A stretch of DNA of 64,000 bases from a virus. The translations under genes were made by a program, and so were the position numbers. The notes below the pieces were generated by a model. That model saw only the letters and a list, made by a program, of their open reading frames with translations. It was not told the DNA's origin and did no database searches. Below, piece by piece: positions 1 through 64,000 of the stretch. Where the stretch lies: positions 1-64,000 of the IMG/VR virus record IMGVR_UViG_3300035670_000033, one strand, 5' to 3'. How positions within the stretch are numbered: position 1 is the first letter of the stretch; each line of letters opens with the position of its first letter.

Positions 1-161
1 TGTTTACTTATAAAATTATTACAACAAATATCCCTAATGTTTTTGGTATTTTAAGGTCAGATGGTTGCAGCATCCCGTCTGACCCTGATAACTCTGACTA
101 TCAGGTCTATCTAGCGTGGGTTGCTGAAGGTAATATTGCAGAAGAATGGGATAATAGTTAA
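1..161 (+). CDS. Tail fibre/appendage protein, C-terminal fragment
   Basis: An open frame enters from the left edge and stops at TAA 159-161, leaving about 52 residues. It ends with a YLAWVAEGN-type segment followed by an acidic tail, a common ending of phage tail fibre or fibre-assembly proteins. The stop is directly followed by the ATG of the glycine-rich fibre gene, so both are probably one transcript. The N-terminus lies outside the window, so the domain content is unknown. Confidence 0.6.
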   Translation, partial: FTYKIITTNIPNVFGILRSDGCSIPSDPDNSDYQVYLAWVAEGNIAEEWDNS

Positions 162-1301
162 ATGCCTCTCGCTTTCCCTTCTTCTCCTTCTAACGGTGAT
201 ACCTATACGGTTGGTGCACGCACATGGACGTGGAATGGTTCTATTTGGGAACTTAACGGAACTGCTATGGGTGTTGCTTCTGTTGGTGAAAGCGAACTTC
301 TTGCTGGTGCTGTAACTCAATCTAAACTTGCTTCCACTTTGAGTGGTGTCACTATTTGCACTTCTTCAACAAAACCTGCATCACCATTCACAGGGCAAAC
401 CATTTTTGAGACAGACACAGGTGTAATGAAGATTTATTTGGCTAATGGTTGGAGCAATGGCACTCAACATACTCGTGACATCCCCGTTGAGTATCTGATT
501 ATTGCTGGCGGTGGCGGTGGCGGTACGGTTCGTACCGGTGGTGGAGGAGGTGCTGGTGGATATCGTTCATCTGTGGCAGGTGAATCTTCTGGTCGTGGTG
601 CATCAGCAGAATCTGCAATTTCTCTTACTGCTGGAACTTCTTATACTGTCACGGTTGGTGCTGGTGGTGCATCAAGCGTAAGTGGTTCTAATTCTGTTTT
701 TGGTTCTATCACTTCTTTGGGTGGTGGTTTTGGTGGAACGGATGCTGTTTTTCAAACGACAAATGGTCGCGGTGCTAACGGTGGTTCGGGTGGTGGTTCT
801 CGTTCCAACAGTGCAGTCCCCTCTCCTGCTACTGGTGCTACTGGACAAGGTTTTGATGGCGGTTCATCAGCAGGTGGTGTTGGTCAATTAAAAGGTACTG
901 GCGGTGGCGGTGCTGGTGGTAACGGCGCAAACTACACAACGGATACTGGTGTAGGTGGTGTTGGTGTTGCATCATCCATAACAGGCACTTCCACTTTCCG
1001 TGCAGGTGGCGGTGGCGGTGGAAACTCAGGTTCGGGCAATCCTCTTGGCGGTAATGGTGGTGGCGGAAAAGGTGCAGACGTGACTAACGGTGGTGGTACT
1101 GCTGGTACAGCCAACACGGGTGGTGGTGGCGGTGGCGGTGGAGATTCATCTGGTGGTACTGCTGGTGGTTCAGGGGTAGTAATAGTTCGCTATCTCACAG
1201 CGGATGCCGTTGGTACAACGATCACTGGTGGCACAACTACCACATCTGGTTCTTACACCATTCACACATTCTTAGCATCGGGAAGTTTGGTTATCGCATA
1301 A
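162..1301 (+). CDS. Glycine-rich tail fibre protein (copy 1)
   Basis: 379 residues. The first ~30 residues form a module (PSNGDTYTVGARTWTWNG) that recurs at the start of other genes in this block. A second short module follows (STKPASPFTGQTIFETDT). Then comes the long glycine-rich domain, which begins PVEYLIIAGGGGGG and ends VVIVRYLTAD plus an IHTF..SGSLVIA tail. The family is common in phage fibres and probably forms an extended trimeric shaft or receptor-binding head. Its stop overlaps the next start (TAATG). Three more glycine-rich paralogues lie within 7 kb. Confidence 0.8.
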   Translation: MPLAFPSSPSNGDTYTVGARTWTWNGSIWELNGTAMGVASVGESELLAGAVTQSKLASTLSGVTICTSSTKPASPFTGQTIFETDTGVMKIYLANGWSNGTQHTRDIPVEYLIIAGGGGGGTVRTGGGGGAGGYRSSVAGESSGRGASAESAISLTAGTSYTVTVGAGGASSVSGSNSVFGSITSLGGGFGGTDAVFQTTNGRGANGGSGGGSRSNSAVPSPATGATGQGFDGGSSAGGVGQLKGTGGGGAGGNGANYTTDTGVGGVGVASSITGTSTFRAGGGGGGNSGSGNPLGGNGGGGKGADVTNGGGTAGTANTGGGGGGGGDSSGGTAGGSGVVIVRYLTADAVGTTITGGTTTTSGSYTIHTFLASGSLVIA

Positions 1302-1588
1302 TGGCAATAGATTTCCCAAACACCCCAACAAACGGCGACACCTTTTCCGCTGGTGGAAAAAACTGGCAATACAACGGAACAGGATGGGTCCTTCAAGGTG
1401 TTGTCCCAACAATCCCGAACGCTTCAATAGGCTCCACCCAACTAGCCGACACTGCTGTGACAGCAGGTTCCTACACAACAGCAAACATCACAGTTGACGC
1501 TCAAGGCAGATTAACTGCCGCTTCTACAGGAAACGGTTTTGATGCGTTTGATGATCAAGTTTTTTTAGCAACACAAATATGGTCTTAA
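1301..1588 (+). CDS. Small tail fibre module protein
   Basis: 95 residues. The N-terminus MAIDFPNTPTNGDTFSAGG plus NWQYNGTGWV is the module that also opens the genes at 162, 3946 and 7668. The remainder (STQLADTAVTAG..TTANITVDAQGR) resembles fibre-shaft repeat sequence. It has no glycine-rich domain, so it looks like a free-standing adaptor or a cut-down fibre. It overlaps the previous gene by one base. Confidence 0.65.
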   Translation: MAIDFPNTPTNGDTFSAGGKNWQYNGTGWVLQGVVPTIPNASIGSTQLADTAVTAGSYTTANITVDAQGRLTAASTGNGFDAFDDQVFLATQIWS

Positions 1589-1600
1589 CAGGAGAAAAAC

Positions 1601-1972
1601 ATGGCAACTTTAAGTAAATTAGCGTTACAACCAGCAGGCACAACAGGCGACGGTCTAGGTATTCTTGTCGCCGCTACAGCGACTGCTGGTACCGCAATTC
1701 ACACAGCGTCATCTACTGCTACAACCGTTGACGAAGTTTGGCTATACGCCTATAACAATGATTCTTCTTCTATTCTTTTAACCATTGAGTATGGTGGAGT
1801 CACTGCACCTAAAGATGTGATTAAACAAACCTTAACGGCACAGAATGGTTTGGTTCTTGTGGTCGCTGGTCTTTTGGTTCAAGGCAACGCAACACCGAAA
1901 GTTATTCGGGCATTCGCGGCTACAGCAAACCAAATATCAATTTTCGGGTATGTGAACAGGATAACCGCTTAA
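1601..1972 (+). CDS. Tail-associated beta-rich protein
   Basis: 123 residues preceded by AGGAG at the usual distance. It is rich in Thr, Val and Ala with no membrane segment or Cys. Its layout (TVDEVWLYAYNND..LLTIEYGG..DVIKQTL) resembles the protein at 4262-4600, and both follow a short module protein, so the two may be duplicated cassettes. A structural role is inferred from position only. Confidence 0.6.
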   Translation: MATLSKLALQPAGTTGDGLGILVAATATAGTAIHTASSTATTVDEVWLYAYNNDSSSILLTIEYGGVTAPKDVIKQTLTAQNGLVLVVAGLLVQGNATPKVIRAFAATANQISIFGYVNRITA

Positions 1973-1976
1973 ATAT

Positions 1977-2594
1977 ATGTCGGCTTTTGGTCTTCGCAGC
2001 AGAGTCAGTACAAGCATTGGTGCTTGGCTTGGTACTGGTTTGGGCACAACAGAGTTTGGCGACTTTGAATCTATTGCTACAACAACTGTAGGTGCAGGCG
2101 GAACCTCAACAATTACCTTCAGTTCTATTCCATCAACTTTCAAACATTTACAAATCAGATTTATTGCTCAGTCTAACCGCGCTACCTATGTTGATAATTT
2201 GGAAATGTACGTAAACGGTGACCAAAGTGCAAATTATTCCGTTCATTATTTAATAGGTGATGGAGTAAATACGCCAAGTAGTACTGGCGCAGCAGGTTCC
2301 ACTGGGTTTATATCTACTACTCAAAATTTGGGATCAAGTTCTGGTACAACAAATACTTTTGGCGCGGGAGTAATAGATGTTTTAGACTATTCCAACACGA
2401 ATAAGTACAAAACGCTACGTGGCTTTTGGGGATTAAATTTAAATGCTGCTGATGCTTCTGGTAGTTACGGTCGTCTAGGTCTATCTAGTGGCAACTGGAG
2501 AAACACAAATGCCATATCATCTATCACTTTTTATCCCACCCTCGGAACATCTTTCACCAACAACACACATTTTGCTTTGTACGGGATTAAATAA
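1977..2594 (+). CDS. Tail beta-sandwich protein, paralogue A
   Basis: 205 residues. A core of about 160 residues starts at FSSIPSTFKHLQIRF and ends ISSITFYP..FALYGIK. The two following genes share this layout: SIPxxxxDL near the N-terminus, an ITSI strand near the C-terminus and a terminal YGI. The three form a tandem paralogous set. Function is unrecognised; a decoration or fibre-tip role is inferred from position. The stop overlaps the next ATG. Confidence 0.65.
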   Translation: MSAFGLRSRVSTSIGAWLGTGLGTTEFGDFESIATTTVGAGGTSTITFSSIPSTFKHLQIRFIAQSNRATYVDNLEMYVNGDQSANYSVHYLIGDGVNTPSSTGAAGSTGFISTTQNLGSSSGTTNTFGAGVIDVLDYSNTNKYKTLRGFWGLNLNAADASGSYGRLGLSSGNWRNTNAISSITFYPTLGTSFTNNTHFALYGIK

Positions 2595-3100
2595 TGCCAT
2601 CAACATATGAACCAATCTCAACACATACACTTCTTAGCGCCATAAACACCTACACCTTATCCAATATCCCTCAAACTTTTACAGATTTGGTTCTTGTCAT
2701 TGGGAGTATTCGTGATTCCGCTGCTGGTAGTTCTGTCGTTGCCATCCGCTACAACGGAGACACTGGCTCTAACTATTCTTGCTCTTACATCGGCGCCAGT
2801 GGTGCTGGTGGTCTTTATTCTGGTCGCAGAACAAACGATACGGGTATTTGGCTTGGTGGAATGTACCCACCTAGGGGAACTTTCCGAATCAATATCGCTA
2901 ATTACTCAAATTCAGCAACGAATAAAACTTCTCTTTCTAGACAAGATTTCTATGGCACAGCATATGAGGCTGTTGGTGCATATGTAGGTTTATGGCGTTC
3001 AACAGCCGCAATAACAAGTATTACCGTTTACAGTATTGACATATCCCCAAACTTTGATGTTGGTACAACTTTCACTCTTTACGGGATAAAGGCTGCTTAG
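2594..3100 (+). CDS. Tail beta-sandwich protein, paralogue B
   Basis: 168 residues. It shares with its neighbours the NIPQTFTDLVLVIGS opening, a central aromatic or small-residue stretch and the AAITSITVY..FTLYGIKAA ending. It starts within the previous stop (TAATG). The tandem arrangement points to duplication, with divergence in the central loops that would be exposed on a fibre. Confidence 0.65.
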   Translation: MPSTYEPISTHTLLSAINTYTLSNIPQTFTDLVLVIGSIRDSAAGSSVVAIRYNGDTGSNYSCSYIGASGAGGLYSGRRTNDTGIWLGGMYPPRGTFRINIANYSNSATNKTSLSRQDFYGTAYEAVGAYVGLWRSTAAITSITVYSIDISPNFDVGTTFTLYGIKAA

Positions 3101-3102
3101 AC

Positions 3103-3612
3103 ATGGCTTTCACCCACATGCTCATTCAAACCCTAACGGCAAGTTCTGGTTCTGTAGCCAACTTTGAATTCACATCAATTCCACAAATTTACAAAGACCT
3201 ACTTTTCGTTGTTAGTGGTCGTGCGACAACCGATAATCCAACACTCCAAGTGTATTTCAACAATGACACAAACTCTGCTAATTACCAGTTCAGAACAATT
3301 GATGGCAATGGTTCATCTGTAGCAAATAATGCTGGGGCACAACCTTGGCTGATGCGTGTGACACCATCTAGTGCAACCGCAGGAATTTTTGGTAATGGGG
3401 TGATGTATATTGCAAACTATGCAGGTACTACATATCAGAAGTCTGTAAGTGCAGATTCGGTAACAGAAAACAACGGAACAACAGCATATAACGCATTTCA
3501 TTCTGGATTATGGTTATCCACCGCGGCGATAACGTCTATTAAGTTAGACCCATTTGGAACAGATTTTGCACAATATTCATCAGCATCCCTTTACGGGATT
3601 ACACCAAGTTAG
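3103..3612 (+). CDS. Tail beta-sandwich protein, paralogue C
   Basis: 169 residues. Third member of the set: EFTSIPQIYKDLLFVVSGR near the start and STAAITSIKL..ASLYGITPS at the end. Only two bases separate it from the upstream stop. Like the others it lacks Cys and membrane segments. Probably a virion appendage protein; function not recognised. Confidence 0.65.
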   Translation: MAFTHMLIQTLTASSGSVANFEFTSIPQIYKDLLFVVSGRATTDNPTLQVYFNNDTNSANYQFRTIDGNGSSVANNAGAQPWLMRVTPSSATAGIFGNGVMYIANYAGTTYQKSVSADSVTENNGTTAYNAFHSGLWLSTAAITSIKLDPFGTDFAQYSSASLYGITPS

Positions 3613-3626
3613 GTTAGGATAAACAC

Positions 3627-3851
3627 ATGGTTAGCAAACTAGTAGTTGACTGTTCAACAGGTATCACAACAGAGGTAGAACTCACAGCAGAAGAGATCGC
3701 ACAACGCGAGGCAGACGCCTCCGCATATGCCGAAGCAGAAGCCGAGCGTCTAGCCGCGGAAGAAGCCAAAGCAGAAGCCAAAGCATCCGCAGAAGCGAAA
3801 CTGACCGCTTTAGGGCTGACATCAGAGGAAATCTCTGCTTTAACCCGATAG
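3627..3851 (+). CDS. Small Ala/Glu-rich coiled-coil tail protein
   Basis: 74 residues. A short beta-like N-terminus (VVDCSTG..TEVELTAEEIA) is followed by a long Ala/Glu helix and an LTALGLTSEEISALTR ending. Similar small proteins often sit next to tail fibre genes in phages and may be fibre chaperones or adaptors, which is inferred here from size and position. A hairpin follows the stop codon directly, so it probably ends a transcription unit. Confidence 0.6.
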   Translation: MVSKLVVDCSTGITTEVELTAEEIAQREADASAYAEAEAERLAAEEAKAEAKASAEAKLTALGLTSEEISALTR

Positions 3852-3858
3852 CAGGCAT

Positions 3859-3883
3859 ATAACCCTTTCATCAGAAGGGTTAT
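3859..3883 (+). terminator. Terminator-like hairpin after the first tail cluster
   Basis: Perfect inverted repeat ATAACCCTT / AAGGGTTAT around a 7-base loop, starting 8 bases after a stop codon. It is followed by a mixed A/T stretch rather than a clean T-tract, so termination may be partial. Confidence 0.5.
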
Positions 3884-3945
3884 TAATGTGAGATAATTGC
3901 ACCACCACAAATACGTCTCACCCCATACCAACAAATTAGGTGAAA

Positions 3946-4260
3946 ATGGCTATAGATTTTCCCAACTCCCCGTCAAACAACGACCAATTCACCGTAGGTG
4001 CAACCACATGGAAGTACAACGGTTCACAATGGTTGATTATCGTTGGTGAACAAACCATTGCTACGGGATCCATCACTACTGATAAAATTGCTACCAACGC
4101 GATAACAGCGGCAAAGTTGGCGACAGGTGCAACGAACGACTATGTGCTGATGGCTGACTCGTCTGCCGCCGCTGGTGTAAAATGGGCAGACATACCACCC
4201 TCGGGAGGCTTGTCTACTACAACCGAAGGCGCAATTATGACAATGACTATAGGAGCATAA
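3946..4260 (+). CDS. Small tail fibre module protein
   Basis: 104 residues. The ATG at 3946 is preferred over the GTG two codons earlier because AGGTG then becomes the ribosome site and MAIDFPNSPSNNDQFTVG matches the starts of the paralogous modules. After the module come ITTDKIATNAITAAKLATG repeats, typical of phage fibre shafts. It is the first gene after the hairpin at 3859. Confidence 0.65.
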   Translation: MAIDFPNSPSNNDQFTVGATTWKYNGSQWLIIVGEQTIATGSITTDKIATNAITAAKLATGATNDYVLMADSSAAAGVKWADIPPSGGLSTTTEGAIMTMTIGA

Positions 4261-4261
4261 A

Positions 4262-4600
4262 ATGGCTGTTGGGGATAGGAATGAGGCACGACTCGGCGGC
4301 CCAGTCCAACTAGGAACTACGACCACGGTCATTGTCACGGCGGCGACTGGTTATGCCGACATCATTAAACAGGTTGTTATCTGCAATACCGACACCGCAG
4401 ACCGTACAGTAACTCTGGCTATCGGTTCAGCGGCTACAGCGGCAAACCGTTTGATGTCCGCTCTCCCAATTGGCGCTAACGACATCATGGTATGGGATAC
4501 CGCCATTGTTTTGGCGTCTGGAGAGACATTACAAGGTTTGTCCGATACTGCCGATAAAGTCACGGTAACTGCTGTTGGCTGGGAGAAACAAACCGCTTAA
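4262..4600 (+). CDS. Tail-associated beta-rich protein
   Basis: 112 residues, no Cys, rich in Thr, Ala and Val (VTVRSAV-like strands, GANDIMVWDTAIVLASGE). Its general layout resembles the 1601-1972 protein and it has the same neighbours: a module protein before it and a fibre after it. A structural role is inferred. It overlaps the next gene by one base (TAATG). Confidence 0.6.
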   Translation: MAVGDRNEARLGGPVQLGTTTTVIVTAATGYADIIKQVVICNTDTADRTVTLAIGSAATAANRLMSALPIGANDIMVWDTAIVLASGETLQGLSDTADKVTVTAVGWEKQTA

Positions 4601-5577
4601 TGGCTCTTAGTTCTGCTTACGGTCTTGGTGGTTTAAAGCCAGGGGTTTGCACTAGCACAACACGCCCTGCTGCACCTTATATTGGTCAATGGATTTTTGA
4701 AACAGATACTAACTACTTAAAGGTTTACACTGCCTCTGGTTGGTCTACTGGAGTACGTCAAACAACTTCGTTTGTTGCTACATACCTAATAGTTGCAGGT
4801 GGCGGAGGCGGAGGCGGAGGTTACGGTGGAGGCGGAGGCGGTGCAGGTGGTTTATTAACATCTACAACAACACTTTCATCTGGAACGTATACAGTAACCG
4901 TTGGTGGTCCTGGTCCTGGTGGGTCCACTGCTAGTAGTGGAACTGCTGGTAATAACTCCATATTTGGAACAATTACCGCTACTGGTGGTGGTTTTGGTGG
5001 TGTAGGAAACGATGCGGCTGGCTCTGTAGCAGGTGGTAACGGAGGTTCAGGTGGCGGTGGCGGTGGTCGTGGCGGTAGGGCTGGAGGTTCTGGAACAGCA
5101 GGTCAAGGTTTTGCAGGAGGAACTTCACAAAGTGGTGACACTGGAAGCACAAGCAAAGGTGGAGGCGGTGGCGGTGCTAGTGCTGTAGGTGCTGGTCCAA
5201 CTTCTGTTGGCGGTGTTGGTGGTGCTGGAAGTGCATCATCAATTTCTGGTTCATCTGTTAATTATGCAGGAGGTGGAGGTGGCGGTGGTGACGGGCTTAA
5301 CTACACAGGTGGCGCTGGAGGAGCAGGTGGAGGTGGTCGTGGAGGTAACGCAGACGCAGGTGTTGCTGGAACAGTAAACACTGGTGGCGGTGGCGGTGGC
5401 GGTTCTTACACTGCTTCTGCAAACACAGTAGGTGGCAATGGTGGCTCAGGTGTTGTAATTGTTCGTTACTTGACCGCTGATGGTGCAGGTAAAACGATTA
5501 GTGGTGGAACAATTACAACATCAGGTACAGACACTGTTCATACGTTCACATCCTCTGGTAGTTTGGTGATCGCATGA
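4600..5577 (+). CDS. Glycine-rich tail fibre protein (copy 2)
   Basis: 325 residues. It starts directly with the short module KPGVCTSTTRPAAPYIGQ..FETDT, lacking the MAIDFP-type module of copy 1, then has VATYLIVAGGGGGGGG and a long Gly/Ser domain ending VVIVRYLTADGAGKTISGG..TVHTFTSSGSLVIA. Probably a receptor-binding fibre. The ATGA overlap with the next gene suggests translational coupling. Confidence 0.8.
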   Translation: MALSSAYGLGGLKPGVCTSTTRPAAPYIGQWIFETDTNYLKVYTASGWSTGVRQTTSFVATYLIVAGGGGGGGGYGGGGGGAGGLLTSTTTLSSGTYTVTVGGPGPGGSTASSGTAGNNSIFGTITATGGGFGGVGNDAAGSVAGGNGGSGGGGGGRGGRAGGSGTAGQGFAGGTSQSGDTGSTSKGGGGGGASAVGAGPTSVGGVGGAGSASSISGSSVNYAGGGGGGGDGLNYTGGAGGAGGGGRGGNADAGVAGTVNTGGGGGGGSYTASANTVGGNGGSGVVIVRYLTADGAGKTISGGTITTSGTDTVHTFTSSGSLVIA

Positions 5578-5735
5578 CCATTTCTGCTACGACACAAGGA
5601 CAGAAGTCTGGTGTTTGTACTAGTAGCACACGCCCACAAGCACCATACATTGGACAAATGATTTACGAAACAGACACCAACTTGTTGAAAGTTTGGTTGG
5701 GTTCTGCATGGTCGTCAGGACAGTCTCTGTTATGA
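5574..5735 (+). CDS. Truncated stand-alone fibre module
   Basis: 53 residues, starting in an ATGA overlap with the previous fibre. It contains only the short module (KSGVCTSSTRPQAPYIGQ, then MIYETDTNLLKVWLGSAWSSG) and stops where the paralogues continue into the glycine-rich domain. The next gene again starts in an ATGA overlap with an almost identical module. This looks like a remnant of a fibre that lost its distal domain, or a retained mini-module. Confidence 0.6.
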   Translation: MTISATTQGQKSGVCTSSTRPQAPYIGQMIYETDTNLLKVWLGSAWSSGQSLL

Positions 5736-6700
5736 CAGTCACAGCAACCACTCAAGGCATTAAGCCCGGTATTTGTACTTCAACGAATCGCCCTGCAAAC
5801 CCGTATTTGGGTATGGTTATTTTTGAGACTGATACCAGTAAAATGCGTGTTTGGTTGGGTTCAGCATGGTCAACAGGGTATACACACAGCACAAATATAA
5901 ATATTGATTATTTGGTAGTTGCTGGTGGTGGTGGTTCTGGTGGTTCATATGGACAAACAGGAAACTATGCTCTTGGTGGCGGTGGCGGTGGCGCTGGTGG
6001 TTATAGAGCAGGTTCATCTCTACCAGTAACATCTGGTGTCACATATACGGTTACTGTTGGTGCTGGTGGTGTTGCTGGCGTTGCTGGAACCAACAGTGGC
6101 AGAGGTGGCTTAGGTGGGGATTCTGCATTTAGTACAATAACTTCTGCTGGCGGTGGCGGCGGAGGCTTGGCTGCTACTGGTGCTCAATCAACTGCTTCTG
6201 GTTCTGCTGGTGGTTCTGGTGGTGGTGGGTCTGCTAACTCAAGTGGCGCCCAGGGGTTGGGTGCTGCTGGAACTTCTGGTCAAGGATTTGCGGGAGCAGA
6301 TGGCGCAATTGGCACATTCGGTTCGGGTGGCGGCGGTGGCGGTTCAGGTGCTGCTGGTTCTGTTGGTAGTACCACAAACACAATTGGTGGAGCGGGTGGT
6401 GCAGGGACTTCAAATAGTATTTCGGGTTCTCCTGTAACTTATGCTGCTGGTGGTACTGGTGGTCGTTCAGGTGGTTCAGGAACTAATGCAACAGCAAACA
6501 CTGGCAATGGTGCAATTGGCAGAAATATACCAGCCAACTCATATGACAGCACTGGTCATGCTGGAGGTTCAGGTATCATTGTTTTGCGTTATTTAACTGC
6601 TGATGCTACTGGTCTCACCATTACTGGTGGCACCAAGACTACTGCCGATGCTTATACTATTCACACATTCACTAGTTCAGGAAGTTTGGTGGTTGCCTAA
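5732..6700 (+). CDS. Glycine-rich tail fibre protein (copy 3)
   Basis: 322 residues. ATG at 5732 is chosen because it overlaps the previous TGA and gives the paralogous start MTVTATTQGIKPGICTST. Domains: short module (1-50), NIDYLVVAGGGGSGG, the long glycine-rich shaft, then IIVLRYLTADATGLTITGG and an IHTFTSSGSLVVA tail. Its stop overlaps the next ATG, keeping the fibre paralogues in one tightly coupled unit. Confidence 0.8.
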   Translation: MTVTATTQGIKPGICTSTNRPANPYLGMVIFETDTSKMRVWLGSAWSTGYTHSTNINIDYLVVAGGGGSGGSYGQTGNYALGGGGGGAGGYRAGSSLPVTSGVTYTVTVGAGGVAGVAGTNSGRGGLGGDSAFSTITSAGGGGGGLAATGAQSTASGSAGGSGGGGSANSSGAQGLGAAGTSGQGFAGADGAIGTFGSGGGGGGSGAAGSVGSTTNTIGGAGGAGTSNSISGSPVTYAAGGTGGRSGGSGTNATANTGNGAIGRNIPANSYDSTGHAGGSGIIVLRYLTADATGLTITGGTKTTADAYTIHTFTSSGSLVVA

Positions 6701-7668
6701 TGCCTCTTAGTTCCGTTGTCGGCGCACAGTCAATTGTTAAACCTGGTGTCTGCACCTCTACGACTCGCCCTGCGTCACCTTACACAGGTCAAATGATTTA
6801 TGAGAGCGACACAAACAAGTTGCGTTTGTGGAACGGTAGTGCATGGTCAACAGTCACGCATGGTGTAATTCTTCCAGTTGAATACCTTATTATTGCTGGC
6901 GGTGGTGGCGGTGGATTTGATGTTGGTGGTGGTGGCGGTGCAGGTGGATATCGCACCAATGTCGCAGGCGCCACTTCAGGCGGTGGTGCTGGTGCCGAGG
7001 CATCAATGAACATCACCACAGGAACATACACTGTTACCGTTGGTGCTGGAGGAGCAAAATCTTCAAGCAGTAGCGCAGGCTCAACGGGTGGAAATTCCGT
7101 ATTCAATGCTCTTACTTCCTTTGGTGGCGGTGGCGGAGCATCATACCCACCCGGTGGTGGCGTAGTCGCAGGTGCATCTGGTGGTTCTGGCGGTGGCGGT
7201 CATGGCTACGGCTGGACTAGTGCTGGTGGAACAGGAGCAGTAAATCAAGGTTTTGCTGGTGGTGCGACTATCGGTATTGGGTCTAACAATGGGGCGTATG
7301 TTTCAGGTGGTGGTGGTGGTGCAGGCTCTGTAGGTGTGACTGGAACCAATGTTGGTGAAACTTCATCCGTGGCTGGTGGTGTTGGAGTTGCATCGGCAAT
7401 AAATGGGACAAACACAACACGAGCAGCGGGTGGTAGGGGCTCAGGAAACAGTTACACAGGGCAAACAACCCCAGCAGCGAATACGGGTAGCGGTGGAGAC
7501 GGCGGCGGAACAGGTGATTCTGCGACAAACGGTGGTTCCGGTCTTGTTATTGTCCGATATTTGACTGCTGACGCATCGTTGCTTACCGTCACTGGCGGAA
7601 CCGAAACAACATCTGGCTCTTATACGGTTCACACATTCACTACAACAGGAAGTTTGGTAGTTGCATAA
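6700..7668 (+). CDS. Glycine-rich tail fibre protein (copy 4)
   Basis: 322 residues. Same architecture as copies 2 and 3: VKPGVCTSTTRPASPYTGQ module, PVEYLIIAGGGGGG, glycine-rich domain and the VIVRYLTAD..VHTFTTTGSLVVA end. The ends are the most conserved parts while the interior loops differ, as expected if the interior binds variable host receptors (inference). One-base overlap on both sides. Confidence 0.8.
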   Translation: MPLSSVVGAQSIVKPGVCTSTTRPASPYTGQMIYESDTNKLRLWNGSAWSTVTHGVILPVEYLIIAGGGGGGFDVGGGGGAGGYRTNVAGATSGGGAGAEASMNITTGTYTVTVGAGGAKSSSSSAGSTGGNSVFNALTSFGGGGGASYPPGGGVVAGASGGSGGGGHGYGWTSAGGTGAVNQGFAGGATIGIGSNNGAYVSGGGGGAGSVGVTGTNVGETSSVAGGVGVASAINGTNTTRAAGGRGSGNSYTGQTTPAANTGSGGDGGGTGDSATNGGSGLVIVRYLTADASLLTVTGGTETTSGSYTVHTFTTTGSLVVA

Positions 7669-7847
7669 TGCCCGCACCTATTGATTTCCCTAACTCCCCG
7701 TCCGCTGGAGATGAATACGTAGCAGGCGGTAAAGTCTGGCGTTACCTTGACGGTTCATGGAAACGTTTCCCACAAACCCTTTCCGACGGTGGATTCGCTG
7801 ACACACCACTCAATAACTCTTTCGTAGACGACGGTGGAAGCGCATAA
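7668..7847 (+). CDS. Short tail fibre module protein
   Basis: 59 residues. The start PAPIDFPNSPSAGDEYVAG plus KVWRYLDGSWKRF is the N-terminal module seen at 162, 1301 and 3946. The rest is acidic and Gly/Asp-rich. Too short for a fibre; perhaps a capping or adaptor subunit. It begins inside the preceding stop (TAATG) and is the last gene before an 88-base gap, which contains a weak TATTAT -10 candidate at 7902. Confidence 0.6.
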   Translation: MPAPIDFPNSPSAGDEYVAGGKVWRYLDGSWKRFPQTLSDGGFADTPLNNSFVDDGGSA

Positions 7848-7935
7848 AGCCATATCGTTGAAATAGAAAACCGTAATACCCCTGTAAACCCAAAAAGATA
7901 GTATTATAGGTGTAAAGCCAATCTGGAGATAACCA

Positions 7936-8976
7936 ATGACAACTAGACGAATATTGATTCGTAGGGACACGGCAGCGGCTTGGACGGCGGCTAACCCCAC
8001 CCTCGCGTCTGGTGAACTAGGCGGAGAAACCGACACAGGGAAACTTAAACTCGGCGACGGTTCCACAGCATGGAACAGCCTCGCCTATCAAGGCGGAGTT
8101 ACCTCAGTGAACGGTAGCACGGGTGTGGTAACGGGGATCGCCACAACCGCTGACCCTACTTTCACAGGAACAGTTGTTTTACCTTCTACTACCTCTATCG
8201 GAAATGTCACCTCAACGGAAATCGGTTATCTAGATGGTGTCACTTCGTCAATTCAAACCCAACTCAACACGGTTGCACCTTTAGTAACCCCTGTAACCAC
8301 TGTTTCTGATGCCTCATACACTTTGGTGCTTTCTGATGCAATCAAATATATAAGTTTCACTAACGCCAATGCGATCACATTATCTGTGCCACTTAACGCA
8401 AGCGTTGCTTTTGCGGTAAATGACTGGATAGATTTCACAACCACCACATCACCAGTGATCGTTAGCCCTGTTGCTGGTGTTACGGTCAACAAGTCGGCAG
8501 GTCAATGGCTTGTTGTGATGCCACATCAAAAAGCCAGATTAACAAAAACAGGTACCGATGTTTGGCAGTTGATTGTTAATTCATTTCCGTCATCTTTTAT
8601 TGAACCGATCGCTGTTAGCGCAACTGGTGCAACAGGAACAATTGATATTGATTTCGCTGTGAATGCTTCAATTTTGCGTACTGGTGATGCAACAGGAAAC
8701 TTTGTTCTCAACATTAGGGGCACTTCAACTACCGCAATGAACGACATTTTGGCTGTTGGTGAAGTAGCGACCGTAACATTTATGGCAACAATGGGATCCA
8801 CACCGTATTATGCGACCGCCTATCAGGTTGATGGTGTAGCAGTCACCCCGAAATGGCAGGGAGGTACCGCTATTTCGGCAGGTCAGGCTTCCTCAATTAA
8901 CATGTACACGATCACACTTATCAAGACTGCCTCAGCAACGTATACGGCGTTTGCAAGCATGACAAAGTTTGCGTAA
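7936..8976 (+). CDS. Tail fibre protein with Mtd-like N-terminal domain
   Basis: 346 residues. The first ~55 residues (RRILIRRDTAAAWTAANP, then GELGGETDTGKLKLGDGST) match the RRDTAANW..TGKLKIGDG pattern of phage fibre N-terminal domains related to the major tropism determinant. A collagen-like or shaft region follows, then a beta-rich C-terminal domain (YTLVLSDAIKYISFTNANAI..) that is also found in the fibre at 17373-18074. Preceded by GGAG. Probably a receptor-binding fibre. Confidence 0.75.
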   Translation: MTTRRILIRRDTAAAWTAANPTLASGELGGETDTGKLKLGDGSTAWNSLAYQGGVTSVNGSTGVVTGIATTADPTFTGTVVLPSTTSIGNVTSTEIGYLDGVTSSIQTQLNTVAPLVTPVTTVSDASYTLVLSDAIKYISFTNANAITLSVPLNASVAFAVNDWIDFTTTTSPVIVSPVAGVTVNKSAGQWLVVMPHQKARLTKTGTDVWQLIVNSFPSSFIEPIAVSATGATGTIDIDFAVNASILRTGDATGNFVLNIRGTSTTAMNDILAVGEVATVTFMATMGSTPYYATAYQVDGVAVTPKWQGGTAISAGQASSINMYTITLIKTASATYTAFASMTKFA

Positions 8977-8985
8977 GGAGGAGTA

Positions 8986-9942
8986 ATGCCGTTTCTTAAT
9001 AGAATCGGGCAAGGTAGTTCCCGTAGGTTTGGTTTTTCAAAGATCCTTCGTTTAGCGGCTTTCTTTGATGCGTTCACTCGTTCCAATAACGCAAGTGCTG
9101 TTGGTGGTGATGCTCCTTGGGTGGCTACAAGCGGAACTTGGGGTATTTCAAACAACAATGTTGTTACTAGCACCGCGGCTGGTTCATATCCTCTGTTAAC
9201 TTTTGATGCTTTGTCAACAGATTCTGTTGTGAAAGCGACCCTTCCAACTACGAAGTCGGCGGGAGCAGGTGTTGCTTTCTGGGTGACAGATAATGATAAT
9301 TGGTGGGCGGCAATAGCAGATAAAACTGATTACAACGCTGCACCATACAACTGTCCTACGAACGGAACGAACGTTGCTGTTGTGAATAACTCAACTGGGA
9401 ACTGTTCTTACAATACGACTGGCGGTGGACCGTATCCTGCGGTTGGTGGCGGACCTTATGGAGCCTGTGCGTGTAACGCTGGAACTGTATTTGGTTGTGG
9501 TTGCTTCTATTATTATGAAAACCCACCTAACTGGTGGACTTTTTCTCATCCAGCCTACGGGTACACACAGCCAGCACCATACAACTATTATGTTCAAAGC
9601 GCACCATACAACTACACCCCAACAACATATGCTGGTGTGCCAACTCCATGGAATCGTTCACAGATTAAGGTCATCAAAAAAACGGCGGGCACAGTTTCAA
9701 CCGTGAGCACCACACAGGTAGGTGACGCAACATCCAGCCAGTATTTGACTTACATTCAGGCACAAACAACAGCGAACGGTGCAACAGTAACAACAGCGTT
9801 AAGTTCTGCACCCAACACCGCGATAACAGCACCCGCAATATCAATCGGAACACCAATCCCTGCAACAAAGTTTGGAATTGTTTACGCTCCTGCTACAAAC
9901 AATGCGAGTTCAGCCATAGTCCGTTTTGACTATAATGAATAA
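8986..9942 (+). CDS. Virion protein with split lectin-like fold
   Basis: 318 residues with a strong AAGGAGGAG site. Residues ~20-110 (FDAFTRSNNA..GISNNNVV..VAFWVTDNDNWWAA) and ~220-318 (QIKVIKKTAG..FGIVYAPATNNASS) look like two halves of a concanavalin/LamG-type beta-sandwich. Between them is a ~100-residue insert very rich in Cys, Tyr, Pro and Asn (CACNAGTVFGCGCFYYYENP). The split-fold reading is inference; a carbohydrate- or surface-binding role is plausible. Confidence 0.65.
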   Translation: MPFLNRIGQGSSRRFGFSKILRLAAFFDAFTRSNNASAVGGDAPWVATSGTWGISNNNVVTSTAAGSYPLLTFDALSTDSVVKATLPTTKSAGAGVAFWVTDNDNWWAAIADKTDYNAAPYNCPTNGTNVAVVNNSTGNCSYNTTGGGPYPAVGGGPYGACACNAGTVFGCGCFYYYENPPNWWTFSHPAYGYTQPAPYNYYVQSAPYNYTPTTYAGVPTPWNRSQIKVIKKTAGTVSTVSTTQVGDATSSQYLTYIQAQTTANGATVTTALSSAPNTAITAPAISIGTPIPATKFGIVYAPATNNASSAIVRFDYNE

Positions 9943-9951
9943 GGATTAAAA

Positions 9952-10119
9952 GTGCTTAGTAAAGAAAAAGTGGACGAGCGACTTTCAATATGTAGGGGAT
10001 GTGAACGGTTTTTTCGTTTCACCTCTACTTGCAGAGAGTGCGGTTGCTTTATGACTATCAAAACACAAGTCGCATCAGCGTCTTGTCCACTAGGAAAATG
10101 GAGTAAACATGGCTCATAA
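9952..10119 (+). CDS. Small zinc-ribbon protein, CPLGKW family (copy 1)
   Basis: 55 residues with a GTG start and AAGGA eight bases upstream. Pattern: CRGC, then CRECGCFMTIK and CPLGKW, giving five to six Cys in zinc-ribbon spacing. Two relatives lie at 13288-13443 (-) and 16171-16398 (-), each beside 2OG oxygenase or glycosyltransferase genes. It overlaps the next gene by 11 bases. Molecular role unknown; a small metal-binding adaptor fits. Confidence 0.7.
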   Translation: MLSKEKVDERLSICRGCERFFRFTSTCRECGCFMTIKTQVASASCPLGKWSKHGS

Positions 10120-10378
10120 CAGAACTGTAACTTTCAACACTGATTCGGCAGACATTGAAAAAAGGGTTGCGTCTGTACTGTTTTATTTGGATATCGCCCA
10201 TGACCGTATTCTTCAGGATAACGAATATCCTGCGAGTAACGAAGTTATATCCACTCTCGCTGAGGCTAAGCAACTGATTTTTGCTATGAATACAACATTC
10301 ACTTCTTCGGCAGATGATCTTCCAGAGGACGAAACCTACGATTTGAACGAATATATTCACAGGTTTGATGTAGCCTAA
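10109..10378 (+). CDS. Hypothetical phage protein
   Basis: 89 residues, acidic and mostly helical by composition, with no Cys and no membrane segment. It lies between the zinc-ribbon protein and another unknown gene, ahead of the oxygenase run. Start ATG; the good coding frame and overlap with the upstream gene support reality. No family recognised. Confidence 0.6.
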   Translation: MAHNRTVTFNTDSADIEKRVASVLFYLDIAHDRILQDNEYPASNEVISTLAEAKQLIFAMNTTFTSSADDLPEDETYDLNEYIHRFDVA

Positions 10379-10399
10379 ACAGGTATCCTGTGGAGGCTT

Positions 10400-10798
10400 A
10401 TGATAACCGAAATTTTACCCAGTAGTCAAGGACCAGTGGTCATTCATGATGGCATGGTTCTTCATCTTTCCGACTCGGAAGGCATGTGTATAGCAATTGA
10501 TGCACATCCAGAACTGTTACAGAATTTACAGGATTCCATTGTTGAGTTCGTAACCACTGTTACTGAATACAACTTGGAGATGTTTACCACTAAACGCCTC
10601 CCTGATTCTAAGATCATGAAAGAAGCCGTTCAAAGCATGGACACTTTTTTCAACTTGGCATATGTTGTTTATAAGGGTCATATGGAGCAAAAGGTGATTC
10701 AGAATAACCCTAGTTTGCCGAGAGAAGCGGTTCCAGCAGAAGTTATTAGAACCAATCATCCTGTGATAAATGCTTTCTACAAGTTTGAAGCACGATGA
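10400..10798 (+). CDS. Hypothetical phage protein
   Basis: 132 residues, preceded by GGAGG. It starts with a beta-rich half (TEILPSSQGPVVIHDGMVLHL) and ends with helices. The ATGA junction with the following 2OG oxygenase suggests coupled translation and a possible partnership. No family recognised. Confidence 0.6.
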   Translation: MITEILPSSQGPVVIHDGMVLHLSDSEGMCIAIDAHPELLQNLQDSIVEFVTTVTEYNLEMFTTKRLPDSKIMKEAVQSMDTFFNLAYVVYKGHMEQKVIQNNPSLPREAVPAEVIRTNHPVINAFYKFEAR

Positions 10799-11388
10799 GC
10801 GATGTTCTGATTGGGCGTCCGGTTGATAACACGGTTTACACTCACGCAACTTTAGCCAACACTTTCACACGAGCGGAGTGTGAAACAATCATTGGTCTTG
10901 GTTTGGAAAAATTAGAGCAAGCCAAAATAGCCAACGGTGAAGTAGAGAACAAGACTAGGAGTTCAAAAGTCAACTTCTTGTTTCCGTCGGAAGAAACAAA
11001 ATGGATTTTTGACAGAATAAAAGAAGTAACCGACAATGTTAATGACAGGTTGTTTCACTTTGATTTACGATATTTCCCGAATGTTCAGTTCACCTCCTAC
11101 TCCACGGGCGATTATTATGACTGGCATATGGATCTAATTCCAAATGAAACACAGCAACTTTTTTCGCGAAAGTTGTCTTTATCGGTTGTTCTTTCAGACC
11201 CTCTTGAACATGAAGGAGGGGAGTTGGAGATAAACAGACATGCTAACGATAGTTGTGAAATCGCGCTGAAACCAGAGCAGGGGACAGTTGTATTTTTCCC
11301 TTCTTTTATTCAGCATCGCGTAACCAAAGTAACCAAAGGAACCAGATACTCTTTAGTTGTTTGGGTGGAAGGAGATAAGTTCAAATGA
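10795..11388 (+). CDS. 2-oxoglutarate/Fe(II) oxygenase, prolyl-4-hydroxylase type
   Basis: 197 residues. Iron ligands of the double-stranded beta-helix are visible: H111-M-D113 in YYDWHMD, distal H174 in FIQHRV, and R184 in GTRYSLVVW as the 2-oxoglutarate anchor. HEGGELEI and GTVVFFPS are also typical of the PKHD group. Such enzymes hydroxylate Pro, Lys or other side chains. Coupled by ATGA to both neighbours inside a fibre-gene region, so a virion protein is a possible substrate (inference). Confidence 0.85.
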   Translation: MSDVLIGRPVDNTVYTHATLANTFTRAECETIIGLGLEKLEQAKIANGEVENKTRSSKVNFLFPSEETKWIFDRIKEVTDNVNDRLFHFDLRYFPNVQFTSYSTGDYYDWHMDLIPNETQQLFSRKLSLSVVLSDPLEHEGGELEINRHANDSCEIALKPEQGTVVFFPSFIQHRVTKVTKGTRYSLVVWVEGDKFK

Positions 11389-12143
11389 GTAAAGAGTTAG
11401 TTATCTATTGGGCACCTTGGATCTTGCGAGGTGGAACTTCAACGCAACAAGATTTCTCAGGACCTAGCGAAATAATGTTTACACCCCCAACCAGCCTTTG
11501 GTCGGAACTCACAACACAACTTTACGATCAGAGTGTTTCACGGAACTTCTTTCAATGTCCAGCAGTAAAAGACACCCTTACCCCAACTTATGTTATTTAT
11601 AACCCGCTTACAAGTTCGGCAGAAGTTGAAATAAAAGACAGTGGTGAAGTAGGTGAAGTAAGACAACAACCGGGTCGTGATTCTCAGATCAGAGTTACAA
11701 TGCCTCACGCACCTTCGCTGACAAATCAATTACTAGTTGTCTACAACCTTCAGCACATATTTTTTGCAGAAGAACCAGTTCTTATGAGATTGACATCACC
11801 ATGGTTTCACAAAGCGCCACACATGCAATACGGTTCTTTGATACCGGGGAATTACGATATTGGGCGATGGTTCAGACCAATAAACTTTGAATACAACCTT
11901 TGGGACGGAGGAACCAAACTATCTATAGAGGCTGGAGAACCACTTGCCTATGTTGAATTCGGAACAGATCGCAAAATAGTTTTAAAAAGATTTGAAGCAA
12001 CAGAAAAACTGCACACAATTGGGGCGGAAGTTATTCATGCCCGTTCTAAAAAGTGGAAAACACTTGGATCAAGATACGAACTCTTTGACCGTTCACCGTT
12101 AAGAAAAATTATTCTTAAAGAGATTTCGGGAAATCTTCTGTGA
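11385..12143 (+). CDS. Hypothetical protein in oxygenase operon
   Basis: 252 residues, beta-rich with many aromatic residues (VIYWAPWILRGG at the start, YNLWDGGTKLSIEAGEPLAYVEF later). It has no HxD/H set of its own and no signal or membrane segment. It is coupled by ATGA to the oxygenase before and the DSBH protein after it, so it may be a partner or substrate of these enzymes. Not recognised. Confidence 0.6.
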   Translation: MSKELVIYWAPWILRGGTSTQQDFSGPSEIMFTPPTSLWSELTTQLYDQSVSRNFFQCPAVKDTLTPTYVIYNPLTSSAEVEIKDSGEVGEVRQQPGRDSQIRVTMPHAPSLTNQLLVVYNLQHIFFAEEPVLMRLTSPWFHKAPHMQYGSLIPGNYDIGRWFRPINFEYNLWDGGTKLSIEAGEPLAYVEFGTDRKIVLKRFEATEKLHTIGAEVIHARSKKWKTLGSRYELFDRSPLRKIILKEISGNLL

Positions 12144-12655
12144 TATTTTTAGAGAGTTCAAATCTGATAGAAAAAAACCTTCAGGGATTTGAAGGGATAC
12201 TTGACTTCGCCCGTTTTAAATTCAACGACATTTATGGGCACACCGAATTCACAAAAGCATACCCAAACTACAATGTTTTTAGCCTCACAGCCACAGACAG
12301 TCTTATGTATTCGTTGTTTAAAGAACTTCAATTAAAGGTGCGTTCCGTATTGGGGGATCAACCGCTTTGGATGCAATGCTGGATGAACCATCACACACAG
12401 TACGAGGTTCTTGACTGGCATGATCACAATTTTCCGTGGCACGGCTATATCGCGATAGACCCCAAGAAAACAAATACCGTATTTGAAGACTTCACAATTG
12501 AAAACAAACCCGCACAGATATACTTTGGCGAAGGAAACAAAAAACACAAAGTTGAAGTGTTGGAGCCTTATGAAGGTCACCGAATTACGCTCGGCTTTGA
12601 CATTACGAACAAATCAGGAGAGAGGAGTAAGTATGTCAGTTTTATACCCTTCTAA
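12140..12655 (+). CDS. Putative DSBH/2OG oxygenase-like protein
   Basis: 171 residues. The core VLDWHDHNFPWHGYIAIDP supplies a candidate HDH metal pair and EPYEGHRITLGFDI a distal His-Arg, in the order and spacing of a double-stranded beta-helix oxygenase. The pair is not the usual HxD, so either a divergent oxygenase or a cupin-like relative. It overlaps both neighbours (4 and 23 bases). Confidence 0.6.
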   Translation: MIFLESSNLIEKNLQGFEGILDFARFKFNDIYGHTEFTKAYPNYNVFSLTATDSLMYSLFKELQLKVRSVLGDQPLWMQCWMNHHTQYEVLDWHDHNFPWHGYIAIDPKKTNTVFEDFTIENKPAQIYFGEGNKKHKVEVLEPYEGHRITLGFDITNKSGERSKYVSFIPF

Positions 12656-13271
12656 CACAGGTAAAGAATCTTTCAGTTTGGGCGAACATATTGCTGTTTG
12701 GGATAATTTCTTTTCACCAGAACTGTGCAACAAGTTTATTGCGTTTTTTGAGTACCGTTCAAAGATGGCTTTTAAAAGAAACAACAGCATGAAACAAGAT
12801 GCTTCAGTTAATTTTGGTACAGAAATAGGTTTAAGAGAAGAAATCAATACAGAGTCTGTGTTTATAGATAATTCTATGAGCGATCAGTGTTTGCCTGAAT
12901 TTTTGACCAAGTTTTGGGATGTTTGTTTTCCGATGTATTTGGAGAAGTATCCGCATCTTGCTTCTAGTACCGCTAAATGTGATTTTTCGGTTATAAAACT
13001 TCAGAAAACACTTCCCAAAGAGGGTTATCATGTTTGGCATTGCGAGCAGGGGGATATAGCGACTTCCAGAAGAATGGCTTTCATCATCTTGTATCTAAAC
13101 GACGTTGATGCGGGTGGTGAAACAGAGTTTATTTATCAGTCGGCACGGGTGCATCCGATGCAAGGGCGTTTAGTTTTGGCACCTGCATCCTATACACACA
13201 CCCATAGAGGTAATCCACCACTGAGTGGGGCAAAATATATTTTGACTTCTTGGCTAGAGTTTCAGCAGTAA
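12633..13271 (+). CDS. 2-oxoglutarate/Fe(II) oxygenase, HxE variant
   Basis: 212 residues from the ATG at 12633, which has GAGAGGAG upstream; longer starts would run deep into the previous gene. The motif VWHCEQG gives H136 and E138 in place of HxD, GGETEF follows, distal H189 or H191 is in YTHTHRG, and K201 stands where Arg is usual. HxE is known from some members of the superfamily. It overlaps the upstream gene by 23 bases and ends the rightward oxygenase run. Confidence 0.75.
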   Translation: MSVLYPSNTGKESFSLGEHIAVWDNFFSPELCNKFIAFFEYRSKMAFKRNNSMKQDASVNFGTEIGLREEINTESVFIDNSMSDQCLPEFLTKFWDVCFPMYLEKYPHLASSTAKCDFSVIKLQKTLPKEGYHVWHCEQGDIATSRRMAFIILYLNDVDAGGETEFIYQSARVHPMQGRLVLAPASYTHTHRGNPPLSGAKYILTSWLEFQQ

Positions 13272-13287
13272 GGTAGTTGAATTGCAT

Positions 13288-13443
13288 TTACCATTTGCCC
13301 AAAGGGCATGATTGGTCGGGCATTTTCGTTTTGATTTTCATGAAGCATCCGCATTCTTTGCATTGTGCTGTTATTTTGAAGAATCGTGGGCATGCTAGGC
13401 AGATGGCGTATCGTTCGTGTGCTTCTAGTTTTTTGTTTTCCAT
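13288..13443 (-). CDS. Small zinc-ribbon protein, CPLGKW family (copy 2)
   Basis: 51 residues on the minus strand. It contains CLACP, CKECGCFMKIK and CPLGKW and aligns with copies 1 and 3 along its whole length. It lies immediately downstream of the 2OG oxygenase at 13444-13914, the same pairing as elsewhere. Convergent with the gene ending at 13271. Confidence 0.7.
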   Translation of the reverse strand: MENKKLEAHERYAICLACPRFFKITAQCKECGCFMKIKTKMPDQSCPLGKW

Positions 13444-13914
13444 TTAGTTTTTTACCCAAAAGTATGAGGTTGCGTATCGGTCGCCTCGTGTTATTTCTTT
13501 GACCCCATGATAGATTGGGTTTACCCAATAGATGAGTGATCCTGCTTGGGGTTTTATTTCTGTGTCGTCTTGTGGGAAATATATTTCTCCGCCATCAAAA
13601 TCTTTGCTCCAATATACGATTGATGAGTAGTCGGGTTTTGTGTCTCTTTTTGTGAAGTCAATGTGGACGTCTTGTTTGTCTCCAACACTAAAAATACTGT
13701 ATTGAAGCCCGGAGTATTCGTAGTCTGAGATTGTTTCGTCAAATTCTTCTTCTATCAACGACTTGACTCTTTGTTTTATTGTGTCGTAGTTCAGTGTTGA
13801 AGGGAAACTTGGGAAAGAATCTTTTGGTGTAGTTGAAACATGTTGGGCGAACAGGTCTAGTTCTTCAACGGTCAAAACATCATGAATATAGTGAATCAGT
13901 CCCATTGGTACCAC
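13444..13914 (-). CDS. 2-oxoglutarate/Fe(II) oxygenase
   Basis: 156 residues, compact PKHD type. H84-I-D86 in DVHIDF, DGGEIYFP, AGSLIYWVNP, H136 in IYHGVKE and R146 in RGDRYATSYFW complete the active site. Starts at 13914 or at the nearby Met at 13905. It overlaps the end of the upstream tandem oxygenase by 19 bases. Substrate unknown. Confidence 0.85.
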   Translation of the reverse strand: MVPMGLIHYIHDVLTVEELDLFAQHVSTTPKDSFPSFPSTLNYDTIKQRVKSLIEEEFDETISDYEYSGLQYSIFSVGDKQDVHIDFTKRDTKPDYSSIVYWSKDFDGGEIYFPQDDTEIKPQAGSLIYWVNPIYHGVKEITRGDRYATSYFWVKN

Positions 13915-15218
13915 TTTACCACCGAATAGCGGATACCAATTTTCACCGGATGCACTTGATGCATGTACGGGAAAGATGAGGAAAACACGACAACATCACC
14001 AGCATCAGGTTTTATTTTTATTCCAAATTCTTTGAATTCCAACTCCCCACCCTCAAAATTGTCATTAAGAAACATTGAAACAGACACGATTCGCGGATAG
14101 GTTTTCGCCTCGTCAAAATGATTATGAAACATGTTCCCCGGCTCGTACCGCAGAAGAACTGTGTGATGCGATTTTATTTCTGGAATACTGTAGCGACTTC
14201 TGTAGTCAACAACTATTTTGTCAATACCAAGTTCTAAAGATTTTTTTGCCCTTACTATTGGGTCTTGTGGGTGACATTCATCTTGTTTTGGTGATAGAAA
14301 ATAGTTAAAGCAGTTTCTTGCGCTATTTTCAACTGTTGGTTTTCCATCAATCAAAACTTCTGCTGGCACCCACTGTTGGAACATTGAGTTCTGTATTAAA
14401 CCTTTTATTACACGGGCTGAATCTTTGCCAGTTTTGTACAGGATGATGCCGGGCGCTAGTTCTTGTTTGAATTGTATTTCAATCTCAGATATTTCCGTAT
14501 CTTCCTCGTATGCATAACCAACGATTTCTTCATAGAGATTCAACGTCTGACTATAGTCATGGCATGCGCATACTGGTTGATTGATCGGACCATCTGGCAT
14601 GGCAAGAAATCTGTTGCGGTTAAAGAACCTTATATCGCCATCTTTACCGTGCGCGTTGAAGCCACTCTTATTTTTTTGTATCCAGTGATCTGGCTGTGTA
14701 AAATGCAAAAATAAACATATCGTGTATTTGTCTATATCGGTAGTTGGGTAAGGTGGTCTTGAATGGGTTTGTTGTTGACCACCAAAAATAATTGCGTCGT
14801 TGATGTTTTGTTCAAAGTGTTTTTCTTCAACTATTAAACCCCAATTGGCAGTATTTTCTATTGCTATATCAATTGTTGTTTGCGTCCCATTTTGATCTAA
14901 GTGTTCCCATAAGTGTGGTATACACCCATCTTTTATTTGGTATCGGACAGCATAAAAATAGGCTTTTTTTAATGTGTCGTCGTTGAATATTTCTTTTGCC
15001 TTTTCTAGGCAATATCTCTCAATGTCGTCATCAAATTCCACTGATGTTTCCCATCTTGCAAGCATTGTGTGGAACGTTGACGAATCTGTGCCCATACCAG
15101 TATTGTCTATCGCAGTTTTCACTCGTTCAAACATCTCATCTGAGAAAAAATTTGCGACTATTTTGGGCTCGGACAAAACATCTGGAAGTTCAAAAGATGG
15201 ATTTTTGGTTATTGGCAT
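13896..15218 (-). CDS. Tandem two-domain 2OG/Fe(II) oxygenase fusion
   Basis: 440 residues from ATG 15218; an in-frame TTG at 15290 would add 24 residues but overlaps the upstream gene. The C-terminal domain (~330-440) is a canonical PKHD oxygenase: H367-F-D369 in FHNHFDE, FEGGELEF, H420/H423 and R430. The N-terminal domain (~20-180) has a second DSBH-like set with H102 and E105/H106 (PHLWEH) and H152 (QTHSRPPYP). A joining region of ~150 residues includes CACHD. A fusion of two oxygenase-like domains could modify a repetitive substrate. Confidence 0.75.
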   Translation of the reverse strand: MPITKNPSFELPDVLSEPKIVANFFSDEMFERVKTAIDNTGMGTDSSTFHTMLARWETSVEFDDDIERYCLEKAKEIFNDDTLKKAYFYAVRYQIKDGCIPHLWEHLDQNGTQTTIDIAIENTANWGLIVEEKHFEQNINDAIIFGGQQQTHSRPPYPTTDIDKYTICLFLHFTQPDHWIQKNKSGFNAHGKDGDIRFFNRNRFLAMPDGPINQPVCACHDYSQTLNLYEEIVGYAYEEDTEISEIEIQFKQELAPGIILYKTGKDSARVIKGLIQNSMFQQWVPAEVLIDGKPTVENSARNCFNYFLSPKQDECHPQDPIVRAKKSLELGIDKIVVDYRSRYSIPEIKSHHTVLLRYEPGNMFHNHFDEAKTYPRIVSVSMFLNDNFEGGELEFKEFGIKIKPDAGDVVVFSSSFPYMHQVHPVKIGIRYSVVKWYQWD

Positions 15219-15267
15219 GAGTTTACCAGACCAACCTGATTGAGGAGTGAAAAAAATTATCCATTTT

Positions 15268-16161
15268 CTAATACAATTCTCTGTATTCAAACACAGAATT
15301 TGGAAGCACTGTTCTTATGTCAATGTCAAAACCATAGTGATAATTTTTATTCACTTTCAATGCTTCAAAAACTGTTTTTTCGCTTGAAAATATTCCGTTA
15401 TAAAACGCCGTACCCAACAGACCAGATATTTTTTCTGCTTGGTTAAAAATAGACGCTTGATCTAAAATGTCCATGCCGGATAATTGGACTATTTCGTACC
15501 CCTTGTTGGCGTAATCTTTTTCTATCTCGTCTTCTAGATTGGGATCAACATAGCGTAATCTCATCTGTTCATTCTTCCAATTCTGAAGAACATGATTCCC
15601 GCCTACCGGGTGGTTGGGCAAATTTTCTGAAACTATCTTTCTTGACAGATAAATATTTTTGCCAAAATTATTTTGTTTTATAAATGGAAGAATACTTTTC
15701 CGTAATTCGTTATTTATTCCGGGGGTGTATGAGTAATTTGGTTGTTGATACGATTCGCCCATAATGCATTTTTGTGAGTCAAAAAGAACGACAAGTTTCT
15801 CTATGTGCAGATTCGTATTGAATGCATTGTTGATTGTTGTTCCATCGTAAATTTGACTAGAGCAGTATTTGCAAACATTGCCCATATTCTGGTATGCAGG
15901 ATAGAAGTAGTCGTTTTCTATCCAAAGATATTTTGCGCTTGAATCATACTTGCTCTTATAGTAAAGATAAAAACCATAGTATTCTTTTAAAAAATGAAAA
16001 TAGTGTGGGGTGCAAGTTATTGGAATATGTGTTCCGCTAAAAAAAACAAAACTGTCTGATAGTGGATTGTTTTTGATTCTTACGTTCTCAAATATTGATA
16101 TTGATCCGTCGGAATCATTTTCAACTGTATGGGAGTCATAAGTTGCATTTCTTATGAGCAT
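15268..16161 (-). CDS. Putative GT61-family glycosyltransferase
   Basis: 297 residues. The C-terminal half has the GT61 (DUF563) layout: NIYLSRK, a spaced NE/R region, NKGYEIVQLSGMDILDQ, an A-KISGLLGTAFYNGIF segment and a terminal beta pair. Family members transfer sugars to proteins or polysaccharides; no signal peptide is visible, so a cytoplasmic enzyme. It sits between 2OG oxygenases, a CPLGKW protein and fibre genes, which suggests sugar transfer to a virion protein or to host surface precursors (inference). Confidence 0.65.
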   Translation of the reverse strand: MLIRNATYDSHTVENDSDGSISIFENVRIKNNPLSDSFVFFSGTHIPITCTPHYFHFLKEYYGFYLYYKSKYDSSAKYLWIENDYFYPAYQNMGNVCKYCSSQIYDGTTINNAFNTNLHIEKLVVLFDSQKCIMGESYQQPNYSYTPGINNELRKSILPFIKQNNFGKNIYLSRKIVSENLPNHPVGGNHVLQNWKNEQMRLRYVDPNLEDEIEKDYANKGYEIVQLSGMDILDQASIFNQAEKISGLLGTAFYNGIFSSEKTVFEALKVNKNYHYGFDIDIRTVLPNSVFEYRELY

Positions 16162-16170
16162 TTTTGATTT

Positions 16171-16398
16171 TTACCATTTGCCGAGAGGGCATGTTGCTGA
16201 TTCAATTTTAACTTTTAGTTTCATGAAACAACCACATTCTTTGCATTGTTTTGTTGCTTTAATCAAACTTGGGCATTCTTCGCATAGTGAAAAACGTTTC
16301 TGTGCCGTATCCTCTGATGCTTGAGGGATGTTTGGGTTAAGCACATCCCATGGGCGTGTTGTACCCAACTTTTTCTTGTATTCCTGCCATGCGTTCAT
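16171..16398 (-). CDS. Small zinc-ribbon protein, CPLGKW family (copy 3)
   Basis: 75 residues, longer than copies 1 and 2 by a basic/polar N-terminal extension with WDVLNPNIPQASEDTAQKR. The conserved part has CEECP, CKECGCFMKLK and CPLGKW. Located 10 bases upstream of the GT61 gene in the same direction, so probably co-transcribed. Confidence 0.7.
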   Translation of the reverse strand: MNAWQEYKKKLGTTRPWDVLNPNIPQASEDTAQKRFSLCEECPSLIKATKQCKECGCFMKLKVKIESATCPLGKW

Positions 16399-16413
16399 TT
16401 CTAGGATTCTATC

Positions 16414-16644
16414 TTATGCAGGAGGATGGAAGCCAGATTCGTCATGGGTGTATCCCTCAACGACGACATCTTTTTGTTCTTCTGAAAGAACCATAACCTT
16501 TGGGTCAGAGGAAAGGGCTGCTACCTGAAGGGGCATGAATTCTGTCCTGAACGGGATAATTGTAGCCACTTCGCCGTCTACGACAAAAGCAAAGTAGGTG
16601 AAGTCTTCCTTGTTCCAAGTTGTTGGTTGTTGATGTTCTGACAT
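16414..16644 (-). CDS. Hypothetical small phage protein
   Basis: 76 residues with a clear AAGGAG upstream. Beta-rich first half (YFAFVVDGEVATIIPFRTEF), then a helix and an acidic tail. No Cys or membrane segment. It lies between fibre and modification genes. Not recognised. Confidence 0.6.
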   Translation of the reverse strand: MSEHQQPTTWNKEDFTYFAFVVDGEVATIIPFRTEFMPLQVAALSSDPKVMVLSEEQKDVVVEGYTHDESGFHPPA

Positions 16645-16668
16645 ATATCTCCTTTTATGACGATTTTA

Positions 16669-17376
16669 CTAGCAACCCGGTCCGTCGCAGTAAACGTTGT
16701 ACGTAATAGCGCAACTTGTTGCCCTGTAGTCTATCTGGAAACAGTTTCCAGCACCTTCATAGCATTTTCTTCCGCTGTTGTAGTAAAGAGCCGTGCAAGG
16801 TGCGGGTGGTGTCACAGGTGGTGTCACAGGTGGTGTCACAGGTGGTGTCACAGGTGGTGTCACAGGTGCTGGTGCAACATAACCGCAAACTCCATTTCTG
16901 TACGCTGGGTTATATCCACCCTCCCCTGGGCACCCGCCGCATCCACCTTGGTAATATTCATAACTTAAGGTACCTTCGCAGGTGTAACCAACAAATTGAA
17001 GCGTGCAATCACACGGTGCAACAGGCGGAGTCACTGGTGGTGTAACTGGTGGTGTGACTGGTGGTGTAACAGGTGGGACTACAGGGGTTACCGCAGTTGA
17101 AGCACTAGAAACATTACTCACACCATAACCACTAATAGTCGTAACCGTAAAAGTATAAGCAGTCCCATTACTCAAACCAGTAACAACAATAGGGGAACTA
17201 GAACCGCTAGCAGTAAACCCACCTGGCGAAGAAGTAGCCACAAAAGTCGCTGTACCCTTACCATCATAAACAGGCAAAGTAAACGACACAGTTGCCTGCC
17301 CGTTACCCGCAGTAGCCGAAACAGATGTCGGCGGATCTACATACTTTCCTTGGCTAGAAGTGTTGCCCGGAATCAC
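16669..17376 (-). CDS. Fibre-like protein with FnIII domain and PVTPP repeats
   Basis: 235 residues. Residues ~15-105 form a fibronectin type III domain (PTSVSATAGNGQATVSFTLP .. GLSNGTAYTFTVTTISGYG). Then come two PVTPPVTPP tracts around a Cys-rich module (CDCTLQFVGYTCEG .. GGCGGCPGEGG), and a second Cys-rich end (PAPCTALYYNSGRKC .. YCDGPGC). Proline-rich Thr-containing repeats are classic hydroxylation and O-glycosylation targets, and the modifying-enzyme candidates lie next door. The start overlaps the stop of the upstream fibre (ATGA). Confidence 0.7.
   Translation of the reverse strand: MIPGNTSSQGKYVDPPTSVSATAGNGQATVSFTLPVYDGKGTATFVATSSPGGFTASGSSSPIVVTGLSNGTAYTFTVTTISGYGVSNVSSASTAVTPVVPPVTPPVTPPVTPPVTPPVAPCDCTLQFVGYTCEGTLSYEYYQGGCGGCPGEGGYNPAYRNGVCGYVAPAPVTPPVTPPVTPPVTPPVTPPAPCTALYYNSGRKCYEGAGNCFQIDYRATSCAITYNVYCDGPGC
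16808..16866 (-). repeat. 12-bp tandem repeat encoding PVTPP units
   Basis: Five near-identical copies of GGTGGTGTCACA on the plus strand, each encoding four residues of the VTPP repeat. Near-identity at DNA level implies recent expansion and likely length variation between relatives. Confidence 0.75.
17034..17078 (-). repeat. Second, degenerate 12-bp PVTPP repeat tract
   Basis: About three to four copies of GGTGGTGTAACT-like units with third-position changes (AACT, GACT, AACA). Older or less homogenised than the tract at 16808. Confidence 0.6.
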
Positions 17377-18074
17377 GAGGCACTCAAATCACCCATCAAC
17401 ATCCAAATGTTTGTGTCGCACTTTAATAGAGTTGCCGACGAGTATTGTGCACGCAAAAAGTTTCCGGGTGTTGAGTAAATGACAACCCCTGCACCAGCGA
17501 CTTGTGTTTTTCCTGTCCCATATTGAATGATGTGTATTTGGGTTCCGATTGGGAATGCGACAGAAGCGTTAGTTGGTACCGTGACGGTGTTCGCTGTTCC
17601 TACGCTCATTTTGATGAACTTTGTTGCGTCCGTGAGCACCAAAGTGTAGTTTGCGGACTTTTCGTCAATTGTTGCTACTGCTAGTTTGCTGAGTTCAATA
17701 GCGGCGGAGGTGTTAATGTCTGCATTGACTATCGTTCCGTCAACAATTTTTGCACTTGTTACGGAATTGTCGGCAAGTTTTGCGGTTGTCACAGCAAGAT
17801 TATTGATTTTTGCTGTTGTTACTTCACTGTCATCCAACTGTGCGCCGATTTCATTCCACTGGTTGTCGTTGCCGTATAGATACAGTTTGTTGTCGGAAAA
17901 CAGGTAGCAAACACGACCTGGGCTTAAAGTCGGCTCACCAACACCGCCAAACGCGGCATCACGAGCAGCGCTGTCCGCAAAATAAGCGACAGTTTGATCC
18001 ATTAGGTATGTGTTTATCTGCGATGCCAAAAGTTGGCTACCAGCGGAAAACAAGCGAACGCCTGCACCAGCCAT
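17373..18074 (-). CDS. Tail fibre protein
   Basis: 233 residues. N-terminal adaptor (1-75), then the fibre-shaft pentad repeats VTTAKLADNSVTSAKIVDG, and a C-terminal beta domain (ANYTLVLTDATKFIKMSVGTA ..) paralogous to that of the 7936-8976 fibre. Coupled by ATGA to the FnIII/PVTPP protein; the two may assemble together. It is the first gene of the leftward run, with a 101-base gap to the divergent large gene. Confidence 0.75.
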   Translation of the reverse strand: MAGAGVRLFSAGSQLLASQINTYLMDQTVAYFADSAARDAAFGGVGEPTLSPGRVCYLFSDNKLYLYGNDNQWNEIGAQLDDSEVTTAKINNLAVTTAKLADNSVTSAKIVDGTIVNADINTSAAIELSKLAVATIDEKSANYTLVLTDATKFIKMSVGTANTVTVPTNASVAFPIGTQIHIIQYGTGKTQVAGAGVVIYSTPGNFLRAQYSSATLLKCDTNIWMLMGDLSAS

Positions 18075-18175
18075 TTAAACCTCTGTTGCTTTCTTGAAAG
18101 TTATTTAGATTATACATCAAAAGACCTTATTTTTAATGAGGACAAATGTTGTAAAATTATTCTCGGGGTTCTTCA

Positions 18176-21100
18176 TTGCTTCAACGGTTCACTTTGGCAT
18201 TTCGGCGTGTGTCAGCGCTCATCGTCTCGTTAGTACTGCTTGCTCTTTTTGTCCCTGTCTCTGCCGCTGAAGCAACATTTACAAGCCTTACAACGATTTC
18301 TGACAGTCAAGGGTTCCTCCAAGGTCAGTTCGCCGAGGTTGGGGTAAGGGCTAATGGTGCTTTTGGTTCAACTAGTGTTCCTACTGGTTTTCATCAAAAC
18401 TCTGGCACCTGTCTAGGTTTCCGCGTAGACCGCGAGATGGACGGATGGGGTGAAACCATTGATGATGGTGACTTCTTTTGTCCGGGTTCCCCTTTTGAAG
18501 GTTGGCAACTCAAAGTTGGTTCAGTAGCCAAAAACGATCACAGTCAAACAGGTGTTTCTGGCTCTGTTTCTGCTCCGCAAGCCTCTGGTTCGTCACAGTG
18601 TGTTTCGTGGGTTAGTGCAAGCCCATATAACGGTGTAAGTGTAGAACAGCGTTACTGTGTGCCAACCGCAGGTCAAGCGCTACACACCGATGTCACACTA
18701 ACGAACACGACAGGTTCTGCCATTTCTGATGTTTATTTTGGTCGCGGTTTTGATCCCGACAACTTCACTGGAACAGGGACAGTTCCCGATTGCGGTGGAG
18801 CACCCGCAAGCACGAGCACTTTTCAATCCTGTAACGCTGTAACAGGTCAGGGGACGGAGGCTCAGGCAACAGCCCGTTGGGGTAACGGTGCGTTTATTGC
18901 TTTACAATCTTTTGATGCTCGTGCCCGTGTAGCGCGTCAGGCGGGTGGTTTTTCTTCACCTGATCCATCAGATATTTGGACTGCTGGCGATACCTCTGCT
19001 TCATCAGGCACATATTACGGGAACATCGGTGAGTTTCAGGCTGACGCTGGTCTTTATGTTGCCCTTAAAGTTGAAACATTGGGCGCTGGCGCTTCAACAT
19101 CTTTCCGTGTTAGTTACGTCCTTTCCGCTGAAGGAAACAACGCCCCAGTAGTTGGTGCGCCAGTAGTTAGCGGAATTGGGCAAACAGGTGCCCATGTTGC
19201 CACAACGATCAACCCTAAAGGTTATTCAACAACAGCAACACTTGTTTATTCAACAAACTCAGACTTCTCTTCTTCGGCTTCTGCGCCAATGGGGACTTTT
19301 ACTGGTAGCGAAGAATTAACGGCTGAAACGGACATAACAGGTCTTGACCCAAGCGAGACTTACTATGCAAAGGTTGTTGCCACTAATGAAACTGGCACAA
19401 CAGAATCGGCATTATTCAACTTTGACACTCTTGATGCGACTGCGCCAATTGTCTCTTCAGAGGAACCAACGGTAACAGTTGATGATGGTCCTGTAACCCT
19501 TTCAGGAACATTAAACCCTAACGGTTTTAGTTCTACTGCAACATTCCAATACAGCACGACTGCCGATTTTTCTGGCACGGTAGTTGATGTCCCTGTTTCT
19601 GGAACTTTTGATGGAACATCACTTTCAACGGTTTCAACAGTTGTTTCAGGTCTGACTGGTTCAACCACATACTACTTCCGTCTTAAAGTAACTAACGACT
19701 CTGGTTCTGCATACGGTTCAACAATTTCTTTTGTGCCAGCAGACATACCTGCACCAACATCTTTGGTCGTAACAAGCCTTGATGACACAACCGCAAACGG
19801 AACACTTCGTTGGGCGATCACTCAAGCAAATGCCACTGCTGGTGGAATTTACGATGAAATCACCTTTGGCGTTGATGGAACAATAAATTTGTCAAGCGCG
19901 CTGCCACAGATAACACAAAACGTAACCATTACAGGTAACGGTAGGGTACAGACAATCATTGACGGTAATAATCTATATCGCCCGTTCAATGTTGGCTCAG
20001 GTAGATCGCTAACGATTTCCAACATGACTCTCAAGCAGGGTCAAGCAACTAACGGCGGTTTGGTATTCAACGGTCAAGGAACAGTTATTGCGACAAACAT
20101 CAGATTTACGGGGATGACTGGTGGTTCTGCCGTATTCAATAACAATGGCGGGTCAACTGCGACTTACACAAACTGTACTTTTGACTACCTCAATAACGGC
20201 ATTGCTGGCGACTATGGCTCAACACCACAACTTGCCACTGGCGTTACAACATGGGCAAGCGAGCCAGACTCGGTTTTCCAAAACAGAACATATGTAGATA
20301 ACTGTGTATTTGACAACAACAATGCTGGTATATACAACTATCGCTTCACAAAAGTAAATAACTCAACATTTACAAATAACAGTTACGGCGCTCATGTCAC
20401 TGGTTTGAATCGCACCCAAATACTGAACTCCACATTCACTAATAATGGTATTGGTGTTTATCACAACTCATGGATCCCTACTTCCTTTAACATGGGAGTG
20501 GACAACCGTTTGATTAGTGGAAACACCTTCACCAATAATGGAATTTCCATCTATCTTGATGACACCTATAACAATGGTCAAAAAAACCAATCGTGGTCAA
20601 CCATCACAGGCAACACATGGGACGCTCTCGGTGTTTGGGTTCGTCACTATCAACACAACGGAACCACGAATGCAGAAGGGACTGCACGCCCTTACACAAC
20701 AGGAACGGTATTCGCACAAAGTTCAAACACATTCCCCGACACAATTATTGCCCCAAGCAACCTAACGGCAACCGATACTGGTACAGGAATTCTTCTTGAC
20801 TGGGATGCACCAGTTGGTGGTGGCTATCTTCCTGAACGGTACGCAATTTCGTGGTCGGGGAGTCTTGGTGGAGGTGGAATCGCTACTGGAAATGTCGGTG
20901 GTGCGAATGCGCTGAATACATCAATTGAAATCCCGTATTCGGTCATCTATTCATTCGGCGAAGAGGGTGAAACATTTGCTTTCCACATCCGCTCAGATAA
21001 TGACACCTACAGTAAGTATTCCGCTAATTCAAATACTGTTTCAATTCAAGTTGGCACTTCTTCAAGTACAACGACTACGACTTCCACCGTTCCCGACGCC

Positions 21101-22816
21101 CCTCCAGTGACAGAAGTACCAACGGGGACATCGTTGCCAGAAACACCAATAACAACCATAACGGTGACGCCGTTGCCAGAAACACCAGCAACAGACGGAA
21201 CAGATCCCATGATTCCGCCAACAGAGACAGGAACAGATCTAGAACCATTACCTGATTATACCGTCCCTACAGAAGAACCCATCGTTCTCCCTGAGATTCC
21301 CGACGCTGGCGAACCTATAACAACGGGCGACCTCACAGACATTCTGGATACAACTTTCACGCCTGATGCATCCACGGAAGAAATCACTGCGGTGCTTGAT
21401 GGTTTGTTACGCACGGAACTAACTGGTAAACAGTTTGATGCTGTTATTGATGCAACTCTTGGTTCGCTTGATGAGCCGGGTGCTGATGTTGGTGCTGTTC
21501 TTGACACATTCCTAGATGCAGATCTCAGCGACAAAGAGTTTACGAAAGTTCTTGATGCTGTGTTCTCTGAGGATGTTTCTGCTGAAGTTTTCACTGAGGC
21601 TTTAACAACGATGCTTAGTGCAGACATTAGTGATGCTGAGTTTGCGAAAGTTCTTGATTCAGCGTTTTCTGCGGATGCTTCTGCTGAAGCAATGGTTTCT
21701 GCTCTTGGCGCGATATTTGACGGACCAGTAAGCGCTGGCGATGTTTCCACAATTATGGACGCGGTGTTTGACGAAGACATTTCTGTTGCGGACGCTGGTG
21801 CTGTTTTGAGTGATCTGCTTTCAGGTGATTTGTCTGGTGCAAGTCTTGAGGCTGTGTTTGACAGCGTCTTTGACGGTGACCTTTCTGCTGGCGACACTGT
21901 GGCTCTTGCTAAAACCATTCTTGCTAAGCCGTTGAGCGATGAAGAGTTCGGCACTGTTATCAATGCGATCTTTGACGAAATAGTTTCTGACGAAGTATTG
22001 GTTGGCACTTTTGGCGCTGTTTTGGATACAGAACTAACGGTAGAGAAGTTTGCTGAAGTTGTCAATGTTCTTGAAAACGCAAATATCACAAATGATCAGG
22101 TTTCACAAGTGGTTGATTTGATCGTCAGCCAAGATGGGGGTGTCTCTGGTGAACAAGCGACGGAACTGGCAACAAGCCCCAAGGTACTTGAAAGCATTGA
22201 CGGTGAACAAGCGTCGGCAGTGTTTAGCGCAGTCGTTGTTGCCGAGGTCTCGGAAGAAGCGGGTGCTCAAATTGCCGAGGCACTTGCGAACGCGGGAACA
22301 GATGTAAAAGAATCTTTTGAAGAAGAGATCAATGTGTTCGCTGGCGTGTTTGATACCTATGTCGCTTTGGGTTCAACTATTGATGTTGGTGACCGTCGTA
22401 CTGTTATTGCGGTTGGCGCTGCTGTAGTTGCTGTTGCTGGTGTTATTGGGGCTGTTGGAGGCTCTGGTGGTGGCTCTGGTGGCAATTCTGGTGGTGGTTC
22501 GCCTCAGGGTTCTAATAACAACGTTGCTCGCAAGCCTGAGGAAGAAGAAATGAATGGTGAAATCGCAGGCGATGGCGTGGAGTGGATAAAAGAACTTTCT
22601 ATTTTCAGGTATAATAATGGAGTTAAAATTTTAGATTGGGGTCTTTTTGTGAAAAAACTATTTTTTGGTTTCATTAACCTTGGTTTCACTATTTCGGGTT
22701 CGCTCGTTGTCTATTTGACACTTTCGGGGGATATTCAAACGATCGCTGGTGTCTCGTCGGTTTTGGCTCTTATTGGTGCACTGTATCTGCACATGAAGGA
22801 ACCTGACAACAATTAA
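18176..22816 (+). CDS. Large secreted, membrane-anchored surface protein with beta-helix
   Basis: 1546 residues from TTG 18176 (no earlier start in frame; GTG twelve codons on is an alternative). In order: signal peptide (~1-31, ends VSAAEA); an N-terminal beta domain with paired Cys (~32-325); two fibronectin-like domains (~326-530); a right-handed beta-helix with ITFGVDGTINL and NCTFD/NSTFTNN rungs (~540-880); another FnIII; a Thr/Pro linker; ~19-residue repeats of the LSDxEFxKVLDAVF type (~1075-1340); a Gly-rich part and two hydrophobic helices at the end. It looks like a bacterial surface protein rather than a virion protein. Confidence 0.75.
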   Translation: MLQRFTLAFRRVSALIVSLVLLALFVPVSAAEATFTSLTTISDSQGFLQGQFAEVGVRANGAFGSTSVPTGFHQNSGTCLGFRVDREMDGWGETIDDGDFFCPGSPFEGWQLKVGSVAKNDHSQTGVSGSVSAPQASGSSQCVSWVSASPYNGVSVEQRYCVPTAGQALHTDVTLTNTTGSAISDVYFGRGFDPDNFTGTGTVPDCGGAPASTSTFQSCNAVTGQGTEAQATARWGNGAFIALQSFDARARVARQAGGFSSPDPSDIWTAGDTSASSGTYYGNIGEFQADAGLYVALKVETLGAGASTSFRVSYVLSAEGNNAPVVGAPVVSGIGQTGAHVATTINPKGYSTTATLVYSTNSDFSSSASAPMGTFTGSEELTAETDITGLDPSETYYAKVVATNETGTTESALFNFDTLDATAPIVSSEEPTVTVDDGPVTLSGTLNPNGFSSTATFQYSTTADFSGTVVDVPVSGTFDGTSLSTVSTVVSGLTGSTTYYFRLKVTNDSGSAYGSTISFVPADIPAPTSLVVTSLDDTTANGTLRWAITQANATAGGIYDEITFGVDGTINLSSALPQITQNVTITGNGRVQTIIDGNNLYRPFNVGSGRSLTISNMTLKQGQATNGGLVFNGQGTVIATNIRFTGMTGGSAVFNNNGGSTATYTNCTFDYLNNGIAGDYGSTPQLATGVTTWASEPDSVFQNRTYVDNCVFDNNNAGIYNYRFTKVNNSTFTNNSYGAHVTGLNRTQILNSTFTNNGIGVYHNSWIPTSFNMGVDNRLISGNTFTNNGISIYLDDTYNNGQKNQSWSTITGNTWDALGVWVRHYQHNGTTNAEGTARPYTTGTVFAQSSNTFPDTIIAPSNLTATDTGTGILLDWDAPVGGGYLPERYAISWSGSLGGGGIATGNVGGANALNTSIEIPYSVIYSFGEEGETFAFHIRSDNDTYSKYSANSNTVSIQVGTSSSTTTTTSTVPDAPPVTEVPTGTSLPETPITTITVTPLPETPATDGTDPMIPPTETGTDLEPLPDYTVPTEEPIVLPEIPDAGEPITTGDLTDILDTTFTPDASTEEITAVLDGLLRTELTGKQFDAVIDATLGSLDEPGADVGAVLDTFLDADLSDKEFTKVLDAVFSEDVSAEVFTEALTTMLSADISDAEFAKVLDSAFSADASAEAMVSALGAIFDGPVSAGDVSTIMDAVFDEDISVADAGAVLSDLLSGDLSGASLEAVFDSVFDGDLSAGDTVALAKTILAKPLSDEEFGTVINAIFDEIVSDEVLVGTFGAVLDTELTVEKFAEVVNVLENANITNDQVSQVVDLIVSQDGGVSGEQATELATSPKVLESIDGEQASAVFSAVVVAEVSEEAGAQIAEALANAGTDVKESFEEEINVFAGVFDTYVALGSTIDVGDRRTVIAVGAAVVAVAGVIGAVGGSGGGSGGNSGGGSPQGSNNNVARKPEEEEMNGEIAGDGVEWIKELSIFRYNNGVKILDWGLFVKKLFFGFINLGFTISGSLVVYLTLSGDIQTIAGVSSVLALIGALYLHMKEPDNN

Positions 22817-22821
22817 TGTAA

Positions 22822-22867
22822 TATATCTTATGGTGTATAATATTTAAGTTATTCACCATAAGATATA
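22822..22867 (+). promoter_or_regulatory. 14-bp inverted repeat around a TATAAT box
   Basis: TATATCTTATGGTG (22822-22835) and its exact complement CACCATAAGATATA (22854-22867) flank an 18-base spacer that contains TATAAT at 22836. It ends directly at the AAAGGA site of the endolysin gene. It could be a terminator for the large gene, an operator-flanked promoter of the lysis cassette, or an RNA hairpin hiding the ribosome site. Confidence 0.6.
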
Positions 22868-22878
22868 AAGGATTGACG

Positions 22879-23679
22879 ATGTCAAAAGTCGCATGGGATT
22901 ACATAGTCCCTGTCAAGTTGCCAAAAGATCTTCAAGGTATTGAACCGGGTAAACTTCCGGCACATCTCCTGCGCACTGTTCCCGGTGGCGGAAAACTGCA
23001 TCACATCGCCTCCTACGCATGGGAGGCAATGGTTGACCGCGCCAAAAAAGAGGGCGTTGAACTAAAACCGACTTCCAGCGGCGACACATACCGCGAGTAC
23101 GAGTTGCAAAAAAGAGGATTTTTAAGCCGCTACCAACTTCAACCAATTCCCGGACAGAGCACCAAAACGTTTGAAGGCAAAACTTGGTACCTCAAGAAAG
23201 GTATGGCGATGCTTGCCACACCGGGTAAATCGCAGCATAACCTCGGATTGGCGGTTGATGTTCATTCAGCAAGCGATCCGAAGCGCCTCAAGTGGCTGAT
23301 TGCCAATGTTAAAGATTTCGGATTTAGTTGGGAAGTAGTTCCAAGCGAACCATGGCATTTGCGTTATGTATGTGGCGACAATGTTCCCGCAGCGGTACTT
23401 GAGTTCGCTGGCGGTTCTTTGCCGAACATTTCGGCTCCTGCAAATAGTGCACCTAAAGCACAAAAAAGTGTTGCACCAGCATCAAGCACCAATGATGGTG
23501 ACAGTGACGCAAAGAAACTTCAGCAAGCATTGAAGGATAAAGGGTTTTACAAAGGCAAAGTTGATGGAGATATCGGTCCGCAAACCCAAAATGCTATCAA
23601 GGCTTTCAAGGTGGCTAACAAACTAAAGGCTGATCACATAGTTGGACCTAAAGTAAAAGAGTTGCTCGGTCTCAAATGA
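22879..23679 (+). CDS. Endolysin: M15 D,D/L,D-peptidase with peptidoglycan-binding domain
   Basis: 266 residues; ATG 22879 is six bases after AAAGGA (a TTG two codons earlier is less well placed). The peptidase domain has the VanY/M15 zinc motif SQHNLGLAVD (H120, D127) and EPWH (E157, H160). A Ser/Ala-rich linker leads to a PG_binding_1 domain (~205-266, LQQALKDKGFYKGKVDGDIG). It would cut peptide cross-links of the wall. No signal peptide, so it needs a holin; holin candidates follow. Confidence 0.85.
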   Translation: MSKVAWDYIVPVKLPKDLQGIEPGKLPAHLLRTVPGGGKLHHIASYAWEAMVDRAKKEGVELKPTSSGDTYREYELQKRGFLSRYQLQPIPGQSTKTFEGKTWYLKKGMAMLATPGKSQHNLGLAVDVHSASDPKRLKWLIANVKDFGFSWEVVPSEPWHLRYVCGDNVPAAVLEFAGGSLPNISAPANSAPKAQKSVAPASSTNDGDSDAKKLQQALKDKGFYKGKVDGDIGPQTQNAIKAFKVANKLKADHIVGPKVKELLGLK

Positions 23680-23783
23680 GTCGTTACGCCTCTTCCGATC
23701 AGACTTCAAAAGTCATTGAGTCACGCAATGAAGAGTTTCTATCTTCAATTTTGATTGTCAAAGAAAAACAAAAAAACACTAAA
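23676..23783 (+). CDS. Possible 35-residue protein in lysis cassette
   Basis: Starts in an ATGA overlap with the endolysin stop and encodes 35 residues ending in a Lys-rich tail. The overlap favours reality, but the length is small and no family is recognised. The 50 bases after it are A-rich and end in AAGGAG before the next gene. Confidence 0.35.
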
Positions 23784-23833
23784 TCAAAGTCAACAAAAAA
23801 GAAGCCAACAAAGGCGTAAAGGAGAGATACCGA

Positions 23834-24064
23834 ATGGACGCTACATGGGCTGCTGTTGTGACTGGTGCATTTGGTCTTCTGATGCTTTTAATTGAAAAGG
23901 GTCGCCGAGAAAATGTTCGTGATCACGGTTTTGTGAAAGATCGTTTGGACTCGCTAAAAGAAGATATTGCCGATATTGACAGCGATCTAACTGTTATTGA
24001 ACTAAAGATAGATGGTCACCTTTCAGATCATGCTTCCTCATCTTTGAAAAAGGGAAAAAAATGA
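23834..24064 (+). CDS. Holin-like protein, one TM helix plus coiled coil
   Basis: 76 residues. One N-terminal membrane helix (WAAVVTGAFGLLMLLIE) is followed by a charged coiled-coil segment with regular heptads. This is the shape of DUF2746-type actinophage holin accessory proteins. AAGGAG lies upstream; the last four bases overlap the next gene (ATGA). Its place directly after the endolysin supports a lysis role. Confidence 0.6.
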   Translation: MDATWAAVVTGAFGLLMLLIEKGRRENVRDHGFVKDRLDSLKEDIADIDSDLTVIELKIDGHLSDHASSSLKKGKK

Positions 24065-24288
24065 GCAAGAAACCAGCAAAAAAACCATCTTCTAGTGCCA
24101 CACCACCTGCACCGAAGATTGACACCGGAATCAATGTGATGTACATAGGTTACAAGGGTGTAAAACACACTTGCCCTCATTGTGGCAGTTCTCGTGGAAA
24201 AGGAATGGTTCGTGAATATAAATCTGTTCTTTATTGCGGTATTGGTTGTGTTCTTTCATACAAGCGAATTAACGAGGTTCAACAATGA
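24061..24288 (+). CDS. Zinc-finger protein in lysis cassette
   Basis: 75 residues. A Lys/Pro/Ala-rich N-terminus is followed by a treble-clef-like set: HTCPHCGSSRG and YCGIGCVLSY. It is coupled by ATGA overlaps to both membrane protein genes. A regulatory or adaptor role is possible; no family recognised. Confidence 0.6.
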   Translation: MSKKPAKKPSSSATPPAPKIDTGINVMYIGYKGVKHTCPHCGSSRGKGMVREYKSVLYCGIGCVLSYKRINEVQQ

Positions 24289-24557
24289 AAAAAGATTTGT
24301 TTATAAATGTCCTTCTTAGAATTCTTGCTACTTTCGCCGCATCTGGTCTTGGTGTTATCGGTGCAGGAACTATCGCTGGTGTTCCAGTACTCAAGGCTGT
24401 CTTCATGGCTGGAATTGCAGGGGTTGCAGTCGTGATTGAAGGTTTGTCAAGGGCTTTTCTTGAAGATGGGAAACTTTCAAATTCCGAAATCAACGATGTT
24501 TTTAATAAGGTTGATCGGAAATCTCCTGCAAAGGCAAAGGCGAATGAAACGGCTTAG
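24285..24557 (+). CDS. Putative holin, two TM helices
   Basis: 90 residues. Two hydrophobic helices (VLLRILATFAASGLGVIGAG and AVFMAGIAGVAVVIEGLSR) and a charged, Lys/Ala-rich tail match the r1t-type holin layout. Located within the endolysin cassette, with ATGA upstream and a 14-base overlap with the lipoprotein gene. Likely to form the membrane lesion that releases the endolysin. Confidence 0.65.
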   Translation: MKKDLFINVLLRILATFAASGLGVIGAGTIAGVPVLKAVFMAGIAGVAVVIEGLSRAFLEDGKLSNSEINDVFNKVDRKSPAKAKANETA

Positions 24558-24768
24558 TCTTGTATTCGTATCCGTTCTTGCTTTTGCTTCTTGTGGTTAT
24601 GACGGAAATTATCGTTACGAATGTCAAGACCCGGAAAACTGGGGCAAAAGTGAATGCGAACCGCCGATATGCGAGGTAGATGGCGCGTGCACGAAAACGC
24701 TACTTGGATGGGATCCAAGCGAAACAACCGTAGAAACAATTCCAGTAGAGGAGACAGTAGCGCCATGA
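24544..24768 (+). CDS. Small lipoprotein
   Basis: 74 residues. A basic start and short hydrophobic stretch end in LAFASC, a lipobox, followed by a small Cys-containing domain (YECQDPENWG .. CEPPICEVDGAC) and an acidic Thr/Val tail. The mature part would be outside the membrane, attached through the lipid-modified Cys. In phages such proteins act in superinfection exclusion or lysis (spanin-like); which applies here is open. Confidence 0.65.
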   Translation: MKRLSLVFVSVLAFASCGYDGNYRYECQDPENWGKSECEPPICEVDGACTKTLLGWDPSETTVETIPVEETVAP

Positions 24769-25058
24769 AAAATCGTCTAACACCAGCAGAACTAGATGCA
24801 CGCCTTAAGTTCATTATTGGTTGCATGCTTGGCTTTGTTCTGATGATTACAACGATCGGAGTCCTCTGGGCACTTGTATTTGTTACACAACCAATTGGTG
24901 CTCAAGCCGAAAATGACAAAATGTTCTTTGGTGTACTGTCAAGTGTTGCAACTTTCATTACAGGGACTCTTGCAGGACTCATGATTTCTACAGGTCGCAA
25001 CGCTGAAGACAAAGACGGTAACGGAATCCCCGATCACCTAGAAGAAAAAGGTAATTAA
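24765..25058 (+). CDS. Two-TM membrane protein with Asp-rich calcium-like motif
   Basis: 97 residues from ATG 24765 (ATGA overlap with the lipoprotein). Two membrane helices (FIIGCMLGFVLMITTIGVLW and FFGVLSSVATFITGTLAGLM) and a tail EDKDGNGIPDHLEE, which matches a calcium-binding DxDxNGIPD loop. Another holin candidate or a holin partner. The same DKNGNGI phrase opens the next protein. Confidence 0.6.
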   Translation: MKNRLTPAELDARLKFIIGCMLGFVLMITTIGVLWALVFVTQPIGAQAENDKMFFGVLSSVATFITGTLAGLMISTGRNAEDKDGNGIPDHLEEKGN

Positions 25059-25059
25059 C

Positions 25060-25743
25060 ATGGCTGATAAAAATGGCAACGGAATTGTTTACCACCGCTC
25101 AGACTGTGGTGATGATTATGTGAGAATGTATTTTTTTGGTGGCGATGCACCAGGTTCTTGCTGTGACACATGGGGACTCAATAGCCAAGCAATACGGTAC
25201 ATCCACGACCACCCCGAGGAGAATCACAGACTTGAAGACATACTTCATATGGAACTGGAAGCAGTCCTTCCAGTCTTAGAAGAAGGCTGGGAAAGAGTAG
25301 AGGAAGGCGTAGTAGATGCATACAAATGGGTTGATGCAAACGCTTGCAACATAGCAGTAACCGCAGCAATTTCTGCTGGAGTTGTTGCCTTATTTACACC
25401 AGTGCAACCCGAGGGTGCGGCAACATCATCCGCCCTTTCCTTAATGGCACAGCCAGTTCTCTATGTTACGGATATGGCGCTCAAAGCGACAGTTGTGGCA
25501 GGAATGACCAAAATGATAACCGAAGGGTTTTTGCTCATTCCTTACGTAAGCGACAGCATTGACCACACATTGTTGAGCAACATAATTTCAAATTGTTTAG
25601 CCAAGAGTTTAGATTCAGCAGAATTGTGGGCGACACCAGCAGGTGTTGGTATCGCAATCGGTGCGGCATTTGCACCTGTTATTGCAGATTTGATTTGCAA
25701 GAAAACATGCCCAGAGGGATTTACAAAAGCGTTTGGTGCGTAA
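25060..25743 (+). CDS. Hypothetical protein with hydrophobic C-terminal half
   Basis: 227 residues. The N-terminal third is acidic with several Cys (DCGDDYV..GSCCDTWG) and a helix-rich middle. The C-terminal half has hydrophobic segments (NIAVTAAISAGVVALFTP; AGVGIAIGAAFAPVIADLIC) that may insert in membranes. Directly after the lysis membrane proteins. Not recognised. Confidence 0.55.
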   Translation: MADKNGNGIVYHRSDCGDDYVRMYFFGGDAPGSCCDTWGLNSQAIRYIHDHPEENHRLEDILHMELEAVLPVLEEGWERVEEGVVDAYKWVDANACNIAVTAAISAGVVALFTPVQPEGAATSSALSLMAQPVLYVTDMALKATVVAGMTKMITEGFLLIPYVSDSIDHTLLSNIISNCLAKSLDSAELWATPAGVGIAIGAAFAPVIADLICKKTCPEGFTKAFGA

Positions 25744-25745
25744 AA

Positions 25746-25994
25746 TTGAAAGTCTGGATTGATCAAGACTTATGTACTGGCGATGGTCTTTGCGCGGAGA
25801 TAGCCCCAGATGTGTTTCACATGATGCCGGACGGGCTTGCGTATGTGCGCGAAGGGGACAAGATTTATGCGTCCGCTGTGGGGAACCCAGAAGGAGCGGA
25901 AGGAATGGCTTCTTTCGCAGACGAAAGACTTGCTGATGTCATTGAGGCTGCTGAGGAATGTCCTGGGGAATGCATTTTTCTAGACGCAGACTGA
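25746..25994 (+). CDS. Ferredoxin, 3Fe-4S/4Fe-4S type
   Basis: 82 residues from TTG 25746, two bases after the upstream stop. The pattern WIDQDLCTGDGLCAEIAPDV, then DGLAYV and EECPGEC is that of small bacterial ferredoxins that serve cytochrome P450s: C-x5-C and a late CP, with the second cluster Cys replaced by Gly/Asp as in 3Fe-4S types and one extra Cys in CPGEC. It would carry electrons in the cytosol. The partner is unknown; no P450 is present in the window. Confidence 0.75.
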   Translation: MKVWIDQDLCTGDGLCAEIAPDVFHMMPDGLAYVREGDKIYASAVGNPEGAEGMASFADERLADVIEAAEECPGECIFLDAD

Positions 25995-26088
25995 ATGGTA
26001 GAATAGAGGGTAGGAGAGGATCCCCTGCTTTTTGCGTGTAGGAGTGCTGATTCTGTTTTTTGTAGTCTAAACGAACTAGACTTTGCTT

Positions 26089-26424
26089 ATGGTTAATACC
26101 GACGAAGAGATCAAGTGGCATAACGACGGGCACAATATTTCGTTGTTGTTAAACAAAGACAAACTTGAAATCATTGGGGTTTTTTGCCCTAACAAAGGTA
26201 AAGAGGATTCTTTTTGCTCCCACGATGATGTCCCTTGTGTTATAGAACATTTTTTAAACATTTATGGTCTTGAATGCAATGTTGGGGTTGTTAATCCAAG
26301 TGCGGAGATAACTGTTGCGTGGGCTTTCATTGGGGACAGACACAAAGATTTGGGTTCTTGTCAGGTTTGGGTTATTCCAACTGAGGATGAGGCTTTTTCT
26401 GCTTGGATTGCAACGCAAGCATAG
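26089..26424 (+). CDS. Hypothetical protein
   Basis: 111 residues from ATG 26089 (TTG two codons earlier is possible). Mixed alpha/beta, with several Cys and His (FCPNKGKEDSFCSHDDVPC) and a Trp-rich end (VAWAFIGDRHK .. VWVIPTEDEAFSAW). Upstream 95 bases contain TAGAAT at ~25999 and a short repeat GTCTA..TAGAC. Convergent with the minus-strand genes to its right. Confidence 0.55.
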   Translation: MVNTDEEIKWHNDGHNISLLLNKDKLEIIGVFCPNKGKEDSFCSHDDVPCVIEHFLNIYGLECNVGVVNPSAEITVAWAFIGDRHKDLGSCQVWVIPTEDEAFSAWIATQA

Positions 26425-26523
26425 TCAGTCGTCGTCTTCTACTCCTCTGTCACCGCATTCAGGGTTCTCTGGAATGGGTTTGTCGCATGGACATTTATAG
26501 TTTCGTACACCGATTACGACCAT
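26425..26523 (-). CDS. Possible 32-residue Cys-containing peptide
   Basis: Starts two bases after the stop of the upstream gene and encodes YKCPCDKPIPENPECG with an acidic tail. The Cys spacing and position favour a real small protein, but the ribosome site is weak. Confidence 0.35.
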   Translation of the reverse strand: MVVIGVRNYKCPCDKPIPENPECGDRGVEDDD

Positions 26524-26525
26524 AA

Positions 26526-26984
26526 CTATCTTTTTGTTTCTTGAAATCCGAGCGTCAGACCTAACGTTGGTTCTAGTGTTTGGTACCAATTGCCTTTTTT
26601 CATGAGTATTCCTGTTGCTCCTGTTTTCTCGCATGTTCGGGCAGAAAGTTGCTCATATTTGTCTATTATGGTTCTGAAATTATCGGCATGTTTTGTTCGG
26701 GATGGTTCGGCATAGTAGCGCAGTGTTCCGAATTTTTGTTTTATTTGCAAAATGGTGTAGTTCGGGTCAACTGTTAGTAGTTCACTATGACAGTTGGCGA
26801 TAAGTTCTAGCCATCCGTCCTCACAGTCAATTTCGTGGTTCCATCCTTTGGCGAAACTTTTTAGGATGTTTTGTTTTACAACTGTTATATCAACATCTGT
26901 GAAGGTTTCTTCTTCTTTGTGATCCCATGCTGTTGGGGTTTGTTGGACGATTCCGCGGAAGAATTTTTCAATGAGTTTGAACAT
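26526..26984 (-). CDS. Hypothetical phage protein
   Basis: 152 residues. It has ILQIKQKFGTLRYYAEPSR and CEKTGATGILMKKGNWYQTL, a segment that recurs in many phage proteins of unknown role. Acidic N-terminal half. It follows the TauD-like gene by four bases on the same strand, so probably co-transcribed. Confidence 0.6.
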   Translation of the reverse strand: MFKLIEKFFRGIVQQTPTAWDHKEEETFTDVDITVVKQNILKSFAKGWNHEIDCEDGWLELIANCHSELLTVDPNYTILQIKQKFGTLRYYAEPSRTKHADNFRTIIDKYEQLSARTCEKTGATGILMKKGNWYQTLEPTLGLTLGFQETKR

Positions 26985-26988
26985 GTTT

Positions 26989-27759
26989 TTACATTTCGGT
27001 TGTGATGACCATGTGGTCGTCGTAGGTGTATTGGCTTTCTGGTGGTGTTGTGTCTACCACAAGCATTCTCATGAGCCATCTGTCTGTGCCGTCGTATCGG
27101 GCTGTGAATGACTTTCTTCCGTGAACGAGTTTTCTGTTGTCCAATATTAGGACATCTCCTGTTTGTAGGATGATTTCTTTGGTGTGTTTTTTGATTGATG
27201 TGAGCAGTTTGTCTAATGCTTCTTGCGCTTGGAAGGTTTTACCTCTCATAAAATATTCGTCAAAACAGATATGTGTTCCTTCTGTTGTGTCGGTGAGTAT
27301 TGGTAAAAGTATGTTTTTGTTTGGTTCTCCGTGGGTTCTGAAACTTTCATCAATTGATGTGATGAACAACGGTTCTTTTAGGTAGAAGATTGTTTCTTCG
27401 TCTAGGGAGGAGATGATTTCGTCAACAATTGCGAAGGTTGTGGCTGCTTGTAGGTCTTGTCTGAGGCACATGAGCAAAACGTGTGATGGGGCGTATGGGT
27501 GGAATGCTGTTTCTGTGTGTAGTTCTAGGTTTGTTTTTGATGATGACGATATTTGGGTGGATTCGGTTTTTTGTATAGGGAAAATGTGTTGTATGAGTCT
27601 TCCGTTTTGTTCTTGTTTGTATGCGGTTGGGAGACCGTATTTGTATGCGATTCGTTTTAGGGCGTGTTCTGCGTGTTTGATTTCTGGAACTTGGTCTAAG
27701 GACATGGGGGTGGCGGGTATTTCCCCTATGTCTACGCCTTTGAACAGTATCCAACTCAT
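26989..27759 (-). CDS. TauD/CAS-like 2OG-Fe(II) oxygenase
   Basis: 256 residues. The iron site is H81-T-E83 in LELHTETAFHPYAPSH and H213 in NRKLVHGRKSF, with R227 in DRWLMRM binding 2-oxoglutarate. HxE and the NRxxxHGR phrase are typical of the clavaminate synthase-like branch, whose members hydroxylate free or carrier-bound amino acids such as Arg or Asn. A small-molecule target is therefore more likely than for the PKHD enzymes above. Coupled by ATGA to the regulator upstream. Confidence 0.8.
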   Translation of the reverse strand: MSWILFKGVDIGEIPATPMSLDQVPEIKHAEHALKRIAYKYGLPTAYKQEQNGRLIQHIFPIQKTESTQISSSSKTNLELHTETAFHPYAPSHVLLMCLRQDLQAATTFAIVDEIISSLDEETIFYLKEPLFITSIDESFRTHGEPNKNILLPILTDTTEGTHICFDEYFMRGKTFQAQEALDKLLTSIKKHTKEIILQTGDVLILDNRKLVHGRKSFTARYDGTDRWLMRMLVVDTTPPESQYTYDDHMVITTEM

Positions 27760-28199
27760 GGTGATATCACTTTAGACGAGGGGATGGCTTCAAAAAGTGT
27801 GCGTATTAGTCTGCGCAGGTCGGGGTGATATACAGCGTTGTTTAGGTTTATATGGTATTCGTAGCGTCCTTTGACTTTTGTTCTTGCTACAAGCCCGTTT
27901 TTGCTCAATAGAGATATGGCTTTAATGATTGAGGTGTTGGTTACACCCAATGTGGTGGCTAATTCACGGACAGTTAGACCCGGTGTTTGGATCAGATACA
28001 GCAGAACCCTGCCGGGTGGGGTTAAGAGATTGACATTGCTTTTGGGCGTGTAGGCGATGATGTTCTGTTCGTCTAGTTCTTCAAGTATTGATTCAACGAT
28101 TTCTTTTGCTGAAAGGTTTTTTGCTTGGGCGTTTTTGACTACTCGTTCTAGTGGTCCTCGTATTGCATGATCTCTTCTGTTGTCATGATTGGACGCCAT
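27756..28199 (-). CDS. Winged-helix transcriptional regulator
   Basis: 147 residues. Residues ~55-125 form a winged helix-turn-helix (TPPGRVLLYLIQTPGLTVRE, LATTLGVTNTSIIKAISLLS, NGLVARTKVKGRYEYHINL). It is the first gene of a leftward operon with the TauD-like oxygenase. Palindromes upstream (28210-28226) and in the 3' end of this gene suggest autoregulation. It may sense the oxygenase's substrate or act as the phage's switch protein; both are inference. Confidence 0.75.
   Translation of the reverse strand: MASNHDNRRDHAIRGPLERVVKNAQAKNLSAKEIVESILEELDEQNIIAYTPKSNVNLLTPPGRVLLYLIQTPGLTVRELATTLGVTNTSIIKAISLLSKNGLVARTKVKGRYEYHINLNNAVYHPDLRRLIRTLFEAIPSSKVISP
27761..27770. promoter_or_regulatory. 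GTGATATCAC palindrome (candidate operator 2)
   Basis: Exact copy of the 10-bp palindrome found upstream of the regulator gene. It lies at the 3' end of the regulator, one base upstream of the TauD-like gene's start codon. Confidence 0.4.
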
Positions 28200-28209
28200 T
28201 TTGTCAGAT

Positions 28210-28226
28210 TATCACAGTGATATCAC
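28210..28226. promoter_or_regulatory. Overlapping palindromes upstream of regulator (candidate operator 1)
   Basis: TATCAC-A-GTGATA (28210-28222) overlaps GTGATATCAC (28217-28226), ten bases upstream of the regulator's ATG. The sites are placed to repress the leftward operon and possibly the divergent rightward promoter. Confidence 0.5.
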
Positions 28227-28299
28227 GAGTGTTTCTTTTGAAAAACCATTTATGTTTTAATTCTTTACTTTTGTATTTGTTCTTGCCAAATAACAGTGC

Positions 28300-28328
28300 T
28301 TGACACAAGAAGAATAGTGTAGAAATAT
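28300..28328 (+). promoter_or_regulatory. Promoter for the rightward HTH-metallophosphoesterase operon
   Basis: TTGACA at 28300, 17 bases, then AAATAT at 28323. The downstream gene starts at 28355 after AGGAG. The -10 is imperfect; the -35 is consensus. Confidence 0.5.
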
Positions 28329-28354
28329 GTCATACTAGAAAGACAGGAGAACAC

Positions 28355-28651
28355 ATGACTAGTCCAGATAAGTCAAAGAAAGACCTGCTCAGCAAACTTT
28401 CGCAGATGTCTAAAACCGTTAGTGCACCATGCCCAATAGGGAAAATACATAAGCAATTAGACCCCGAAACACAAGTCGCGTTAATGAACGCACTTCAATC
28501 ACCAGCATCAAATTCGCAAATACACCGAGCCCTCATTGACGAAGGTTTCTCTATATCGCGAACAACCATCAACCAAAAACGAGGATGCTTCAGAGAAGGC
28601 GGGCATAAAGAATGCCAATGTTTCCCTAGCAACCTAGGAGCCTCAAAATGA
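28355..28651 (+). CDS. Small HTH protein with Cys/His C-terminus
   Basis: 98 residues. A helix-turn-helix core (VALMNALQSPASNSQIHRAL, then EGFSISRTTINQKR) is followed by HKECQCFP, a possible metal site. Small HTH proteins of this kind often precede the metallophosphoesterase gene in actinophages. ATGA overlap with the next gene. Confidence 0.6.
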   Translation: MTSPDKSKKDLLSKLSQMSKTVSAPCPIGKIHKQLDPETQVALMNALQSPASNSQIHRALIDEGFSISRTTINQKRGCFREGGHKECQCFPSNLGASK

Positions 28652-29856
28652 GCAAACTAAAGAACACGTTGACCGATATCGCCCTAGATGCGGACGGTCA
28701 TCCCAACGGTGATAAAGCATGGGCAACAGTTTCACCAGACGGCGGAGAGTTATCCACAGGGGCGATGCCTACAGAACTAGGCACAGATTGGGATACCGTT
28801 CTGAAAGGATTTGGACTAGATCCAAATATTTTTGAAATAGTAGATGACACAGTAAAAATGTCTAAATGGCAGTCATCTAAACGCCTAGAGAACGGCGACC
28901 GTGACCTTATTTGGCTTTACTCGTATAAGGCTAGATTCCGACGCAAAAGTCTTACAGGTTTAAACGAAGAACAAGTGACTGAGATCCGTAACTATGTTCA
29001 GAAATGGAAGCCTATAAACAAGCCGACCATCACCTCGTCCAAGGAGGCGGGTTCAACTTTGGTGGTTTGTTGGGCAGATCAACAGTTAGGTAAATCTGCT
29101 GGTGGCGGTGTAGATGCGACAGTTGAACGGATTCTTGATAGTTACACAGCAACGATTGAACGGGTTAAAGAACTTCGCAAGATCGGACGCAACATTGAGA
29201 AGATCGCCATTGTGAACATGGGTGACCCTGTGGAAGGGTGCGACGGTAACTATGCGAGCCAATTGTTCACGGTTGAACTTACCCAACGGGAGCAACTCCT
29301 TTTGGCGATAGACCTTTGGTCTCAGGGGATACGACAGTTGGCTTCTTTGGCTGAGGAGTCGGAGTTCATTTCTGTTCTTTGTAACCATGGTGAGTGGATG
29401 CGTCGTAACGGTAAGGCGGTGACTAGTGATTCTGACAATGTTGGTGGGTTTTTGGCTGACACGGTGAAGCGTATTGTTGAAGACCGACCAGAGTTAGATA
29501 AACTACAATGGAAAATACCGCACGACGAAATGGTTGTCACCTCCGTGCTATCAGGTATCAAAGTGGCGTTCCATCATGGTCACAAGATCAGTGGTAAAGA
29601 GGTTGAATGGTTGCGCGGGCAGTCAATCAAGATCCTTCGTGAAGAGGGCAGAGAGCCCGATATTTGGGTTACGGCGCACAGACATCACCTTCAGGTGCAA
29701 GATTTCGGACCTTGGTACCGTTTCCAATGCCCATCTAATGATGGTGGTTCTAAGTGGTATACGGATATGAGTGGTAACTGGTCTACACCGGGAACTCTTA
29801 CTTTCCTTGTTGGTAAGCATGACCCTAAGGGTTGGTCAGATATGGCTGTTCTCTGA
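28648..29856 (+). CDS. Metallophosphoesterase (phage type)
   Basis: 402 residues. Calcineurin-like motifs: VCWADQQLGK (~151), NMGDPVEG (~191), CNHGEW in the GNHE position (~248), FHHGH (~311) and AHRHH (~343). Two metal ions would sit between these residues. Related phage proteins are annotated as DNA repair exonuclease-like or phosphoesterase. N-terminal ~140 residues are a separate region. The last gene before a 45-base gap that holds a GATAAACCTAAAC leader. Confidence 0.7.
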   Translation: MSKLKNTLTDIALDADGHPNGDKAWATVSPDGGELSTGAMPTELGTDWDTVLKGFGLDPNIFEIVDDTVKMSKWQSSKRLENGDRDLIWLYSYKARFRRKSLTGLNEEQVTEIRNYVQKWKPINKPTITSSKEAGSTLVVCWADQQLGKSAGGGVDATVERILDSYTATIERVKELRKIGRNIEKIAIVNMGDPVEGCDGNYASQLFTVELTQREQLLLAIDLWSQGIRQLASLAEESEFISVLCNHGEWMRRNGKAVTSDSDNVGGFLADTVKRIVEDRPELDKLQWKIPHDEMVVTSVLSGIKVAFHHGHKISGKEVEWLRGQSIKILREEGREPDIWVTAHRHHLQVQDFGPWYRFQCPSNDGGSKWYTDMSGNWSTPGTLTFLVGKHDPKGWSDMAVL

Positions 29857-29873
29857 ACCGCAGCGGCGCGTCA

Positions 29874-29895
29874 GATAAACCTAAACGACAAGGAC
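29874..29895 (+). promoter_or_regulatory. GATAAACCTAAAC leader with AAGGA
   Basis: Copy of the leader motif repeated upstream of many genes in this genome, here on the plus strand. AAGGA follows at once and the start codon of the next gene is at 29902. Confidence 0.55.
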
Positions 29896-29901
29896 TTTGA
29901 T

Positions 29902-30186
29902 ATGACATTCACACCAAACTATGTAAGAGACGACATCCAAACATTCTTAGAAACCATAGATCAGGGAGTGCTCCTCGCGGACGGCTTTGAACATGCTTTC
30001 CTAGGAACAACACAACGCATCAACGAACCCCCATTAGCGGTGTACTCGTATCCTCTTATGGCTGAAACCTTAATGCTTCGTGACGGCATGTCTTATGAGG
30101 AAGCCGAAGAATACATAGAGTTCAATGTTGCTGGCGCATGGGTTGGTGAACAAACCCCCATCATTATTCATCCGATAAACCTGTAA
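29902..30186 (+). CDS. Hypothetical phage protein
   Basis: 94 residues, acidic, with helix-rich segments (DDIQTFLETIDQGVLLADGF; YEEAEEYIEFNVAGAWVG). No Cys or membrane segment. Two bases before the Ntn hydrolase gene, so probably translated with it. No family recognised. Confidence 0.6.
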   Translation: MTFTPNYVRDDIQTFLETIDQGVLLADGFEHAFLGTTQRINEPPLAVYSYPLMAETLMLRDGMSYEEAEEYIEFNVAGAWVGEQTPIIIHPINL

Positions 30187-30188
30187 CC

Positions 30189-30812
30189 GTGACAACGATC
30201 GTAGGGATACAAGGAGACGGATACTGTCTCATAGCAGGAGACACCCGTATTACTTCGGTGGATAGCAACGGCATCGGATATCAGATCAACACTTTGAAAC
30301 CCGAAACATCCAAGATAGCGGTAAACGGCAAATATCTGATCGGTACAGCAGGAGACCTAAGAGCAATCAACCTGCTCACCCACACCCTCACACCACCAGT
30401 ATGCCCACCCACCCTAAGAGGCAAAAAACTTGATGAGTTCATCACAAACAAACTGATCCCCTCAATCCGACAAATGTTTGAACAAAACGGTTACACCGTC
30501 AACGAAACCAACACCAACAGCAACAAAGCCGAACATGACTCCGAAATGCTCATAGCAATCAACCAAACCATCTATCTCATAGACGGCGACTACTCATGGT
30601 TCACAGACACCACAGGAATCTATGCCCTCGGCACAGGAGCAGCATACGCCCTCGGAGCCCTACACAACATGCCACCAGCCAAAAACCCTGCCCAAGCCAA
30701 AAAACATGCCCTCAAAGCCCTAGCCACAGCATCCAAATACGACCCCAACACAGGCAACCCATACCACACCCACATCCAACAAACACAACAAAAAACGGAT
30801 AAACCTAAATGA
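30189..30812 (+). CDS. HslV/proteasome-beta-type Ntn hydrolase
   Basis: 207 residues, GTG start. After Met removal the protein begins TTIVGIQGDGYCLIAGDTRI, which is the HslV/proteasome beta start with Thr1 as nucleophile, Asp17 and Arg19. Lys41 in the ETSKIAV segment takes the Lys33 role, GTAGDLRA follows, and IYALGTGAAYALGAL matches the late GSG..A..A region. No propeptide. HslV has ~175 residues; here a ~25-residue polar tail is added. It would form a ring protease or a smaller hydrolase; no unfoldase gene is adjacent. Coupled to WhiB by ATGA. Confidence 0.8.
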   Translation: MTTIVGIQGDGYCLIAGDTRITSVDSNGIGYQINTLKPETSKIAVNGKYLIGTAGDLRAINLLTHTLTPPVCPPTLRGKKLDEFITNKLIPSIRQMFEQNGYTVNETNTNSNKAEHDSEMLIAINQTIYLIDGDYSWFTDTTGIYALGTGAAYALGALHNMPPAKNPAQAKKHALKALATASKYDPNTGNPYHTHIQQTQQKTDKPK

Positions 30813-31123
30813 AACAACAACACCACAACCCCCAAAACGATACACAAACAAAACGCTGGCAAAACCAAGCAGCCTGCCGCGGAAAAACAAACCTCATGTT
30901 CCCCCAACACCACAAAGACATCACCTATATTCTCCAAGCACGAGAAATATGCGCACACTGCACCGTACGCCCACAATGCCTCAAAGAAGCCCTTGAATAC
31001 CACCCCATAGACATGCACGGAGTATGGGCAGGCTTAACAAGCAGACAACTAGCCGCAGAACAAAAACGCCAAGGCATCAAACCAAAACGCCCATCCATCT
31101 CCCAAATGTGGGATCTATCCTAA
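30809..31123 (+). CDS. WhiB-like Fe-S transcription factor
   Basis: 104 residues. Four Cys in WhiB order (AACRG, then EICAHCTVRPQC) bind a 4Fe-4S cluster, followed by the GVWAGLT turn and a basic DNA-binding tail (KRQGIKPKRP). The family is restricted to Actinobacteria and their phages, which supports the host assignment. It probably redirects host sigma-A-dependent transcription. A GATAAACCTAAA leader motif lies at its start (30795-30806). Confidence 0.85.
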   Translation: MKQQHHNPQNDTQTKRWQNQAACRGKTNLMFPQHHKDITYILQAREICAHCTVRPQCLKEALEYHPIDMHGVWAGLTSRQLAAEQKRQGIKPKRPSISQMWDLS

Positions 31124-31450
31124 GCAAACCCCACAAGTATCACAAAAAGAAGACCCCAAAACCTCAACAGGCTTCTTATCACAAGACGGCAAACCACAAG
31201 GCTCCAACCTTCTCTCACCCCGCAAATAAGCCACAACCCCAGACAAAGGCTCAACAGGATCCGAAACCTCCAACAAAGCCCGACCCTCCGCATCCCGAAC
31301 ACCATTCACAAGCAACAAGTTCACAAGTTTCTGAAACGACAACTCCTTCAACACAGCCAAATCCACCAAATCATTCTTCAACCACCCAGGAATCGGAACA
31401 GTCACATACACCGAATCCCCATCACGAGCACGCCTAGGCTCAAACCCCAT
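31115..31450 (-). CDS. Ribbon-helix-helix protein with zinc-ribbon tail
   Basis: 111 residues from ATG 31450; a longer start exists but would fall within the upstream gene. N-terminal RHH-like part (SVYVTVPIPGWLKNDLVDLA .. FQKLVNLLLVNGV) and C-terminal Cys set (CGLPSCD .. FCDTCGVC). Likely a DNA-binding regulator. Its coding strand is unusually GT-rich. Convergent with WhiB, overlapping by nine bases. Confidence 0.55.
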   Translation of the reverse strand: MGFEPRRARDGDSVYVTVPIPGWLKNDLVDLAVLKELSFQKLVNLLLVNGVRDAEGRALLEVSDPVEPLSGVVAYLRGERRLEPCGLPSCDKKPVEVLGSSFCDTCGVCLG

Positions 31451-31625
31451 CAACACCACCCCAATCCCGAACCACCAACATCCCCAAATACTCACCAATA
31501 GACAAATCAAAAGCATCCGCCTGATCAACCATCAAATTCTTGATGTCTGCGTCTATTTTTATGGTTAGGGTTGTTTTTGTGTTTGGTTGTGCGCGGTGTG
31601 GTGGGCGTCCGTGTCGTTTTTTCAT
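31440..31625 (-). CDS. Ribbon-helix-helix protein
   Basis: 61 residues. Basic start, then a CopG/Arc-type RHH core (TTLTIKIDADIKNLMVDQAD followed by LSIGEYLGMLVV). It overlaps the next RHH gene and starts in an ATGA overlap with a small membrane protein gene. Probably a dimeric DNA-binding repressor. No toxin partner is visible beside it. Confidence 0.6.
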   Translation of the reverse strand: MKKRHGRPPHRAQPNTKTTLTIKIDADIKNLMVDQADAFDLSIGEYLGMLVVRDWGGVDGV

Positions 31626-31735
31626 TTTGGTTTGTCTCCGGCTGGTGGGTGTTTGGCATTTTTTCGGGCGATGATGATGCCGAGGAGTGTTCCGTGTGTG
31701 AGTCCGATGATGATGCCGTATATGTATTGGAGCAT
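31622..31735 (-). CDS. Small membrane protein
   Basis: 37 residues. A hydrophobic helix (YIYGIIIGLTHGTLLGIIIA) is followed by a basic tail. ATGA overlap with the following gene and close spacing to the preceding one support it. Function unknown. Confidence 0.5.
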   Translation of the reverse strand: MLQYIYGIIIGLTHGTLLGIIIARKNAKHPPAGDKPK

Positions 31736-31739
31736 TATG

Positions 31740-32171
31740 TTATCCTGTTGTTGTATGTTGGTTGTAGGTTTGTTTGAAGTGTTCTCTGTCTGCGCCTGTG
31801 GTGAGGTTTAGTCCTACTATTCGGATTACTTGTTTAAGTTTTTCTGTGATGTGTGTGTCGGGTTGTGCTGTCCCTGAGTTGACGGTGTCTCGTATGTGGC
31901 AGTAGGTGTTCCATGCTTGTGTGGCGGTGGGTTCTGCGTCGGGTTGGGTTTGTTGCCAGTGTTCATGGACGGATCCTGGGGTGGGCAGGTAGCGTTCTGT
32001 TCTGTTTAGTTTAACTAAGACGGGTTCTAGTTGGTCGTATGGGCAGTCCTGTAGTACGAGATGCCAAGCCCTGTACACAAGTTTCCTCTGATCAGGATCA
32101 TTAGGCAACTCCTTGTTCCACAGCGTGTAAGCAAGATCTACTAGTTTCGTCGTATCGGCTTTACTGCTCAT
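31740..32171 (-). CDS. Putative helicase loader
   Basis: 143 residues. Helical N-terminus (LVDLAYTLWNKELPNDPDQ), then LEPVLVKLNRTERYLPTPGSVHEHWQ. The ...LPTPGxxxEHW phrase and size resemble G39P-like phage helicase loaders. It directly follows (and overlaps) the replisome-organiser-like gene, which fits a two-gene initiation cassette. Assignment rests on context and a short motif. Confidence 0.5.
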   Translation of the reverse strand: MSSKADTTKLVDLAYTLWNKELPNDPDQRKLVYRAWHLVLQDCPYDQLEPVLVKLNRTERYLPTPGSVHEHWQQTQPDAEPTATQAWNTYCHIRDTVNSGTAQPDTHITEKLKQVIRIVGLNLTTGADREHFKQTYNQHTTTG

Positions 32172-32574
32172 CTAGGAACTCCTGTCGTGCGTCACGCTTC
32201 TCTGTCCGTTGTATGAAGCCTTCTATTTTGTCGGCGTCACGGAATATAAGATCTATACCGTTATATTTTTTTTGTTGCGGGTTGTCGCCCATATGGAATG
32301 GGGAGGATGCACAGCCGTCTATGGCGCGACAGGATGCTTCTATGCCGTAGTCGTGGATGGATGCGGCGATCTTGACTTTGCGGTCGTGATCTAGGACGGC
32401 ACGGGTGGAACCCATTGTCTTAACCCAATAGTCCCATACGATCTGTACCGCATCGTCGGAGATCCCTTTGGCTTTGGCGTTGCGTTGTTTGGTGGAGATC
32501 CGAGGTCGTTCCTGTTTAGGTTTATATGACTTGTTTACGCCACCGTTCGGATTGGGAAACATCTCTTCAACCAT
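32161..32574 (-). CDS. Putative replisome organiser (conserved C-terminal replication domain)
   Basis: 137 residues. After a basic N-terminus the segment VQIVWDYWVKTMGSTRAVLD .. AIDGCASSPFHMGDNPQQKK .. IFRDADKIEGFI matches the C-terminal domain of phage replication initiators of the DnaD/replisome-organiser kind. It lies beside a 750-base non-coding region that could be its origin, with a good promoter at 32582-32610. Its first codons contain one copy of the 18-bp dispersed element. Confidence 0.65.
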   Translation of the reverse strand: MVEEMFPNPNGGVNKSYKPKQERPRISTKQRNAKAKGISDDAVQIVWDYWVKTMGSTRAVLDHDRKVKIAASIHDYGIEASCRAIDGCASSPFHMGDNPQQKKYNGIDLIFRDADKIEGFIQRTEKRDARQEFLDEQ

Positions 32575-32581
32575 CAGACGA

Positions 32582-32610
32582 ACTCTACACCCTTTTACTT
32601 AAAAGGTCAA
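32582..32610 (-). promoter_or_regulatory. Leftward promoter of the replication genes
   Basis: On the minus strand TTGACC, 17 bases, TAGAGT, ending eight bases before the ATG at 32574. The spacer contains a small inverted repeat (CCTTTTAAG/TAAAAGG). Confidence 0.55.
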
Positions 32611-32611
32611 C

Positions 32612-33327
32612 ACACGTTGCCAAAATCAATAACTATCTTTTCCCGGCCGGACCAGTTAGAGGAAGTTATATCAGTGGTATCAACGTTGATGAAAAACAAA
32701 AGGAACAAACACCAGTTAGTTAATAACTTTGGAGGGTTCGGGAACCTTTACCAAATCTTTTTTGGGGCGCGTGCAGCCGAAACAGGATCCGCGATTTTTG
32801 ACAATCGCAGATTAAGATTTGATTATTGATCGCGCGCGAAAGGTTGTATACGCCACCGTGCATCTTAGATGCTTATCTGCGCTTACTATTTTTTTCGTCG
32901 CAGTCCCGTGTGTGTGGTTGTAAAAGATAGCAGACCAACAGCCCCGCCGCACGCACGTTTCAAAAATAAACCACTAGTAACGTAATATTGTGTTCGCAAG
33001 TCCCGTCTACCCGCGGGTAACCACAACATGTTGTGGGTGCGGGATCGCGAAGCGGGGCTATCCCTAGAAATGTGCAGGCATGCAGGCGGGGCTATCAGGT
33101 GTTGATAGGGTGATAGTTATCGGCGGGGCTATGAAGACCCCCATCTGAAGGACTCGTCGTGGTAGCGGGGCTGGGCTGTGAACTTAACGTCGGGTTTAGT
33201 TGCACAGCCCGCCCGTTACTTATCTAGCAATCTTAGTTCAGGCTTTTTATAAGTTGGATGGTTACGCATTGAATGTGTGAGGTCGTTGTTTCCGCCACCG
33301 TTCAATTTGGATAACTTCTTTTTAGTT
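32612..33327. other. Palindrome-rich non-coding region, candidate replication origin
   Basis: About 700 bases without a convincing gene. It holds GCGATT..AATCGC (32782 region), ACCCGCGGGT and a 16-bp perfect palindrome CCACAACATGTTGTGG (~33010-33040), four GCGGGGCT repeats (33050-33175), a partial copy (32852) and a full copy (33294) of the 18-bp dispersed element. It abuts the replisome-organiser-like gene. Origin and regulatory functions are inference. Confidence 0.45.
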
Positions 33328-33669
33328 TTAGAACTCTTCTTCGGTGCCATCTTGATCCTCTTCTTTGATTGATTGTTCTAACGCCATCAGAATGGTGAAT
33401 GCTTCTGATCTTCGGATGATCGCGTTACTGGTCATGATCGGCCAGTCTTTGATTGGTGTTGCGAAACCTTCAAAGTGTTCTTGCATTCCTTCTTCTGTTC
33501 CACAGTCTGAACAGATCTCTACGGGTTTGTGTGCGTCTTGTCCTCGTGTGAGTCGTGAGATCGCCCCTATGTACTGTCCGTGATGCGCGTTTGATGGGAT
33601 TAGCCCCTCGCAACGCGGGCAGATGCCCATGTCTATTTGTTTTGAGTGGATTCTGTTCCAAGGTTTCAT
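33328..33669 (-). CDS. Zinc-ribbon phage protein
   Basis: 113 residues from ATG 33669, which overlaps the upstream TGA; a longer frame from 33720 also exists. Cys pairs GICPRCEG and EICSDCGTEEG flank a region with ISRLTRGQDAHKP. This combination is frequent in small actinophage proteins of unknown function. Acidic C-terminus. Confidence 0.6.
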   Translation of the reverse strand: MKPWNRIHSKQIDMGICPRCEGLIPSNAHHGQYIGAISRLTRGQDAHKPVEICSDCGTEEGMQEHFEGFATPIKDWPIMTSNAIIRRSEAFTILMALEQSIKEEDQDGTEEEF

Positions 33670-33815
33670 TTTGTTCTCGTTTCTTCTAGTGGTATATGTG
33701 GTTCTTTTTTGTTTTGCCATCCGCAGATTTCTTCAAACCATTTGTCCATCCACGATGTCCGTGATGAATAGTTTACTTCTGTTATTTCCCATCCACAGTA
33801 TTTGCAGGTTCTCAT
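33666..33815 (-). CDS. Small CxxC protein
   Basis: 49 residues with RTCKYCGWEI and a later single Cys. Start ATG 33815 lies a few bases after a copy of the 18-bp element; ATGA overlap with the next gene. Zinc-binding is likely; role unknown. Confidence 0.55.
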   Translation of the reverse strand: MRTCKYCGWEITEVNYSSRTSWMDKWFEEICGWQNKKEPHIPLEETRTK

Positions 33816-33833
33816 GTTTGTATCCGCCACCGT

Positions 33834-34052
33834 TCAGTTTGGAATAGGGGTTTGTTCGTAAACCATGTATTCACCGTCGTTGTTGACTGCGATTCCTGTC
33901 ACCCAACTGTTGCGATGCTCTGATCCTGTCACACTGTACGGGTCGTCGCCGATCATGATGCGCGTTTTGTATACCGCGTTAGACATCGCCTCGTTCTCGT
34001 TTGGTGCTTCTACATCTGTTGTGACCATTGTTGTGACACGGTACTTTGCCAT
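33834..34052 (-). CDS. Hypothetical small phage protein
   Basis: 72 residues, alpha/beta, starting KYRVTTMVTTDVEAPNENEA, which resembles small phage proteins with a beta-hairpin followed by a helix. Start overlaps the upstream stop (TAATG). No Cys. Confidence 0.55.
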   Translation of the reverse strand: MAKYRVTTMVTTDVEAPNENEAMSNAVYKTRIMIGDDPYSVTGSEHRNSWVTGIAVNNDGEYMVYEQTPIPN

Positions 34053-34372
34053 TACTTGTCCTCCATATATTTTTCTACTGCTTTGAGACCCGTGCTGATG
34101 AGAAGAGAGATCGGTAGGAACGCTGATGCCTGCTTACCGTAGGTGTCACCGTTCTTTTCCACTGACTCTGCGATCAGTCGTTCTATGACATCGCTGTTGA
34201 ATGCCACATAAACATCTTTGTCGCTGATCCCATACACCAACGGTTCTAGTTCGTCTTTCTCTGTGAACACTTCTGATGGTGCTGTAAGGAATGTGACAGT
34301 GGTTCCGTCTTCATGTTGCATTCGCATCATCACATCGTCGCTGTCTTCATCTAAAAATTCAAAATCGCTCAT
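34052..34372 (-). CDS. Hypothetical phage protein
   Basis: 106 residues from ATG 34372 (AGAAAG upstream; a start 10 codons earlier would lie in the 18-bp element). Very acidic N-terminus with a beta-rich middle and a helical C-terminus (FLPISLLISTGLKAVEKYM). Not recognised. Confidence 0.5.
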   Translation of the reverse strand: MSDFEFLDEDSDDVMMRMQHEDGTTVTFLTAPSEVFTEKDELEPLVYGISDKDVYVAFNSDVIERLIAESVEKNGDTYGKQASAFLPISLLISTGLKAVEKYMEDK

Positions 34373-34397
34373 TTGTTTTCTTTCTGATGGCGTATAC

Positions 34398-34414
34398 GCC
34401 ACCGTTCGGTTTGG
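34398..34414 (-). repeat. 18-bp dispersed element, copy near 34.4 kb
   Basis: GCCACCGTTCGGTTTGG on the plus strand, just upstream (in transcription sense) of the gene starting at 34372. Other copies: 33294, 33826, 37348, 41713, 44348, 46265, 47395 and 50109, all in the same orientation. Confidence 0.7.
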
Positions 34415-34429
34415 ATAAAGCCACTTCGT

Positions 34430-34957
34430 TTAGAAGTGGTAGTCCACGATCACGATCCACTGTGAGTCAGGGTCTTTTTCTAGTCGCTTGTTCAACCACT
34501 CAGGGTTGGGTGTGTATTCCACTGTGTCATAGAACATGGTGTCTGCTGAGTACTCTCTGTTGAGAACCTTGAATGCTCTTGTGACTCTGAAGACCGCGAG
34601 ACTTTCTTTCATGCGGTTATCTTTTTCTTCGTCTGTCATTTCTGCATACGGTTTCCCGTCGTAGTCTGCGAAGTCGTATTTACGGTTGGTGAGAATGTCT
34701 TTTAGAGACACATCTCCGTACTCGCTGACAACTTTGTCTATGGTTTCTTGTGTCCATCCGCACGCAACTTCTACGAGTTTCTTGAAACCCTCAGGGTCTT
34801 GTGTGTAGTTCGTTGCGACTTTCATGTCTTGGACACGATCGTCGTCCACGATTGAACACCAATCTGACCACTCTTGTGACTCTGCGAACTGTAGTGCTCT
34901 GCCTTTCGCGTCCACTTCGTCAAATGCTTCTACTGCTAAACGGTGATATGTGTGCAT
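34430..34957 (-). CDS. Hypothetical phage protein
   Basis: 175 residues, acidic, mostly helical with a beta-rich end (QWIVIVDYHF). It contains the phrase DMKVATNYTQDPEGFKKLVE. AAGGAG is present upstream. No catalytic motif recognised. Confidence 0.55.
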   Translation of the reverse strand: MHTYHRLAVEAFDEVDAKGRALQFAESQEWSDWCSIVDDDRVQDMKVATNYTQDPEGFKKLVEVACGWTQETIDKVVSEYGDVSLKDILTNRKYDFADYDGKPYAEMTDEEKDNRMKESLAVFRVTRAFKVLNREYSADTMFYDTVEYTPNPEWLNKRLEKDPDSQWIVIVDYHF

Positions 34958-34967
34958 TTTGTTCTCC

Positions 34968-35189
34968 TTAGAATTGTCGTGAGTTCACAGGATCGCCCTG
35001 TGAGAATGTGAGTGCTGTGTAACCATCTTCGGACGGTGTATGAAACCCGTCTATGTTGTAATACCAACCGTCTAGGTCGCCTATGACGATCTGAGTGCTT
35101 TCGTCAAGACCTTCTAACGCCTTGATTAGTTGCCCGACGGTAAGAATGCCACCCGATGTTTCATTGAAGTCGTATGTTCCTAATCGCAT
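34968..35189 (-). CDS. Hypothetical small phage protein
   Basis: 73 residues. Pattern ILTVGQLIKALEGLDESTQIVIGDLDGWYYNI is found in small phage proteins with one helix and a beta-meander. The start overlaps the stop of the next upstream gene (TAATG). Confidence 0.55.
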   Translation of the reverse strand: MRLGTYDFNETSGGILTVGQLIKALEGLDESTQIVIGDLDGWYYNIDGFHTPSEDGYTALTFSQGDPVNSRQF

Positions 35190-35386
35190 TATGCAACCGC
35201 CTGTTCGGTGTCTATTTTTGTGCCGTACTGTTTTCCTAGTTTTATTGCGTCGCTGTCGTTACCGCCCTCTGCCCACTCTTGGTAGAGTGCGAGACCTGCT
35301 TCGTCAAGTGTTGAGACATCAACGATCACGCTGTGCCAAGTATTCGTAATTGTTCCGTCAAGGGTGTTGATTATCAACTTATCCAT
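35189..35386 (-). CDS. Hypothetical small phage protein
   Basis: 65 residues, beta-hairpin start (KLIINTLDGTITNTWHSVIVD) then a helix. Driven by the promoter at 35419-35447 with a TACAACTACTAG-type leader and a GGAG-like site. Confidence 0.5.
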   Translation of the reverse strand: MDKLIINTLDGTITNTWHSVIVDVSTLDEAGLALYQEWAEGGNDSDAIKLGKQYGTKIDTEQAVA

Positions 35387-35418
35387 TTTTAGTACTCCAA
35401 TTTCTAGTAGTTGTATTT

Positions 35419-35447
35419 ATTGTAGCGGTTACAAAAATATTTTGCAA
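35419..35447 (-). promoter_or_regulatory. Leftward promoter
   Basis: Minus-strand TTGCAA, 17 bases, TACAAT. The transcript would carry the ATACAACTACTAGAAA leader variant 10 bases later. Confidence 0.5.
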
Positions 35448-35465
35448 CCTTCAGCGGTTGGGTTT

Positions 35466-35819
35466 TTACACCCGAACCGCCCTACTAAGGATCTCTGCCT
35501 CAATCTCTTTCACAGGACGAGGACTCCAATAACAATCACGCTCTACCGCAGGGACACCGCCAAAGACGCTGACCGCTTCTAGTTCGCTGTACGAGAAGTA
35601 CCCGTACTCCATCTCAAACCCGTCTACAAGACCCCAAAAGGTGTCTTCGCCGTCAAACTCAATCGCATACCAAGTCCACTGTGAATACGGTGAGAAGAAC
35701 TTGACCATTGCGATCGCTTCCTTTTCAGGGTGCTTCTCGCTGTTGTAGAGAGGAGGGAGAGTGTCCCTGATCTCTTGGGTCAAGAGTAAATGCTTCCGTT
35801 TTGCTCTCTGAGTTTCCAT
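35466..35819 (-). CDS. Hypothetical phage protein
   Basis: 117 residues. Central FFSPYSQWTWYAIEFDGEDT followed by FWGLVDGFEMEYGYFSYSEL is the hallmark of a small DUF2958-like protein often carried by plasmids and phages. Function unknown. Starts in a TAATG overlap. Confidence 0.55.
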   Translation of the reverse strand: METQRAKRKHLLLTQEIRDTLPPLYNSEKHPEKEAIAMVKFFSPYSQWTWYAIEFDGEDTFWGLVDGFEMEYGYFSYSELEAVSVFGGVPAVERDCYWSPRPVKEIEAEILSRAVRV

Positions 35820-35965
35820 TACTTGATCTCCTTGTAGTTTCCGTTTTTGGTTTCTTTTAGGTTTGTATAAATGATTACTTGCCCCTCGTTATCAACATCC
35901 ATGTCGCAACTAGGGATAAGTTTTTCTAACGCTTTACGCAACTTGTCACCGTCAATAGTTTTCAT
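35819..35965 (-). CDS. Small hypothetical protein
   Basis: 48 residues: a basic helix (DGDKLRKALEKLIP) and a beta-hairpin (DNEGQVIIYTNL). TAATG overlaps at both ends place it firmly in the gene chain. Confidence 0.5.
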   Translation of the reverse strand: MKTIDGDKLRKALEKLIPSCDMDVDNEGQVIIYTNLKETKNGNYKEIK

Positions 35966-36063
35966 TATTGCTCCTCGCAATCGTGTCCGTACCAATAATC
36001 ATTCGCTTGATCTTCGTCGCGCATATCAAACACGCGATCGCATTCCGCACATTTCGCTTTCAT
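35965..36063 (-). CDS. Small zinc-binding peptide
   Basis: 32 residues: KCAECDRVF near the start and WYGHDCEE at the end, a compact CxxC..HxC set. Starts ten bases downstream of the previous gene and overlaps the next by TAATG. Confidence 0.5.
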   Translation of the reverse strand: MKAKCAECDRVFDMRDEDQANDYWYGHDCEEQ

Positions 36064-36074
36064 GATTTTGCTCC

Positions 36075-36416
36075 TTAGTTTTCTAGTGTGACTGTTGTGT
36101 CTTTTACGAATGTTGTCCACGCTGAAGTGAACTCTTCTCCGTGCTTTGCAAACCCAATGATCTCGCCATGTGGGTCACGCTCAACAATGTGAATGAGTTG
36201 TGCCATGCGTGCTGTCGCTTGTGAGAGAAGATCGTATTCTTCTTCCCAAACATTTGCCACATAGTCGCCCCAAATCAAAACGAACTTGTTGAACATTTCG
36301 CTTTCAGGTTCGGTTTCAACAATGAACATCTCTGAGATGTCTGTACGCAACTCAAACAAAACATTTGAGTTCTTGTACTTCTCGTCTTCTACGATCCCTT
36401 GTTTTAGTAATGACAT
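36075..36416 (-). CDS. Hypothetical phage protein
   Basis: 113 residues, acidic, mixed alpha/beta; ends AWTTFVKDTTVTLEN. Downstream of promoter copy 1 with TATAAT. AAGGAGC lies before the ATG. Not recognised. Confidence 0.5.
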   Translation of the reverse strand: MSLLKQGIVEDEKYKNSNVLFELRTDISEMFIVETEPESEMFNKFVLIWGDYVANVWEEEYDLLSQATARMAQLIHIVERDPHGEIIGFAKHGEEFTSAWTTFVKDTTVTLEN

Positions 36417-36460
36417 TTTTTGCTCCTTGTTTAGTAGGTTTAGTTTCGGGTTTCCCCTTA

Positions 36461-36492
36461 CCCATAATTATAGGTAAGGGGTGTAACACGGT
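36461..36492 (-). promoter_or_regulatory. ACACCC-family promoter, copy 1 (with hairpin)
   Basis: Minus strand TTACACCC, six bases, TATAAT. The -10 is flanked by a perfect 9-bp inverted repeat (CCCCTTACC/GGTAAGGGG). Confidence 0.6.
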
Positions 36493-36495
36493 TGT

Positions 36496-37113
36496 TTAGA
36501 CCGAAACGACGCTCAGTGCCTCTTTGCATTGGACTTCAATCGCTTCAAGTGTTTCTGTGACTTGCTCGTACATTGCGTCGTAGTCTTCGTCGTCTACGCC
36601 ACTCATGCTCGGGTATTCGCCCTCAATGTCTGCAACGATCTCGCCGTTGCGGAATGCGTAACCGCCACAGAACGCCATACCGCCCTCCTCGTAAGAGAGA
36701 ACGAAGTCAAGTGTTGGGAATTGCTTAGACACCCTGCGAATGCCCTCGCCGATCGGAGACCACGCTGACATGAAAGTCATGTTCAGTTCTGTTGGTGTGA
36801 TCGTTCCGAACACGCCATCAAAATCTGACCACTTAGAACCGTAGTTCGCACAATTCCAATCGTACCAATCTGCGTATCCGTACTTTGCTTTATTTGCTTT
36901 CTGCATTTCTTCCATCTGCTTTTGCTTTTCGGTTTCACCGAAAGAACCTTTTGGTGTTGCCGAAAGATCGGATGGTGTTGGTAACAGATTGTCAAGAATG
37001 CTGAACTCGTTATATGACTCACGATCGTCACCTTGAATGATCGCTTCATGGAAACGCTTGATTTCTTTTTCGTCACCTGAAACGGTGAGGTTGTTAGTGC
37101 AATAGTTTGGCAT
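36496..37113 (-). CDS. Api92/YubB-like ferredoxin-fold protein (DUF1281-type)
   Basis: 205 residues from ATG 37113 (AAGGAGaagta upstream). MPNYCTNNLTVSGDEKEIKR is the signature start of this family, followed by NLLPTP, WYDWNCANYGSKWSD and MTFMSAWSPIGEGI. Found in plasmids and phages; no known activity. Acidic C-terminus. Confidence 0.7.
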   Translation of the reverse strand: MPNYCTNNLTVSGDEKEIKRFHEAIIQGDDRESYNEFSILDNLLPTPSDLSATPKGSFGETEKQKQMEEMQKANKAKYGYADWYDWNCANYGSKWSDFDGVFGTITPTELNMTFMSAWSPIGEGIRRVSKQFPTLDFVLSYEEGGMAFCGGYAFRNGEIVADIEGEYPSMSGVDDEDYDAMYEQVTETLEAIEVQCKEALSVVSV

Positions 37114-37154
37114 TACTTCTCCTTGTTTAGTTAGGTTTATTTGCTTGCCCAATC

Positions 37155-37180
37155 AGTATGCCTCATGGGTGTAACACAGT
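37155..37180 (-). promoter_or_regulatory. ACACCC-family promoter, copy 2
   Basis: Minus strand TTACACCC, six bases, CATACT; leader AATAAACCTAACTAAACAAGGAG-like sequence follows. Confidence 0.55.
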
Positions 37181-37341
37181 TATTTTTAGTAGGGATTTTT
37201 TATTACTCTAACATTATATATAAGACAAAAACAAAAAGCAAGTATCGGATCAAAAAACTTGGAGCGATATTTAGAGCGATATTTAGTGCTAACCCGAGAT
37301 CAGATCACACACCCCAAAGCCCCCGATCGCTGTTGAGGTTT

Positions 37342-37494
37342 ATATACGCCACCGTTCGGTTTAGATACAAGCAAACAACTCATGCTAAATAACAATCGTT
37401 GCAAACTAGACAGCCCCGCATCCCAACAGCCCACCCCGACAGCCCCGCCACTCGCGCGGAAGCGCGGGACTAATGCTCGCGAACAGTTGTTCGC
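37342..37494. repeat. Composite element: 18-bp motif, GC hairpin and second hairpin
   Basis: 18-bp motif at 37348-37364, AGCCCCGC (37441) facing GCGCGGGACT (37462), and a separate perfect hairpin GCGAAC-AGTT-GTTCGC at 37479-37494. It fills the 390-base gap between divergent genes. Confidence 0.6.
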
Positions 37495-37512
37495 TCAACT
37501 ACTATCGGGACT

Positions 37513-37899
37513 ATGACAATCTCCCGAACAGACAGATGGCAATATCGTTTCAATGCGCTCGTGCAATTCACCAACAGGACAGGTTCGTCGCTTGTTCCCG
37601 CAACACAAGTTGAGGTTTATGAGGGCAAGAATGTTGCGCTTGGTGCGTGGGTCGCATACAACCGTCAGCAATATCGTGCAGGAGAACTACCGATCGTGCG
37701 ACAACAAGCGTTAGAGCAACTTGCAGGTTGGCATTGGGAGAAGCAGAAACCTGGCAGACGCTACGACACGAAGCGAGACGCAGAGATCGCACAGCGTTAC
37801 AAGAGTGGCGAGCGTGTCGGACTGATCGCTGTTAGTTTCAATCTTTCACGGCAACGAGTTCATCAAATACTCAAGAAGGTTTCAACACCCAATGTCTGA
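37513..37899 (+). CDS. Helicase-associated-domain protein with sigma-like HTH
   Basis: 128 residues. Residues ~5-75 form a helicase-associated (HA) domain: DRWQYRFNALVQFTNRTG, VPATQVEVYEGKNVALGAWV, LEQLAGWHW. Residues ~85-125 are a region-4-like HTH (DAEIAQRYKSGERVGLIAVS, LSRQRVHQILKKV). Likely a DNA-binding regulator, and a candidate for controlling the leftward promoter family. One of the few rightward genes in this region. Confidence 0.65.
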   Translation: MTISRTDRWQYRFNALVQFTNRTGSSLVPATQVEVYEGKNVALGAWVAYNRQQYRAGELPIVRQQALEQLAGWHWEKQKPGRRYDTKRDAEIAQRYKSGERVGLIAVSFNLSRQRVHQILKKVSTPNV

Positions 37900-38242
37900 T
37901 TTCAGTAACCATGACAAGCGTGATGCTTGGAAAAAGATGAGTGAGTGGTCTCACAGCATTCCTGATGATGAACTTGACAGTCTGTTTGTTGATGAAGATT
38001 GGGAAGACGAGTGGGCTAATCTTCCGCCCGTGTTGCGTGAAACACGCAGACAGGTATTCGGAAAGTTTATATTCGCTCTGTTTGGTTTATCTGTCGGCGT
38101 TGCTTTTGTGTCGTTCTTGTTGTATCAACTTGTTCAAGCGTTGGGTGTCACCGATCTAACTTTTCGTGAGTCTGTGATCGTCACATTGTGTGTTGCGTTC
38201 ATTCGTTACATTGACGCAGGAGTAATGAAACAGATCCGATAA
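37892..38242 (+). CDS. Small membrane protein
   Basis: 116 residues. Acidic cytoplasmic N-terminus, one strong membrane helix (FALFGLSVGVAFVSFLLYQL) and a weaker second (ESVIVTLCVAFIRYI). Overlaps the HA-domain gene by eight bases. Not recognised. Confidence 0.55.
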   Translation: MSDFSNHDKRDAWKKMSEWSHSIPDDELDSLFVDEDWEDEWANLPPVLRETRRQVFGKFIFALFGLSVGVAFVSFLLYQLVQALGVTDLTFRESVIVTLCVAFIRYIDAGVMKQIR

Positions 38243-38253
38243 ACACATCAGGA

Positions 38254-38271
38254 CGCACTCTTGCGAGTGCG
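38254..38271 (+). terminator. Terminator-like hairpin after the rightward pair
   Basis: CGCACTC-TTGC-GAGTGCG, perfect 7-bp stem, 12 bases after the stop. A second hairpin AAAGGA-GAAG-TCCTTT lies ~30 bases on, before convergent genes meet. Confidence 0.5.
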
Positions 38272-38371
38272 CCCTGAGCGGAGAAGCGAAAGGTGAAAGG
38301 AGAAGTCCTTTCGTTCCTCTAGCGGTAAAGAATAACATATGAGTTATATGTCATTCTGAAGCGATCAGGTT

Positions 38372-39868
38372 TTACCCCAATCGCTTTCCGTTTAGTCGTG
38401 TATATGTTTCCTGCCACTTTCTTGGATACCAACGGTTCGGTTTCTTTCCGACCGAAAGTTGCTTCAACAGTGCAAGTCCGTCATTCACATTGTGTGCCAT
38501 AAACACTTTGTGCTTCAAGACTTCTTTTATGCAGTCCATTGCCAAGATGTCGTGGTATCCACCGTATTGACCGCCTGTGCCAAGACCGTGAACCTGACCG
38601 TCTGTAATCCACACGATCGGAGTTGATGAACGCTTGCGTTGTTTGATCGCCCAACGAATTGCTTCGCCGTCTACGCCGTTGCCACCATTCCGTTCAGGAA
38701 GTTTGTCTACCATTTTCCCATCTTTTGCAAGAATGAGAAGGTTCGGTTTCACATTGTTTCGGTCTGCTGAATAAACCGCAACAGTGCAACCTGGACTTGC
38801 TTCCGTGATGTCAAGAATGTTTTTGTTGTTGAGAGACATTGAACCTGAACCGTCAATCAAGACGATACCGCCGTTGCCTTTCTTGTATCGGTCAAACACT
38901 CGCTTCTCGGGGTCTGCAAGTGCGTTACCAATTCTGCGAGGGTTACGACCCATGTTGCTTGCAACACGCTTGCGACCGAGACCGCCATGCGCTTTGCGAG
39001 TGAGTGGGAGATTACCAACAATAAGTTTTCCCCAAGTCGGTACTGCACCGCTACCTCGTTGTGAAGGTTCAGTCGGTTTTACTTTCTTTGGGTCTGCTTT
39101 CGGTTTCTGTGGTTTATCTGTTGCACCGTTGCCGTTCTTGGTTTCTTTTTCTGCGTTGCCTTCTTGCTTCGCTTCGTTCTCTTGCTTCGCTTCGGTTTCG
39201 CCGTCCTCGTTTTCGTTCTCATCAACAGGTGGGTTTGCCAAACGATCAATCCACTCTGCAATTCGCTCTGTGTGTGCGAACCCCATTGGTGCGAGACCTG
39301 TGCGCTCATCTATTTCTGTTGAACCGAGTGTGCCTGTCTTGTGTGCTTTGACGAACTCTTTCTCCACTGCTTTCACAATGTCTCGGAGTGTTGTTCCCCA
39401 TGCACGATTTACTCTGCGTACACCTGTGAGGAAGTCTTTGCCACCACCACAAACCGAGTAACCGACTGCTGTATAAACCGCACTCGCCCAATCGCCTTGC
39501 TCTGCGACACGCATTCCTGTAGTGAGTTCGCTTCCGTCTGCCAACAGATCAACATCAAACCCTGCTTTCTTGATAAGAAAGTTCACACGAACTTCCTCAA
39601 CAACGATCAGTGCATTCTCTGTTGCGATCTTGCGTTCAATCCACTTCGGGAAGTCGTCCGCAGGTGAGAACCGTGCGTGTGCCATTTCATGCGCACGGAT
39701 TACACGATCAACTTGTTCGTCACCAACAGGAACGACCATGTGCTTTGTAACAACATTGGTCATTGGTTTGCCACGAACAGGTGCGCAAGTATCTACTTGC
39801 CATGCGCCCGAGTCTTTATCTTTGCGCCCCAACATTTCGGGGAGTGGTCTGATTTCTACTTTTTGCAT
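38372..39868 (-). CDS. HEXXH metallopeptidase-like / VWA-domain protein
   Basis: 498 residues. N-terminal part has H60-EMA-H64 with downstream E91/E92 (VVEEVRVN), the zincin layout seen in VWA-associated peptidase-like domains. A long charged linker rich in Glu, Lys and Asn (~215-275) is followed by a VWA domain with MIDAS motif DGSGSM (339-344) and later TDGQVHG. The MoxR ATPase next door makes a CobS/CobT-like or MoxR-VWA pair: the ATPase remodels a target bound by the VWA. Driven by promoter copy 3. Confidence 0.75.
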   Translation of the reverse strand: MQKVEIRPLPEMLGRKDKDSGAWQVDTCAPVRGKPMTNVVTKHMVVPVGDEQVDRVIRAHEMAHARFSPADDFPKWIERKIATENALIVVEEVRVNFLIKKAGFDVDLLADGSELTTGMRVAEQGDWASAVYTAVGYSVCGGGKDFLTGVRRVNRAWGTTLRDIVKAVEKEFVKAHKTGTLGSTEIDERTGLAPMGFAHTERIAEWIDRLANPPVDENENEDGETEAKQENEAKQEGNAEKETKNGNGATDKPQKPKADPKKVKPTEPSQRGSGAVPTWGKLIVGNLPLTRKAHGGLGRKRVASNMGRNPRRIGNALADPEKRVFDRYKKGNGGIVLIDGSGSMSLNNKNILDITEASPGCTVAVYSADRNNVKPNLLILAKDGKMVDKLPERNGGNGVDGEAIRWAIKQRKRSSTPIVWITDGQVHGLGTGGQYGGYHDILAMDCIKEVLKHKVFMAHNVNDGLALLKQLSVGKKPNRWYPRKWQETYTRLNGKRLG

Positions 39869-39928
39869 ATTTCCAACTTTCGTTTCTAGGTTTATGTCTC
39901 TTGCTTAGGGAGGCTTGCTTACACCCCC

Positions 39929-39955
39929 ACCTTACGGCAGGGGTGTAACGAGGTT
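39929..39955 (-). promoter_or_regulatory. ACACCC-family promoter, copy 3 (with hairpin)
   Basis: Minus strand TTACACCC, six bases, TAAGGT. The site is part of an inverted repeat ACACCCC..GGGGTGT. Leader TAGGTTTAT complement at 39887-39895. Confidence 0.55.
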
Positions 39956-39956
39956 A

Positions 39957-40700
39957 TTAGACCGCAACCTTGTTGATTGCGATTGCGTCTAGGACGCTTT
40001 CTGCCTGCTTGCCGAACACCATTCGTGCGCTGTCTGCGTCACCGAGTGTCTTTCGCAGTTGGTCAAACGCATAGAAGGTGCGGAGTGAGATCCTGCGCTC
40101 GCCTGCGTCTGCCATACGAACCGCATACTCACGGAGATCTGCCGACAACTTCTTGAGTGCGTCAGGGTGAGGTTGGTTGATACGGATTGCGACAGGGAAA
40201 CGATCTTTCAACGCTTCAGGAAGTTCCTCCATTGTTTCAATGTTGGTGGTCATGACAACGCTGAACCCGTCCTTTGGTGTGATCGTCCGATTGTTTTCAG
40301 GACTTTCCCACTTCGCACTTTCAGGTGAGTCAGTGAATGCGAGGAGTGTTGCGAACACATCTGCGCCTGCTTTGTCAATCTCGTCAATTACGAGACGACC
40401 GCCACGCAAACCGTCACCTTTCCACGCTGACACTGCTTTACCGTCTACCCAAGACCAACCGCCTTCGCCGTTCATCTTGTAGTGACCTTCAACTTGCGCA
40501 TTGGACATATCCTCTGTGCAGATAAGTCGGAATGCACCTGCTGTGACATCACCGTAGTTGAGACCTGCGAAAGTCTTTCCTGTTCCTGGGGGACCGAATA
40601 AGATCAAACGGTCTACGCCTGCTTTGAGTGCGTTCTCAACATCTTTCCAACACTGTGGGAGATCGTTGCGCACCTTTCCTTCTAGTACTTGCTGTTCCAT
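39957..40700 (-). CDS. MoxR-type AAA+ ATPase
   Basis: 247 residues. Walker A GPPGTGKT (36-43), Walker B LVIDEID, sensor VVMTTN and arginine finger ALKDRF are all present, so it should be active. The size is minimal, lacking a large C-terminal lid extension. Encoded just upstream of the VWA/HEXXH protein with which it probably forms a chelatase-like remodelling complex. Confidence 0.8.
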   Translation of the reverse strand: MEQQVLEGKVRNDLPQCWKDVENALKAGVDRLILFGPPGTGKTFAGLNYGDVTAGAFRLICTEDMSNAQVEGHYKMNGEGGWSWVDGKAVSAWKGDGLRGGRLVIDEIDKAGADVFATLLAFTDSPESAKWESPENNRTITPKDGFSVVMTTNIETMEELPEALKDRFPVAIRINQPHPDALKKLSADLREYAVRMADAGERRISLRTFYAFDQLRKTLGDADSARMVFGKQAESVLDAIAINKVAV

Positions 40701-40772
40701 TACTTTCCTTCTTTCTCCGAAGTTCGTTCGGACTAGTTTGCTTATTTCTAGGTTTATTTCCTTACACCCCCA

Positions 40773-40792
40773 ACATTACATTGGGGGTGTAA
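40773..40792 (-). promoter_or_regulatory. ACACCC-family promoter, copy 4 (perfect hairpin)
   Basis: Minus strand TTACACCC, six bases, TAATGT, centred in the perfect repeat ACACCCCCAA/TTGGGGGTGT (40764-40790). Leader motif at 40749-40757. Confidence 0.6.
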
Positions 40793-40802
40793 CAGGGTTT
40801 AG

Positions 40803-41210
40803 TTACGCTACTTGCGCTTCTGCTGTTGCCTTGCTGTCGGACTTTGCGCCCTTGAGTTCGGTAACACGGATTTGCTCGTATGCCGTGATCGTGGTTACTG
40901 CGTCTGCGACATCTGCTTTGATTACGCCGACTTCCACTGCTGACTTGAACTTCTTACCGTCCACTGCGGACTTGGTAACAGTCTTGAACACCTTGTCGGA
41001 AACGAGATCCTTCAAGATTTCAACGCTGTATGAAGGACGCTCGCCTTTTACGACTGCAACCTTTACACCGTCTACGACTGCGTAGTCCACGCCTTCTTTT
41101 GCGAGTTCCAACTTGAAACTTGCTTCTGCTTGTGCAAGTTCTTGCTGTGCGATCTCTAATGCTTCACGCTTCGCAAGTACTGCCTTTGCTGTTGATGTGG
41201 TTAGTGCCAT
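40803..41210 (-). CDS. Conserved small protein next to MoxR
   Basis: 135 residues. N-terminal coiled coil (LAKREALEIAQQELAQAEAS), a beta-rich middle (YAVVDGVKVAVVKGERPSYS) and an Ala-rich tail. Position next to MoxR suggests a partner or substrate of the ATPase-VWA complex. Function not known. Confidence 0.55.
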   Translation of the reverse strand: MALTTSTAKAVLAKREALEIAQQELAQAEASFKLELAKEGVDYAVVDGVKVAVVKGERPSYSVEILKDLVSDKVFKTVTKSAVDGKKFKSAVEVGVIKADVADAVTTITAYEQIRVTELKGAKSDSKATAEAQVA

Positions 41211-41253
41211 TTGATTTTCTCCTTATGTCTAGGTTTATTTGCTTCTTGCCACC

Positions 41254-41280
41254 ACTGTATATCAGGGGTGTAACACGGTT
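41254..41280 (-). promoter_or_regulatory. ACACCC-family promoter, copy 5
   Basis: Minus strand TTACACCC, six bases, TACAGT; leader motif at 41230-41238, AAGGAG and the ATG at 41210. Confidence 0.55.
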
Positions 41281-41342
41281 ATTCGTACTGACTTTCTATC
41301 TATGATAGATAGTCTAGTACCTGTTTTTGGACTTGTCAAGTC

Positions 41343-41594
41343 TTATGCGAGAAACCTCGCAATCCCTGCGTCCGTAAGGTCGTCCCCGATCTGACGCTTT
41401 GCGTCTAAGTCATTCAGGTACTCGCTGACGATCTCGCAGATTTCATCACATTGGTTCTGAATCGCTTCGTGACGCTCACGCTCGTCTGCGTCCTCTAAAG
41501 GGTTCATCACGACTGCGTACGATCTGAACGCCTGTGCGATCAACGCTTGCTCAATGCGCTCTAGTTGTGCTTCTGTGAATGTTGTGATTTTCAT
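41343..41594 (-). CDS. Hypothetical small phage protein
   Basis: 83 residues, acidic helical (FTEAQLERIEQALIAQAFRS; ICEIVSEYLNDLDAKRQI). A variant of the promoter family (TGTCACCG-N6-TTACAG) lies upstream at 41621-41640, and AAGGAG precedes the ATG. Not recognised. Confidence 0.5.
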   Translation of the reverse strand: MKITTFTEAQLERIEQALIAQAFRSYAVVMNPLEDADERERHEAIQNQCDEICEIVSEYLNDLDAKRQIGDDLTDAGIARFLA

Positions 41595-41697
41595 TTCTTA
41601 CTCCTTGTTTGTTGGTGTACCTGTAATACGCACGGTGACACGGAATGTGTGACAATCTTTTTTTGGACAGAGTCCAAAAGAGGTTGTGAATAACTCG

Positions 41698-41836
41698 TTG
41701 AGGTTTATATACGCCACCGTTCAGGTTGGGAGATGACAGTTCGGATCGCCGATCTCCGTGCGCCTGCGCCTGAGAGCCCCGCGTTGTTTACATCTTCCCG
41801 CAAGCCCCGCACCGCATCTTCGGGCGCGGGACTAGG
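41698..41836. repeat. Composite element: 18-bp motif and GC hairpins
   Basis: AGGTTTATATAC joined to the 18-bp motif (41713-41730), then AGCCCCGCG at 41775 and AGCCCCGC (41803-41810) facing GCGCGGGACT (41824-41833). Confidence 0.65.
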
Positions 41837-41872
41837 CAAAAATAAAGGGGAGGCTTTCGCCCCCCCCCTTGG

Positions 41873-42013
41873 TTAGTCCCAAGTGATCAACCCGTTTTCT
41901 GCGATGTAGGTTGGGAGTCCCATACTTTTCAGTTCCTCGTATGTGAAAGGAACTTCTTGGTTCTTGTTGATGTGATCAACATATCCCCTGTTTCTGAGGG
42001 CTTCGTCTGTCAT
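41873..42013 (-). CDS. Small hypothetical protein
   Basis: 46 residues from ATG 42013 with AGGAG upstream; the longer frame lacks a ribosome site. Polar, with FTYEELKSMGLPTYIAENGL. Preceded by promoter copy 6 and the TACAACTACTAG leader variant. Confidence 0.5.
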   Translation of the reverse strand: MTDEALRNRGYVDHINKNQEVPFTYEELKSMGLPTYIAENGLITWD

Positions 42014-42054
42014 TGCTTCTCCTATGTGTCTAGTAGTTGTATCTCTTATACGCA

Positions 42055-42080
42055 ATATTAGAGCAAGGGTGTGACACAGA
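42055..42080 (-). promoter_or_regulatory. ACACCC-family promoter, copy 6
   Basis: Minus strand TCACACCC, six bases, TAATAT, then the ATACAACTACTAGACAC leader and AGGAG. Confidence 0.55.
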
Positions 42081-42182
42081 TAAATAGAAAACTTTCACGG
42101 CCGTGTGACATCACGCTTTATGTGACCGTGTGCGTTATATGTATGTAGGCAAAACCGCCTACCAAAGCGTTAGGAGAAGTAG

Positions 42183-42326
42183 TTGGAAATCAACTATGAA
42201 GCAATAAAAGAAATGACCCGTGCGTTGAAGCAAGAAATTGCAAGAAACGGGATCAACGAAAACAATTCGCAGTGGGTTCACGAAATGCGAGTTGCGATTG
42301 AACTTCGTGAAAGCGGTGTCTACTAG
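42183..42326 (+). CDS. Small rightward protein in the leftward block
   Basis: 47 residues, TTG start after TTAGGAG. Helical (YEAIKEMTRALKQEIARNGI), ending ELRESGVY. A strong terminator follows the stop by 15 bases and TATATG-like -10 sequence lies upstream (~42133), so this is an independent transcription unit. It could instead be a small RNA gene with a coincidental frame. Confidence 0.5.
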   Translation: MEINYEAIKEMTRALKQEIARNGINENNSQWVHEMRVAIELRESGVY

Positions 42327-42340
42327 AACCGCCAACAAGA

Positions 42341-42373
42341 CCCCAACTCGGAAACGGGTTGGGGTTCTTTTTT
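42341..42373 (+). terminator. Rho-independent terminator
   Basis: CCCCAACTCG-GAAA-CGGGTTGGGG stem with one G-T wobble and a GAAA loop, followed by TTCTTTTTT. The clearest intrinsic terminator in the window. Confidence 0.85.
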
Positions 42374-42378
42374 GCCAT

Positions 42379-42438
42379 AGCCCCGCGATCTGATGCGGTT
42401 GCCGCACAGCCCCGACATCCGATGCGCGACGCGGGACT
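42379..42438. repeat. GC hairpin repeat
   Basis: AGCCCCGCG (42379) and AGCCCCGA (42408) facing GCGGGACT (42431-42438). Same family as at 41803, 44406 and others; here without the 18-bp motif. Confidence 0.5.
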
Positions 42439-42489
42439 GAGACAAAAGAAAACCCGCAGAAGATGGTTGGTCTCCTGCGGGTTCTTGAT

Positions 42490-42699
42490 TTAGTTGGTTG
42501 TTTCGCGGACTATCTGAAAACGATCGCCTTCTTCGGTAATCATTCCGAGAGTGCTTCCGTTGTCCCATTTGATGTGAACCGTGCCAAGTCCGTCAATGTG
42601 GGTTACGAGACCTTCGTCGCCCCACTTCAACCTCGTGTACGGGTCGCCTGACCGCATAAACATTACTCGCTTACCGACATAACTTTCTTTGTCTGACAT
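42490..42699 (-). CDS. DUF4314-type SH3-like protein
   Basis: 69 residues. VGKRVMFMRSGDPYTRLKWG, GDEGLVTHIDGLGTVHIKWD and NGSTLGMI are the family's signature. Known from phages and plasmids without an assigned function; probably a small beta-barrel. Start overlaps the upstream stop. Confidence 0.75.
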   Translation of the reverse strand: MSDKESYVGKRVMFMRSGDPYTRLKWGDEGLVTHIDGLGTVHIKWDNGSTLGMITEEGDRFQIVRETTN

Positions 42700-42938
42700 T
42701 AGTAGACCCCGAAAGATATTCCGTCTGATGTCATTCCGAACAACGCACCTGCGTCGTTCCCTTCTGTATCCATTGACGGGTAGAGGATTGTTCCGCTAGA
42801 GAGAACGAGAACCATAGGGATTTCTCGTTTGCGCCAACCTTCTTTGTTCATTTCCGCTTTTGTCATTGGACGAATGTCAATGATTGTTGATCCGATCATT
42901 GAGTCGTCTACGGTTTCTGCTTCGTATGTACTGCTCAT
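42699..42938 (-). CDS. Hypothetical small phage protein
   Basis: 79 residues, beta-rich (IIDIRPMTKAEMNKEGWR; MVLVLSSGTILYPSMD). The order MTKAEMxxEGW..P.VL.LS.G..LYPS.D..GN recurs in small phage proteins. GGAG and the leader motif (42956-42964) lie upstream. Confidence 0.55.
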   Translation of the reverse strand: MSSTYEAETVDDSMIGSTIIDIRPMTKAEMNKEGWRKREIPMVLVLSSGTILYPSMDTEGNDAGALFGMTSDGISFGVY

Positions 42939-42980
42939 GTGCTTTCTCCTTTGTTTAGGTTTATATGAAGCGTCTCGCTG

Positions 42981-43232
42981 TTACACGGACGCTTTTAGTG
43001 GTGACTTGATGTCTGCTAGTTCACGCTCTAACTCTGCACCTTCGCAGTTGTTCATAAGGTCAATCAAATTATCTAACCATGTTGCAACGGACGCAGGAAG
43101 TGGTGTCGTGCTGAGATAGTTGGTGTACTTGTTGAGTACGATGTCAATCTCGGTAACGAGTCCTGCTCCTTCAACATTGTTTGTGATGTCAAGGATTTCT
43201 GTGATTAGGTTGATGTAACTTTGCTTTTCCAT
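42981..43232 (-). CDS. Hypothetical small phage protein
   Basis: 83 residues from ATG 43232 (GAGG site upstream). All-helical, acidic, no Cys in the chosen frame except one near the end. Two bases after the upstream stop. Not recognised. Confidence 0.5.
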   Translation of the reverse strand: MEKQSYINLITEILDITNNVEGAGLVTEIDIVLNKYTNYLSTTPLPASVATWLDNLIDLMNNCEGAELERELADIKSPLKASV

Positions 43233-43234
43233 TT

Positions 43235-43465
43235 TTATTTCCTCTCGTTTTGTTTTACAAATCTGACACACTCTTTTTTCGTGGACGCATTGAACGCCTG
43301 ATTGCCTGTTGCGATCTCAATAACAACCCACCAATCGGTTTTGGTTTCGTGAAACCAAACATCATTGAACCCTCTTTGCATAAACCGTTGGTGAAACCTT
43401 TCGCATTCAGGGTGTTCGCACGGTGACTCTTGGATCTCTTTTTCTATCCTGTAAGTGCTGTTCAT
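43235..43465 (-). CDS. Hypothetical small phage protein
   Basis: 76 residues with two Cys and several His near the start (SPCEHPECERFHQRF), possibly a metal site, and a beta-rich Trp segment. Under promoter copy 7. Confidence 0.5.
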   Translation of the reverse strand: MNSTYRIEKEIQESPCEHPECERFHQRFMQRGFNDVWFHETKTDWWVVIEIATGNQAFNASTKKECVRFVKQNERK

Positions 43466-43495
43466 TTCTATCTCCTTGTCTAGGTCTATATAGAT

Positions 43496-43520
43496 ATGTT
43501 ACCCAAGCGGTGTAGCAGGG
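43496..43520 (-). promoter_or_regulatory. ACACCC-family promoter, copy 7
   Basis: Minus strand CTACACCG, six bases, TAACAT. Most divergent box of the set; leader variant ATAGACCTAGAC follows. Confidence 0.45.
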
Positions 43521-43655
43521 TTATTCGCCCTGCCACCTGAACCCACGACACTCTCGCTTACTGCGCTTCTTGCGCTTGTCTGCGACACGCTGTGCCTTCA
43601 GGATATTGCGATCTGCAAACGCCTGACGATCTGCCTCACTCCATTGCTTGCTCAT
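43521..43655 (-). CDS. Small basic protein
   Basis: 44 residues, highly basic helix (VADKRKKRSKRECRGFRW). Starts in a TAATG overlap with the zinc protein upstream. Possibly nucleic-acid binding. Confidence 0.5.
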   Translation of the reverse strand: MSKQWSEADRQAFADRNILKAQRVADKRKKRSKRECRGFRWQGE

Positions 43656-44137
43656 TAGAACCTTCTCCTATTCTTTGTCCATTCGTGACAACTATGTTTT
43701 GCTTGCTCATCTACTTGCTCTTGTGACATTCCTGCCTTGATCAACGGACGGTATCCGCATGAGTTGCACGAAACGCCGAGGTACTCGGTGACACCTTGTG
43801 CGATCTGATATGCGTGAACGGTCGTGTTGCCGTGTGTGCGCTCATTCAGATAAACCGTGATGAACACTTCGCAATTCGCACAACCGATGATCTTGACATC
43901 TTTGCCGTCTGTTGGTGCTTGCTTTGGAAAGAAATCAAACTTGAAGTGTTTGCAGGTTTCGCACTTGTCATCAAGTTTGCGAACCTTTGCCACTTCTACT
44001 GCACCTTCGGTTACTGCTTTCCAATGTGCAGGAAGTATCCCTTTCTTTTGTGCTTGCTCAACGAGGTGGTTGCGAACCGCCCATTGTGCGTAAGGCTTGG
44101 CTACTTTTGTTGCCTTTGCCTTTTTGATCTTTGCCAT
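43655..44137 (-). CDS. Multi-zinc-finger protein
   Basis: 160 residues from ATG 44137 (AAGGAG upstream). Basic Lys/Ala-rich N-terminus, then CETCKHFKFDF, GCANCEVFI and SCNSCGYRP, with a later Cys and His. Three CxxC pairs suggest two zinc sites. Under promoter copy 8. Role unknown; nucleic-acid binding is likely from the basic start. Confidence 0.6.
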   Translation of the reverse strand: MAKIKKAKATKVAKPYAQWAVRNHLVEQAQKKGILPAHWKAVTEGAVEVAKVRKLDDKCETCKHFKFDFFPKQAPTDGKDVKIIGCANCEVFITVYLNERTHGNTTVHAYQIAQGVTEYLGVSCNSCGYRPLIKAGMSQEQVDEQAKHSCHEWTKNRRRF

Positions 44138-44179
44138 TTCTAGTACTCCTTGTTTAGGTTTATCTAACTCGCTAATTAC

Positions 44180-44208
44180 ACTATATACGCAGGGTGTCAC
44201 ATAGTGTG
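44180..44208 (-). promoter_or_regulatory. ACACCC-family promoter, copy 8
   Basis: Minus strand TGACACCC, six bases, TATAGT, with CACACT as the -35-like hexamer upstream. Leader motif at 44154-44162. Confidence 0.6.
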
Positions 44209-44300
44209 TGATCTTTTTAGATCTAAATAATAAATATACTTCTAATATATCAGGGGCATAATATCCCCAACCTTGTCCACAGCCTGTGGATAACTAGATC
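44206..44300. other. Candidate origin: AT-rich stretch with two facing DnaA boxes
   Basis: TTGTCCACA (44273-44281) and, three bases on, the complement of TTATCCACA (44285-44293) form a palindromic pair of DnaA-type boxes. About 60 bases of AT-rich sequence lie to the left (TAAATAATAAATATAC), as expected of a DNA-unwinding element. No gene overlaps. Confidence 0.5.
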
Positions 44301-44339
44301 ACGCAACTCCATTTAGCACTAAGTCAAACGATCAGCAGG

Positions 44340-44436
44340 CTATATACGCCACCGTTCAAGTTGGGTGATGTCTTGATGTCTTGATGTCGGATCGCCCGAT
44401 CCCATAGCCCCGCGCCATCCGTCGCACGGCGGGGCT
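44340..44436. repeat. Composite element: 18-bp motif and perfect GC hairpin
   Basis: 18-bp motif 44348-44365, a short tandem (TGATGTCT twice), then AGCCCCGC (44406-44413) facing GCGGGGCT (44429-44436), a perfect 8-bp stem. GCGGGGCT recurs at 44457. Confidence 0.65.
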
Positions 44437-44505
44437 AACAAGTCTCGCATCCGTTCGCGGGGCTGTCGCCGTCGGATCTTCGGTTTGTTGGGATAGTGTT
44501 GGGAT

Positions 44506-44706
44506 ATGGCTATGCCCTTCAGTCCCAAGCATTCCACTAACTTGCAGATCGGCGAAGTTATTGACGCGCTCGCGCAAACTGAGCCCGATCTATTTGGTGA
44601 AGGTAACGCGACACTAATGCCCGTGCAATACTCTGATCGTCTCGCGTTAGTGATATGCGATCGTTCGCTAGGGGAGTCCATAAACGCTAATAGCCCGCCT
44701 GCCTAA
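44506..44706 (+). CDS. Hypothetical rightward protein
   Basis: 66 residues. Polar start (MPFSPKHSTNLQIGEVIDAL), central PDLFGEGN and a hydrophobic beta strand. Runs against the surrounding genes and ends inside a hairpin. The ribosome site is weak (GTTGGGAT), so confidence is limited. Confidence 0.4.
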   Translation: MAMPFSPKHSTNLQIGEVIDALAQTEPDLFGEGNATLMPVQYSDRLALVICDRSLGESINANSPPA

Positions 44707-44720
44707 CGGCGGACGGGCTA
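44691..44720. terminator. Bidirectional terminator-like hairpin
   Basis: TAGCCCG (44691-44697) and CGGGCTA (44714-44720) with further G-C pairs inside, lying between convergent genes. Confidence 0.5.
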
Positions 44721-44736
44721 CGACACTGCGGACTAT

Positions 44737-44979
44737 TTACTTATTGCGTTGCGACTCTGCCCATAGGTGACGGAATACGAACGCAGGTATCGCGTTGCCG
44801 TCATCCGTGAAGTAGTAACCATTGTCAAGTGTTGAATGATCGGGGATAGTGACGATCCGTCTATTGCTAACGCGACCACGATACCAATATCCAATGATAA
44901 AGATATTGTGATCGCTTGTCGTCTCCCATTGCCAACGCGAAGTGCCGACATATCCCTTATAGGTGAGTTGCGTTGTCAT
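44737..44979 (-). CDS. Hypothetical small phage protein
   Basis: 80 residues, beta-rich with many aromatic residues (IFIIGYWYRGRVSNRRI). Its start overlaps the upstream stop. Not recognised. Confidence 0.5.
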   Translation of the reverse strand: MTTQLTYKGYVGTSRWQWETTSDHNIFIIGYWYRGRVSNRRIVTIPDHSTLDNGYYFTDDGNAIPAFVFRHLWAESQRNK

Positions 44980-45191
44980 TACTCAACCGCCTGAATCATC
45001 GCGAAGATAGACGGAGACGCCGTAGTGATTCCGTGCGCGTAATCCGTGACTAGGTGCAACATATAATTGTCGCGTTCGTCCTGATCCCATGTCTCTGCCC
45101 AAGTGGTGCGATCGTTGTCGTCCCAATTCATTGTTGAGTTAATGAATATCTCTGCCTTCGTTGGTGGAGTTGAGTTGAGTGTGTATCTCAT
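44979..45191 (-). CDS. Hypothetical small phage protein
   Basis: 70 residues, acidic with several Trp (NSTMNWDDNDRTTWAETWDQ). No Cys. Followed by its partner in a TAATG overlap. Not recognised. Confidence 0.5.
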   Translation of the reverse strand: MRYTLNSTPPTKAEIFINSTMNWDDNDRTTWAETWDQDERDNYMLHLVTDYAHGITTASPSIFAMIQAVE

Positions 45192-45240
45192 AATTTGCCC
45201 TTCGTGTAGTAGTTGTGTTGGTAATCGGCTTGCGCCTTGT

Positions 45241-45296
45241 GCCTAGTTGGAATTGAATCCCACGCCGAACGCGCTAGGCGACTCACCTAAGTGAGT
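45241..45296. other. Compact folded element (three-way junction plus hairpin)
   Basis: GCCTAG (45241) pairs with CTAGGC (45274-45279); inside are TTGG..CCCA-type and CGC-CGAAC-GCG hairpins. Next to it ACTCAC-CTAA-GTGAGT (45281-45296) is a perfect hairpin, four bases after the stop of the leftward gene. May be a terminator plus a processed RNA element. Confidence 0.4.
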
Positions 45297-45299
45297 GTG

Positions 45300-45749
45300 T
45301 TAGATCGCGACCGCTTCGCTGTAACGAAGTGTGCCATCGCCACCCATTGCGATCTCGGTCGCGCGTAACCATAGGTCGCGCACGACTTCATTACCGCGTG
45401 CCCACGAAGTTAAACATCCGAGAACTTCAGTCTCAAACTCCGCGAGTGCTTTATCCGAGTATCGCTTAACCGACTTACGGATAAGAGTTGCGAACGGATA
45501 ATTTACGCGATCGTAAACACCAACCAATTCACTTGTCTGATCGTAGTGTCGCAACGCGATGGACGACATGAGTTGCTTATTATCCGCATCGTGCCAAATT
45601 GTGATACGCACTAAAGTGCCCATTGGTCTGCCATCCACTTCAACCGAGTCACAAGTCGGACTCTTAAGTGTGTAGGTGATCTCGCGATCTTTAACCTTGC
45701 GTGTCGCTTGCGCTAACACTGTATTGTGACTAACAATTAAATTACTCAT
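45300..45749 (-). CDS. Hypothetical phage protein
   Basis: 149 residues, alpha/beta, with REITYTLKSPTCDSVEVDGR and KRYSDKALAEFETEVLGCLT. GGGAG lies upstream and promoter copy 9 drives it. Not recognised. Confidence 0.5.
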   Translation of the reverse strand: MSNLIVSHNTVLAQATRKVKDREITYTLKSPTCDSVEVDGRPMGTLVRITIWHDADNKQLMSSIALRHYDQTSELVGVYDRVNYPFATLIRKSVKRYSDKALAEFETEVLGCLTSWARGNEVVRDLWLRATEIAMGGDGTLRYSEAVAI

Positions 45750-45796
45750 TATTTATCTCCCGTGTCTAGTTGGTTTATGTTTATTACTTACTATCT

Positions 45797-45826
45797 ATAT
45801 TACGCAACGGGTGTTGCATAGTGTGA
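45797..45826 (-). promoter_or_regulatory. ACACCC-family promoter, copy 9
   Basis: Minus strand CAACACCC, six bases (GTTGCG), TAATAT; CACACT 17 bases upstream of the -10. Confidence 0.6.
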
Positions 45827-45836
45827 CATTGCCTGA

Positions 45837-46112
45837 TTAGTCATGATCTGCGAGTTTGACCCAATGCATACCGACCCAACCATCAGGTGTGCGCATTGAG
45901 TTCAGGTGTCCGCCTTCAATGATTGAACGGATAAGACTGAACAATTCCCGCGACAAGTCGTCTCGCGTAATATCCATTGCGTCTACCCATTCATTGTCGT
46001 AACGATTCTGCGTAAGATCGTCAATTACTGATCCAACGATCTCCATGCCGATCGCGCCGATACCGAGATAATTCTCTGCCAATACTTCGCTTAGTGATTC
46101 ATCTAGTGCCAT
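45837..46112 (-). CDS. Hypothetical small phage protein
   Basis: 91 residues, acidic and helical, ending with a conserved-looking PDGWVGMHWVKLADHD. No Cys. Under promoter copy 10. Not recognised. Confidence 0.5.
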   Translation of the reverse strand: MALDESLSEVLAENYLGIGAIGMEIVGSVIDDLTQNRYDNEWVDAMDITRDDLSRELFSLIRSIIEGGHLNSMRTPDGWVGMHWVKLADHD

Positions 46113-46158
46113 GTCTATTCCTTGTCTAGTAAGTGTAAGCGTTATTGCTTACTCCCCA

Positions 46159-46188
46159 ATAATACGCAATGGGTGTTGCAGAGTGTGA
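46159..46188 (-). promoter_or_regulatory. ACACCC-family promoter, copy 10
   Basis: Minus strand CAACACCC, six bases (ATTGCG), TATTAT; CACACT 17 bases upstream. Nearly identical to copy 9. Confidence 0.6.
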
Positions 46189-46199
46189 CATTGCCATTC

Positions 46200-46447
46200 T
46201 GCAATATCGCGTATCCGCTATATCCGTGATCCGATATCTACGATCCGATATACGGTTTATATGCGCTACCGTTCAGGTTGGGGACTTGGATCGGCGATCC
46301 GCCCGCCCGCGTGCGCCCGCGAGCCCCGCGCGCTAAATGGGGGCGCGGGACTGTCAAGTTTTTTGGGGCAAACAGTAGCGTTTGCAGTGTCGCCTTACCC
46401 TCCTGTGACGCATATGAGCCCCGCGTGTTTACACGGGATGCGGGGCT
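46200..46447. repeat. Non-coding region with 18-bp motif and two GC hairpins
   Basis: Short CGATAT/CGTATC repeats (46205-46255), the 18-bp motif with one change (46265-46282), AGCCCCGCGC (46322) facing GCGCGGGACT (46343), and a perfect AGCCCCGC (46417)/GCGGGGCT (46440) hairpin. Open frames here are GC-driven and not convincing. 46448-46700 shows nothing clear. Confidence 0.6.
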
Positions 46448-46700
46448 GTGGGCAGGGGAGCCAGAGCCGCGGGTTGGGGAAGCCGCTGAGCGGCTTCGCC
46501 GTCGGTATCTGTATCTGAACTGAGACAATTACGAGAACCTGCCGCGCACTCAAACAATCGTTGAACACTATTCTGAACGCGTTACCGACATTGCAGTGGT
46601 TAGAACTCGCGTGAGAAGTAGCGTCCATGATGTGTGAGTGGCACGGTGCGCTCAACCTAGATAGCCGTGAGACGCACTACAAGCCCCCTAGAAACGCAAA

Positions 46701-46726
46701 AGCCCCCACCCCGAAGGGTGAGGGCT
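46701..46726 (-). terminator. Terminator of the DUF6011 gene
   Basis: On the minus strand AGCCCTCACCC-TTCG-GGGTGGGGGCT followed by TTTTGCG, 22 bases after the stop. Stable stem with a UUCG loop. Confidence 0.7.
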
Positions 46727-46747
46727 CGCGCCTGCGTTAGGAACTAA

Positions 46748-47236
46748 CTAGATGTTCCTTGCGCACACGGGTCCGATACCCCGTGCTACCGAGTTTGGGT
46801 CGGAAAGTTCCGCACCACACACGCAACAGATACCGAACTCATGCCCTGCCTCCTGCGCCTGTGCGAGGGTCATGCGATCCTCTGCGGAGAGACGGAACAA
46901 CCCGCCACGCTCGTAGGTGAAACGCTCTGCCTTGACAGGTGCGAGAGGGTTGTAACGCATTGCGTACAGGTTGCCTGACTGCCGTGAACGCTTTACACGG
47001 AACACAACGCCGTCCTTGCGGTACATACCGATCTCGGTAACAGGGTTTGCCTGTACGACCCGTGCAGGACGATTCATGTTGCGCTCAACCGCCTGCAACT
47101 GCTTGTCGGATAGACGACCGAAACGATCGTAACCATTGAGGACGCTCGTAAAGAATGCATTGCCAAGTGCGTTGTCACGCAGGAACTGAACTACACGCTC
47201 CTCACGGGTGAGTGGTGGAAGTGTCTGAACTGACAT
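46748..47236 (-). CDS. DUF6011-type zinc protein
   Basis: 162 residues. The C-terminal FGICCVCGAELSDPNSVARG plus IGPVCARN is the family signature and a likely zinc site. The N-terminal half has REERVVQFLRDNALGNAF and YDRFGRLSDKQLQAVER. Common in actinophages with no known role. Has its own promoter (copy 11) and terminator. Confidence 0.75.
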   Translation of the reverse strand: MSVQTLPPLTREERVVQFLRDNALGNAFFTSVLNGYDRFGRLSDKQLQAVERNMNRPARVVQANPVTEIGMYRKDGVVFRVKRSRQSGNLYAMRYNPLAPVKAERFTYERGGLFRLSAEDRMTLAQAQEAGHEFGICCVCGAELSDPNSVARGIGPVCARNI

Positions 47237-47277
47237 AGGTAACTCGCTTTCGTTAGTAGGTTTATTTGCTTACCCTG

Positions 47278-47306
47278 AATATACGCACAGGGTGTAACAG
47301 AGTGTG
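47278..47306 (-). promoter_or_regulatory. ACACCC-family promoter, copy 11
   Basis: Minus strand TTACACCC, six bases (TGTGCG), TATATT; CACACT 17 bases upstream of the -10. Leader motif at 47257-47265. Confidence 0.65.
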
Positions 47307-47390
47307 CGATACCCGATCGGGGGCGCAGATCGCAGGCACGGCGTTCACCGCAACCTGACAAACCGATTCCGTTGCATGGCTGAGACTTAT

Positions 47391-47492
47391 ATCCGCCACC
47401 GTTCAAGTTGGGGACTCAGATCCGCGATCCGCCTCCGCGCTACGCGCCCGCCCGCCCCCACAGCCCCGCGAACTACGCGGTCACGCGGGACT
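47391..47492. repeat. Composite element: 18-bp motif and GC hairpin
   Basis: 18-bp motif 47395-47412; AGCCCCGCG (47462-47470) facing CGCGGGACT (47484-47492). Confidence 0.65.
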
Positions 47493-47804
47493 ATCAGCAT
47501 CAGCAGAAAGAAGAAGACAAGCCCAGTTGGGAACGTTCCGGCTGACGTCCCGGCGAACGTCATCAAAAACGTTACTTTTTACGCGTTTTGAAAAACATCA
47601 ACTTTTGCTAATTTTTCTGGTTTTTTGAAAGCCTTATACCATAAGGGTTTTACGGGGTGACTTATTGAGGTTTGTAGAAGAAACGAATAAACTGTCAGAA
47701 AGAACAACTTTTTGGGACTCCGGCTGCCGGGCTGGTCTTCAGCCAGTTCCGAAGATGGGCTGATAGCCCCGCGTTATTGTCTGCGCGGAAGTTTGACGCG
47801 GGAC
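47493..47804. other. Gene-free stretch with one more GC hairpin
   Basis: No convincing gene. It holds GAACGTTC (47530) and CGAACGTCATC (47553), an AT-rich stretch, and AGCCCCGCG (47765) facing CGCGGGACT (47797-47805), which runs to the end of the next leftward gene. Confidence 0.4.
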
Positions 47805-48005
47805 TTAGAAGAGAGTTGGCGCATCGTCAAATGCGTTGCGGGTTTCGGTGCAGATTTTGTGTGCGTAACCGAGTGGTGCTGAAGGGTTCCGAGGCGTCCC
47901 TAAGTATCTGCCGTCTTTGTGTTCTAACCAAGCGACAACCTTGACGCAGTATGCCGTGTTCAGGGTGTCTAGCCCTGTGTTGCAGATGGAGCAGGTGACT
48001 TTCAT
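47805..48005 (-). CDS. Small zinc-binding protein
   Basis: 66 residues. TCSICNTGLDT near the start, then AYCVKVVAWLEHKDGRYLG and HKICTETR, a plausible CxxC..HxxC site. Starts one base after the upstream stop. Confidence 0.55.
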   Translation of the reverse strand: MKVTCSICNTGLDTLNTAYCVKVVAWLEHKDGRYLGTPRNPSAPLGYAHKICTETRNAFDDAPTLF

Positions 48006-48206
48006 TTATGCGGTTGCTTCTGCCTTTAGTGGTGCGACGATCACGGAAAGTAGATCTTCTACAGGGAACTGTAGGTCACTATGCGACCTGATGTCAAGGA
48101 GTAGATCAACCATTTCCGATGATGATACGAGTTCACGACCCGAGATCTGTTTGATCGCGCTGTCAATGAGTTCGGTGATGGTGCTAATTTTTTGTTCTGT
48201 TTCCAA
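48006..48206 (-). CDS. Hypothetical small helical protein
   Basis: 66 residues from TTG 48206, chosen because AGAAAGAAG and a CACCTAG leader-like sequence lie just upstream; a TTG at 48230 is the alternative. Acidic, all-helical (STITELIDSAIKQISGRE). Not recognised. Confidence 0.45.
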   Translation of the reverse strand: METEQKISTITELIDSAIKQISGRELVSSSEMVDLLLDIRSHSDLQFPVEDLLSVIVAPLKAEATA

Positions 48207-48384
48207 GAGACTTCTTCTTTCTAGGTGCAATAGTTGGTAGATAGTTTATCGCATAATCGTAAGTATGACGCAGACAAACGATGTGGTCGTTGTACACCGA
48301 GAGTGCTGTAGAGCACCCTTCTAGTGCACAACGACGAACGCCGTTGCCATCTGTTTTGGGTTTGAGAACGGTGTTACTCTCCAA
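48184..48384 (-). CDS. Small CxxxxC..CxxH protein
   Basis: 66 residues, TTG start. RRCALEGCSTAL and HIVCLRHTYDYA form a zinc-finger-like set, followed by a basic tail. Overlaps both neighbours slightly. Start uncertain. Confidence 0.5.
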   Translation of the reverse strand: MESNTVLKPKTDGNGVRRCALEGCSTALSVYNDHIVCLRHTYDYAINYLPTIAPRKKKSLGNRTKN

Positions 48385-48823
48385 GTTTCGCCCACTCTTC
48401 GTCGCCGATGAGTTCTGATGCTTGCAGTATTGCTTCCTCTATATCAAAGTGCACGCAGTTCAACCAACCCGCTTCACCAACTGTGTCGTCGTCTGCGTAC
48501 AGATCAAACCATGCGTTGTTGTCAAACTCAATGCGTTCTTCGTCTATTGCTTTCTGCAACTGCTCATCTGTTTCAATGCCTACTTCTGCGAGACGGTCGG
48601 AGTATCTGATCACCTGATAGTTCGCATTGTCAATGCGCGCTTCTTTGCTGTCCCAAACATGGAGACGCATTTCGCCATCGCAGTAAACGCTGATGGTGCG
48701 GTCTTTGTAGGTAACCCGTGCCACGAGTTGGTGTGCATTTGCGTCCCAAACATAGAACGCAGGGTCTTTGCAGAACTCTCGCTCATGCGGTGACTGTTCT
48801 CGGGTGATAATTAGGTCTTGCAT
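48374..48823 (-). CDS. Hypothetical phage protein
   Basis: 149 residues, acidic. Beta-rich N-terminal half (FYVWDANAHQLVARVTYKDR), helical C-terminus. AAGGAG upstream and promoter copy 12. Not recognised. Confidence 0.5.
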   Translation of the reverse strand: MQDLIITREQSPHEREFCKDPAFYVWDANAHQLVARVTYKDRTISVYCDGEMRLHVWDSKEARIDNANYQVIRYSDRLAEVGIETDEQLQKAIDEERIEFDNNAWFDLYADDDTVGEAGWLNCVHFDIEEAILQASELIGDEEWAKLGE

Positions 48824-48853
48824 TACTTCTCCTTGTTTCTAGTAGTTGTACCA

Positions 48854-48880
48854 AGAGTAATACGAGGGTGTTGTACGGTT
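48854..48880 (-). promoter_or_regulatory. ACACCC-family promoter, copy 12
   Basis: Minus strand CAACACCC, six bases, TACTCT; leader variant TACAACTACTAG follows. Confidence 0.5.
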
Positions 48881-49082
48881 ACGCCTTTCCTAACAACGCC
48901 AATGCTTCATCTATTTCTATGGTGGTCTTGATGGAGTGATCGCCGTCGTATGCAACGGTGACATAGTTTGCGCCAACGGACGGGTTCTCTGCGAGATCGC
49001 AAATAGACCCGTACGCTTGCGCAACTGCGTCTAAATGGTTGTCTGCTTCATAGACCATTGACCAAGTGACGATGTACTGCAT
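48879..49082 (-). CDS. Hypothetical small phage protein
   Basis: 67 residues from ATG 49082, which overlaps the upstream stop (TAATG). YIVTWSMVYEADNHLDAVAQ is a beta-alpha start common to small phage proteins. Confidence 0.5.
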   Translation of the reverse strand: MQYIVTWSMVYEADNHLDAVAQAYGSICDLAENPSVGANYVTVAYDGDHSIKTTIEIDEALALLGKA

Positions 49083-49294
49083 TAGACGGACAGACTTTCC
49101 TGCCATGAAAACATTGGTGAAACACCGAACTCGTCTTTTACGGAACGGGTGCTGACTTCAACATCAACTTTGTATTGCTCTAACGATGCGAGGATATCTG
49201 CAAGTTCCGCCTTGTCGGTTGCGATGCGGTAACGCAACTCGTGCATACGGGTATTTAGGGTCTCAAATGTTTGCTTTTTGTTACGGAGTTTCAT
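49082..49294 (-). CDS. Small coiled-coil protein
   Basis: 70 residues. Heptad-rich helix (FETLNTRMHELRYRIATDKA) over most of the length. TAATG overlaps at both ends. Not recognised. Confidence 0.5.
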   Translation of the reverse strand: MKLRNKKQTFETLNTRMHELRYRIATDKAELADILASLEQYKVDVEVSTRSVKDEFGVSPMFSWQESLSV

Positions 49295-49680
49295 TACTTA
49301 TCTGCCTTTCGGTCTGCTTGTGGGTCTCTTATTTCATACTGACGACCTTCTCGTTTTACGAAGATGTCAGGACGATCTTGAACGATCTTGCGGACGGTTG
49401 CTTCTGATATGTCGCCAATTTCCGCAAGTTCTTTTACTGTCACCAAGTCAAAGACATGGTTTTTGCACCAAGACAAGATGTCTTGCTTGCCGTCTTGTGC
49501 CGTGCGCCAACCTTCACTTGGTTGTGCCTGTGCCAAGAGTTCTGCCTTGATGTTGTTTGGTACGAGATCACGGACACGCTTAGGTACTTGCGCAACCCAA
49601 ACAGGTTTCCCATAGGTGTTGATCGCTTCAGTAACTTCGCGTATCGCGTCGTCTAGTTGTGTGTCTACTTCGTTGCTCAT
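49294..49680 (-). CDS. Winged-helix-like phage protein
   Basis: 128 residues from ATG 49680. The C-terminal half looks like a wHTH: FDLVTVKELAEIGDISEATV, RKIVQDRPDIFVKREGRQYE. The N-terminal part has VAQVPKRVRDLVP. Possibly a regulator. Promoter copy 13 begins only eight bases upstream, so the transcript may have a very short leader. Confidence 0.55.
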   Translation of the reverse strand: MSNEVDTQLDDAIREVTEAINTYGKPVWVAQVPKRVRDLVPNNIKAELLAQAQPSEGWRTAQDGKQDILSWCKNHVFDLVTVKELAEIGDISEATVRKIVQDRPDIFVKREGRQYEIRDPQADRKADK

Positions 49681-49687
49681 AGTGTCT

Positions 49688-49715
49688 ACTATACGCAACG
49701 GGTGTGACAAAGTGT
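49688..49715 (-). promoter_or_regulatory. ACACCC-family promoter, copy 13
   Basis: Minus strand TCACACCC, six bases (GTTGCG), TATAGT; CACACT 17 bases upstream of the -10. No ATAAACCTA leader follows, unlike most copies. Confidence 0.6.
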
Positions 49716-49724
49716 GTGATCCCA

Positions 49725-49982
49725 TTAGAACGGTTCTGCTGTTCGCATGGACTCAGGTACTACAAGTGCGCTTTGTGCTTCGTTCAGTACCGTCATTGTC
49801 TGAGAAATGATGTTGCTGGTTTTTAGTACTGCGCCCTTGAACACCGCTGACTGTTCTTGTGTGCCAACTCGTGATAGTTCTTGTTCAAGAACTTCGTAAA
49901 TGCTGTGTATCGCTTTCTCAATGCGACTCAAACTTGCTGAGTCCGCATCAAAGATCTGTGCGAGTGTTTGTGTTCTTTCCAT
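49725..49982 (-). CDS. Hypothetical helical phage protein
   Basis: 85 residues from ATG 49982; a TTG at 50006 is possible. Helical throughout (LSRIEKAIHSIYEVLEQELS). First gene of the leftward block. Not recognised. Confidence 0.5.
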   Translation of the reverse strand: MERTQTLAQIFDADSASLSRIEKAIHSIYEVLEQELSRVGTQEQSAVFKGAVLKTSNIISQTMTVLNEAQSALVVPESMRTAEPF

Positions 49983-50010
49983 CTGCTTTTTATATACCCC
50001 TTTCAAGGTC

Positions 50011-50052
50011 TAGGTTTATCTAACAGTATCATTATATACACGGACTTGTCAA
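50011..50052 (-). promoter_or_regulatory. Leftward sigma-70-like promoter and leader
   Basis: Minus strand TTGACA (50047-50052), 16 bases, GATACT, then GATAAACCTAGAC (leader motif, 50011-50019). Lacks the ACACCC box. Confidence 0.5.
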
Positions 50053-50099
50053 ATAGCAACCTCGCCACAAACAAATGTTCGCCCACCCCTCCCAAAACT

Positions 50100-50204
50100 T
50101 TTATATAAGCCACCGTTCGGTTTGGGGTAATTCTTCCCCCTCCTGCTGTTGGGGCAGATCTCGCCCGCCTCCCTAGTCCCGTCGCGGATTTCTTCCGCGG
50201 GGCT
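50100..50204. repeat. Composite element: 18-bp motif and GC hairpin
   Basis: Rightmost 18-bp motif (50109-50126), then AGTCCCG..CGCGG (50175-50187) facing CCGCGGGGCT (50195-50204). It separates the leftward and rightward blocks. Confidence 0.65.
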
Positions 50205-50217
50205 GTAAAACTTTGAC

Positions 50218-50250
50218 TTGCAAATCTCAGATGACTCGGATAAACTAAAC
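50218..50250 (+). promoter_or_regulatory. Rightward promoter/leader
   Basis: TTGCAA, 17 bases, TAAACT inside GATAAACTAAAC. A TTGACT five bases earlier is an alternative -35. GGGGTG precedes the start at 50272. Confidence 0.45.
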
Positions 50251-50271
50251 AGGTACTAGAAATGGGGTGAA

Positions 50272-50871
50272 ATGATTCAAGAAGAACTAAAAGTTTTAGA
50301 AGAAGTCACTAAACAATGGGTTTTGTGGCGCAAAAATAACAACATTCAGAAGAACTCGTGCATTTTGGCGTGCAACTTTGCGCATCAACTGCTGATCCGT
50401 TTGGGTTTGGAACACGAGGTTATTCCCGTCGGGACTACAGTCTTCAACCGCAAAGGGTGGGAGATGTTTGGGATCCCTGCCAACCGACTTCCTGATGATG
50501 CGTGGACAGTCCATTGTTCAAGCCAAACAACAGGTTCAGGTTTTGGTGGACACACCGTAATACATACGGAGAACTACTTTCTAGATTTGACGGCATTGCA
50601 GTTTTCTCGTCCTGAGCACGAAATCTTCGTCGGAGAAACCTTGATAGTCCCGTTAGAAAAGATGGAAGTCTTTGAGCGGGGCTCACAACCTCACGCAATT
50701 CACCTTGCGTTCCGTACCGACAAGTTTTGGACTTTCCCGATCGGTTCAGGTTTGTATTCGTACTACCTAGAGAAGTGGAACACGATCTACCGTAAGTCAC
50801 CCGATTGGAACATCTCGGCAAAGGAGTTAGGTATCCCGAGCATTATTGAGGAAATGCGGAAGGGTTCTTGA
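50272..50871 (+). CDS. Putative transglutaminase/papain-like fold protein
   Basis: 199 residues. Cys in NSCILACNFAHQLLIRLGLE at a helix start, His in GFGGHTVIHTENYFLDLT and Asp in the same strand pair give a Cys-His-Asp order typical of transglutaminase-like and papain-like folds. No signal peptide. The activity is not proven by the sequence; could be a protease, acyltransferase or amidase. Confidence 0.5.
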   Translation: MIQEELKVLEEVTKQWVLWRKNNNIQKNSCILACNFAHQLLIRLGLEHEVIPVGTTVFNRKGWEMFGIPANRLPDDAWTVHCSSQTTGSGFGGHTVIHTENYFLDLTALQFSRPEHEIFVGETLIVPLEKMEVFERGSQPHAIHLAFRTDKFWTFPIGSGLYSYYLEKWNTIYRKSPDWNISAKELGIPSIIEEMRKGS

Positions 50872-50930
50872 CTTTGAGACACCCCACCCATATAATGGTA
50901 CTTGTAAGATAAACCTACTAAATAAGGAGA
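50868..50930 (+). promoter_or_regulatory. Strong rightward promoter with leader motif
   Basis: TTGACT (50868), 17 bases, TATAAT (50891), then GATAAACCTACTAA and AAGGAG. It fixes the geometry: the leader motif starts 11 bases after the -10, close to the expected transcript start. Confidence 0.8.
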
Positions 50931-50934
50931 CGAA

Positions 50935-51267
50935 ATGAACGAGAACACTTACCGAACAGCAAAGACCGTGCTTATCACGGCGAGCGTAACTATTGCGTCA
51001 GTATTCGCATTTAGTTTCTTGAGCAAGCAGAACACCAAAGACAACGAGTTTTTCTGCAACGGAGCACCAATAAGCGTCAAAAATGGCGACACCTTGTATT
51101 GGATTGCACGCACAAACTGTGAAGGCAACACCATGAATGTTGTAGACGAACTAGTACGAGTTTACGGAACTGATCTAACCGTTGGTGACACAATCTACCT
51201 ACCCACTCACCCGAATTGCGAACTACGCATGACAGACGGCGGACAAGTAATGGAAGAGTGCAAGTAA
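50935..51267 (+). CDS. Membrane-anchored LysM-like protein
   Basis: 110 residues. N-terminal membrane helix (VLITASVTIASVFAFSFLSK) and a LysM-like domain (ISVKNGDTLYWIARTNC .. LTVGDTIYLPTHP) with extra Cys. It would sit outside the membrane and touch the cell wall. Unusual so far from the lysis genes; perhaps host wall remodelling or exclusion. Confidence 0.65.
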   Translation: MNENTYRTAKTVLITASVTIASVFAFSFLSKQNTKDNEFFCNGAPISVKNGDTLYWIARTNCEGNTMNVVDELVRVYGTDLTVGDTIYLPTHPNCELRMTDGGQVMEECK

Positions 51268-51437
51268 TGGGCATAGAGAAACTAGATAACCCATACACAA
51301 CGGAGTGTCTTGACTGCGGAATAAACCTGTGGTCACAATACCTGCACTATTTAGGTATGGACAACGACACTGCACAATGTGCGAACTGTCTAACAGCGAA
51401 CCCTACTAAATATGAAAGAGAGATAGAAATAGCATGA
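51267..51437 (+). CDS. Small zinc-ribbon protein
   Basis: 56 residues from ATG 51267 (TAATG overlap). ECLDCGINLW and QCANCLTANP form two CxxC knuckles. Not recognised. Confidence 0.55.
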   Translation: MGIEKLDNPYTTECLDCGINLWSQYLHYLGMDNDTAQCANCLTANPTKYEREIEIA

Positions 51438-51559
51438 GCGAACAAAACGGACAACTACCAACCTTCGGCGAATGGTGCGATCTGCACTCTTTCAACCCCG
51501 ACAACGACGACAACTTTAGTCTCTACCTGAATTGGTTACAGAGAGAAACGAGCAAGTAA
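51434..51559 (+). CDS. Small acidic protein
   Basis: 41 residues, ATGA overlap upstream and TAATG overlap downstream. Aromatic and acidic (FGEWCDLHSFNPDNDDNFSL). Reality is supported by the overlaps only. Confidence 0.45.
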   Translation: MSEQNGQLPTFGEWCDLHSFNPDNDDNFSLYLNWLQRETSK

Positions 51560-51690
51560 TGAGCGACACCGAAGTCACCCTAGAAGACCTAGACGAAACA
51601 GTTAGCGAACTAGACCGTCTAATGGCGTTACTAGCAGAGCGTCTAGGCGCACGACCCGTAACCGAAGCACCTCACTATCAAGACAAATAA
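51559..51690 (+). CDS. Small acidic coiled-coil protein
   Basis: 43 residues: acidic helix (EDLDETVSELDRLMALLAER). TAATG overlap with the previous gene. Followed by a GATAAACTTACCTAG leader-like sequence (~51701) before the helicase. Confidence 0.45.
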   Translation: MSDTEVTLEDLDETVSELDRLMALLAERLGARPVTEAPHYQDK

Positions 51691-51715
51691 CCCCCAACAG
51701 GGATAAACTTACCTA

Positions 51716-53650
51716 GTGTCAGAGAAATACCTCTTCCTAGCCGACGACCATTTAGTCTCAACCTCGCCATACGACCGAGAAGAAGTTGAACAAATCAAAG
51801 CCATCAACGGCGCAAAGTGGGACAAAGTAGCCAAAGCGTGGCGTATCCCAATGTCTTCAGTTGTTGAAGCGCGGGACTTCGGAATGCGCAACGGGTTCAC
51901 CATAGACCCTCAGGTTCTGACATTTGATCTTCCTGAGAAACTCAACCCAATCTTCGGTGTCACCCTAGAAAAAGACTTTATTTATATGTCCTTTGCTTAC
52001 GACCCTGTGAAAGTCAAAGCAGTCAAGGAGATTCCGAGCGTAACTTGGCACGCAAAAACCAAAGCGTGGCGTGCACCCGTAGCAAGTATCGCCGAATGCA
52101 TCAGTTGGGCAGAGAAGTTCAACCAACAAGTCCCAAACAACCTGAGTGATTTGGCTTCCAAACTCAAAGAAACACACGACGCTTCCGTGCAACAGTCCCG
52201 ATCCGTAGATGCGGATCTAGAAGTCGCGGGACTCCCACTTCTTCCATACCAGCGAGCCGGAGTGAAATACGCGTCAGCAGCCAAAAGATGCTTTATTGCT
52301 GATGACATGGGACTCGGGAAAACCTTGCAGGCGATTGCAACTTTGGAATATGTTTGGGATTCCTACCCTGCGATTGTTGTTTGCCCACCCAACTTGGTGT
52401 TGAATTGGCAGAAAGAATACGCCAAATGGCTACCTGAAAAGAAAGTCGTAACGGTTATAGACCGCAAAACCTTCCCCGAACATAAAGACTTTGATGTTCT
52501 TGTTATTGGATACTCTAACATTTCTCATTGGCAAAAGCAAATCACCAACTTCAGGTCACTCGTGCTTGATGAGTCACATTACGTTAAATCTCCAACGTCT
52601 CAGAGAACCAAAGCCGCCATCAAGATCGCCAGAACAGTCCCGAGTGACGGAATCGTGTTGTGTCTCACCGGAACACCTGTGACAAACAGACCAGCAGAGT
52701 ACGCATCTCAGTTAGACGTTCTGGGGAAACTAAACACGTTTGGTGGACTTTGGGGTTTTTACCGAAGATATTGCGGTGCTTTCAGAGACAGGTTTGGTCA
52801 ATGGAACATCAACGGCAACTCAAACTTAGATGAACTCAACGAAAGATTACGCGGAAACTGTTATATACGAAGAACCAAAGAGCAGGTCCTCAAAGATCTT
52901 CCTCCCGTGCGGCACGCAAACATCGTCGTGTCTGGTAGCCCCGCGCAGATGGCGGAGTACCGTAAAGCAGAGCGGGACATCGTGGAATATTTGGTTGAAC
53001 GCGCCAAGCAGATCGCGTTGGAAATCGGTAAATCGCCTGGGTCCGCAGCCGTCGTCGCACGCATAAAAGCCGAATCTAATGAACATTTAGTTCGTATTTC
53101 TGTGCTCAGGAAGTTGGCGGCAAGGGCAAAGATGGAATCAGTTATTGAGTTTATTGAATCTCACAGAGATGCTGGTTTGAAAGTGGTTGTTGCGGCTCAC
53201 CACCGAGAGATTGTTGATGAATTGGCAAACAAGTTTGGGGGGCTGAAGATCCAAGGAGGGATGCTGGTCTCAGATGTGGAAGATGCGAAGTCCCGTTTCC
53301 AAGAACAGCCGACGGAAGACGCACCCGTAATTGTTTTGTCCATCCAAGCCGCCAAAACCGGGCACACCCTGACGGCTGCCCAAGATGTTCTTTTTGTTGA
53401 ACTTCCTTGGACACCCGCAGATGTTGACCAAACCTATAGTCGTTGCCATCGTTTGGGACAGCAGGGTTCTGTGACCGCAACCTATTTGTTGTGTGAAGGA
53501 ACTGTTGATGAGGAGATTTACAACCTGATCAGCCGCAAACGTGGAGTCGTTGATGCGGCGACTGATGGCGGGGCTGTGGAGCGAAAGCAGGAGTCGGTTG
53601 GTCAGATGATTGTTGGGATGTTTGCGAAGAGGGGACTTGATGGCATATAG
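51716..53650 (+). CDS. SNF2-family helicase with HARP-like repeats
   Basis: 644 residues, GTG start. Two HARP-like repeats (~19-57, YDREEVEQIKAINGAKWD; ~95-131, YDPVKVKAVKEI) precede a two-lobe helicase: LPYQRAGVKY, DDMGLGKT (196-203), VLDESHY, CLTGTP, then QAAKTGHTLTAA and YSRCHRLGQQG. This layout is that of SMARCAL1/annealing-helicase-like enzymes, which rewind or remodel stalled forks. Likely part of phage replication or recombination. Confidence 0.85.
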   Translation: MSEKYLFLADDHLVSTSPYDREEVEQIKAINGAKWDKVAKAWRIPMSSVVEARDFGMRNGFTIDPQVLTFDLPEKLNPIFGVTLEKDFIYMSFAYDPVKVKAVKEIPSVTWHAKTKAWRAPVASIAECISWAEKFNQQVPNNLSDLASKLKETHDASVQQSRSVDADLEVAGLPLLPYQRAGVKYASAAKRCFIADDMGLGKTLQAIATLEYVWDSYPAIVVCPPNLVLNWQKEYAKWLPEKKVVTVIDRKTFPEHKDFDVLVIGYSNISHWQKQITNFRSLVLDESHYVKSPTSQRTKAAIKIARTVPSDGIVLCLTGTPVTNRPAEYASQLDVLGKLNTFGGLWGFYRRYCGAFRDRFGQWNINGNSNLDELNERLRGNCYIRRTKEQVLKDLPPVRHANIVVSGSPAQMAEYRKAERDIVEYLVERAKQIALEIGKSPGSAAVVARIKAESNEHLVRISVLRKLAARAKMESVIEFIESHRDAGLKVVVAAHHREIVDELANKFGGLKIQGGMLVSDVEDAKSRFQEQPTEDAPVIVLSIQAAKTGHTLTAAQDVLFVELPWTPADVDQTYSRCHRLGQQGSVTATYLLCEGTVDEEIYNLISRKRGVVDAATDGGAVERKQESVGQMIVGMFAKRGLDGI

Positions 53651-53660
53651 TTCGGATCCC

Positions 53661-53736
53661 GCCCTCGTATCGGCTCACTCTTATAAGGTGTAGAAACCGT
53701 AGCGGTGACACGGTGGTTCAAGTCCACCCGAGGGCA
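53661..53736 (+). tRNA. tRNA-like element lacking a D-arm, anticodon TAT (Ile)
   Basis: Total 76 bases. Acceptor GCCCTCG (53661) pairs fully with CGAGGGC (53729-53735) followed by A. The T-arm GGTGG-TTCAAGT-CCACC (53712-53728) is canonical. A candidate anticodon arm TCACT-CTTATAA-GGTGT has anticodon TAT at 53682-53684, with one T-T mismatch. Only about five bases are left for the D-arm, while the variable region is ~20 bases with an ACCG-TAG-CGGT hairpin. Either a divergent tRNA or a tRNA mimic. Confidence 0.5.
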
Positions 53737-53771
53737 CGAAACCCTTACGCAGTATGGAGTTCACCTAATGT

Positions 53772-53801
53772 TTGCGGTTTGGTTACGCAATTTGCTATAC
53801 T
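53772..53801 (+). promoter_or_regulatory. Rightward promoter
   Basis: TTGCGG, 18 bases, TATACT. Transcription would start ~70 bases before the transglycosylase start. Confidence 0.5.
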
Positions 53802-53876
53802 GGAGATACAAGATTACTTGACATAGACGGGCACAAAAGAGACCCGAGACCTATCCCCAAACCGAAGGAAAATCTT

Positions 53877-54434
53877 TTGATACGCAAAGCAACTTTACTC
53901 GTAATTGCTATATATACCCTGACCTTCTGTGCCTCCGTCGCAAAAGCCTCAGCACCCGATGATGCACCCGGCAGGGGATTCATCGCGTTAGCCCCGCTAT
54001 CAATAAAAACAGCGGATCGCATCAAAACCCCTGATAAGACAGTGGTTTTTAGACACGGAGATGTCAGTTGGCTACCCGAACTCGCACTCGCTGCTGGTTG
54101 GAAGCCAGCACAGTTCAAAAAGTTGTCGCACATCATTCTTCGTGAATCAGGCGGATGCCCGAACCGCATCGGAAGTTCAATCGTTGATAAGAACTGCAAC
54201 ATCACGGGCTACACCAAGGCGACCAACAAGTCCGACTCAGGGCTGTTGCAAATCAACGGTGTGAATTGGGACTTGAAGCGCAACAAGAACGCAATTGCTT
54301 GCGTCAAACTTGGTTTCTGCACCCAACAAGACCTGCTTGACCCAATAAATAACCTGAGGGCGGGAAGACTCTTGTTTGAAGCCGCGGGATGGCAACCGTG
54401 GAATGCATGCAACTGGGATCCAACACGCTGTTAG
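53877..54434 (+). CDS. Secreted lytic transglycosylase (SLT-like)
   Basis: 185 residues from TTG 53877, which has GAAGGAAA upstream and gives a clean signal peptide (IRKATLLVIAIYTLTFCASV, cut near AKA-SA). Catalytic Glu90 in SHIILRESGGCPN and SGLL-QING at ~121 are the SLT hallmarks; the late CVKLGFCTQQDLLDPINNL and NACNWDP may form disulfides. It would cut glycan strands outside the membrane. Unusual to find a secreted muralytic enzyme in the replication region. Confidence 0.7.
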   Translation: MIRKATLLVIAIYTLTFCASVAKASAPDDAPGRGFIALAPLSIKTADRIKTPDKTVVFRHGDVSWLPELALAAGWKPAQFKKLSHIILRESGGCPNRIGSSIVDKNCNITGYTKATNKSDSGLLQINGVNWDLKRNKNAIACVKLGFCTQQDLLDPINNLRAGRLLFEAAGWQPWNACNWDPTRC

Positions 54435-54447
54435 TCCCGTAGCGTTT

Positions 54448-54481
54448 CCTGCTGTTGGGAGGGGAGAAGCCTGACAGCAGG
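54448..54481. terminator. Hairpin after the transglycosylase gene
   Basis: CCTGCTGT (54448) facing ACAGCAGG (54474), 18-base loop, 14 bases after the stop. No T-tract. Confidence 0.4.
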
Positions 54482-54531
54482 GGACCGCTCTCTGCTGGTC
54501 AAATAATCTTGTAAAAAAGTCTTTGGATAGG

Positions 54532-54582
54532 TTGACATTCAACCACATTCCATATAAACTATTGCATATAAACTAAACAGGA
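54532..54582 (+). promoter_or_regulatory. Rightward promoter and leader before DUF932
   Basis: TTGACA (54532), 17 bases, TAAACT (54555). The phrase CATATAAACT occurs twice in a row: the first overlaps the -10, the second is the leader motif, followed by GAGGAGG. Confidence 0.65.
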
Positions 54583-54598
54583 ACCGAGGAGGTATCCG

Positions 54599-55624
54599 AT
54601 GACAGCAAACATAGAAGTAAACAAAGACGGAACAGCGAGATTTGCGTACGCAGGTGCACAAACACCGTGGCACCGACTAGGCAAATCAATGAATGGTCTC
54701 CAAACCATTGACGCAATGTTGGAAGCATCCCAAGCGGACTACCAAGTACTACTCACCAAAATCGCAGTAGTAGACGACGACGGCAACCTAATCAGAAACC
54801 CTGACGGTTCACCCGTGATCGTTGAAGACAACAAAGCAACAGTCCGAATGAACGACGACGGATCATTCTCACCATTCGCAACAGTGGGCAATCGTTACGA
54901 TGTCCGACAGAACCGAGAAGTTCTTGAGCGAGCAATGGCAGTCGTAGGCGCATCAAAGGGCGACGCAGTAATTGACACTTGCGGTGTCCTCAAGGGCGGT
55001 GCACGATTCTTCGCAGGCATTGACCTCGGAACACTCGTCATTGACCCAACGGGCGTAAACGACAGGATCGCACGGTACTTGGTTGTCTCCCACGGACATG
55101 ACGGTTACTGGCCGATTCGGTACGCAAATACCGATGTTCGGGCAGTATGTCAAAACACTGTGATCATGGGCATCAAGAACGCAGAGCGTCTATTCACCGC
55201 ACGACACACCCGTAACGCAGACGAATATCTGAACACCGCACAAGAGGCGTTGCAGATCTCCACTGAATGGGCGAAGAACTTCAAGATTATGGCAGAGCAA
55301 ATGTTGGCGATCCCCGTCCCACAAGCATCACAGCGGGTGGACAAAGTTCTCAACACAGTCTTCCCAATCAAACCAACGGAAACAGATTCTCAGCGACGCA
55401 ATCGTGAAGAAATCACGGGAACAATCCGTGCACTGTACGGTTCACAAAAAAACGCAGGCGGTTACGGTTTCAACGGTTGGAGTATCTACAACTCAGTAGT
55501 TGAATATCTTGACCACCACCGAAAAGGTGATGCAAGTGACCGAGCATTGGCAACCATTGAAGAATATTCGTGGGTGAACAAAGCGAAGATCACAGCACAA
55601 CACGCGGTTTTAGAACTCGCATAA
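54599..55624 (+). CDS. DUF932 phage/plasmid-like protein
   Basis: 341 residues. Signature segments: TPWHRLGKSM, the conserved ATVGNRYDVRQNREVLERAM, GGARFFAGIDLG, VVSHGHDGYWPIRYANTDVR and a terminal ALATIEEYSW region. The family (TIGR03299-like) is widespread on plasmids and phages, function not established. Strong GAGGAGG site. Confidence 0.8.
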   Translation: MTANIEVNKDGTARFAYAGAQTPWHRLGKSMNGLQTIDAMLEASQADYQVLLTKIAVVDDDGNLIRNPDGSPVIVEDNKATVRMNDDGSFSPFATVGNRYDVRQNREVLERAMAVVGASKGDAVIDTCGVLKGGARFFAGIDLGTLVIDPTGVNDRIARYLVVSHGHDGYWPIRYANTDVRAVCQNTVIMGIKNAERLFTARHTRNADEYLNTAQEALQISTEWAKNFKIMAEQMLAIPVPQASQRVDKVLNTVFPIKPTETDSQRRNREEITGTIRALYGSQKNAGGYGFNGWSIYNSVVEYLDHHRKGDASDRALATIEEYSWVNKAKITAQHAVLELA

Positions 55625-55653
55625 ATCTCACATCTCCTTGTTGAGGCTTGGAT

Positions 55654-55686
55654 GCCACCCTTTAATCGGGGTGGTATTCTTGTTTT
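55654..55686 (+). terminator. Terminator-like hairpin after DUF932
   Basis: CCACCC-loop-GGGTGG followed by TATTCTTGTTTT, 29 bases after the stop. Confidence 0.5.
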
Positions 55687-56133
55687 ATGGACGATGCAGA
55701 GTGGGACGAGTTCAAAGGAGAGAAGATAGAACTCCCACCCGTAGCAATACCCAAAGACCTATTAAACGAATTAGCAGAGTTTGTGCAGAACGCACTAGCA
55801 AAGGAAAACAAACTTATGAGCCTCACAACCGAAGTATTAGACGAACTGTACCGAGAGATCAACGACGAAGACGCCGCCGCCTCACACATCATTTCCTACA
55901 TACAACGACGACACCATTGGGATGTAGAACTACTCGCCGAACGCCAAGATGTAGACAACATGCTGATGCAAAGGTTCAACATTTTTGACGAGCACATGTG
56001 GGACAAAGTTATGAACACATCAGCGATCTCTGACCTACACCACGAAACCTACAAACTGTCCCAAAAATATATTGCGTTAGCGATCAGGGAAGTTTTGGAT
56101 AAAGACGGGACTGCTGAAGAACCAGCGTTCTAA
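55687..56133 (+). CDS. Hypothetical phage protein
   Basis: 148 residues, strongly acidic and helical, no Cys. Ends with an acidic tail (KDGTAEEPAF). No ribosome site fits well in the U-rich leader. Convergent with the gene at 56130, overlapping by four bases. Not recognised. Confidence 0.55.
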   Translation: MDDAEWDEFKGEKIELPPVAIPKDLLNELAEFVQNALAKENKLMSLTTEVLDELYREINDEDAAASHIISYIQRRHHWDVELLAERQDVDNMLMQRFNIFDEHMWDKVMNTSAISDLHHETYKLSQKYIALAIREVLDKDGTAEEPAF

Positions 56134-56384
56134 TCTAGATCCGAGTCATCAAGCGGGTCGCCTTCAATCATCTCAAAAGTGGCGGTAAAGCGAGTCCCCT
56201 CTTCGTTATCAACAGATACGACCTTGAACCCAAGCGAATCAAGCATCAAATCAGCCACACCACCCATATCGTCTTCAAATGTTGCGACTTCTTCGTCGGT
56301 TGTTTCATCATCAACCGCAAGGGACACAAGTATCTCCATCAGCAGGTCACGGACTTTTAGGCGGGTTTCTTCAGGTGTATTCAT
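56130..56384 (-). CDS. Hypothetical acidic protein
   Basis: 84 residues from ATG 56384. Very acidic; helical N-terminal half (EETRLKVRDLLMEILVSLAV), beta-hairpin end. No clear ribosome site; perhaps leaderless. Divergent from SSB. Confidence 0.45.
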   Translation of the reverse strand: MNTPEETRLKVRDLLMEILVSLAVDDETTDEEVATFEDDMGGVADLMLDSLGFKVVSVDNEEGTRFTATFEMIEGDPLDDSDLD

Positions 56385-56468
56385 GGTTGCAATACTAGTC
56401 CCGCGTCGGCTATAGTTCTTGTAACTACCCAACCAAAAGGGTTGGGATTTACACTAGGAGGATCCGAA

Positions 56469-56945
56469 GTGAGTGCATCACCCGTAACGCTGGTTGGGAA
56501 TCTAACCGCAGAACCAGAACTGAAGTTTCTACCAACAGGAGTTGGTAAGTTGTCTTTCAGTATTGCAGTAAACCATTATTGGACTGACCAAGATGGTGAA
56601 AAGCAGGAGAAAACCTCCTTTTTCAATATTGTTGCTTGGCGCAACCTCGCCGAAGATGCAGCGAATGTGCTCGCTAAGGGCGTTCGTGTTGTTGTAACGG
56701 GACGGTTGGAACAACGCTCGTGGGACGACAAGGAAACAGGAGCGAAGCGTTCAACAGTTGAAGTTCTTGCTGACAACATTGGTTTGTCGGTTGGGAACAT
56801 TGACTCGTTCGTACGAAAGCAGAAGGCTGAAGGTCAAAGCGGTTCATTCGCACCGAAGGCAAAGACCGCAACCGCATCTGCGCCTGCACGCAACAAGCCA
56901 CAGCCGATGGCTCAGGTTCAACTTGAAGAAGAAGAGGCTTGGTAG
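56469..56945 (+). CDS. ssb: Single-stranded DNA-binding protein
   Basis: 158 residues from GTG 56469, five to eight bases after AGGAGG. OB-fold: VTLVGNLTAEPELKFLPTG, FSIAVNHYW, TSFFNIVAWRNLAEDAANVL, GVRVVVTGRLEQRSW. It ends in a Gln/Pro/Ala linker and the acidic tip EEEEAW, a variant of the usual DDDIPF tip that recruits repair proteins. Protects single strands in phage replication. Confidence 0.9.
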   Translation: MSASPVTLVGNLTAEPELKFLPTGVGKLSFSIAVNHYWTDQDGEKQEKTSFFNIVAWRNLAEDAANVLAKGVRVVVTGRLEQRSWDDKETGAKRSTVEVLADNIGLSVGNIDSFVRKQKAEGQSGSFAPKAKTATASAPARNKPQPMAQVQLEEEEAW

Positions 56946-56947
56946 AA

Positions 56948-57030
56948 GCGGATAGCCCCGCTATCGGATAACTTCCTCACCAATAAGTGTCACCCGTGAG
57001 TGCACTTGGTGAGGTTATTCCGTTGTTATT
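56948..57030. terminator. Large bidirectional hairpin after ssb
   Basis: GATAGC-CCC-GCTATC (56951-56965) is followed by a long imperfect hairpin: ATAAC..CCTCACCAA pairing with TTGGTGAGG..TTAT, with AAGTG/CACTT inside. It lies between convergent genes. Confidence 0.5.
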
Positions 57031-57042
57031 TCCCAAGTCGTG

Positions 57043-57408
57043 TCAACATTGCCTGCGAAGTCGTTCAATCTTTTTTTTGCTTTCTTCGTCGGTGTTGCAT
57101 TTTTTGTAGAGTTCCATTGTTTCTTCGTCTATTGCGAAGTCGGTTTCATCTCCGTTTGCTGTTGAACGACTGAGTACGACATCTCCGACGAGTAGTTGCC
57201 CGAACAGGTAGGACATTGCGACATTCGCTTCCTGTTTGAGTAGTAGTCCTTCGTCGTGTACATATGCGTGCAAATCTTTACGTAGAGGGTGACGCACGAT
57301 ATCAAACCATCCGCCAACCATGTGGTGAACCATGATGTGTGCGTCTGTTGCGGGTAGGTCTATGTGTCGTACCTCGCCGTTTGCTCTTACAAGTACTGCT
57401 GATGTCAT
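57043..57408 (-). CDS. DUF3846-like protein
   Basis: 121 residues. HHMVGGWFDIVRHPLRKDLH, AYVHDEGLLLKQEANVAMSY, FGQLLVGDVVLS matches this small family carried by phages and plasmids (related to antirestriction-type genes by context; no activity proven). Basic, Cys-containing C-terminus. ATGA overlap with its neighbour. Confidence 0.7.
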   Translation of the reverse strand: MTSAVLVRANGEVRHIDLPATDAHIMVHHMVGGWFDIVRHPLRKDLHAYVHDEGLLLKQEANVAMSYLFGQLLVGDVVLSRSTANGDETDFAIDEETMELYKKCNTDEESKKKIERLRRQC

Positions 57409-57728
57409 TTGTCGCCCATGAATTCTGTTCCGTCTGCAAGTATGCGGACAATACGGGTGTGGTCGTATTCACGGTCTTGGTTTTCAAGACGGATTGGTAG
57501 ATAGAAGTCATTTGTTGTGCGCTTGATGTATGGGTTGCGCAGACCCGACCAAGAGACATGAACACCGCTAGGTACATAGGTCGTGAACCATGCAAACGCT
57601 TCTGCGCTGTTCGCAAATGGTCCGTAAAACTTTTGTGTTCTATCAAACGAGATTACTGCGATAAGTGGTGAGTTGAGATAGTAGGTATCTAGATACTCTT
57701 GCATCTCGTCTAGTGTTTCAATGTTCAT
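57405..57728 (-). CDS. Hypothetical phage protein
   Basis: 107 residues, mixed. AEAFAWFTTYVPSGVHVSWS and a beta-rich end. Coupled by ATGA on both sides in a four-gene leftward operon. Not recognised. Confidence 0.5.
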   Translation of the reverse strand: MNIETLDEMQEYLDTYYLNSPLIAVISFDRTQKFYGPFANSAEAFAWFTTYVPSGVHVSWSGLRNPYIKRTTNDFYLPIRLENQDREYDHTRIVRILADGTEFMGDK

Positions 57729-57970
57729 TGTTGCTCTTTCGTTGGTACTGCTATTTGGATAGTTCCCGTTTTTGTGTTGTGGGCAATCACTTTGTCGTCT
57801 TGCACCAGCAGAGTGATATCACCCGAGTATTCATAGAAATAGTCGCCGAGGTCTACCGCTCCGCATTTTGTATCTGCTACATATTGTGCGTATGCGAGTA
57901 GACGATCGGCTTCTGTTTCGTAATCGTCTTGTGGACGATCGGGGGGCATTTGCTCTTTTGGTTTGCGCAT
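57725..57970 (-). CDS. Hypothetical small phage protein
   Basis: 81 residues, acidic. DYETEADRLLAYAQYVADTK and a beta-rich end. The codons at 57813-57822 contain the palindrome GTGATATCAC seen at the winged-helix regulator. One-base overlap with the phosphoesterase gene. Confidence 0.5.
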   Translation of the reverse strand: MRKPKEQMPPDRPQDDYETEADRLLAYAQYVADTKCGAVDLGDYFYEYSGDITLLVQDDKVIAHNTKTGTIQIAVPTKEQQ

Positions 57971-58803
57971 TAGTAGGTGTACTTTCCTTCTAACAAACGG
58001 TTGAACTCCTCGCCGTAATACTTGAACGAGTGTGATGAACTGTCCTCTAGTTCTAGATCGTTGTTGTCAACGCCTAGTTCAAGAATCAGGACGCTGTCCG
58101 AATCCATTCCGTCACGACCGAGGACGCTTACTTCTGTCTCGCCGTCCATCCAATCCACCCGTGTGTGGTGGTGTCCACAGATGTGAAACTGTGGTGTCAC
58201 TTTGTCAAGGATTTCCTTGACGAGATGTCGTTGTGCGATAGATACTTGGATGTCGTCCTTGTATGTGATCTTGTTCCCATTGTCGTACGGTGCTTCGTGT
58301 GTCATCAGGATGTCAACGGGTTCGTTGCTAAGTAGATCAACATCAAACGGGTTGATGAGTTCACCTCTCCACCATGAGTCACCTTCTACACGGTCTAACC
58401 AATCCACCGAGTACGCACCGCCATAACCCATGAAGGTTGTTTCTCCGATTTGGAAACGACATCCACGAGGAATGTATTGCAACCATTCGCTAGGTGTTGG
58501 GATTGGGTTGTTCTTTCCGTACTTGTCGGTGAGGTCACGAAGTAGATCATGATTTTCGTGGTTGCCGTCAATCCAAAGGAACTTGATTTGTGCTTCCTCT
58601 GCGAGTTTTGCTACACGATTCACGAACTGCTTGCCAAATGGACGGTGTACCCAATATCCGAAGTCTCCGACTGAGATGATGTGTGTGACATCGTTCTTTT
58701 TTGCGTGCGAGATTACCCACTCTGCGTGCCCGATGTTTCCGTGGATGTCGCCTGCGAACATGACGATCTGTTTAGTTTGTTTAGTGTTTTCTAGTTGTTT
58801 CAT
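57970..58803 (-). CDS. Calcineurin-like metallophosphoesterase
   Basis: 277 residues. All family motifs are present: GDIHGN (18-23), VGDFGYW, DGNHENHD, MTHEAP and CGHHHTRVD, so an active two-metal phosphatase or phosphodiesterase. It may process nucleotide or DNA ends. Second phosphoesterase in the window and unrelated in detail to the one at 28648. AT-rich promoter region to its right (58804-58904). Confidence 0.85.
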   Translation of the reverse strand: MKQLENTKQTKQIVMFAGDIHGNIGHAEWVISHAKKNDVTHIISVGDFGYWVHRPFGKQFVNRVAKLAEEAQIKFLWIDGNHENHDLLRDLTDKYGKNNPIPTPSEWLQYIPRGCRFQIGETTFMGYGGAYSVDWLDRVEGDSWWRGELINPFDVDLLSNEPVDILMTHEAPYDNGNKITYKDDIQVSIAQRHLVKEILDKVTPQFHICGHHHTRVDWMDGETEVSVLGRDGMDSDSVLILELGVDNNDLELEDSSSHSFKYYGEEFNRLLEGKYTY

Positions 58804-58904
58804 ATATATAAGTATATACCCGTAAGGTTATATTGTCAACCCCACAAATGCCCTATTTTTAGCGGTTTTCAGTGATATATCCCGAAGTAAGGTAGTGTAT
58901 TCAT

Positions 58905-59333
58905 ATGGCTGAAACCCCCACCCCACAAGAACTAATCTCCCGAATGCCCGAGGATTTCGTTGACTTGGTAGGTCGCTTTATCTCCGACCCCGATATAAAC
59001 ACCGACCACCTTGATGTCCAAGAACTAATGCCTGCACCACCGTGTGTAGCGTTGATTGCCAACCATTTGGGTCTAGAAAAGGAGCCACTCGGGACTGCTG
59101 AGTTGGATCAGGCTAAAGCGTGGCTAGACGAACAAGCATCTTGGCAGGACAGGTCTTTTGCGGTTCAAAAGAAACTCGCAGAAACAGCCCCCTTCGGCGA
59201 ACAAGAAGCACTAAAAGGCGAAATCCCTTTGTGGATGAACGCAAAATGGGCTCCGATGCTGTTATTTCAGTGGTCAGACGGATTGCGTGACGCAGTTCTA
59301 CAAGCAGAAGAATATGTGGAAGAGGTTCTATGA
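58905..59333 (+). CDS. Hypothetical acidic phage protein
   Basis: 142 residues, acidic, helical. AELDQAKAWLDEQASWQDRS and LLFQWSDGLRDAVLQAEEYV. No Cys except one. ATGA overlap with the next gene. Upstream has GATATA ~30 bases before the start. Not recognised. Confidence 0.55.
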   Translation: MAETPTPQELISRMPEDFVDLVGRFISDPDINTDHLDVQELMPAPPCVALIANHLGLEKEPLGTAELDQAKAWLDEQASWQDRSFAVQKKLAETAPFGEQEALKGEIPLWMNAKWAPMLLFQWSDGLRDAVLQAEEYVEEVL

Positions 59334-59704
59334 GCGACATCAACGACAACTTGGAAGTAGCGATGAACAAAGTCGCAGAAGACTTGACTCCCACCCGATC
59401 GCGTGCGGTTGGGAAAAAGAAAAAAAGCGAAGACGGGACTGAACTTTCTTCAACAGCACAAGAACAGGTTTTGTTCCGTGCAACAACTGAAGACAAACAA
59501 AAGTGGGAGGAATGCGCCAAACATTTGGGTATTTCTATGGCTGAGTTCCTTCGTGTTTCCGCAAACGAAAAGGTTGATAACACGATGAAAGGGTGCGAGC
59601 ATCCGCTTTCTTTCCGTCGTTCATTTCCGTGGATGGAAGAATGCTTGAAGTGTGGTGTTCGCCTCCGCAACGAAGATCAAACAAATCATCAAAACCGTCG
59701 CTAA
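59330..59704 (+). CDS. RHH-type protein with zinc-ribbon tail
   Basis: 124 residues. The segment LFRATTEDKQKWEECAKHLG, then ISMAEFLRVSANEK is like the ribbon-helix-helix of MobC/NikA-type or DUF1778 proteins. C-terminal MKGCEHPLSFRR and ECLKCGVRL supply a CxxH..CxxC zinc site. Likely DNA binding. Followed at once by the HNH gene. Confidence 0.6.
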   Translation: MSDINDNLEVAMNKVAEDLTPTRSRAVGKKKKSEDGTELSSTAQEQVLFRATTEDKQKWEECAKHLGISMAEFLRVSANEKVDNTMKGCEHPLSFRRSFPWMEECLKCGVRLRNEDQTNHQNRR

Positions 59705-59707
59705 GCA

Positions 59708-60061
59708 ATGAAGCCCCGCAAACCACTAAAACGAACTCCTCTCAAACGATCAACTAAGCCGATCAAACAGAAGTCGGATAAACGGTTGGTTGCTGATGTG
59801 GATAGGCGCATCTTTGTTGCGATGATGCTGAACAAACATCCGTATTGTGTTGCGTGTCCTGTGTTCGCTGAACATGATGGTCTTGTTGCTTATGTGCGTC
59901 GCCCGTCTCAGGATATTCATGAACTTATCCGTCGTTCTCAGGGTGGGTCTACTGTTAGTGAAACTAACTGTATTGCTGTGTGCCGTCCGTGTCATACCCG
60001 TATCGGCAATTTCCCTCAGTTGGCTTTTGATTTGGGGCTTGCTAAACACTCTTGGGAATAG
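59708..60061 (+). CDS. HNH endonuclease-like protein
   Basis: 117 residues. Basic N-terminus, HPYCVACPVF, then QDIHELIRRSQGGSTVSETN and CIAVCRPCHTRIGNFPQLAF: the HNH layout with His-Glu, Asn and His plus two CxxC zinc pairs. Might be a homing, packaging-associated or recombination nuclease. Terminase genes are not in the window. Confidence 0.75.
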   Translation: MKPRKPLKRTPLKRSTKPIKQKSDKRLVADVDRRIFVAMMLNKHPYCVACPVFAEHDGLVAYVRRPSQDIHELIRRSQGGSTVSETNCIAVCRPCHTRIGNFPQLAFDLGLAKHSWE

Positions 60062-60072
60062 CACCCGTAACA

Positions 60073-60171
60073 CTATTTGCGTTTACGCCCGTGTCTGCGT
60101 TCGTGTTCAATGCCTAAACGATAAACCCATATTGCTAAAGCGATCAACGCTAAACCTGTAACGATGTTCAT
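60073..60171 (-). CDS. Small membrane protein
   Basis: 32 residues: one helix (NIVTGLALIALAIWVYRL) and a basic tail. Its ATG overlaps the TGA of the upstream gene. Confidence 0.5.
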   Translation of the reverse strand: MNIVTGLALIALAIWVYRLGIEHERRHGRKRK

Positions 60172-60698
60172 TGTGCTTTGCCTTTCTTGCAGAAGTCAAT
60201 GTATTTGGTCATCACGAAGTCTACGAACTCTGATCGTATGGTCGCTTCACCATCGTCAATCATGGTGAACTCAGGTAAACCACGGTCGTTGTAAACATAT
60301 TTGACACACTTACCTGCACTGCCCCCGTGATACCCGTAGGTCGCTACGGTCAATGCCTCTGAAACGGGTGTATCAGGGTTGTTCTTGTACTCTTTCTCTA
60401 GGTCGCCTCTCTGATAACCCGTGAGACTGTCTAACTTTTTGAGACGAACATAACTATCTACAACGATACTTACAGTGTCAAACTCATCTAAACCGTCATT
60501 GTATGCGTCACTCAACACTGTAGGTAGTGACTCAAATGGGTGACCATTGAGACCACTCTGACGACACTCAAATAGGTCGCCCTTTTGGAATACAACGAAT
60601 GACTGCATATCGGTTATGCCGTTGTCCTCTGTGCATATCTCTGTCTTGCGAAGTTGTGCGATCTTTGCGATCTTCTCTGCCTCTATGTCTATGTCCAT
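60168..60698 (-). CDS. Hypothetical phage protein
   Basis: 176 residues from ATG 60698 (GTG one codon earlier is possible). Mixed alpha/beta, acidic N-terminus, two Cys. It contains VATYGYHGGSAGKCVKYVYN. Its start overlaps the stop of the small upstream gene. Not recognised. Confidence 0.5.
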   Translation of the reverse strand: MDIDIEAEKIAKIAQLRKTEICTEDNGITDMQSFVVFQKGDLFECRQSGLNGHPFESLPTVLSDAYNDGLDEFDTVSIVVDSYVRLKKLDSLTGYQRGDLEKEYKNNPDTPVSEALTVATYGYHGGSAGKCVKYVYNDRGLPEFTMIDDGEATIRSEFVDFVMTKYIDFCKKGKAQ

Positions 60699-60862
60699 CA
60701 CTTTACCCGTGTGCTCCTTTTTCGTTCAACGCTTAGACACGCCTTGTATGCCTCTTGCCTTGTGTCATGTGTAGACAACGGCATGTTGCCACACTGTGTG
60801 TCTATAACCAACCATTTAGTGGAAGGGTATCTGTCAGGTGATATGTCGTATCTGTAGTTCAT
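60698..60862 (-). CDS. Small hypothetical protein
   Basis: 54 residues. WLVIDTQCGNMPLSTHDTRQ with a basic end; resembles small phage proteins of the YxVxD..CGxxPxxxHxTRxEA kind. The frame can extend to an ATG at 60934. TGATG overlap with the next gene. Confidence 0.5.
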   Translation of the reverse strand: MNYRYDISPDRYPSTKWLVIDTQCGNMPLSTHDTRQEAYKACLSVERKRSTRVK

Positions 60863-60994
60863 AATGTTCCTACGAAAAGAATGATTAGTGCTATTGCCAT
60901 TGTTGCTATGCCTAGTAATGCATCAGTACTCATGTGTAAAACTATATAACACTTACGAGTATATGTCAAGTATCACCCGAAACCACCCGTAGCA

Positions 60995-61213
60995 CTATTT
61001 CTCAACACACCACCTCAAACCCAAACCCCTACGCCTCGCATTAGCCTCCAACCTACGAGACCTCTCAGGCTCAGGCAACAACTCATACAAAGCAACACGC
61101 CTAGCATTCTTACGCTCACGCTCATACTCCCTACGCCTATCACGCTTAGCCTTCGTATCCTCACGATGACACCTTTGCCACTCCCTATGATCTTCAACAT
61201 TCTTATAAGGCAC
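60995..61213 (-). CDS. Basic helical protein
   Basis: 72 residues, GTG start after AAAGGTC. Very rich in Arg, Glu and Lys in one long helix (DTKAKRDRRREYERERKNARR). May bind nucleic acid. Its coding strand is GT-rich, against the trend of neighbouring leftward genes. Confidence 0.5.
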   Translation of the reverse strand: MPYKNVEDHREWQRCHREDTKAKRDRRREYERERKNARRVALYELLPEPERSRRLEANARRRGLGLRWCVEK

Positions 61214-61215
61214 AA

Positions 61216-61377
61216 CTAACGACCTTTAGCAAACAATTTGTACACAGAAAACACAACAAAAGTAATCACAACAGACGCAACAACCTCTTGAAAATGCACA
61301 ACAAACACAAACCACAACAACTGCAACACCCAATACACGCCAACCATCACAAACAACAAAGGCACCAAAAACCTCAC
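61216..61377 (-). CDS. Small two-TM membrane protein
   Basis: 53 residues from GTG 61377, preceded by GGAGGGGGG. Two hydrophobic stretches (LLFVMVGVYWVLQLLWFVFV and VVASVVITFVVFSVYKL). Separated from the next gene by two bases. Function unknown. Confidence 0.5.
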   Translation of the reverse strand: MRFLVPLLFVMVGVYWVLQLLWFVFVVHFQEVVASVVITFVVFSVYKLFAKGR

Positions 61378-61513
61378 AACAAACAACCCCCCTCCAACAA
61401 CAGTAGGTTGCTAAGCGGGGCTGTCAACCTTTTGCACTCTCTCAGTAGCAGGGGGCGGTCATATGACATATTTTTTGGTTCCGTTTTGTTTTTTAGGTTT
61501 ATCTGACACGGGT

Positions 61514-61834
61514 CTATTGGGGTGGGGTTTGGTTGTGGTGGTGGATCATGTTTAGGCAGGTGAGGTATCCGATTGTGTCTAGGAGTGTGTCGTGGTGTAG
61601 TTGTCCTTGGTCTAGGTTGGTGCGTAGTCTTGCGAGTTTGACGGAGGTCATGAAGAGGATTGCTTGGTTGAGGGTGAGTTGGATTCCTGTGAGTGTTTCA
61701 AATATTTTGGTGACTTTTGTGTAGTCGTCTTTTGGGTGTCCGTATGTGTTTTGTCGGTCTTGGTTGACGATTTTGTAGGCTTCTTGGAGGATTTCGGTTC
61801 CGGGTGTGGGCGTATTTTTTTGTGTGTTGGTCAT
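61514..61834 (-). CDS. DUF6378-like phage protein
   Basis: 106 residues. ILQEAYKIVNQDRQNTYGHP, ILFMTSVKLARLRTN, LDTIGYLTCLNMI matches a common actinophage family. The repeated E..D-R-YG..D..GY pattern hints at a helical MazG-like fold, but activity is unproven. ATAAACCTAAACGACC leader directly upstream (61842-61850). Confidence 0.65.
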   Translation of the reverse strand: MTNTQKNTPTPGTEILQEAYKIVNQDRQNTYGHPKDDYTKVTKIFETLTGIQLTLNQAILFMTSVKLARLRTNLDQGQLHHDTLLDTIGYLTCLNMIHHHNQTPPQ

Positions 61835-61846
61835 GGTCGTTTAGGT

Positions 61847-62164
61847 TTATTTGGTCTGGGACTGTTGGGGTGCTGTTTTTGAATTTTTGCGCGGCGGTTT
61901 TGCCTTTTTTAGGGTTGCGCGTTTTTCTTTGATTTGTTTTTTGTTTTCTTCATAGAATTTGTCGTGGAAGTAGATTGATGTTTCTAATGCTTTTTCTATT
62001 CCTTTGAGTTGAGTCAATTTTTGAAATATGCGTTCGGTGTCTGGTGCGTCGCCTTTTTCTTGTAGGGTTTTTGCTAGTTGTTTTCGTTGTTCTGCTACTA
62101 GTGCGAGGAGCCCTTTCATTTGTGGTTCGTTGACATTGAGGGCATATATTTGTCGTTGTCTCAT
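61847..62164 (-). CDS. Coiled-coil protein
   Basis: 105 residues from ATG 62164 with AGGAAG upstream; the longer frame would overlap the nuclease gene. Central long helix (MKGLLALVAEQRKQLAKTLQ), very basic Lys-rich tail. Probably DNA-associated. Confidence 0.55.
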   Translation of the reverse strand: MRQRQIYALNVNEPQMKGLLALVAEQRKQLAKTLQEKGDAPDTERIFQKLTQLKGIEKALETSIYFHDKFYEENKKQIKEKRATLKKAKPPRKNSKTAPQQSQTK

Positions 62165-62175
62165 TTTTTGTCTTC

Positions 62176-62709
62176 CTATAGGTGTTTGAGTTGTTGTTCT
62201 TTTAGGGTGAGTCTTGGTCCGTAACCGTAGTCGGTTTTTTGGGCGTTTGCAAAAAAATGTTCGCGGGTTGTTCCGCCGATTATTTGGAATTGGGTGTTTG
62301 TGCCGATGTTTTCCCATTGGTTTTTGGGTTGGTTGCACCATACAACTATGCATTGTTCGGTGTCTGGTTTCCATAAACCGTATTTGCAGTGTTGGGGGTC
62401 GTTGATGATCAGGTCTTTTTGGGATGATGTTTTGATCTCTGTTTTTTTGTTGTTTATGGTGGTGTCAAAGCCGTTGTCTGCGCCTATATAGATTTCCCAA
62501 TCTATTTCGGTGTTGTAGTAGCGGGAGATGATTACTTCTCCTGCTTTTCCGAGCATGATGATGCCTTTTTCGGTGGCTCCTGCCGTGTATTTTCGGTCGG
62601 TTATTTGGTGTTCGTTTTTGTTTGCTTTGCAGAGGTCGGTGAATCTGCGTAGTTGTAGTACTTCTCGGGCGGTGAGGTGCATCAACGGATATTTAGTAGC
62701 GGTTTCCAT
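62176..62709 (-). CDS. Putative PD-(D/E)XK nuclease
   Basis: 177 residues. Glu58 (GKAGEVII), Asp82 (GADNGFDTTI) and E91-I-K93 (KKTEIKTSS) follow the order and spacing of the PD-(D/E)XK core; WKPDTEQCIVVWCN is the following strand pair. It sits 11 bases from a DNA methyltransferase on the same strand, as in a restriction-modification pair, though size is small and no specificity domain is visible. Could instead be a recombination nuclease. Confidence 0.6.
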   Translation of the reverse strand: METATKYPLMHLTAREVLQLRRFTDLCKANKNEHQITDRKYTAGATEKGIIMLGKAGEVIISRYYNTEIDWEIYIGADNGFDTTINNKKTEIKTSSQKDLIINDPQHCKYGLWKPDTEQCIVVWCNQPKNQWENIGTNTQFQIIGGTTREHFFANAQKTDYGYGPRLTLKEQQLKHL

Positions 62710-62720
62710 CGCGTTGTAGT

Positions 62721-63440
62721 TTATCTAGCGGGGGACTGTTTTGCTATCTCCACATATTTTTCGTCTAGGTCGTATCCGATATATTTTCTGCCTAGTTTTT
62801 GGGCTGTTGTTGTGGTTGTCCCTATCCCATTGAAGGGGTCTAGGACGATGTCGTCGGGTTGTGTGGTGAGGAGGATGCAGTTTTCTACTAGTTGTGTTGG
62901 GAATGGTGCGGGGTGGATTGTTTGCCGTTGTGGTGATATGTCCCATATTTCGCCAAGATATTTGGGGTCTATGTTGTCACGGAATGTTTTCGGCTTGTCT
63001 TTGGATAGCCAGTAGATGTGTTCGGTGTTTGGGAGCAGGTGGTCTTTGCGTATGTTCGGACTGTTTTTGCGGTTCCATATGATCAGTTGATAGATGTGTG
63101 CGTTTGTTTTGTGAATAAATTCGGTGGGTAGCCGTGCTTGGTTGTTGTGTCGGCGTGGTTTGTGGTTAAAAAAGATGGATCCGTCGGGGGTGATCACTCG
63201 GTGTAGTTCGTTGATTATTTCTATAATCCACTCTTGATACATTTTTTCTGGCATGTTGTCGTGGTATTCGTTGTAGTCAATATTGTGTTTTTGCCAGATT
63301 TGGTTGCTGTTTTGTGTTTTGCCGTTTTGGATACCTTTTTTGTTGTATGGCGGGGATGTGACAACGGTGTTTATTGTGTTGTCTGAAAGTTTTTTGAGTT
63401 CTTGTAGGGCGTCACCACATTTTATGATGTCTGTTTCCAC
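62721..63440 (-). CDS. DNA methyltransferase, N4-cytosine/N6-adenine type
   Basis: 239 residues. Catalytic motif TSPPYN (28-33), then GSIFFNHKPRR, and near the end VLDPFNGIGTTTTTAQKLGR, the SAM-binding FxGxG motif: the order IV-then-I marks the beta class. SPPY favours cytosine-N4 or adenine-N6. It may protect phage DNA from host enzymes or serve as partner of the nuclease downstream. The leader GATAAACTAAAC directly precedes the start. Confidence 0.85.
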   Translation of the reverse strand: METDIIKCGDALQELKKLSDNTINTVVTSPPYNKKGIQNGKTQNSNQIWQKHNIDYNEYHDNMPEKMYQEWIIEIINELHRVITPDGSIFFNHKPRRHNNQARLPTEFIHKTNAHIYQLIIWNRKNSPNIRKDHLLPNTEHIYWLSKDKPKTFRDNIDPKYLGEIWDISPQRQTIHPAPFPTQLVENCILLTTQPDDIVLDPFNGIGTTTTTAQKLGRKYIGYDLDEKYVEIAKQSPAR

Positions 63441-63450
63441 GCTGTTTAGT

Positions 63451-63909
63451 TTATCCAGCCTTGGACTGTTTTGCCTTACTTCCTAGCAACCCATTTATTC
63501 GTGCTAGTCGGCGTTGTTCTTTTTCTTGTTGTTCGCGTTTGGCTCTTCCAACATACATGAGTGCGTGTTCACCGCTTAACGTTATTTTGTACATGTTTTT
63601 GACATTAAAGTTCTGTGGGTCGTATGGTGCTTCTAGTTTTGTGATGTACCCAACTTTTGTTAAATGTTGTAGTGATGCATCTATTCGTGTTGGGTTCATT
63701 GCGTTTAAACAGAATTTGCGATAGTCGGGAACGGTGAATGGTTTTTTTCCTCTGAATTTTGCGTATGACAAAATTTTGTATGGGCTTTCCCCGTATTTCA
63801 GGAAGTTGGTTGGTTTTGTTAACGGTGTTTGTTTTATTCCCGATTTTTGTGATCTTTTTGAGTTGCGTCGTGCTTTTTGCGGTTCAGTTTTTTCGGGTTG
63901 TGTGTTCAT
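63451..63909 (-). CDS. Winged-helix-like phage protein
   Basis: 152 residues from ATG 63909. Basic N-terminus, then FTVPDYRKFCLNAMNPTRID and SLQHLTKVGYITKLEAPYD, a winged-helix pattern, and a basic helix at the end. Its C-terminal codons (AKQSKAG) carry the sequence preceding the leader motif of the methyltransferase gene, as do the last codons of the methyltransferase (AKQSPAR). Confidence 0.55.
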   Translation of the reverse strand: MNTQPEKTEPQKARRNSKRSQKSGIKQTPLTKPTNFLKYGESPYKILSYAKFRGKKPFTVPDYRKFCLNAMNPTRIDASLQHLTKVGYITKLEAPYDPQNFNVKNMYKITLSGEHALMYVGRAKREQQEKEQRRLARINGLLGSKAKQSKAG

Positions 63910-63945
63910 CGCTGTTAATATATCTTCACCGATTGGAGGGCGCTT

Positions 63946-64000
63946 ATGAAAAGGCAAAAAAATCCCAAAAAACGTTCAGTGAACAAAAGTGATGTTTCGG
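63946..64000 (+). CDS. Start of a rightward gene (partial)
   Basis: ATG 63946 after GGAGGG opens a basic 18-residue start (KRQKNPKKRSVNKSD) that runs off the window. Divergent from the leftward run. Identity cannot be told. Confidence 0.5.
   Translation, partial: MKRQKNPKKRSVNKSDVS

What the first reader, a model, noticed from the sequence alone, without database searches (positions are those of the whole stretch)
10795..18074. Possible virion hydroxylation-glycosylation island within the tail fibre genes
Five 2OG/Fe(II) oxygenase-like genes (10795, 12140, 12633, 13444, 13896, the last with two such domains), a GT61-type glycosyltransferase (15268) and three CPLGKW zinc-ribbon proteins lie between fibre genes. 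One fibre (16669) carries PVTPP repeats, a natural type of target for prolyl hydroxylation and O-glycosylation. In collagen and plant wall proteins hydroxylation prepares residues for sugar transfer; a phage system that does this to its own fibres would alter receptor binding or antibody/defence escape. Each enzyme family is known; the combined system is my inference.
Basis: partly seen in the sequence, partly recalled or inferred. Interest (0 to 1): 0.75.

Follow-up and report, generated by a model that had tools for sequence, protein, structure and literature searches.

The report
Phage fibre hydroxylation and glycosylation cassette
Many unrelated, uncultured bacteriophages carry the same small gene cassette next to their tail-fibre genes: a proline-rich fibre, a zinc-ribbon protein, enzymes that resemble prolyl hydroxylases and often a sugar-adding enzyme, which suggests that these viruses chemically modify their own fibres much as plants and animals modify cell-wall proteins and collagen.

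Summary
In the 138-kb phage record, all four 2OG-oxygenase genes found by profile and all three DUF6171 (CPLGKW) genes lie in one 6.5-kb island among fibre genes. Its core, on the minus strand (18074 to 13444), is: fibre, FnIII/(PPVT)n/Cys-rich fibre, small protein, zinc ribbon, GT61, tandem-2OG protein, single 2OG. Scans of IMG/VR found the tandem-2OG gene in 26 phage lineages. In every lineage with enough upstream DNA it follows a Pro-repeat plus Cys-rich fibre and a zinc ribbon. Starting instead from PPV(S/T) repeats, 26 of 26 loci with a Cys-rich tail had an adjacent 2OG gene, against 0 of 21 without. The tandem enzyme's model matches prolyl hydroxylases and the GT61 model matches only POMGNT2. 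The glycosyltransferase is optional and exchanged: GT61, GT60-type, or a hydroxyproline-arabinosyltransferase-like domain fused to the oxygenase. Best explanation: a mobile cassette that hydroxylates, and in some phages glycosylates, a Pro-rich fibre. Action on this fibre is strongly implied by linkage; that Pro, rather than the Cys module, is the target is inferred. No biochemistry exists; the phages are uncultured.

The parts
17373..18074 (-). Tail-fibre/minor tail protein (phrog_8780 C-terminal region)
   Evidence: PHROGs 4.3e-26; homologues in the same place in most cassettes
16669..17376 (-). Pro-rich fibre, the proposed substrate: FnIII-like N part, (PPVT)n block, Cys-rich segment, second (PPVT)n block, Cys-rich tail
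   Evidence: Sequence; Pro-repeat plus Cys ORF upstream of the tandem 2OG gene in every lineage with enough upstream DNA
16414..16644 (-). Small conserved protein (76 aa), resembles tail-assembly-chaperone type small ORFs; function inferred
   Evidence: 84% identical in L003; weakly similar or size-matched in other cassettes
16171..16398 (-). DUF6171 CPLGKW zinc-ribbon protein
   Evidence: PF19668 2.9e-7; present in all 26 tandem-2OG lineages
15268..16161 (-). GT61 glycosyltransferase (optional, exchanged element)
   Evidence: PF04577; model pLDDT 87, only significant PDB fold match POMGNT2; 67% identical copies in the same slot in two unrelated phages L134 and L135
13896..15218 (-). Tandem 2OG-Fe(II) oxygenase with two intact active sites (HxD...H in both halves)
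   Evidence: start revised from 15290 to ATG 15218
13444..13914 (-). Single-domain 2OG-Fe(II) oxygenase
   Evidence: PF13640 2.6e-9; 69% identical neighbour in L003
13288..13443 (-). Second, shorter DUF6171 CPLGKW zinc ribbon (51 aa)
   Evidence: DUF6171 22.3 bits, below the cut-off
8986..9942 (+). Cys-rich, PYNY/APYN-rich fibre heading the plus-strand 2OG run
   Evidence: Sequence; assignment as fibre inferred
9943..10119 (+). Third DUF6171 CPLGKW zinc ribbon (open frame), directly after that fibre
   Evidence: 30.4 bits, above the cut-off
10795..11388 (+). 2OG-Fe(II) oxygenase, PKHD/phrog_61 type
   Evidence: PF13640 3.9e-18; phrog_61 5.7e-37
12140..12655 (+). Possible 2OG/cupin-type protein (phrog_2696), unproven
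12633..13271 (+). 2OG-Fe(II) oxygenase, phrog_61 type with HxE...H
   Evidence: PF13640 4.2e-9; phrog_61 8.6e-40

Best explanation
The minus-strand genes 18074 to 13444 form a transferable fibre-modification cassette. During infection the tandem 2OG-Fe(II) oxygenase, together with the single 2OG enzyme in this phage, hydroxylates the phage's own Pro-rich fibre, most likely on proline in the (PPVT)n stalk blocks. The DUF6171 zinc ribbon and the small protein assist, as adaptor or chaperone. In phages that carry one, a glycosyltransferase (here GT61) then adds sugar to the hydroxylated or Thr-bearing stalk. The result would be a stiff, protease-resistant and variably glycosylated fibre stalk. 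Shown by sequence and models: the enzymes have intact active sites and prolyl-hydroxylase-like and POMGNT2-like folds; the genes are linked across unrelated phages; modules are exchanged at the Pro repeat; the glycosyltransferase type is exchanged between cassettes. Inferred: that the fibre is the substrate, that Pro is the residue, that sugar is attached there, and the biological effect.
For: Linkage tested from three starting points. (1) PVTPP DNA pattern: 26/26 Cys-tailed repeat ORFs have a 2OG gene within 6 kb against 0/21 without the Cys tail; still 7/7 against 0/20 after collapsing related loci, p=1e-6. (2) Tandem 2OG: 26 lineages, all with DUF6171, and all with enough upstream DNA have a Pro-repeat plus Cys ORF on the same strand, mostly 0.5-2.1 kb upstream. 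(3) GT61: 28 of 32 loci hold 2OG genes. Background: Pro+Cys features in about 2 of some 70 other phage loci. Fold: top solved structures for the tandem enzyme are prolyl hydroxylases, namely Tpa1, Pseudomonas PPHD, Chlamydomonas P4H with (Ser-Pro)5, vCPH and PHD2; the profile search adds B. anthracis P4H, P3H1 and PKHD enzymes. Metal ligands are invariant in both halves. Modularity: L046 and L126 share the Cys tail (86%), small gene (74%), zinc ribbon (71%) and tandem 2OG (84%), but their parts before the Pro repeat are unrelated. Across cassettes the repeat varies (PPVT, PPVV, VTAP, VSPVDP, FFPP, QPPVEP, VTP) and Thr is not constant whereas Pro is. Glycosyltransferase exchange: GT61; PF11397 (the Pfam family of the Skp1-hydroxyproline GlcNAc-transferase, by my knowledge of its description) in L014, L139, L142, L144; HPAT-like domain fused to the tandem 2OG in L132.
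Against: No biochemical or proteomic data. A 2OG fold does not fix the substrate, and PKHD enzymes of unknown substrate are equally close by sequence. The perfect correlate in the PVTPP scan is the Cys module, not the Pro repeat alone. Most tandem-2OG cassettes have no recognised glycosyltransferase. Phage GT60-type and HPAT-like genes mostly lie away from 2OG and Pro-repeat genes, so those family names are weak evidence of a hydroxyproline acceptor. Joint inheritance of a cassette can give linkage without direct action.
Confidence: 0.58

Rival explanations
1. The substrate is the Cys-rich tail, not the Pro repeat: the 2OG enzymes hydroxylate residues of small disulfide-type modules (as ASPH does in EGF modules) and GT61 glycosylates them (as EOGT, a GT61 enzyme, does in EGF repeats).
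For: The Cys module is present wherever 2OG enzymes are, and Pro repeats without it never have 2OG neighbours. Zinc ribbon and 2OG also follow Cys-rich fibres that lack (PPV)n: window 8986-9942, and the isolate S-IOM18.
Against: Cys modules differ in sequence and length between cassettes and show no common acceptor motif by eye, while Pro is the shared element. The fold matches are prolyl hydroxylases; ASPH-type structures are not among the 50 best.
Confidence: 0.22
2. The enzymes act on something other than the fibre, for example host surface glycans, host proteins such as EF-Tu, or a small molecule, and ride with the fibre because fibre loci are hot spots for exchangeable accessory genes.
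For: Bacterial P4H enzymes modify EF-Tu (title of PDB entry 5v7y); fibre loci are recombination hot spots (general knowledge); L132 also carries a halogenase-like gene nearby.
Against: Hot-spot hitch-hiking does not explain 26/26 against 0/21, constant gene order and strand, or a breakpoint inside the fibre gene at the Pro repeat.
Confidence: 0.12
3. Hydroxylation alone is the function (stiffening the polyproline-II stalk), and the glycosyltransferases serve another purpose such as glycosylating a different virion protein or host glycan. This is a narrower version of the best explanation, so its confidence overlaps with it.
For: Most tandem-2OG cassettes have no recognised glycosyltransferase; GT60-type and HPAT-like genes are common elsewhere in phages.
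Against: GT61 sits between the zinc ribbon and the oxygenase in three phages of different types, an HPAT-like domain is fused to the oxygenase in L132, and GT61 occurs in 9 of 26 PVTPP/Cys loci but 0 of 21 others.
Confidence: 0.25

Closest known systems
Mimivirus L230 and collagen-modifying enzymes of giant viruses (PMC9546862, PMC9614988)
   Same: Virus-encoded 2OG hydroxylase and glycosyltransferase believed to act on the virus's own repetitive structural protein
   Different: Eukaryotic giant virus; lysine hydroxylation on collagen-like G-X-Y repeats; not a phage fibre cassette
PBCV-1 vCPH prolyl 4-hydroxylase (PDB 5c5t)
   Same: Viral prolyl-4-hydroxylase fold; among the best fold matches
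   Different: Single domain, about 20% identity in the structural alignment, algal virus, no linked fibre cassette tested here
Plant and algal hydroxyproline-rich wall proteins (P4H then HPAT or other O-glycosylation; general knowledge)
   Same: Pro/Val/Thr/Ser-rich repeats, P4H-type enzymes, and an HPAT-like domain in one phage version
   Different: Secretory-pathway system of eukaryotes; the main glycosyltransferase here is GT61
Skp1 prolyl hydroxylation/GlcNAc pathway of Dictyostelium (PMC3515798)
   Same: Cytoplasmic prolyl hydroxylase followed by a GlcNAc-transferase; PF11397 members occur in some phage cassettes
   Different: Oxygen-sensing regulatory site on one proline, not a structural repeat
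Phage 2OG-Fe(II) oxygenases, PHROG 61 (PMC12774648, PMC3037559)
   Same: Same superfamily; Phold already noted structural similarity to the human prolyl hydroxylase EGLN3
   Different: Earlier proposals are DNA repair or 2-oxoglutarate modulation; no substrate or fibre link; the tandem form was not found in cultured phages
Phage-encoded virion glycosylation (proposed for mycobacteriophages, e.g. PMC11256854)
   Same: Phage glycosyltransferases modify virion proteins
   Different: No hydroxylase step, different acceptors

Membership tests
2OG-Fe(II) oxygenase superfamily (tandem protein 13896) | Double-stranded beta-helix with HxD...H iron ligands | tested here: met
   Both halves: H106, D108, H152 and H367, D369, H420 invariant in 24 sequences; model pLDDT 86; PF13640
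Prolyl 4-hydroxylase family | Closest fold and sequence relatives are prolyl hydroxylases | tested here: met
   although PKHD enzymes of other or unknown substrate are equally close by sequence
Prolyl 4-hydroxylase family | Hydroxylates peptidyl proline | not testable with these tools
   Needs biochemistry
GT61 | Profile above the curated cut-off and GT61 fold | tested here: met
   37.8 bits against 27; POMGNT2 only significant fold match, TM about 0.5
GT61 | Known sugar donor and acceptor | not testable with these tools
DUF6171 | C-terminal CxxC...CxxCG...CPxGKW profile | tested here: met
   16171-16398 2.9e-7; 9943-10119 above the cut-off, 13288-13443 below it
Hydroxyproline O-arabinosyltransferase (HPAT), in relative L132 only | PF23452 above the cut-off | tested here: met
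   27.5 bits against 23.9; relatives up to 39.7 bits
Hydroxyproline O-arabinosyltransferase (HPAT), in relative L132 only | Acts on hydroxyproline | not testable with these tools
   Five relatives are not near Pro-repeat genes, so the acceptor is open
Virus-encoded hydroxylation-glycosylation of structural protein | Hydroxylase and glycosyltransferase genes linked to a repetitive structural substrate | tested here: met
   the fibre assignment rests on gene context and PHROGs tail families
Virus-encoded hydroxylation-glycosylation of structural protein | Modified residues found in virions | not testable with these tools
   No isolate or proteome available

The most novel reading that the evidence does not exclude
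Diverse tailed phages share a mobile 'hydroxylate, then decorate' system: a tandem prolyl hydroxylase modifies a Pro-rich fibre stalk and a freely exchanged glycosyltransferase (GT61, GT60-type, HPAT-like) sets its glycan type, giving phages a variable coat on their fibres built by hydroxyproline O-glycosylation, a chemistry so far known mainly from eukaryotes.
Probability: 0.4. Interest if true: 0.9.

Novelty: new variant of a known kind. Interest (0 to 1): 0.78.

Why it matters
Phage 2OG oxygenases are abundant and have had no assigned substrate; this gives a concrete, testable one for one class. If right, it would be the first phage-encoded fibre hydroxylation system, and the first case of a viral prolyl-hydroxylase/glycosyltransferase pair tied to a swappable fibre module outside giant viruses (as far as the searched literature shows). 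It would also give small cytosolic hydroxylase-substrate pairs usable in E. coli.

Tried and rejected
GT61 against cultured phages and single-sequence viral scan: nothing; only the alignment scan worked. PVTPP fibre against cultured phages: nothing. Tandem 2OG in bacterial/archaeal genomes: none, so no host or prophage was identified. The first dereplication of PVTPP loci summed tandem-repeat HSPs and over-merged; redone with the repeat ORF masked and single HSPs. At the loosest threshold there (300 nt) the positives merge into 2 clusters, probably through the cassette genes themselves, and the p-value is only 0.005. GT60-type and HPAT-like families as proof of hydroxyproline: rejected, because most phage members lie elsewhere. 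DUF6171 in cultured Stenotrophomonas, Acidovorax and Leptospira phages: no 2OG annotated nearby. Considered and rejected: chance clustering; ORF artefact (six-frame checks).
Full report
WHAT IS THERE. The window is bases 1-64000 of a 138,071-bp virus record. Between fibre genes lie two convergent gene runs. Plus strand: a Cys-rich fibre (8986-9942), a DUF6171 zinc ribbon (open frame 9943-10119), small genes, 2OG 10795, phrog_17480 protein 11385, phrog_2696 protein 12140, 2OG 12633. Minus strand, read from 18074 downwards: minor-tail/fibre 17373, FnIII/(PPVT)n/Cys fibre 16669, 76-aa protein 16414, zinc ribbon 16171, GT61 15268, tandem 2OG 13896, single 2OG 13444, short zinc ribbon 13288. The tandem gene should start at ATG 15218: relatives begin there. 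Profile searches of the whole record find 2OG genes only at 11.1, 13.0, 13.5-13.9 and 13.9-15.2 kb and DUF6171 only at 10.0, 13.3 and 16.2 kb, so the island is the only place with these families.

THE CONSERVED UNIT. A scan with the tandem enzyme alone gave two near copies and one at 59% identity, L004. In L004, a phage of another type (portal, capsid and tail genes alongside, by their sequences), the order is fibre, FnIII-PPVT-Cys, small gene, CPLGKW, tandem 2OG, the same as in the window minus GT61. Alignment scans widened this to about 46 loci in 26 lineages. All 26 have a DUF6171 gene. A six-frame search finds an ORF with a Pro-rich repeat followed by at least four Cys, on the same strand, in 23 lineages. 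Reading the misses by eye adds L294/L295 (PFFPP and APVI repeats with Cys) and L301/L302/L311 (PPVV repeats between Cys modules). L142 is the only lineage left, and its contig starts about 1.2 kb upstream with a split GT60-type gene in that space.

CONVERSE TESTS. Of 47 loci with a complete repeat ORF and more than 1.5 kb downstream, 26 have at least four Cys in the 80 residues after the repeat. All 26 have a 2OG gene within 6 kb; none of the other 21 do (p=8e-14). DUF6171: 20/26 against 0/21. GT61: 9/26 against 0/21, p=0.0025. Collapsing loci that share 800 nt at 70% identity leaves 7 against 20 clusters and p=1e-6. One Cys-tailed locus that looked negative (L021, outside the 47) was cut short; the longer copy of its contig (L267) has zinc ribbon, GT60-type gene and 2OG. 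(b) A scan from a GT61 alignment gave 32 loci; 28 have 2OG genes and 22 have the Pro/Cys fibre in the fetched stretch. Four loci without 2OG start inside a radical SAM-GT61-GT4 sub-cluster that lies some 4-6 kb downstream of the cassette in longer copies. One GT61 lineage (L163-L165, L167) has 2OG genes but no Pro repeat. (c) Background: among about 70 phage GT60-type loci outside cassettes only two Pro/Cys features appear.

ENZYMES. Twenty-four tandem proteins keep HxD...H in both halves (H106, D108, H152; H367, D369, H420, numbered from ATG 15218). The model (pLDDT 86) best matches prolyl hydroxylases: yeast Tpa1 (also a tandem), Pseudomonas PPHD, Chlamydomonas P4H with a (Ser-Pro)5 peptide, PBCV-1 vCPH, Dictyostelium and human PHD. 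The sequence profile finds PKHD enzymes, B. anthracis P4H, P3H1, PiuC, vCPH and EGLN1. This makes a prolyl hydroxylase likely but does not prove the substrate. The GT61 model (pLDDT 87) has one significant fold match, POMGNT2, a protein O-glycosylation enzyme, at TM about 0.5.

EXCHANGE. L046 and L126 are phages whose genes upstream of the Pro fibre do not match. Their Pro-fibre genes are unrelated before the repeat and 86% identical after it, and the next genes are 74%, 71% (zinc ribbon), 84% (tandem 2OG) and 82% identical. The natural unit is therefore Pro-repeat/Cys tail plus enzymes, not FnIII plus enzymes. The window's GT61 is 67% identical to those of L134 and L135, whose tandem 2OG enzymes are only 57-58% identical to the window's; L129, a relative of the window's phage with tandem 2OG 68% identical, has a GT61 only 31% identical, on the other side of the oxygenase. 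In L132, also a relative, the tandem 2OG enzyme is fused to an HPAT-like domain, and L139, L142, L144 and L313 have PF11397-type enzymes close by. So the hydroxylase-fibre pair is constant and the glycosyltransferase is variable. Caution: GT60-type and HPAT-like genes occur in many phages away from such cassettes.

WHICH RESIDUE. Repeats that go with the tandem enzyme are PPVT, PPVV, VTAP, VSPVDP, PFFPP/APVI, QPPVEP, VTP, FPVDPG. Pro is common to all and Thr is not, which points to Pro as the hydroxylation target and away from simple Thr O-glycosylation. But the Cys tail is equally constant, and zinc ribbon plus 2OG also follow Cys-rich fibres without such repeats (window plus strand; isolate S-IOM18, where the 2OG assignment is by motif only). 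The Cys-tail rival therefore keeps a real share.

LITERATURE. In the held open-access library no paper combines phage, tail fiber, prolyl hydroxylase and hydroxyproline, or phage, prolyl hydroxylase, glycosyltransferase, tail and collagen-like. Phold reports PHROG 61 enzymes as structurally similar to EGLN3 with no substrate (PMC12774648). Cyanophage papers propose DNA repair or 2-oxoglutarate modulation (PMC2984593, PMC3037559). Giant-virus precedents exist (PMC9546862, PMC9614988). Subscription literature and preprints were not searched.

VERDICT. A real, recurrent, modular cassette. Rough probabilities: 2OG enzyme acts on the Pro/Cys fibre 0.8; on proline 0.65; the glycosyltransferase, where present, acts on the same protein 0.6; sugar on hydroxyproline itself 0.45.

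Noticed in passing
18176-22816 +: 1546-aa ORF with signal peptide, FnIII-like and parallel-beta segments, T-rich linker, a repeated acidic block and C-terminal TM helices; relatives in L127/L129 and L132. A large surface-type protein next to the cassette on the other strand.
   Followed up: no
30189-30812 +: Protein resembling an Ntn-hydrolase/proteasome-beta type sequence by eye; 50% identical relative in L129.
   Followed up: no
26989-27759 -: 256-aa protein that looks like a TauD/clavaminate-synthase type oxygenase by eye, 49% identical to one in L134; not a PF13640 member.
   Followed up: no
L105, L087, L185, L187 (downstream of cassettes): Sub-cluster DUF6065-like, radical SAM/SPASM, GT61, GT4 recurs some 4-6 kb downstream of PVTPP cassettes in one group of phages.
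   Followed up: partly
L009 5788-6372 and nine further loci: Cupin/JmjC-like protein of about 190 aa between the two single 2OG genes in the split form of the cassette; possibly a further oxygenase.
   Followed up: partly
L132 15869-17341 -: Flavin-dependent tryptophan-halogenase-like protein near the HPAT-2OG fusion (identified by eye).
   Followed up: no
L150 (Synechococcus phage S-IOM18, record 17852-21815): Isolate with fibre, Cys-rich COLFI-like tip, thioredoxin-like small protein, DUF6171 and 2OG-like protein in a row: the nearest cultured relative of the arrangement, without PVTPP.
   Followed up: partly
L149 (Synechococcus phage S-SCSM2R, record 228299-237051): 2OG gene followed by several glycosyltransferases including a GT25-annotated one, a radical SAM gene and an amidinotransferase, with no annotated fibre gene in the stretch.
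   Followed up: no

Follow-up and report, generated by a model that had tools for sequence, protein, structure and literature searches.

A repeated phage promoter element matches a predicted DNA-damage promoter of Ilumatobacteraceae

The early-type gene region of the freshwater actinobacteriophage in record IMGVR_UViG_3300035670_000033 carries 14 putative promoters built on the element ACY-N-TGY-N-ACACCC-N6-TANNNT, which spans positions -32 to -7, and a matching element at the same spacing precedes recA and other DNA-repair genes in the bacterial family Ilumatobacteraceae. Judged by sequence, the element is not a phage invention; it is identical to the predicted DNA-damage promoter element of the presumed host family. 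We consider it probable that the early genes of this phage are transcribed from the 14 promoters by borrowing the host DNA-damage activator PafBC. The window referred to below is the 64,000-nt stretch (positions 1 to 64,000) of this 138-kb record.

Fixed-spacing sites in the phage genome

An earlier note on the window had described 13 minus-strand sites in which a box is followed after exactly six bases by a -10-like hexamer. All 13 were recovered by our search, and the same pattern has no plus-strand match in the window or in the whole 138-kb record. The first coordinate is corrected here, as the -10 of that site begins at 36467 and not at 36461. Each site occupies the gap just upstream of a same-strand gene, in agreement with the intergenic location first described, and the distance from the -10 to the start codon is 7-72 nt across the phage sites. 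The hexamers CACACT and ATAACC noticed upstream of the box turned out to be part of the element, at -35 to -30. A fourteenth site, missed previously, lies on the plus strand (50871-50896) and has the leader ATAAACCTACTAAATAAGGAG as in the others.

Dinucleotide shuffles of the region from 30 to 51.5 kb (both strands) yielded on average 0.36 and at most 2 matches, against 13 real sites; for the whole phage genome, both strands, the mean was 2.14 and the maximum 6. In a leave-one-out matrix scan of the whole genome, 13 of the 14 sites ranked first or close to it, the site at 48854 being the only one identified by its core match only; no convincing box with a different spacing, or in any other part of the 138-kb genome, was found. 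Among about 22 related phage contigs, the six-base spacing occurs in 260 cases, and each other spacing from 2 to 10 in no more than 20. The upstream columns are conserved in 125 non-redundant sites (A-32, 79%; C-31, 76%; Y-30, 81%), and a consensus -35 is usually absent, with TTGAC found in 13 of 95 sites. Like PafBC promoters, the phage sites thus have a TANNNT -10 preceded by an element at a fixed position and lack a consensus -35, and the promoter architecture proposed at the outset, with a rigidly spaced box between -35 and -10, is borne out by both the sites and the relatives. No near-identical phage was found in GenBank, and a search with the phage AAA protein retrieved distant phages only.

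Promoters P1 to P13 are on the minus strand; the ranks given here are those of each site in the 138-kb phage under a matrix derived from 25 host recA promoters. P1 (36467..36492, ACCGTGTTACACCC-N6-TATAAT, rank 3) is upstream of the gene 36075-36416, and P2 (37155..37180, ACTGTGTTACACCC-N6-CATACT) of the DUF1281_C gene 36496-37113. P3 (39929..39954, ACCTCGTTACACCC-N6-TAAGGT, rank 1) precedes the gene 38372-39868, which encodes a CobT/VWA-like protein of 498 aa, and P4 (40773..40798, ACCCTGTTACACCC-N6-TAATGT, rank 4) precedes the gene of a CobS-like AAA ATPase (39957-40700). They are followed by P5 (41254..41279, ACCGTGTTACACCC-N6-TACAGT, rank 5) upstream of gene 40803-41210, P6 (42055..42080, TCTGTGTCACACCC-N6-TAATAT, rank 9) upstream of gene 41873-42013, and P7 (43496..43521, ACCCTGCTACACCG-N6-TAACAT, rank 10) upstream of the ORF 43235-43465, with 30 nt between the -10 and the start if the ORF start is taken at 43465. 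Genes 43655-44137, 45300-45749 and 45837-46112 lie downstream of P8 (44180..44205, ACTATGTGACACCC-N6-TATAGT, rank 12), P9 (45797..45822, ACTATGCAACACCC-N6-TAATAT, rank 8) and P10 (46159..46184, ACTCTGCAACACCC-N6-TATTAT, rank 7), respectively, and the DUF6011 gene 46748-47236 lies downstream of P11 (47278..47303, ACTCTGTTACACCC-N6-TATATT, rank 6). The weakest site, P12 (48854..48879, ACCGTACAACACCC-N6-TACTCT), upstream of gene 48374-48823, matches in its core and is weak by the matrix. P13 (49688..49713, ACTTTGTCACACCC-N6-TATAGT, rank 2) ends only 7 nt before the ATG of the minus-strand gene 49294-49680, which encodes a winged-HTH protein of 128 aa; its transcript is therefore predicted to be leaderless, and this arrangement (TATAGT, 7 nt, ATG) agrees with a transcription start about 7 nt past TANNNT. 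Finally, the plus-strand P14 (50871..50896, ACTTTGAGACACCC-N6-TATAAT, rank 14) is upstream of gene 50935-51267 and has a near-consensus -35, TTGACT. An inverted repeat with stems of at least 6 flanks the -10 in a minority of sites, 17 of 95 (P about 0.0003), and is present on both sides of the -10 in P3 and P4.

The same element in Ilumatobacteraceae

The pattern TGTNACACCC-N6-TANNNT is strongly enriched in chromosomes of Ilumatobacteraceae, the family to which the genomes G028 and G033 both belong: 105 of 151 genomes have it, and a reversed-pattern control gave only a handful of matches. ACACC-N7-TANNNT is located upstream of recA in all 25 Ilumatobacteraceae genes with a located start; at the recA loci the phage spacing accounts for 25 matches, and the remaining spacings between 2 and 11 together for one. 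When gaps of 2-10 were allowed, nearly all of the host matches listed had a gap of 6, and one had a gap of 2. The full 14-base element is rare, with 18 matches in 5 of 297 Actinomycetota genomes (none in the control), and 16 of these matches fall in three Ilumatobacteraceae genomes. Besides recA, the downstream host genes encode RadA, SSB, PD-(D/E)XK and DEDD nucleases, LysM, DUF222/HNH and GyrB proteins; as expected of PafBC promoters, the element thus stands in front of bacterial repair genes, recA among them.

The matrix built from the 25 host recA promoters alone has its top 10 matches in the 138-kb phage exclusively at phage sites, and in six relatives whose promoters are of other kinds no match exceeded the threshold. 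Columns left out of the selection (A-32, C-31, C-18 and G-13) also agree between host and phage. A LexA-type GAAC-N4-GTTC lies within 100 bp of 35 of 83 host sites, whereas none of the 14 phage sites, which front the early-type gene region, has such an operator; the host element is separate from the LexA box. The host of the phage is presumed to belong to Ilumatobacteraceae. Relatives of the phage CobT-like gene were detected in 14 of 222 Ilumatobacteraceae genomes, but the CobS/CobT-like gene copies examined in MAGs carry no box.

Candidate readers of the element

That a protein reads the box and acts with RNA polymerase, as originally suggested, is kept as the best reading. The factor had been expected to be phage-encoded; however, since the same element and spacing precede recA at 25 of 25 Ilumatobacteraceae loci and other repair genes, a host factor is the more plausible reader. 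In mycobacteria, PafBC recognizes the motif tTGTCRgtg-8nt-TannnT (PMC5656591); it reads this -26 motif through sigma adaptation and is activated by single-stranded DNA (PMC11804915). In the phage and host element, TGT occupies -28 to -26, the same position as in the mycobacterial motif. An adjacent PafBC-type pair of WYL genes is present in all 11 host genomes tested, and two examples (from G050 and the fused gene of G028) match PafB/PafC of the structures 7p5x, 9fnd and 6sj9 by sequence, so that PafB and PafC appear to be encoded in the bacterium; no WYL protein was found in the four phages tested (G000, G006, G009 and G010). The TGT is conserved in both partners, whereas C at -25 is common in the host (68% of sites) but not in the phage group (14%), and neither has RGTG after TGTC followed by 8 nt to the -10, but ACACCC-N6 instead. 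The element is therefore at best a lineage variant, not the mycobacterial motif itself, and most likely corresponds to the mycobacterial PafBC (RecA-NDp) promoter as it exists in this lineage. Because the sequence past TGT differs (NACACCC versus CRGTG), the assignment to PafBC relies on position, regulon and gene presence.

We propose that the 14 sites are putative sigma-A-type promoters with TANNNT, in which the host DNA-damage element replaces the -35. Infection or replication would expose single-stranded DNA and thereby activate the host PafBC, which would be placed between the promoter and sigma-A region 4, where it reads the -26 element. The early-type phage genes would then be transcribed by the host RNA polymerase together with PafBC, and no phage activator would be needed. 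It is from the sequences that we infer promoter activity, PafBC dependence and timing of the phage genes.

Another host factor, such as a ClgR-like or unknown activator, could control the Ilumatobacteraceae repair regulon; the sequence 3' of TGT is indeed unlike the mycobacterial motif, and recognition of the P1 motif of mycobacteria has been reported for ClgR (cited in PMC5656591). We regard this as unlikely, as position, spacing class, target genes and the conserved tandem PafBC-type genes all suit PafBC. Even less probable is a MotA-like phage activator with only a secondary host likeness, although T4 MotA boxes, centred at -30, also replace the -35 (PMC6755090), and this phage possesses a sigma-4-like HTH protein (the HA/HTH protein, 37513-37899), two WhiB proteins and one wHTH protein, whose family occurs in group A, is shared by most of the other box classes and is absent from two TTGACA-type phages. 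The element precedes recA at the same spacing in Ilumatobacteraceae, where a phage factor is unavailable, and none of the candidates named earlier tracks the box in presence or DNA-binding helix. The HA/HTH protein is universal among the phages compared and its recognition helix hardly varies, even where the promoters are plain TTGACA ones; the same universality is seen for WhiB proteins. In the wHTH family, including the protein encoded downstream of P13, the recognition helices are nearly identical although the phages have different boxes. Small zinc-ribbon and other phage proteins of unknown function do not track the box either. An operator at which a repressor silences early genes in an immunity-like manner is very improbable: the 14 copies within one region, the inverted repeats around the -10 and the -35 of site 50896 would suit it, but the rigid spacing and usual lack of a -35 suit an activator-type element, the host counterpart precedes repair genes often bearing separate LexA boxes, and no tyrosine integrase was found in the phage record.

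Known systems and implications

The element shares with mycobacterial PafBC promoters the TANNNT, the replacement of the -35 by an element at about -26, the TGT, rigid spacing, downstream recA and repair genes that often also have LexA boxes, and the presence of PafBC genes. It differs in ACACCC after TGTN, an additional ACY at -32 to -30, and 14 LexA-free copies on a phage genome. T4 middle promoters likewise replace the -35, couple to a sigma-70 -10 and occur in many copies per phage genome; however, sigma appropriation there depends on the phage proteins MotA and AsiA, whereas the element described here belongs to the host. The Streptomyces SARP/AfsR element covers the -35 and spacer with its centre at about -29.5 and also acts by sigma adaptation (PMC10936776). 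The two have in common the -35/spacer overlap and direct repeats spaced by about one helical turn, but the SARP repeats are of 11 bp, the one on the 3' side lies 8 bp away from the -10, and a scan of phage proteins detected no SARP. Cluster O (17-bp palindromes) and Cluster K (SAS/ESAS) mycobacteriophages also have many repeat copies per genome, many of them intergenic; in contrast, those are palindromic or start-codon-associated, and a fixed distance to a -10 is not described for them.

Related phages have other classes of fixed-spacing boxes, including GATTCTAAAG, CTAATAACGG and GAAATCTGAAGCACC. The box CTAATAACGGATACNNT of other relatives is absent from the 297 Actinomycetota genomes, so the host explanation is supported for the ACACCC class only. 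We lean towards the broader view that a group of large freshwater actinobacteriophages run a genome-scale early programme, of about 10-26 promoters per phage, on the LexA-independent host activator PafBC, with single-stranded DNA made by infection as the on-switch; phages with the other boxes may depend on a different borrowed activator in each case.

The use of LexA-controlled genes by phages is well known; in the literature searched, none was described whose early region is governed by the damage activator that acts independently of LexA in Actinobacteria. The present analysis provides a putative DNA-damage promoter for the aquatic family Ilumatobacteraceae and a sequence-based route to suggest hosts of uncultured phages. 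Should the proposed mechanism be correct, the phage would have the cell's damage response as its transcription switch, which predicts an interplay of infection timing, genome degradation and defences that produce single-stranded DNA.

Predicted promoters in the phage and its relatives

All 13 minus-strand sites claimed in the earlier note, each with exactly six bases between the box and the -10, were found in the window; the first -10, placed there at 36461, starts instead at 36467. The fixed spacing, which had been judged hard to explain by chance, stood up to dinucleotide shuffling of the 30-51.5 kb region (13 minus-strand and 0 plus-strand matches vs. a mean of 0.36, maximum 2). We identified an overlooked 14th site on the plus strand (50871-50896). 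A matrix scan of the whole virus record (138,071 bases; the window covers its first 64 kb) ranks the 14 sites first, and 13 of the 14 stay at or very near the top in leave-one-out scans. Every site lies in an intergenic gap upstream of a same-strand gene, in a region whose many short genes suggest that it is early-type.

Relatives gathered via the AAA ATPase downstream of the predicted promoter P4 (40773-40798, minus strand) comprise 69 phage loci, and about 22 close relatives carry the same element. Across all 69 loci, a box to -10 spacing of six occurs in 260 cases, whereas none of the other spacings between 2 and 10 exceeds 20 cases. The element, refined on 125 non-redundant sites as ACY-N-TGY-N-ACACCC-N6-TANNNT, spans -32 to -7; its ACY matches the 3' part of the -35 hexamer, and TTGAC is found in only 13 of 95 sites. 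Its halves, NACACT or NWAACC followed by NACACC, read as an approximate direct repeat whose period is 10 bp. At a minority of promoters, the -10 sits in the loop of an inverted repeat whose sequence varies (17 of 95 sites with a stem of at least 6; P about 0.0003), in the window at 36467-36492, 39929-39954, and 40773-40798, and also in some relatives with the ACACCC element.

Other phages with this gene module have either repeated boxes of a different sequence, again at a fixed distance, or simply CTTGACA-N17-TANNNT. Fixed-spacing boxes CTAATAACGGA, CCATTAGTACC, TAATAGCC, GAAATCTGAAGCACC, and GCGCCGAAGGAT were observed in the relatives L054, L056/L057, L050, L076, and L053, some of them leaderless. 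In the L054 and L056 groups, nearly all sites have their start codon 6-7 nt past the -10, an arrangement also seen at P13 (49688-49713, minus strand). This favours genuine promoters that give leaderless transcripts and would agree with the previous proposal that transcripts begin about 7 nt past the -10. The Actinomycetia phage DSL-LC01 (L160, GenBank OQ999401.1) has CTAAAG-N4-TANNNT 30 times within 50 kb; at 22-44 kb, about 30 predicted promoters read GATTCTAAAG-N4-TATAAT, most followed by AGAATC, which yields an inverted repeat around the -10. The word "promoter" is absent from the paper describing this phage (PMC10611076).

The element in Ilumatobacteraceae chromosomes

A search of bacterial MAGs gave six matches to the element vs. 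none for a reversed-pattern control. In the family of one matching MAG, which equals that of a MAG titled Ilumatobacteraceae, 105 of 151 genomes contain the element, some with more than 10 matches, vs. only a handful for the reversed control; of 297 genomes in the phylum, 5 contain the full element including ACY, with nearly all of its occurrences in Ilumatobacteraceae (control 0). With the gap left free from 2 to 10, nearly all host matches listed have a gap of six. Among the first eight host loci, recA and a LysM gene lie downstream of several sites. When recA was located across Ilumatobacteraceae, ACACC-N7-TANNNT preceded all 25 genes with a readable start, 25 cases at N7 vs. one in total at all other spacings from 2 to 11. 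Proteins encoded downstream of 46 sampled host sites include RecA (7), DUF222 (8), and HNH (7) proteins, and also nucleases, SSB, RadA, and GyrB. A LexA-type GAAC-N4-GTTC lies within 100 bp of 35 of 83 host sites vs. 0 of 14 phage sites.

A matrix built solely from the 25 host recA promoters was scanned over the 138-kb phage: its ten best matches are ten phage sites, two more of the 14 fall within the top 14, and six relatives with other promoter types give no match at the same threshold. Columns outside the selection criteria (A-32, C-31, C-18, and G-13) agree between host and phage, and both have the TGCAACACCC variant and the 7-nt leaderless arrangement. The element points to Ilumatobacteraceae as the probable host. 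Relatives of the phage CobT-like gene, part of a CobT/VWA-like and CobS-like AAA pair (38372-40700, minus strand) conserved in nearly all phage relatives, occur in 14 of 222 Ilumatobacteraceae genomes; the copies examined have no box. Only for the ACACCC class is a host origin of the box shown, since another box class that was tested is missing from sampled Actinomycetota.

Candidate readers of the box

We compared the presence and recognition helices of phage DNA-binding proteins with box type across phage groups, and none of the phage-encoded readers proposed earlier fits. WhiB proteins are universal across the phages compared. This phage encodes two, both on the plus strand (window 30809-31123; record 66331-66738, L009:2331-2738); one is strongly conserved in relatives, and the other has a variable basic C-terminal tail and adjoins the primase-helicase. 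The HA/HTH protein (37513-37899, plus strand), which joins a helicase-associated domain to a sigma-70 region 4-like HTH, has an LSRQRVHQI helix that nearly all groups share, also the groups with TTGACA promoters; its gene is oriented opposite to the early genes. The wHTH protein (49294-49680) belongs to a family present in phages with the ACACCC element and most other box classes and missing from two TTGACA phages, and its helix is almost unchanged between phages with different boxes.

Mycobacterial LexA-independent damage promoters consist of tTGTCRgtg, 8 nt, and TannnT (PMC5656591). The WYL-domain activator PafBC slots between promoter and sigma-A region 4, with PafB reading the -26 motif, and is triggered by ssDNA bound to its WYL domains (PMC11804915). 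Both elements have TGT at -28 to -26, whereas the bases 3' of TGT differ, so that the element matches the mycobacterial PafBC promoter only in part; it may work like a PafBC promoter, at best as a lineage variant of the mycobacterial motif. An adjacent WYL pair is present in all 11 Ilumatobacteraceae genomes tested, and the WYL genes of two genomes examined show sequence matches to PafB/PafC of 7p5x, 9fnd, and 6sj9; one of these two genomes has them fused into a single gene. About 0.9 kb from pafBC, Ilumatobacteraceae have an exonuclease gene (RNase_T/DEDD-type) that carries the element (L302, L317, and a match in G059). No WYL protein was found in four phages (G000, G006, G009, and G010). Phage use of a host PafBC-type promoter is the best explanation, given the TGT position, the host WYL pairs, and the tested phages without WYL proteins. 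The phage would place its early-type genes under a PafBC-type DNA-damage promoter of its host.
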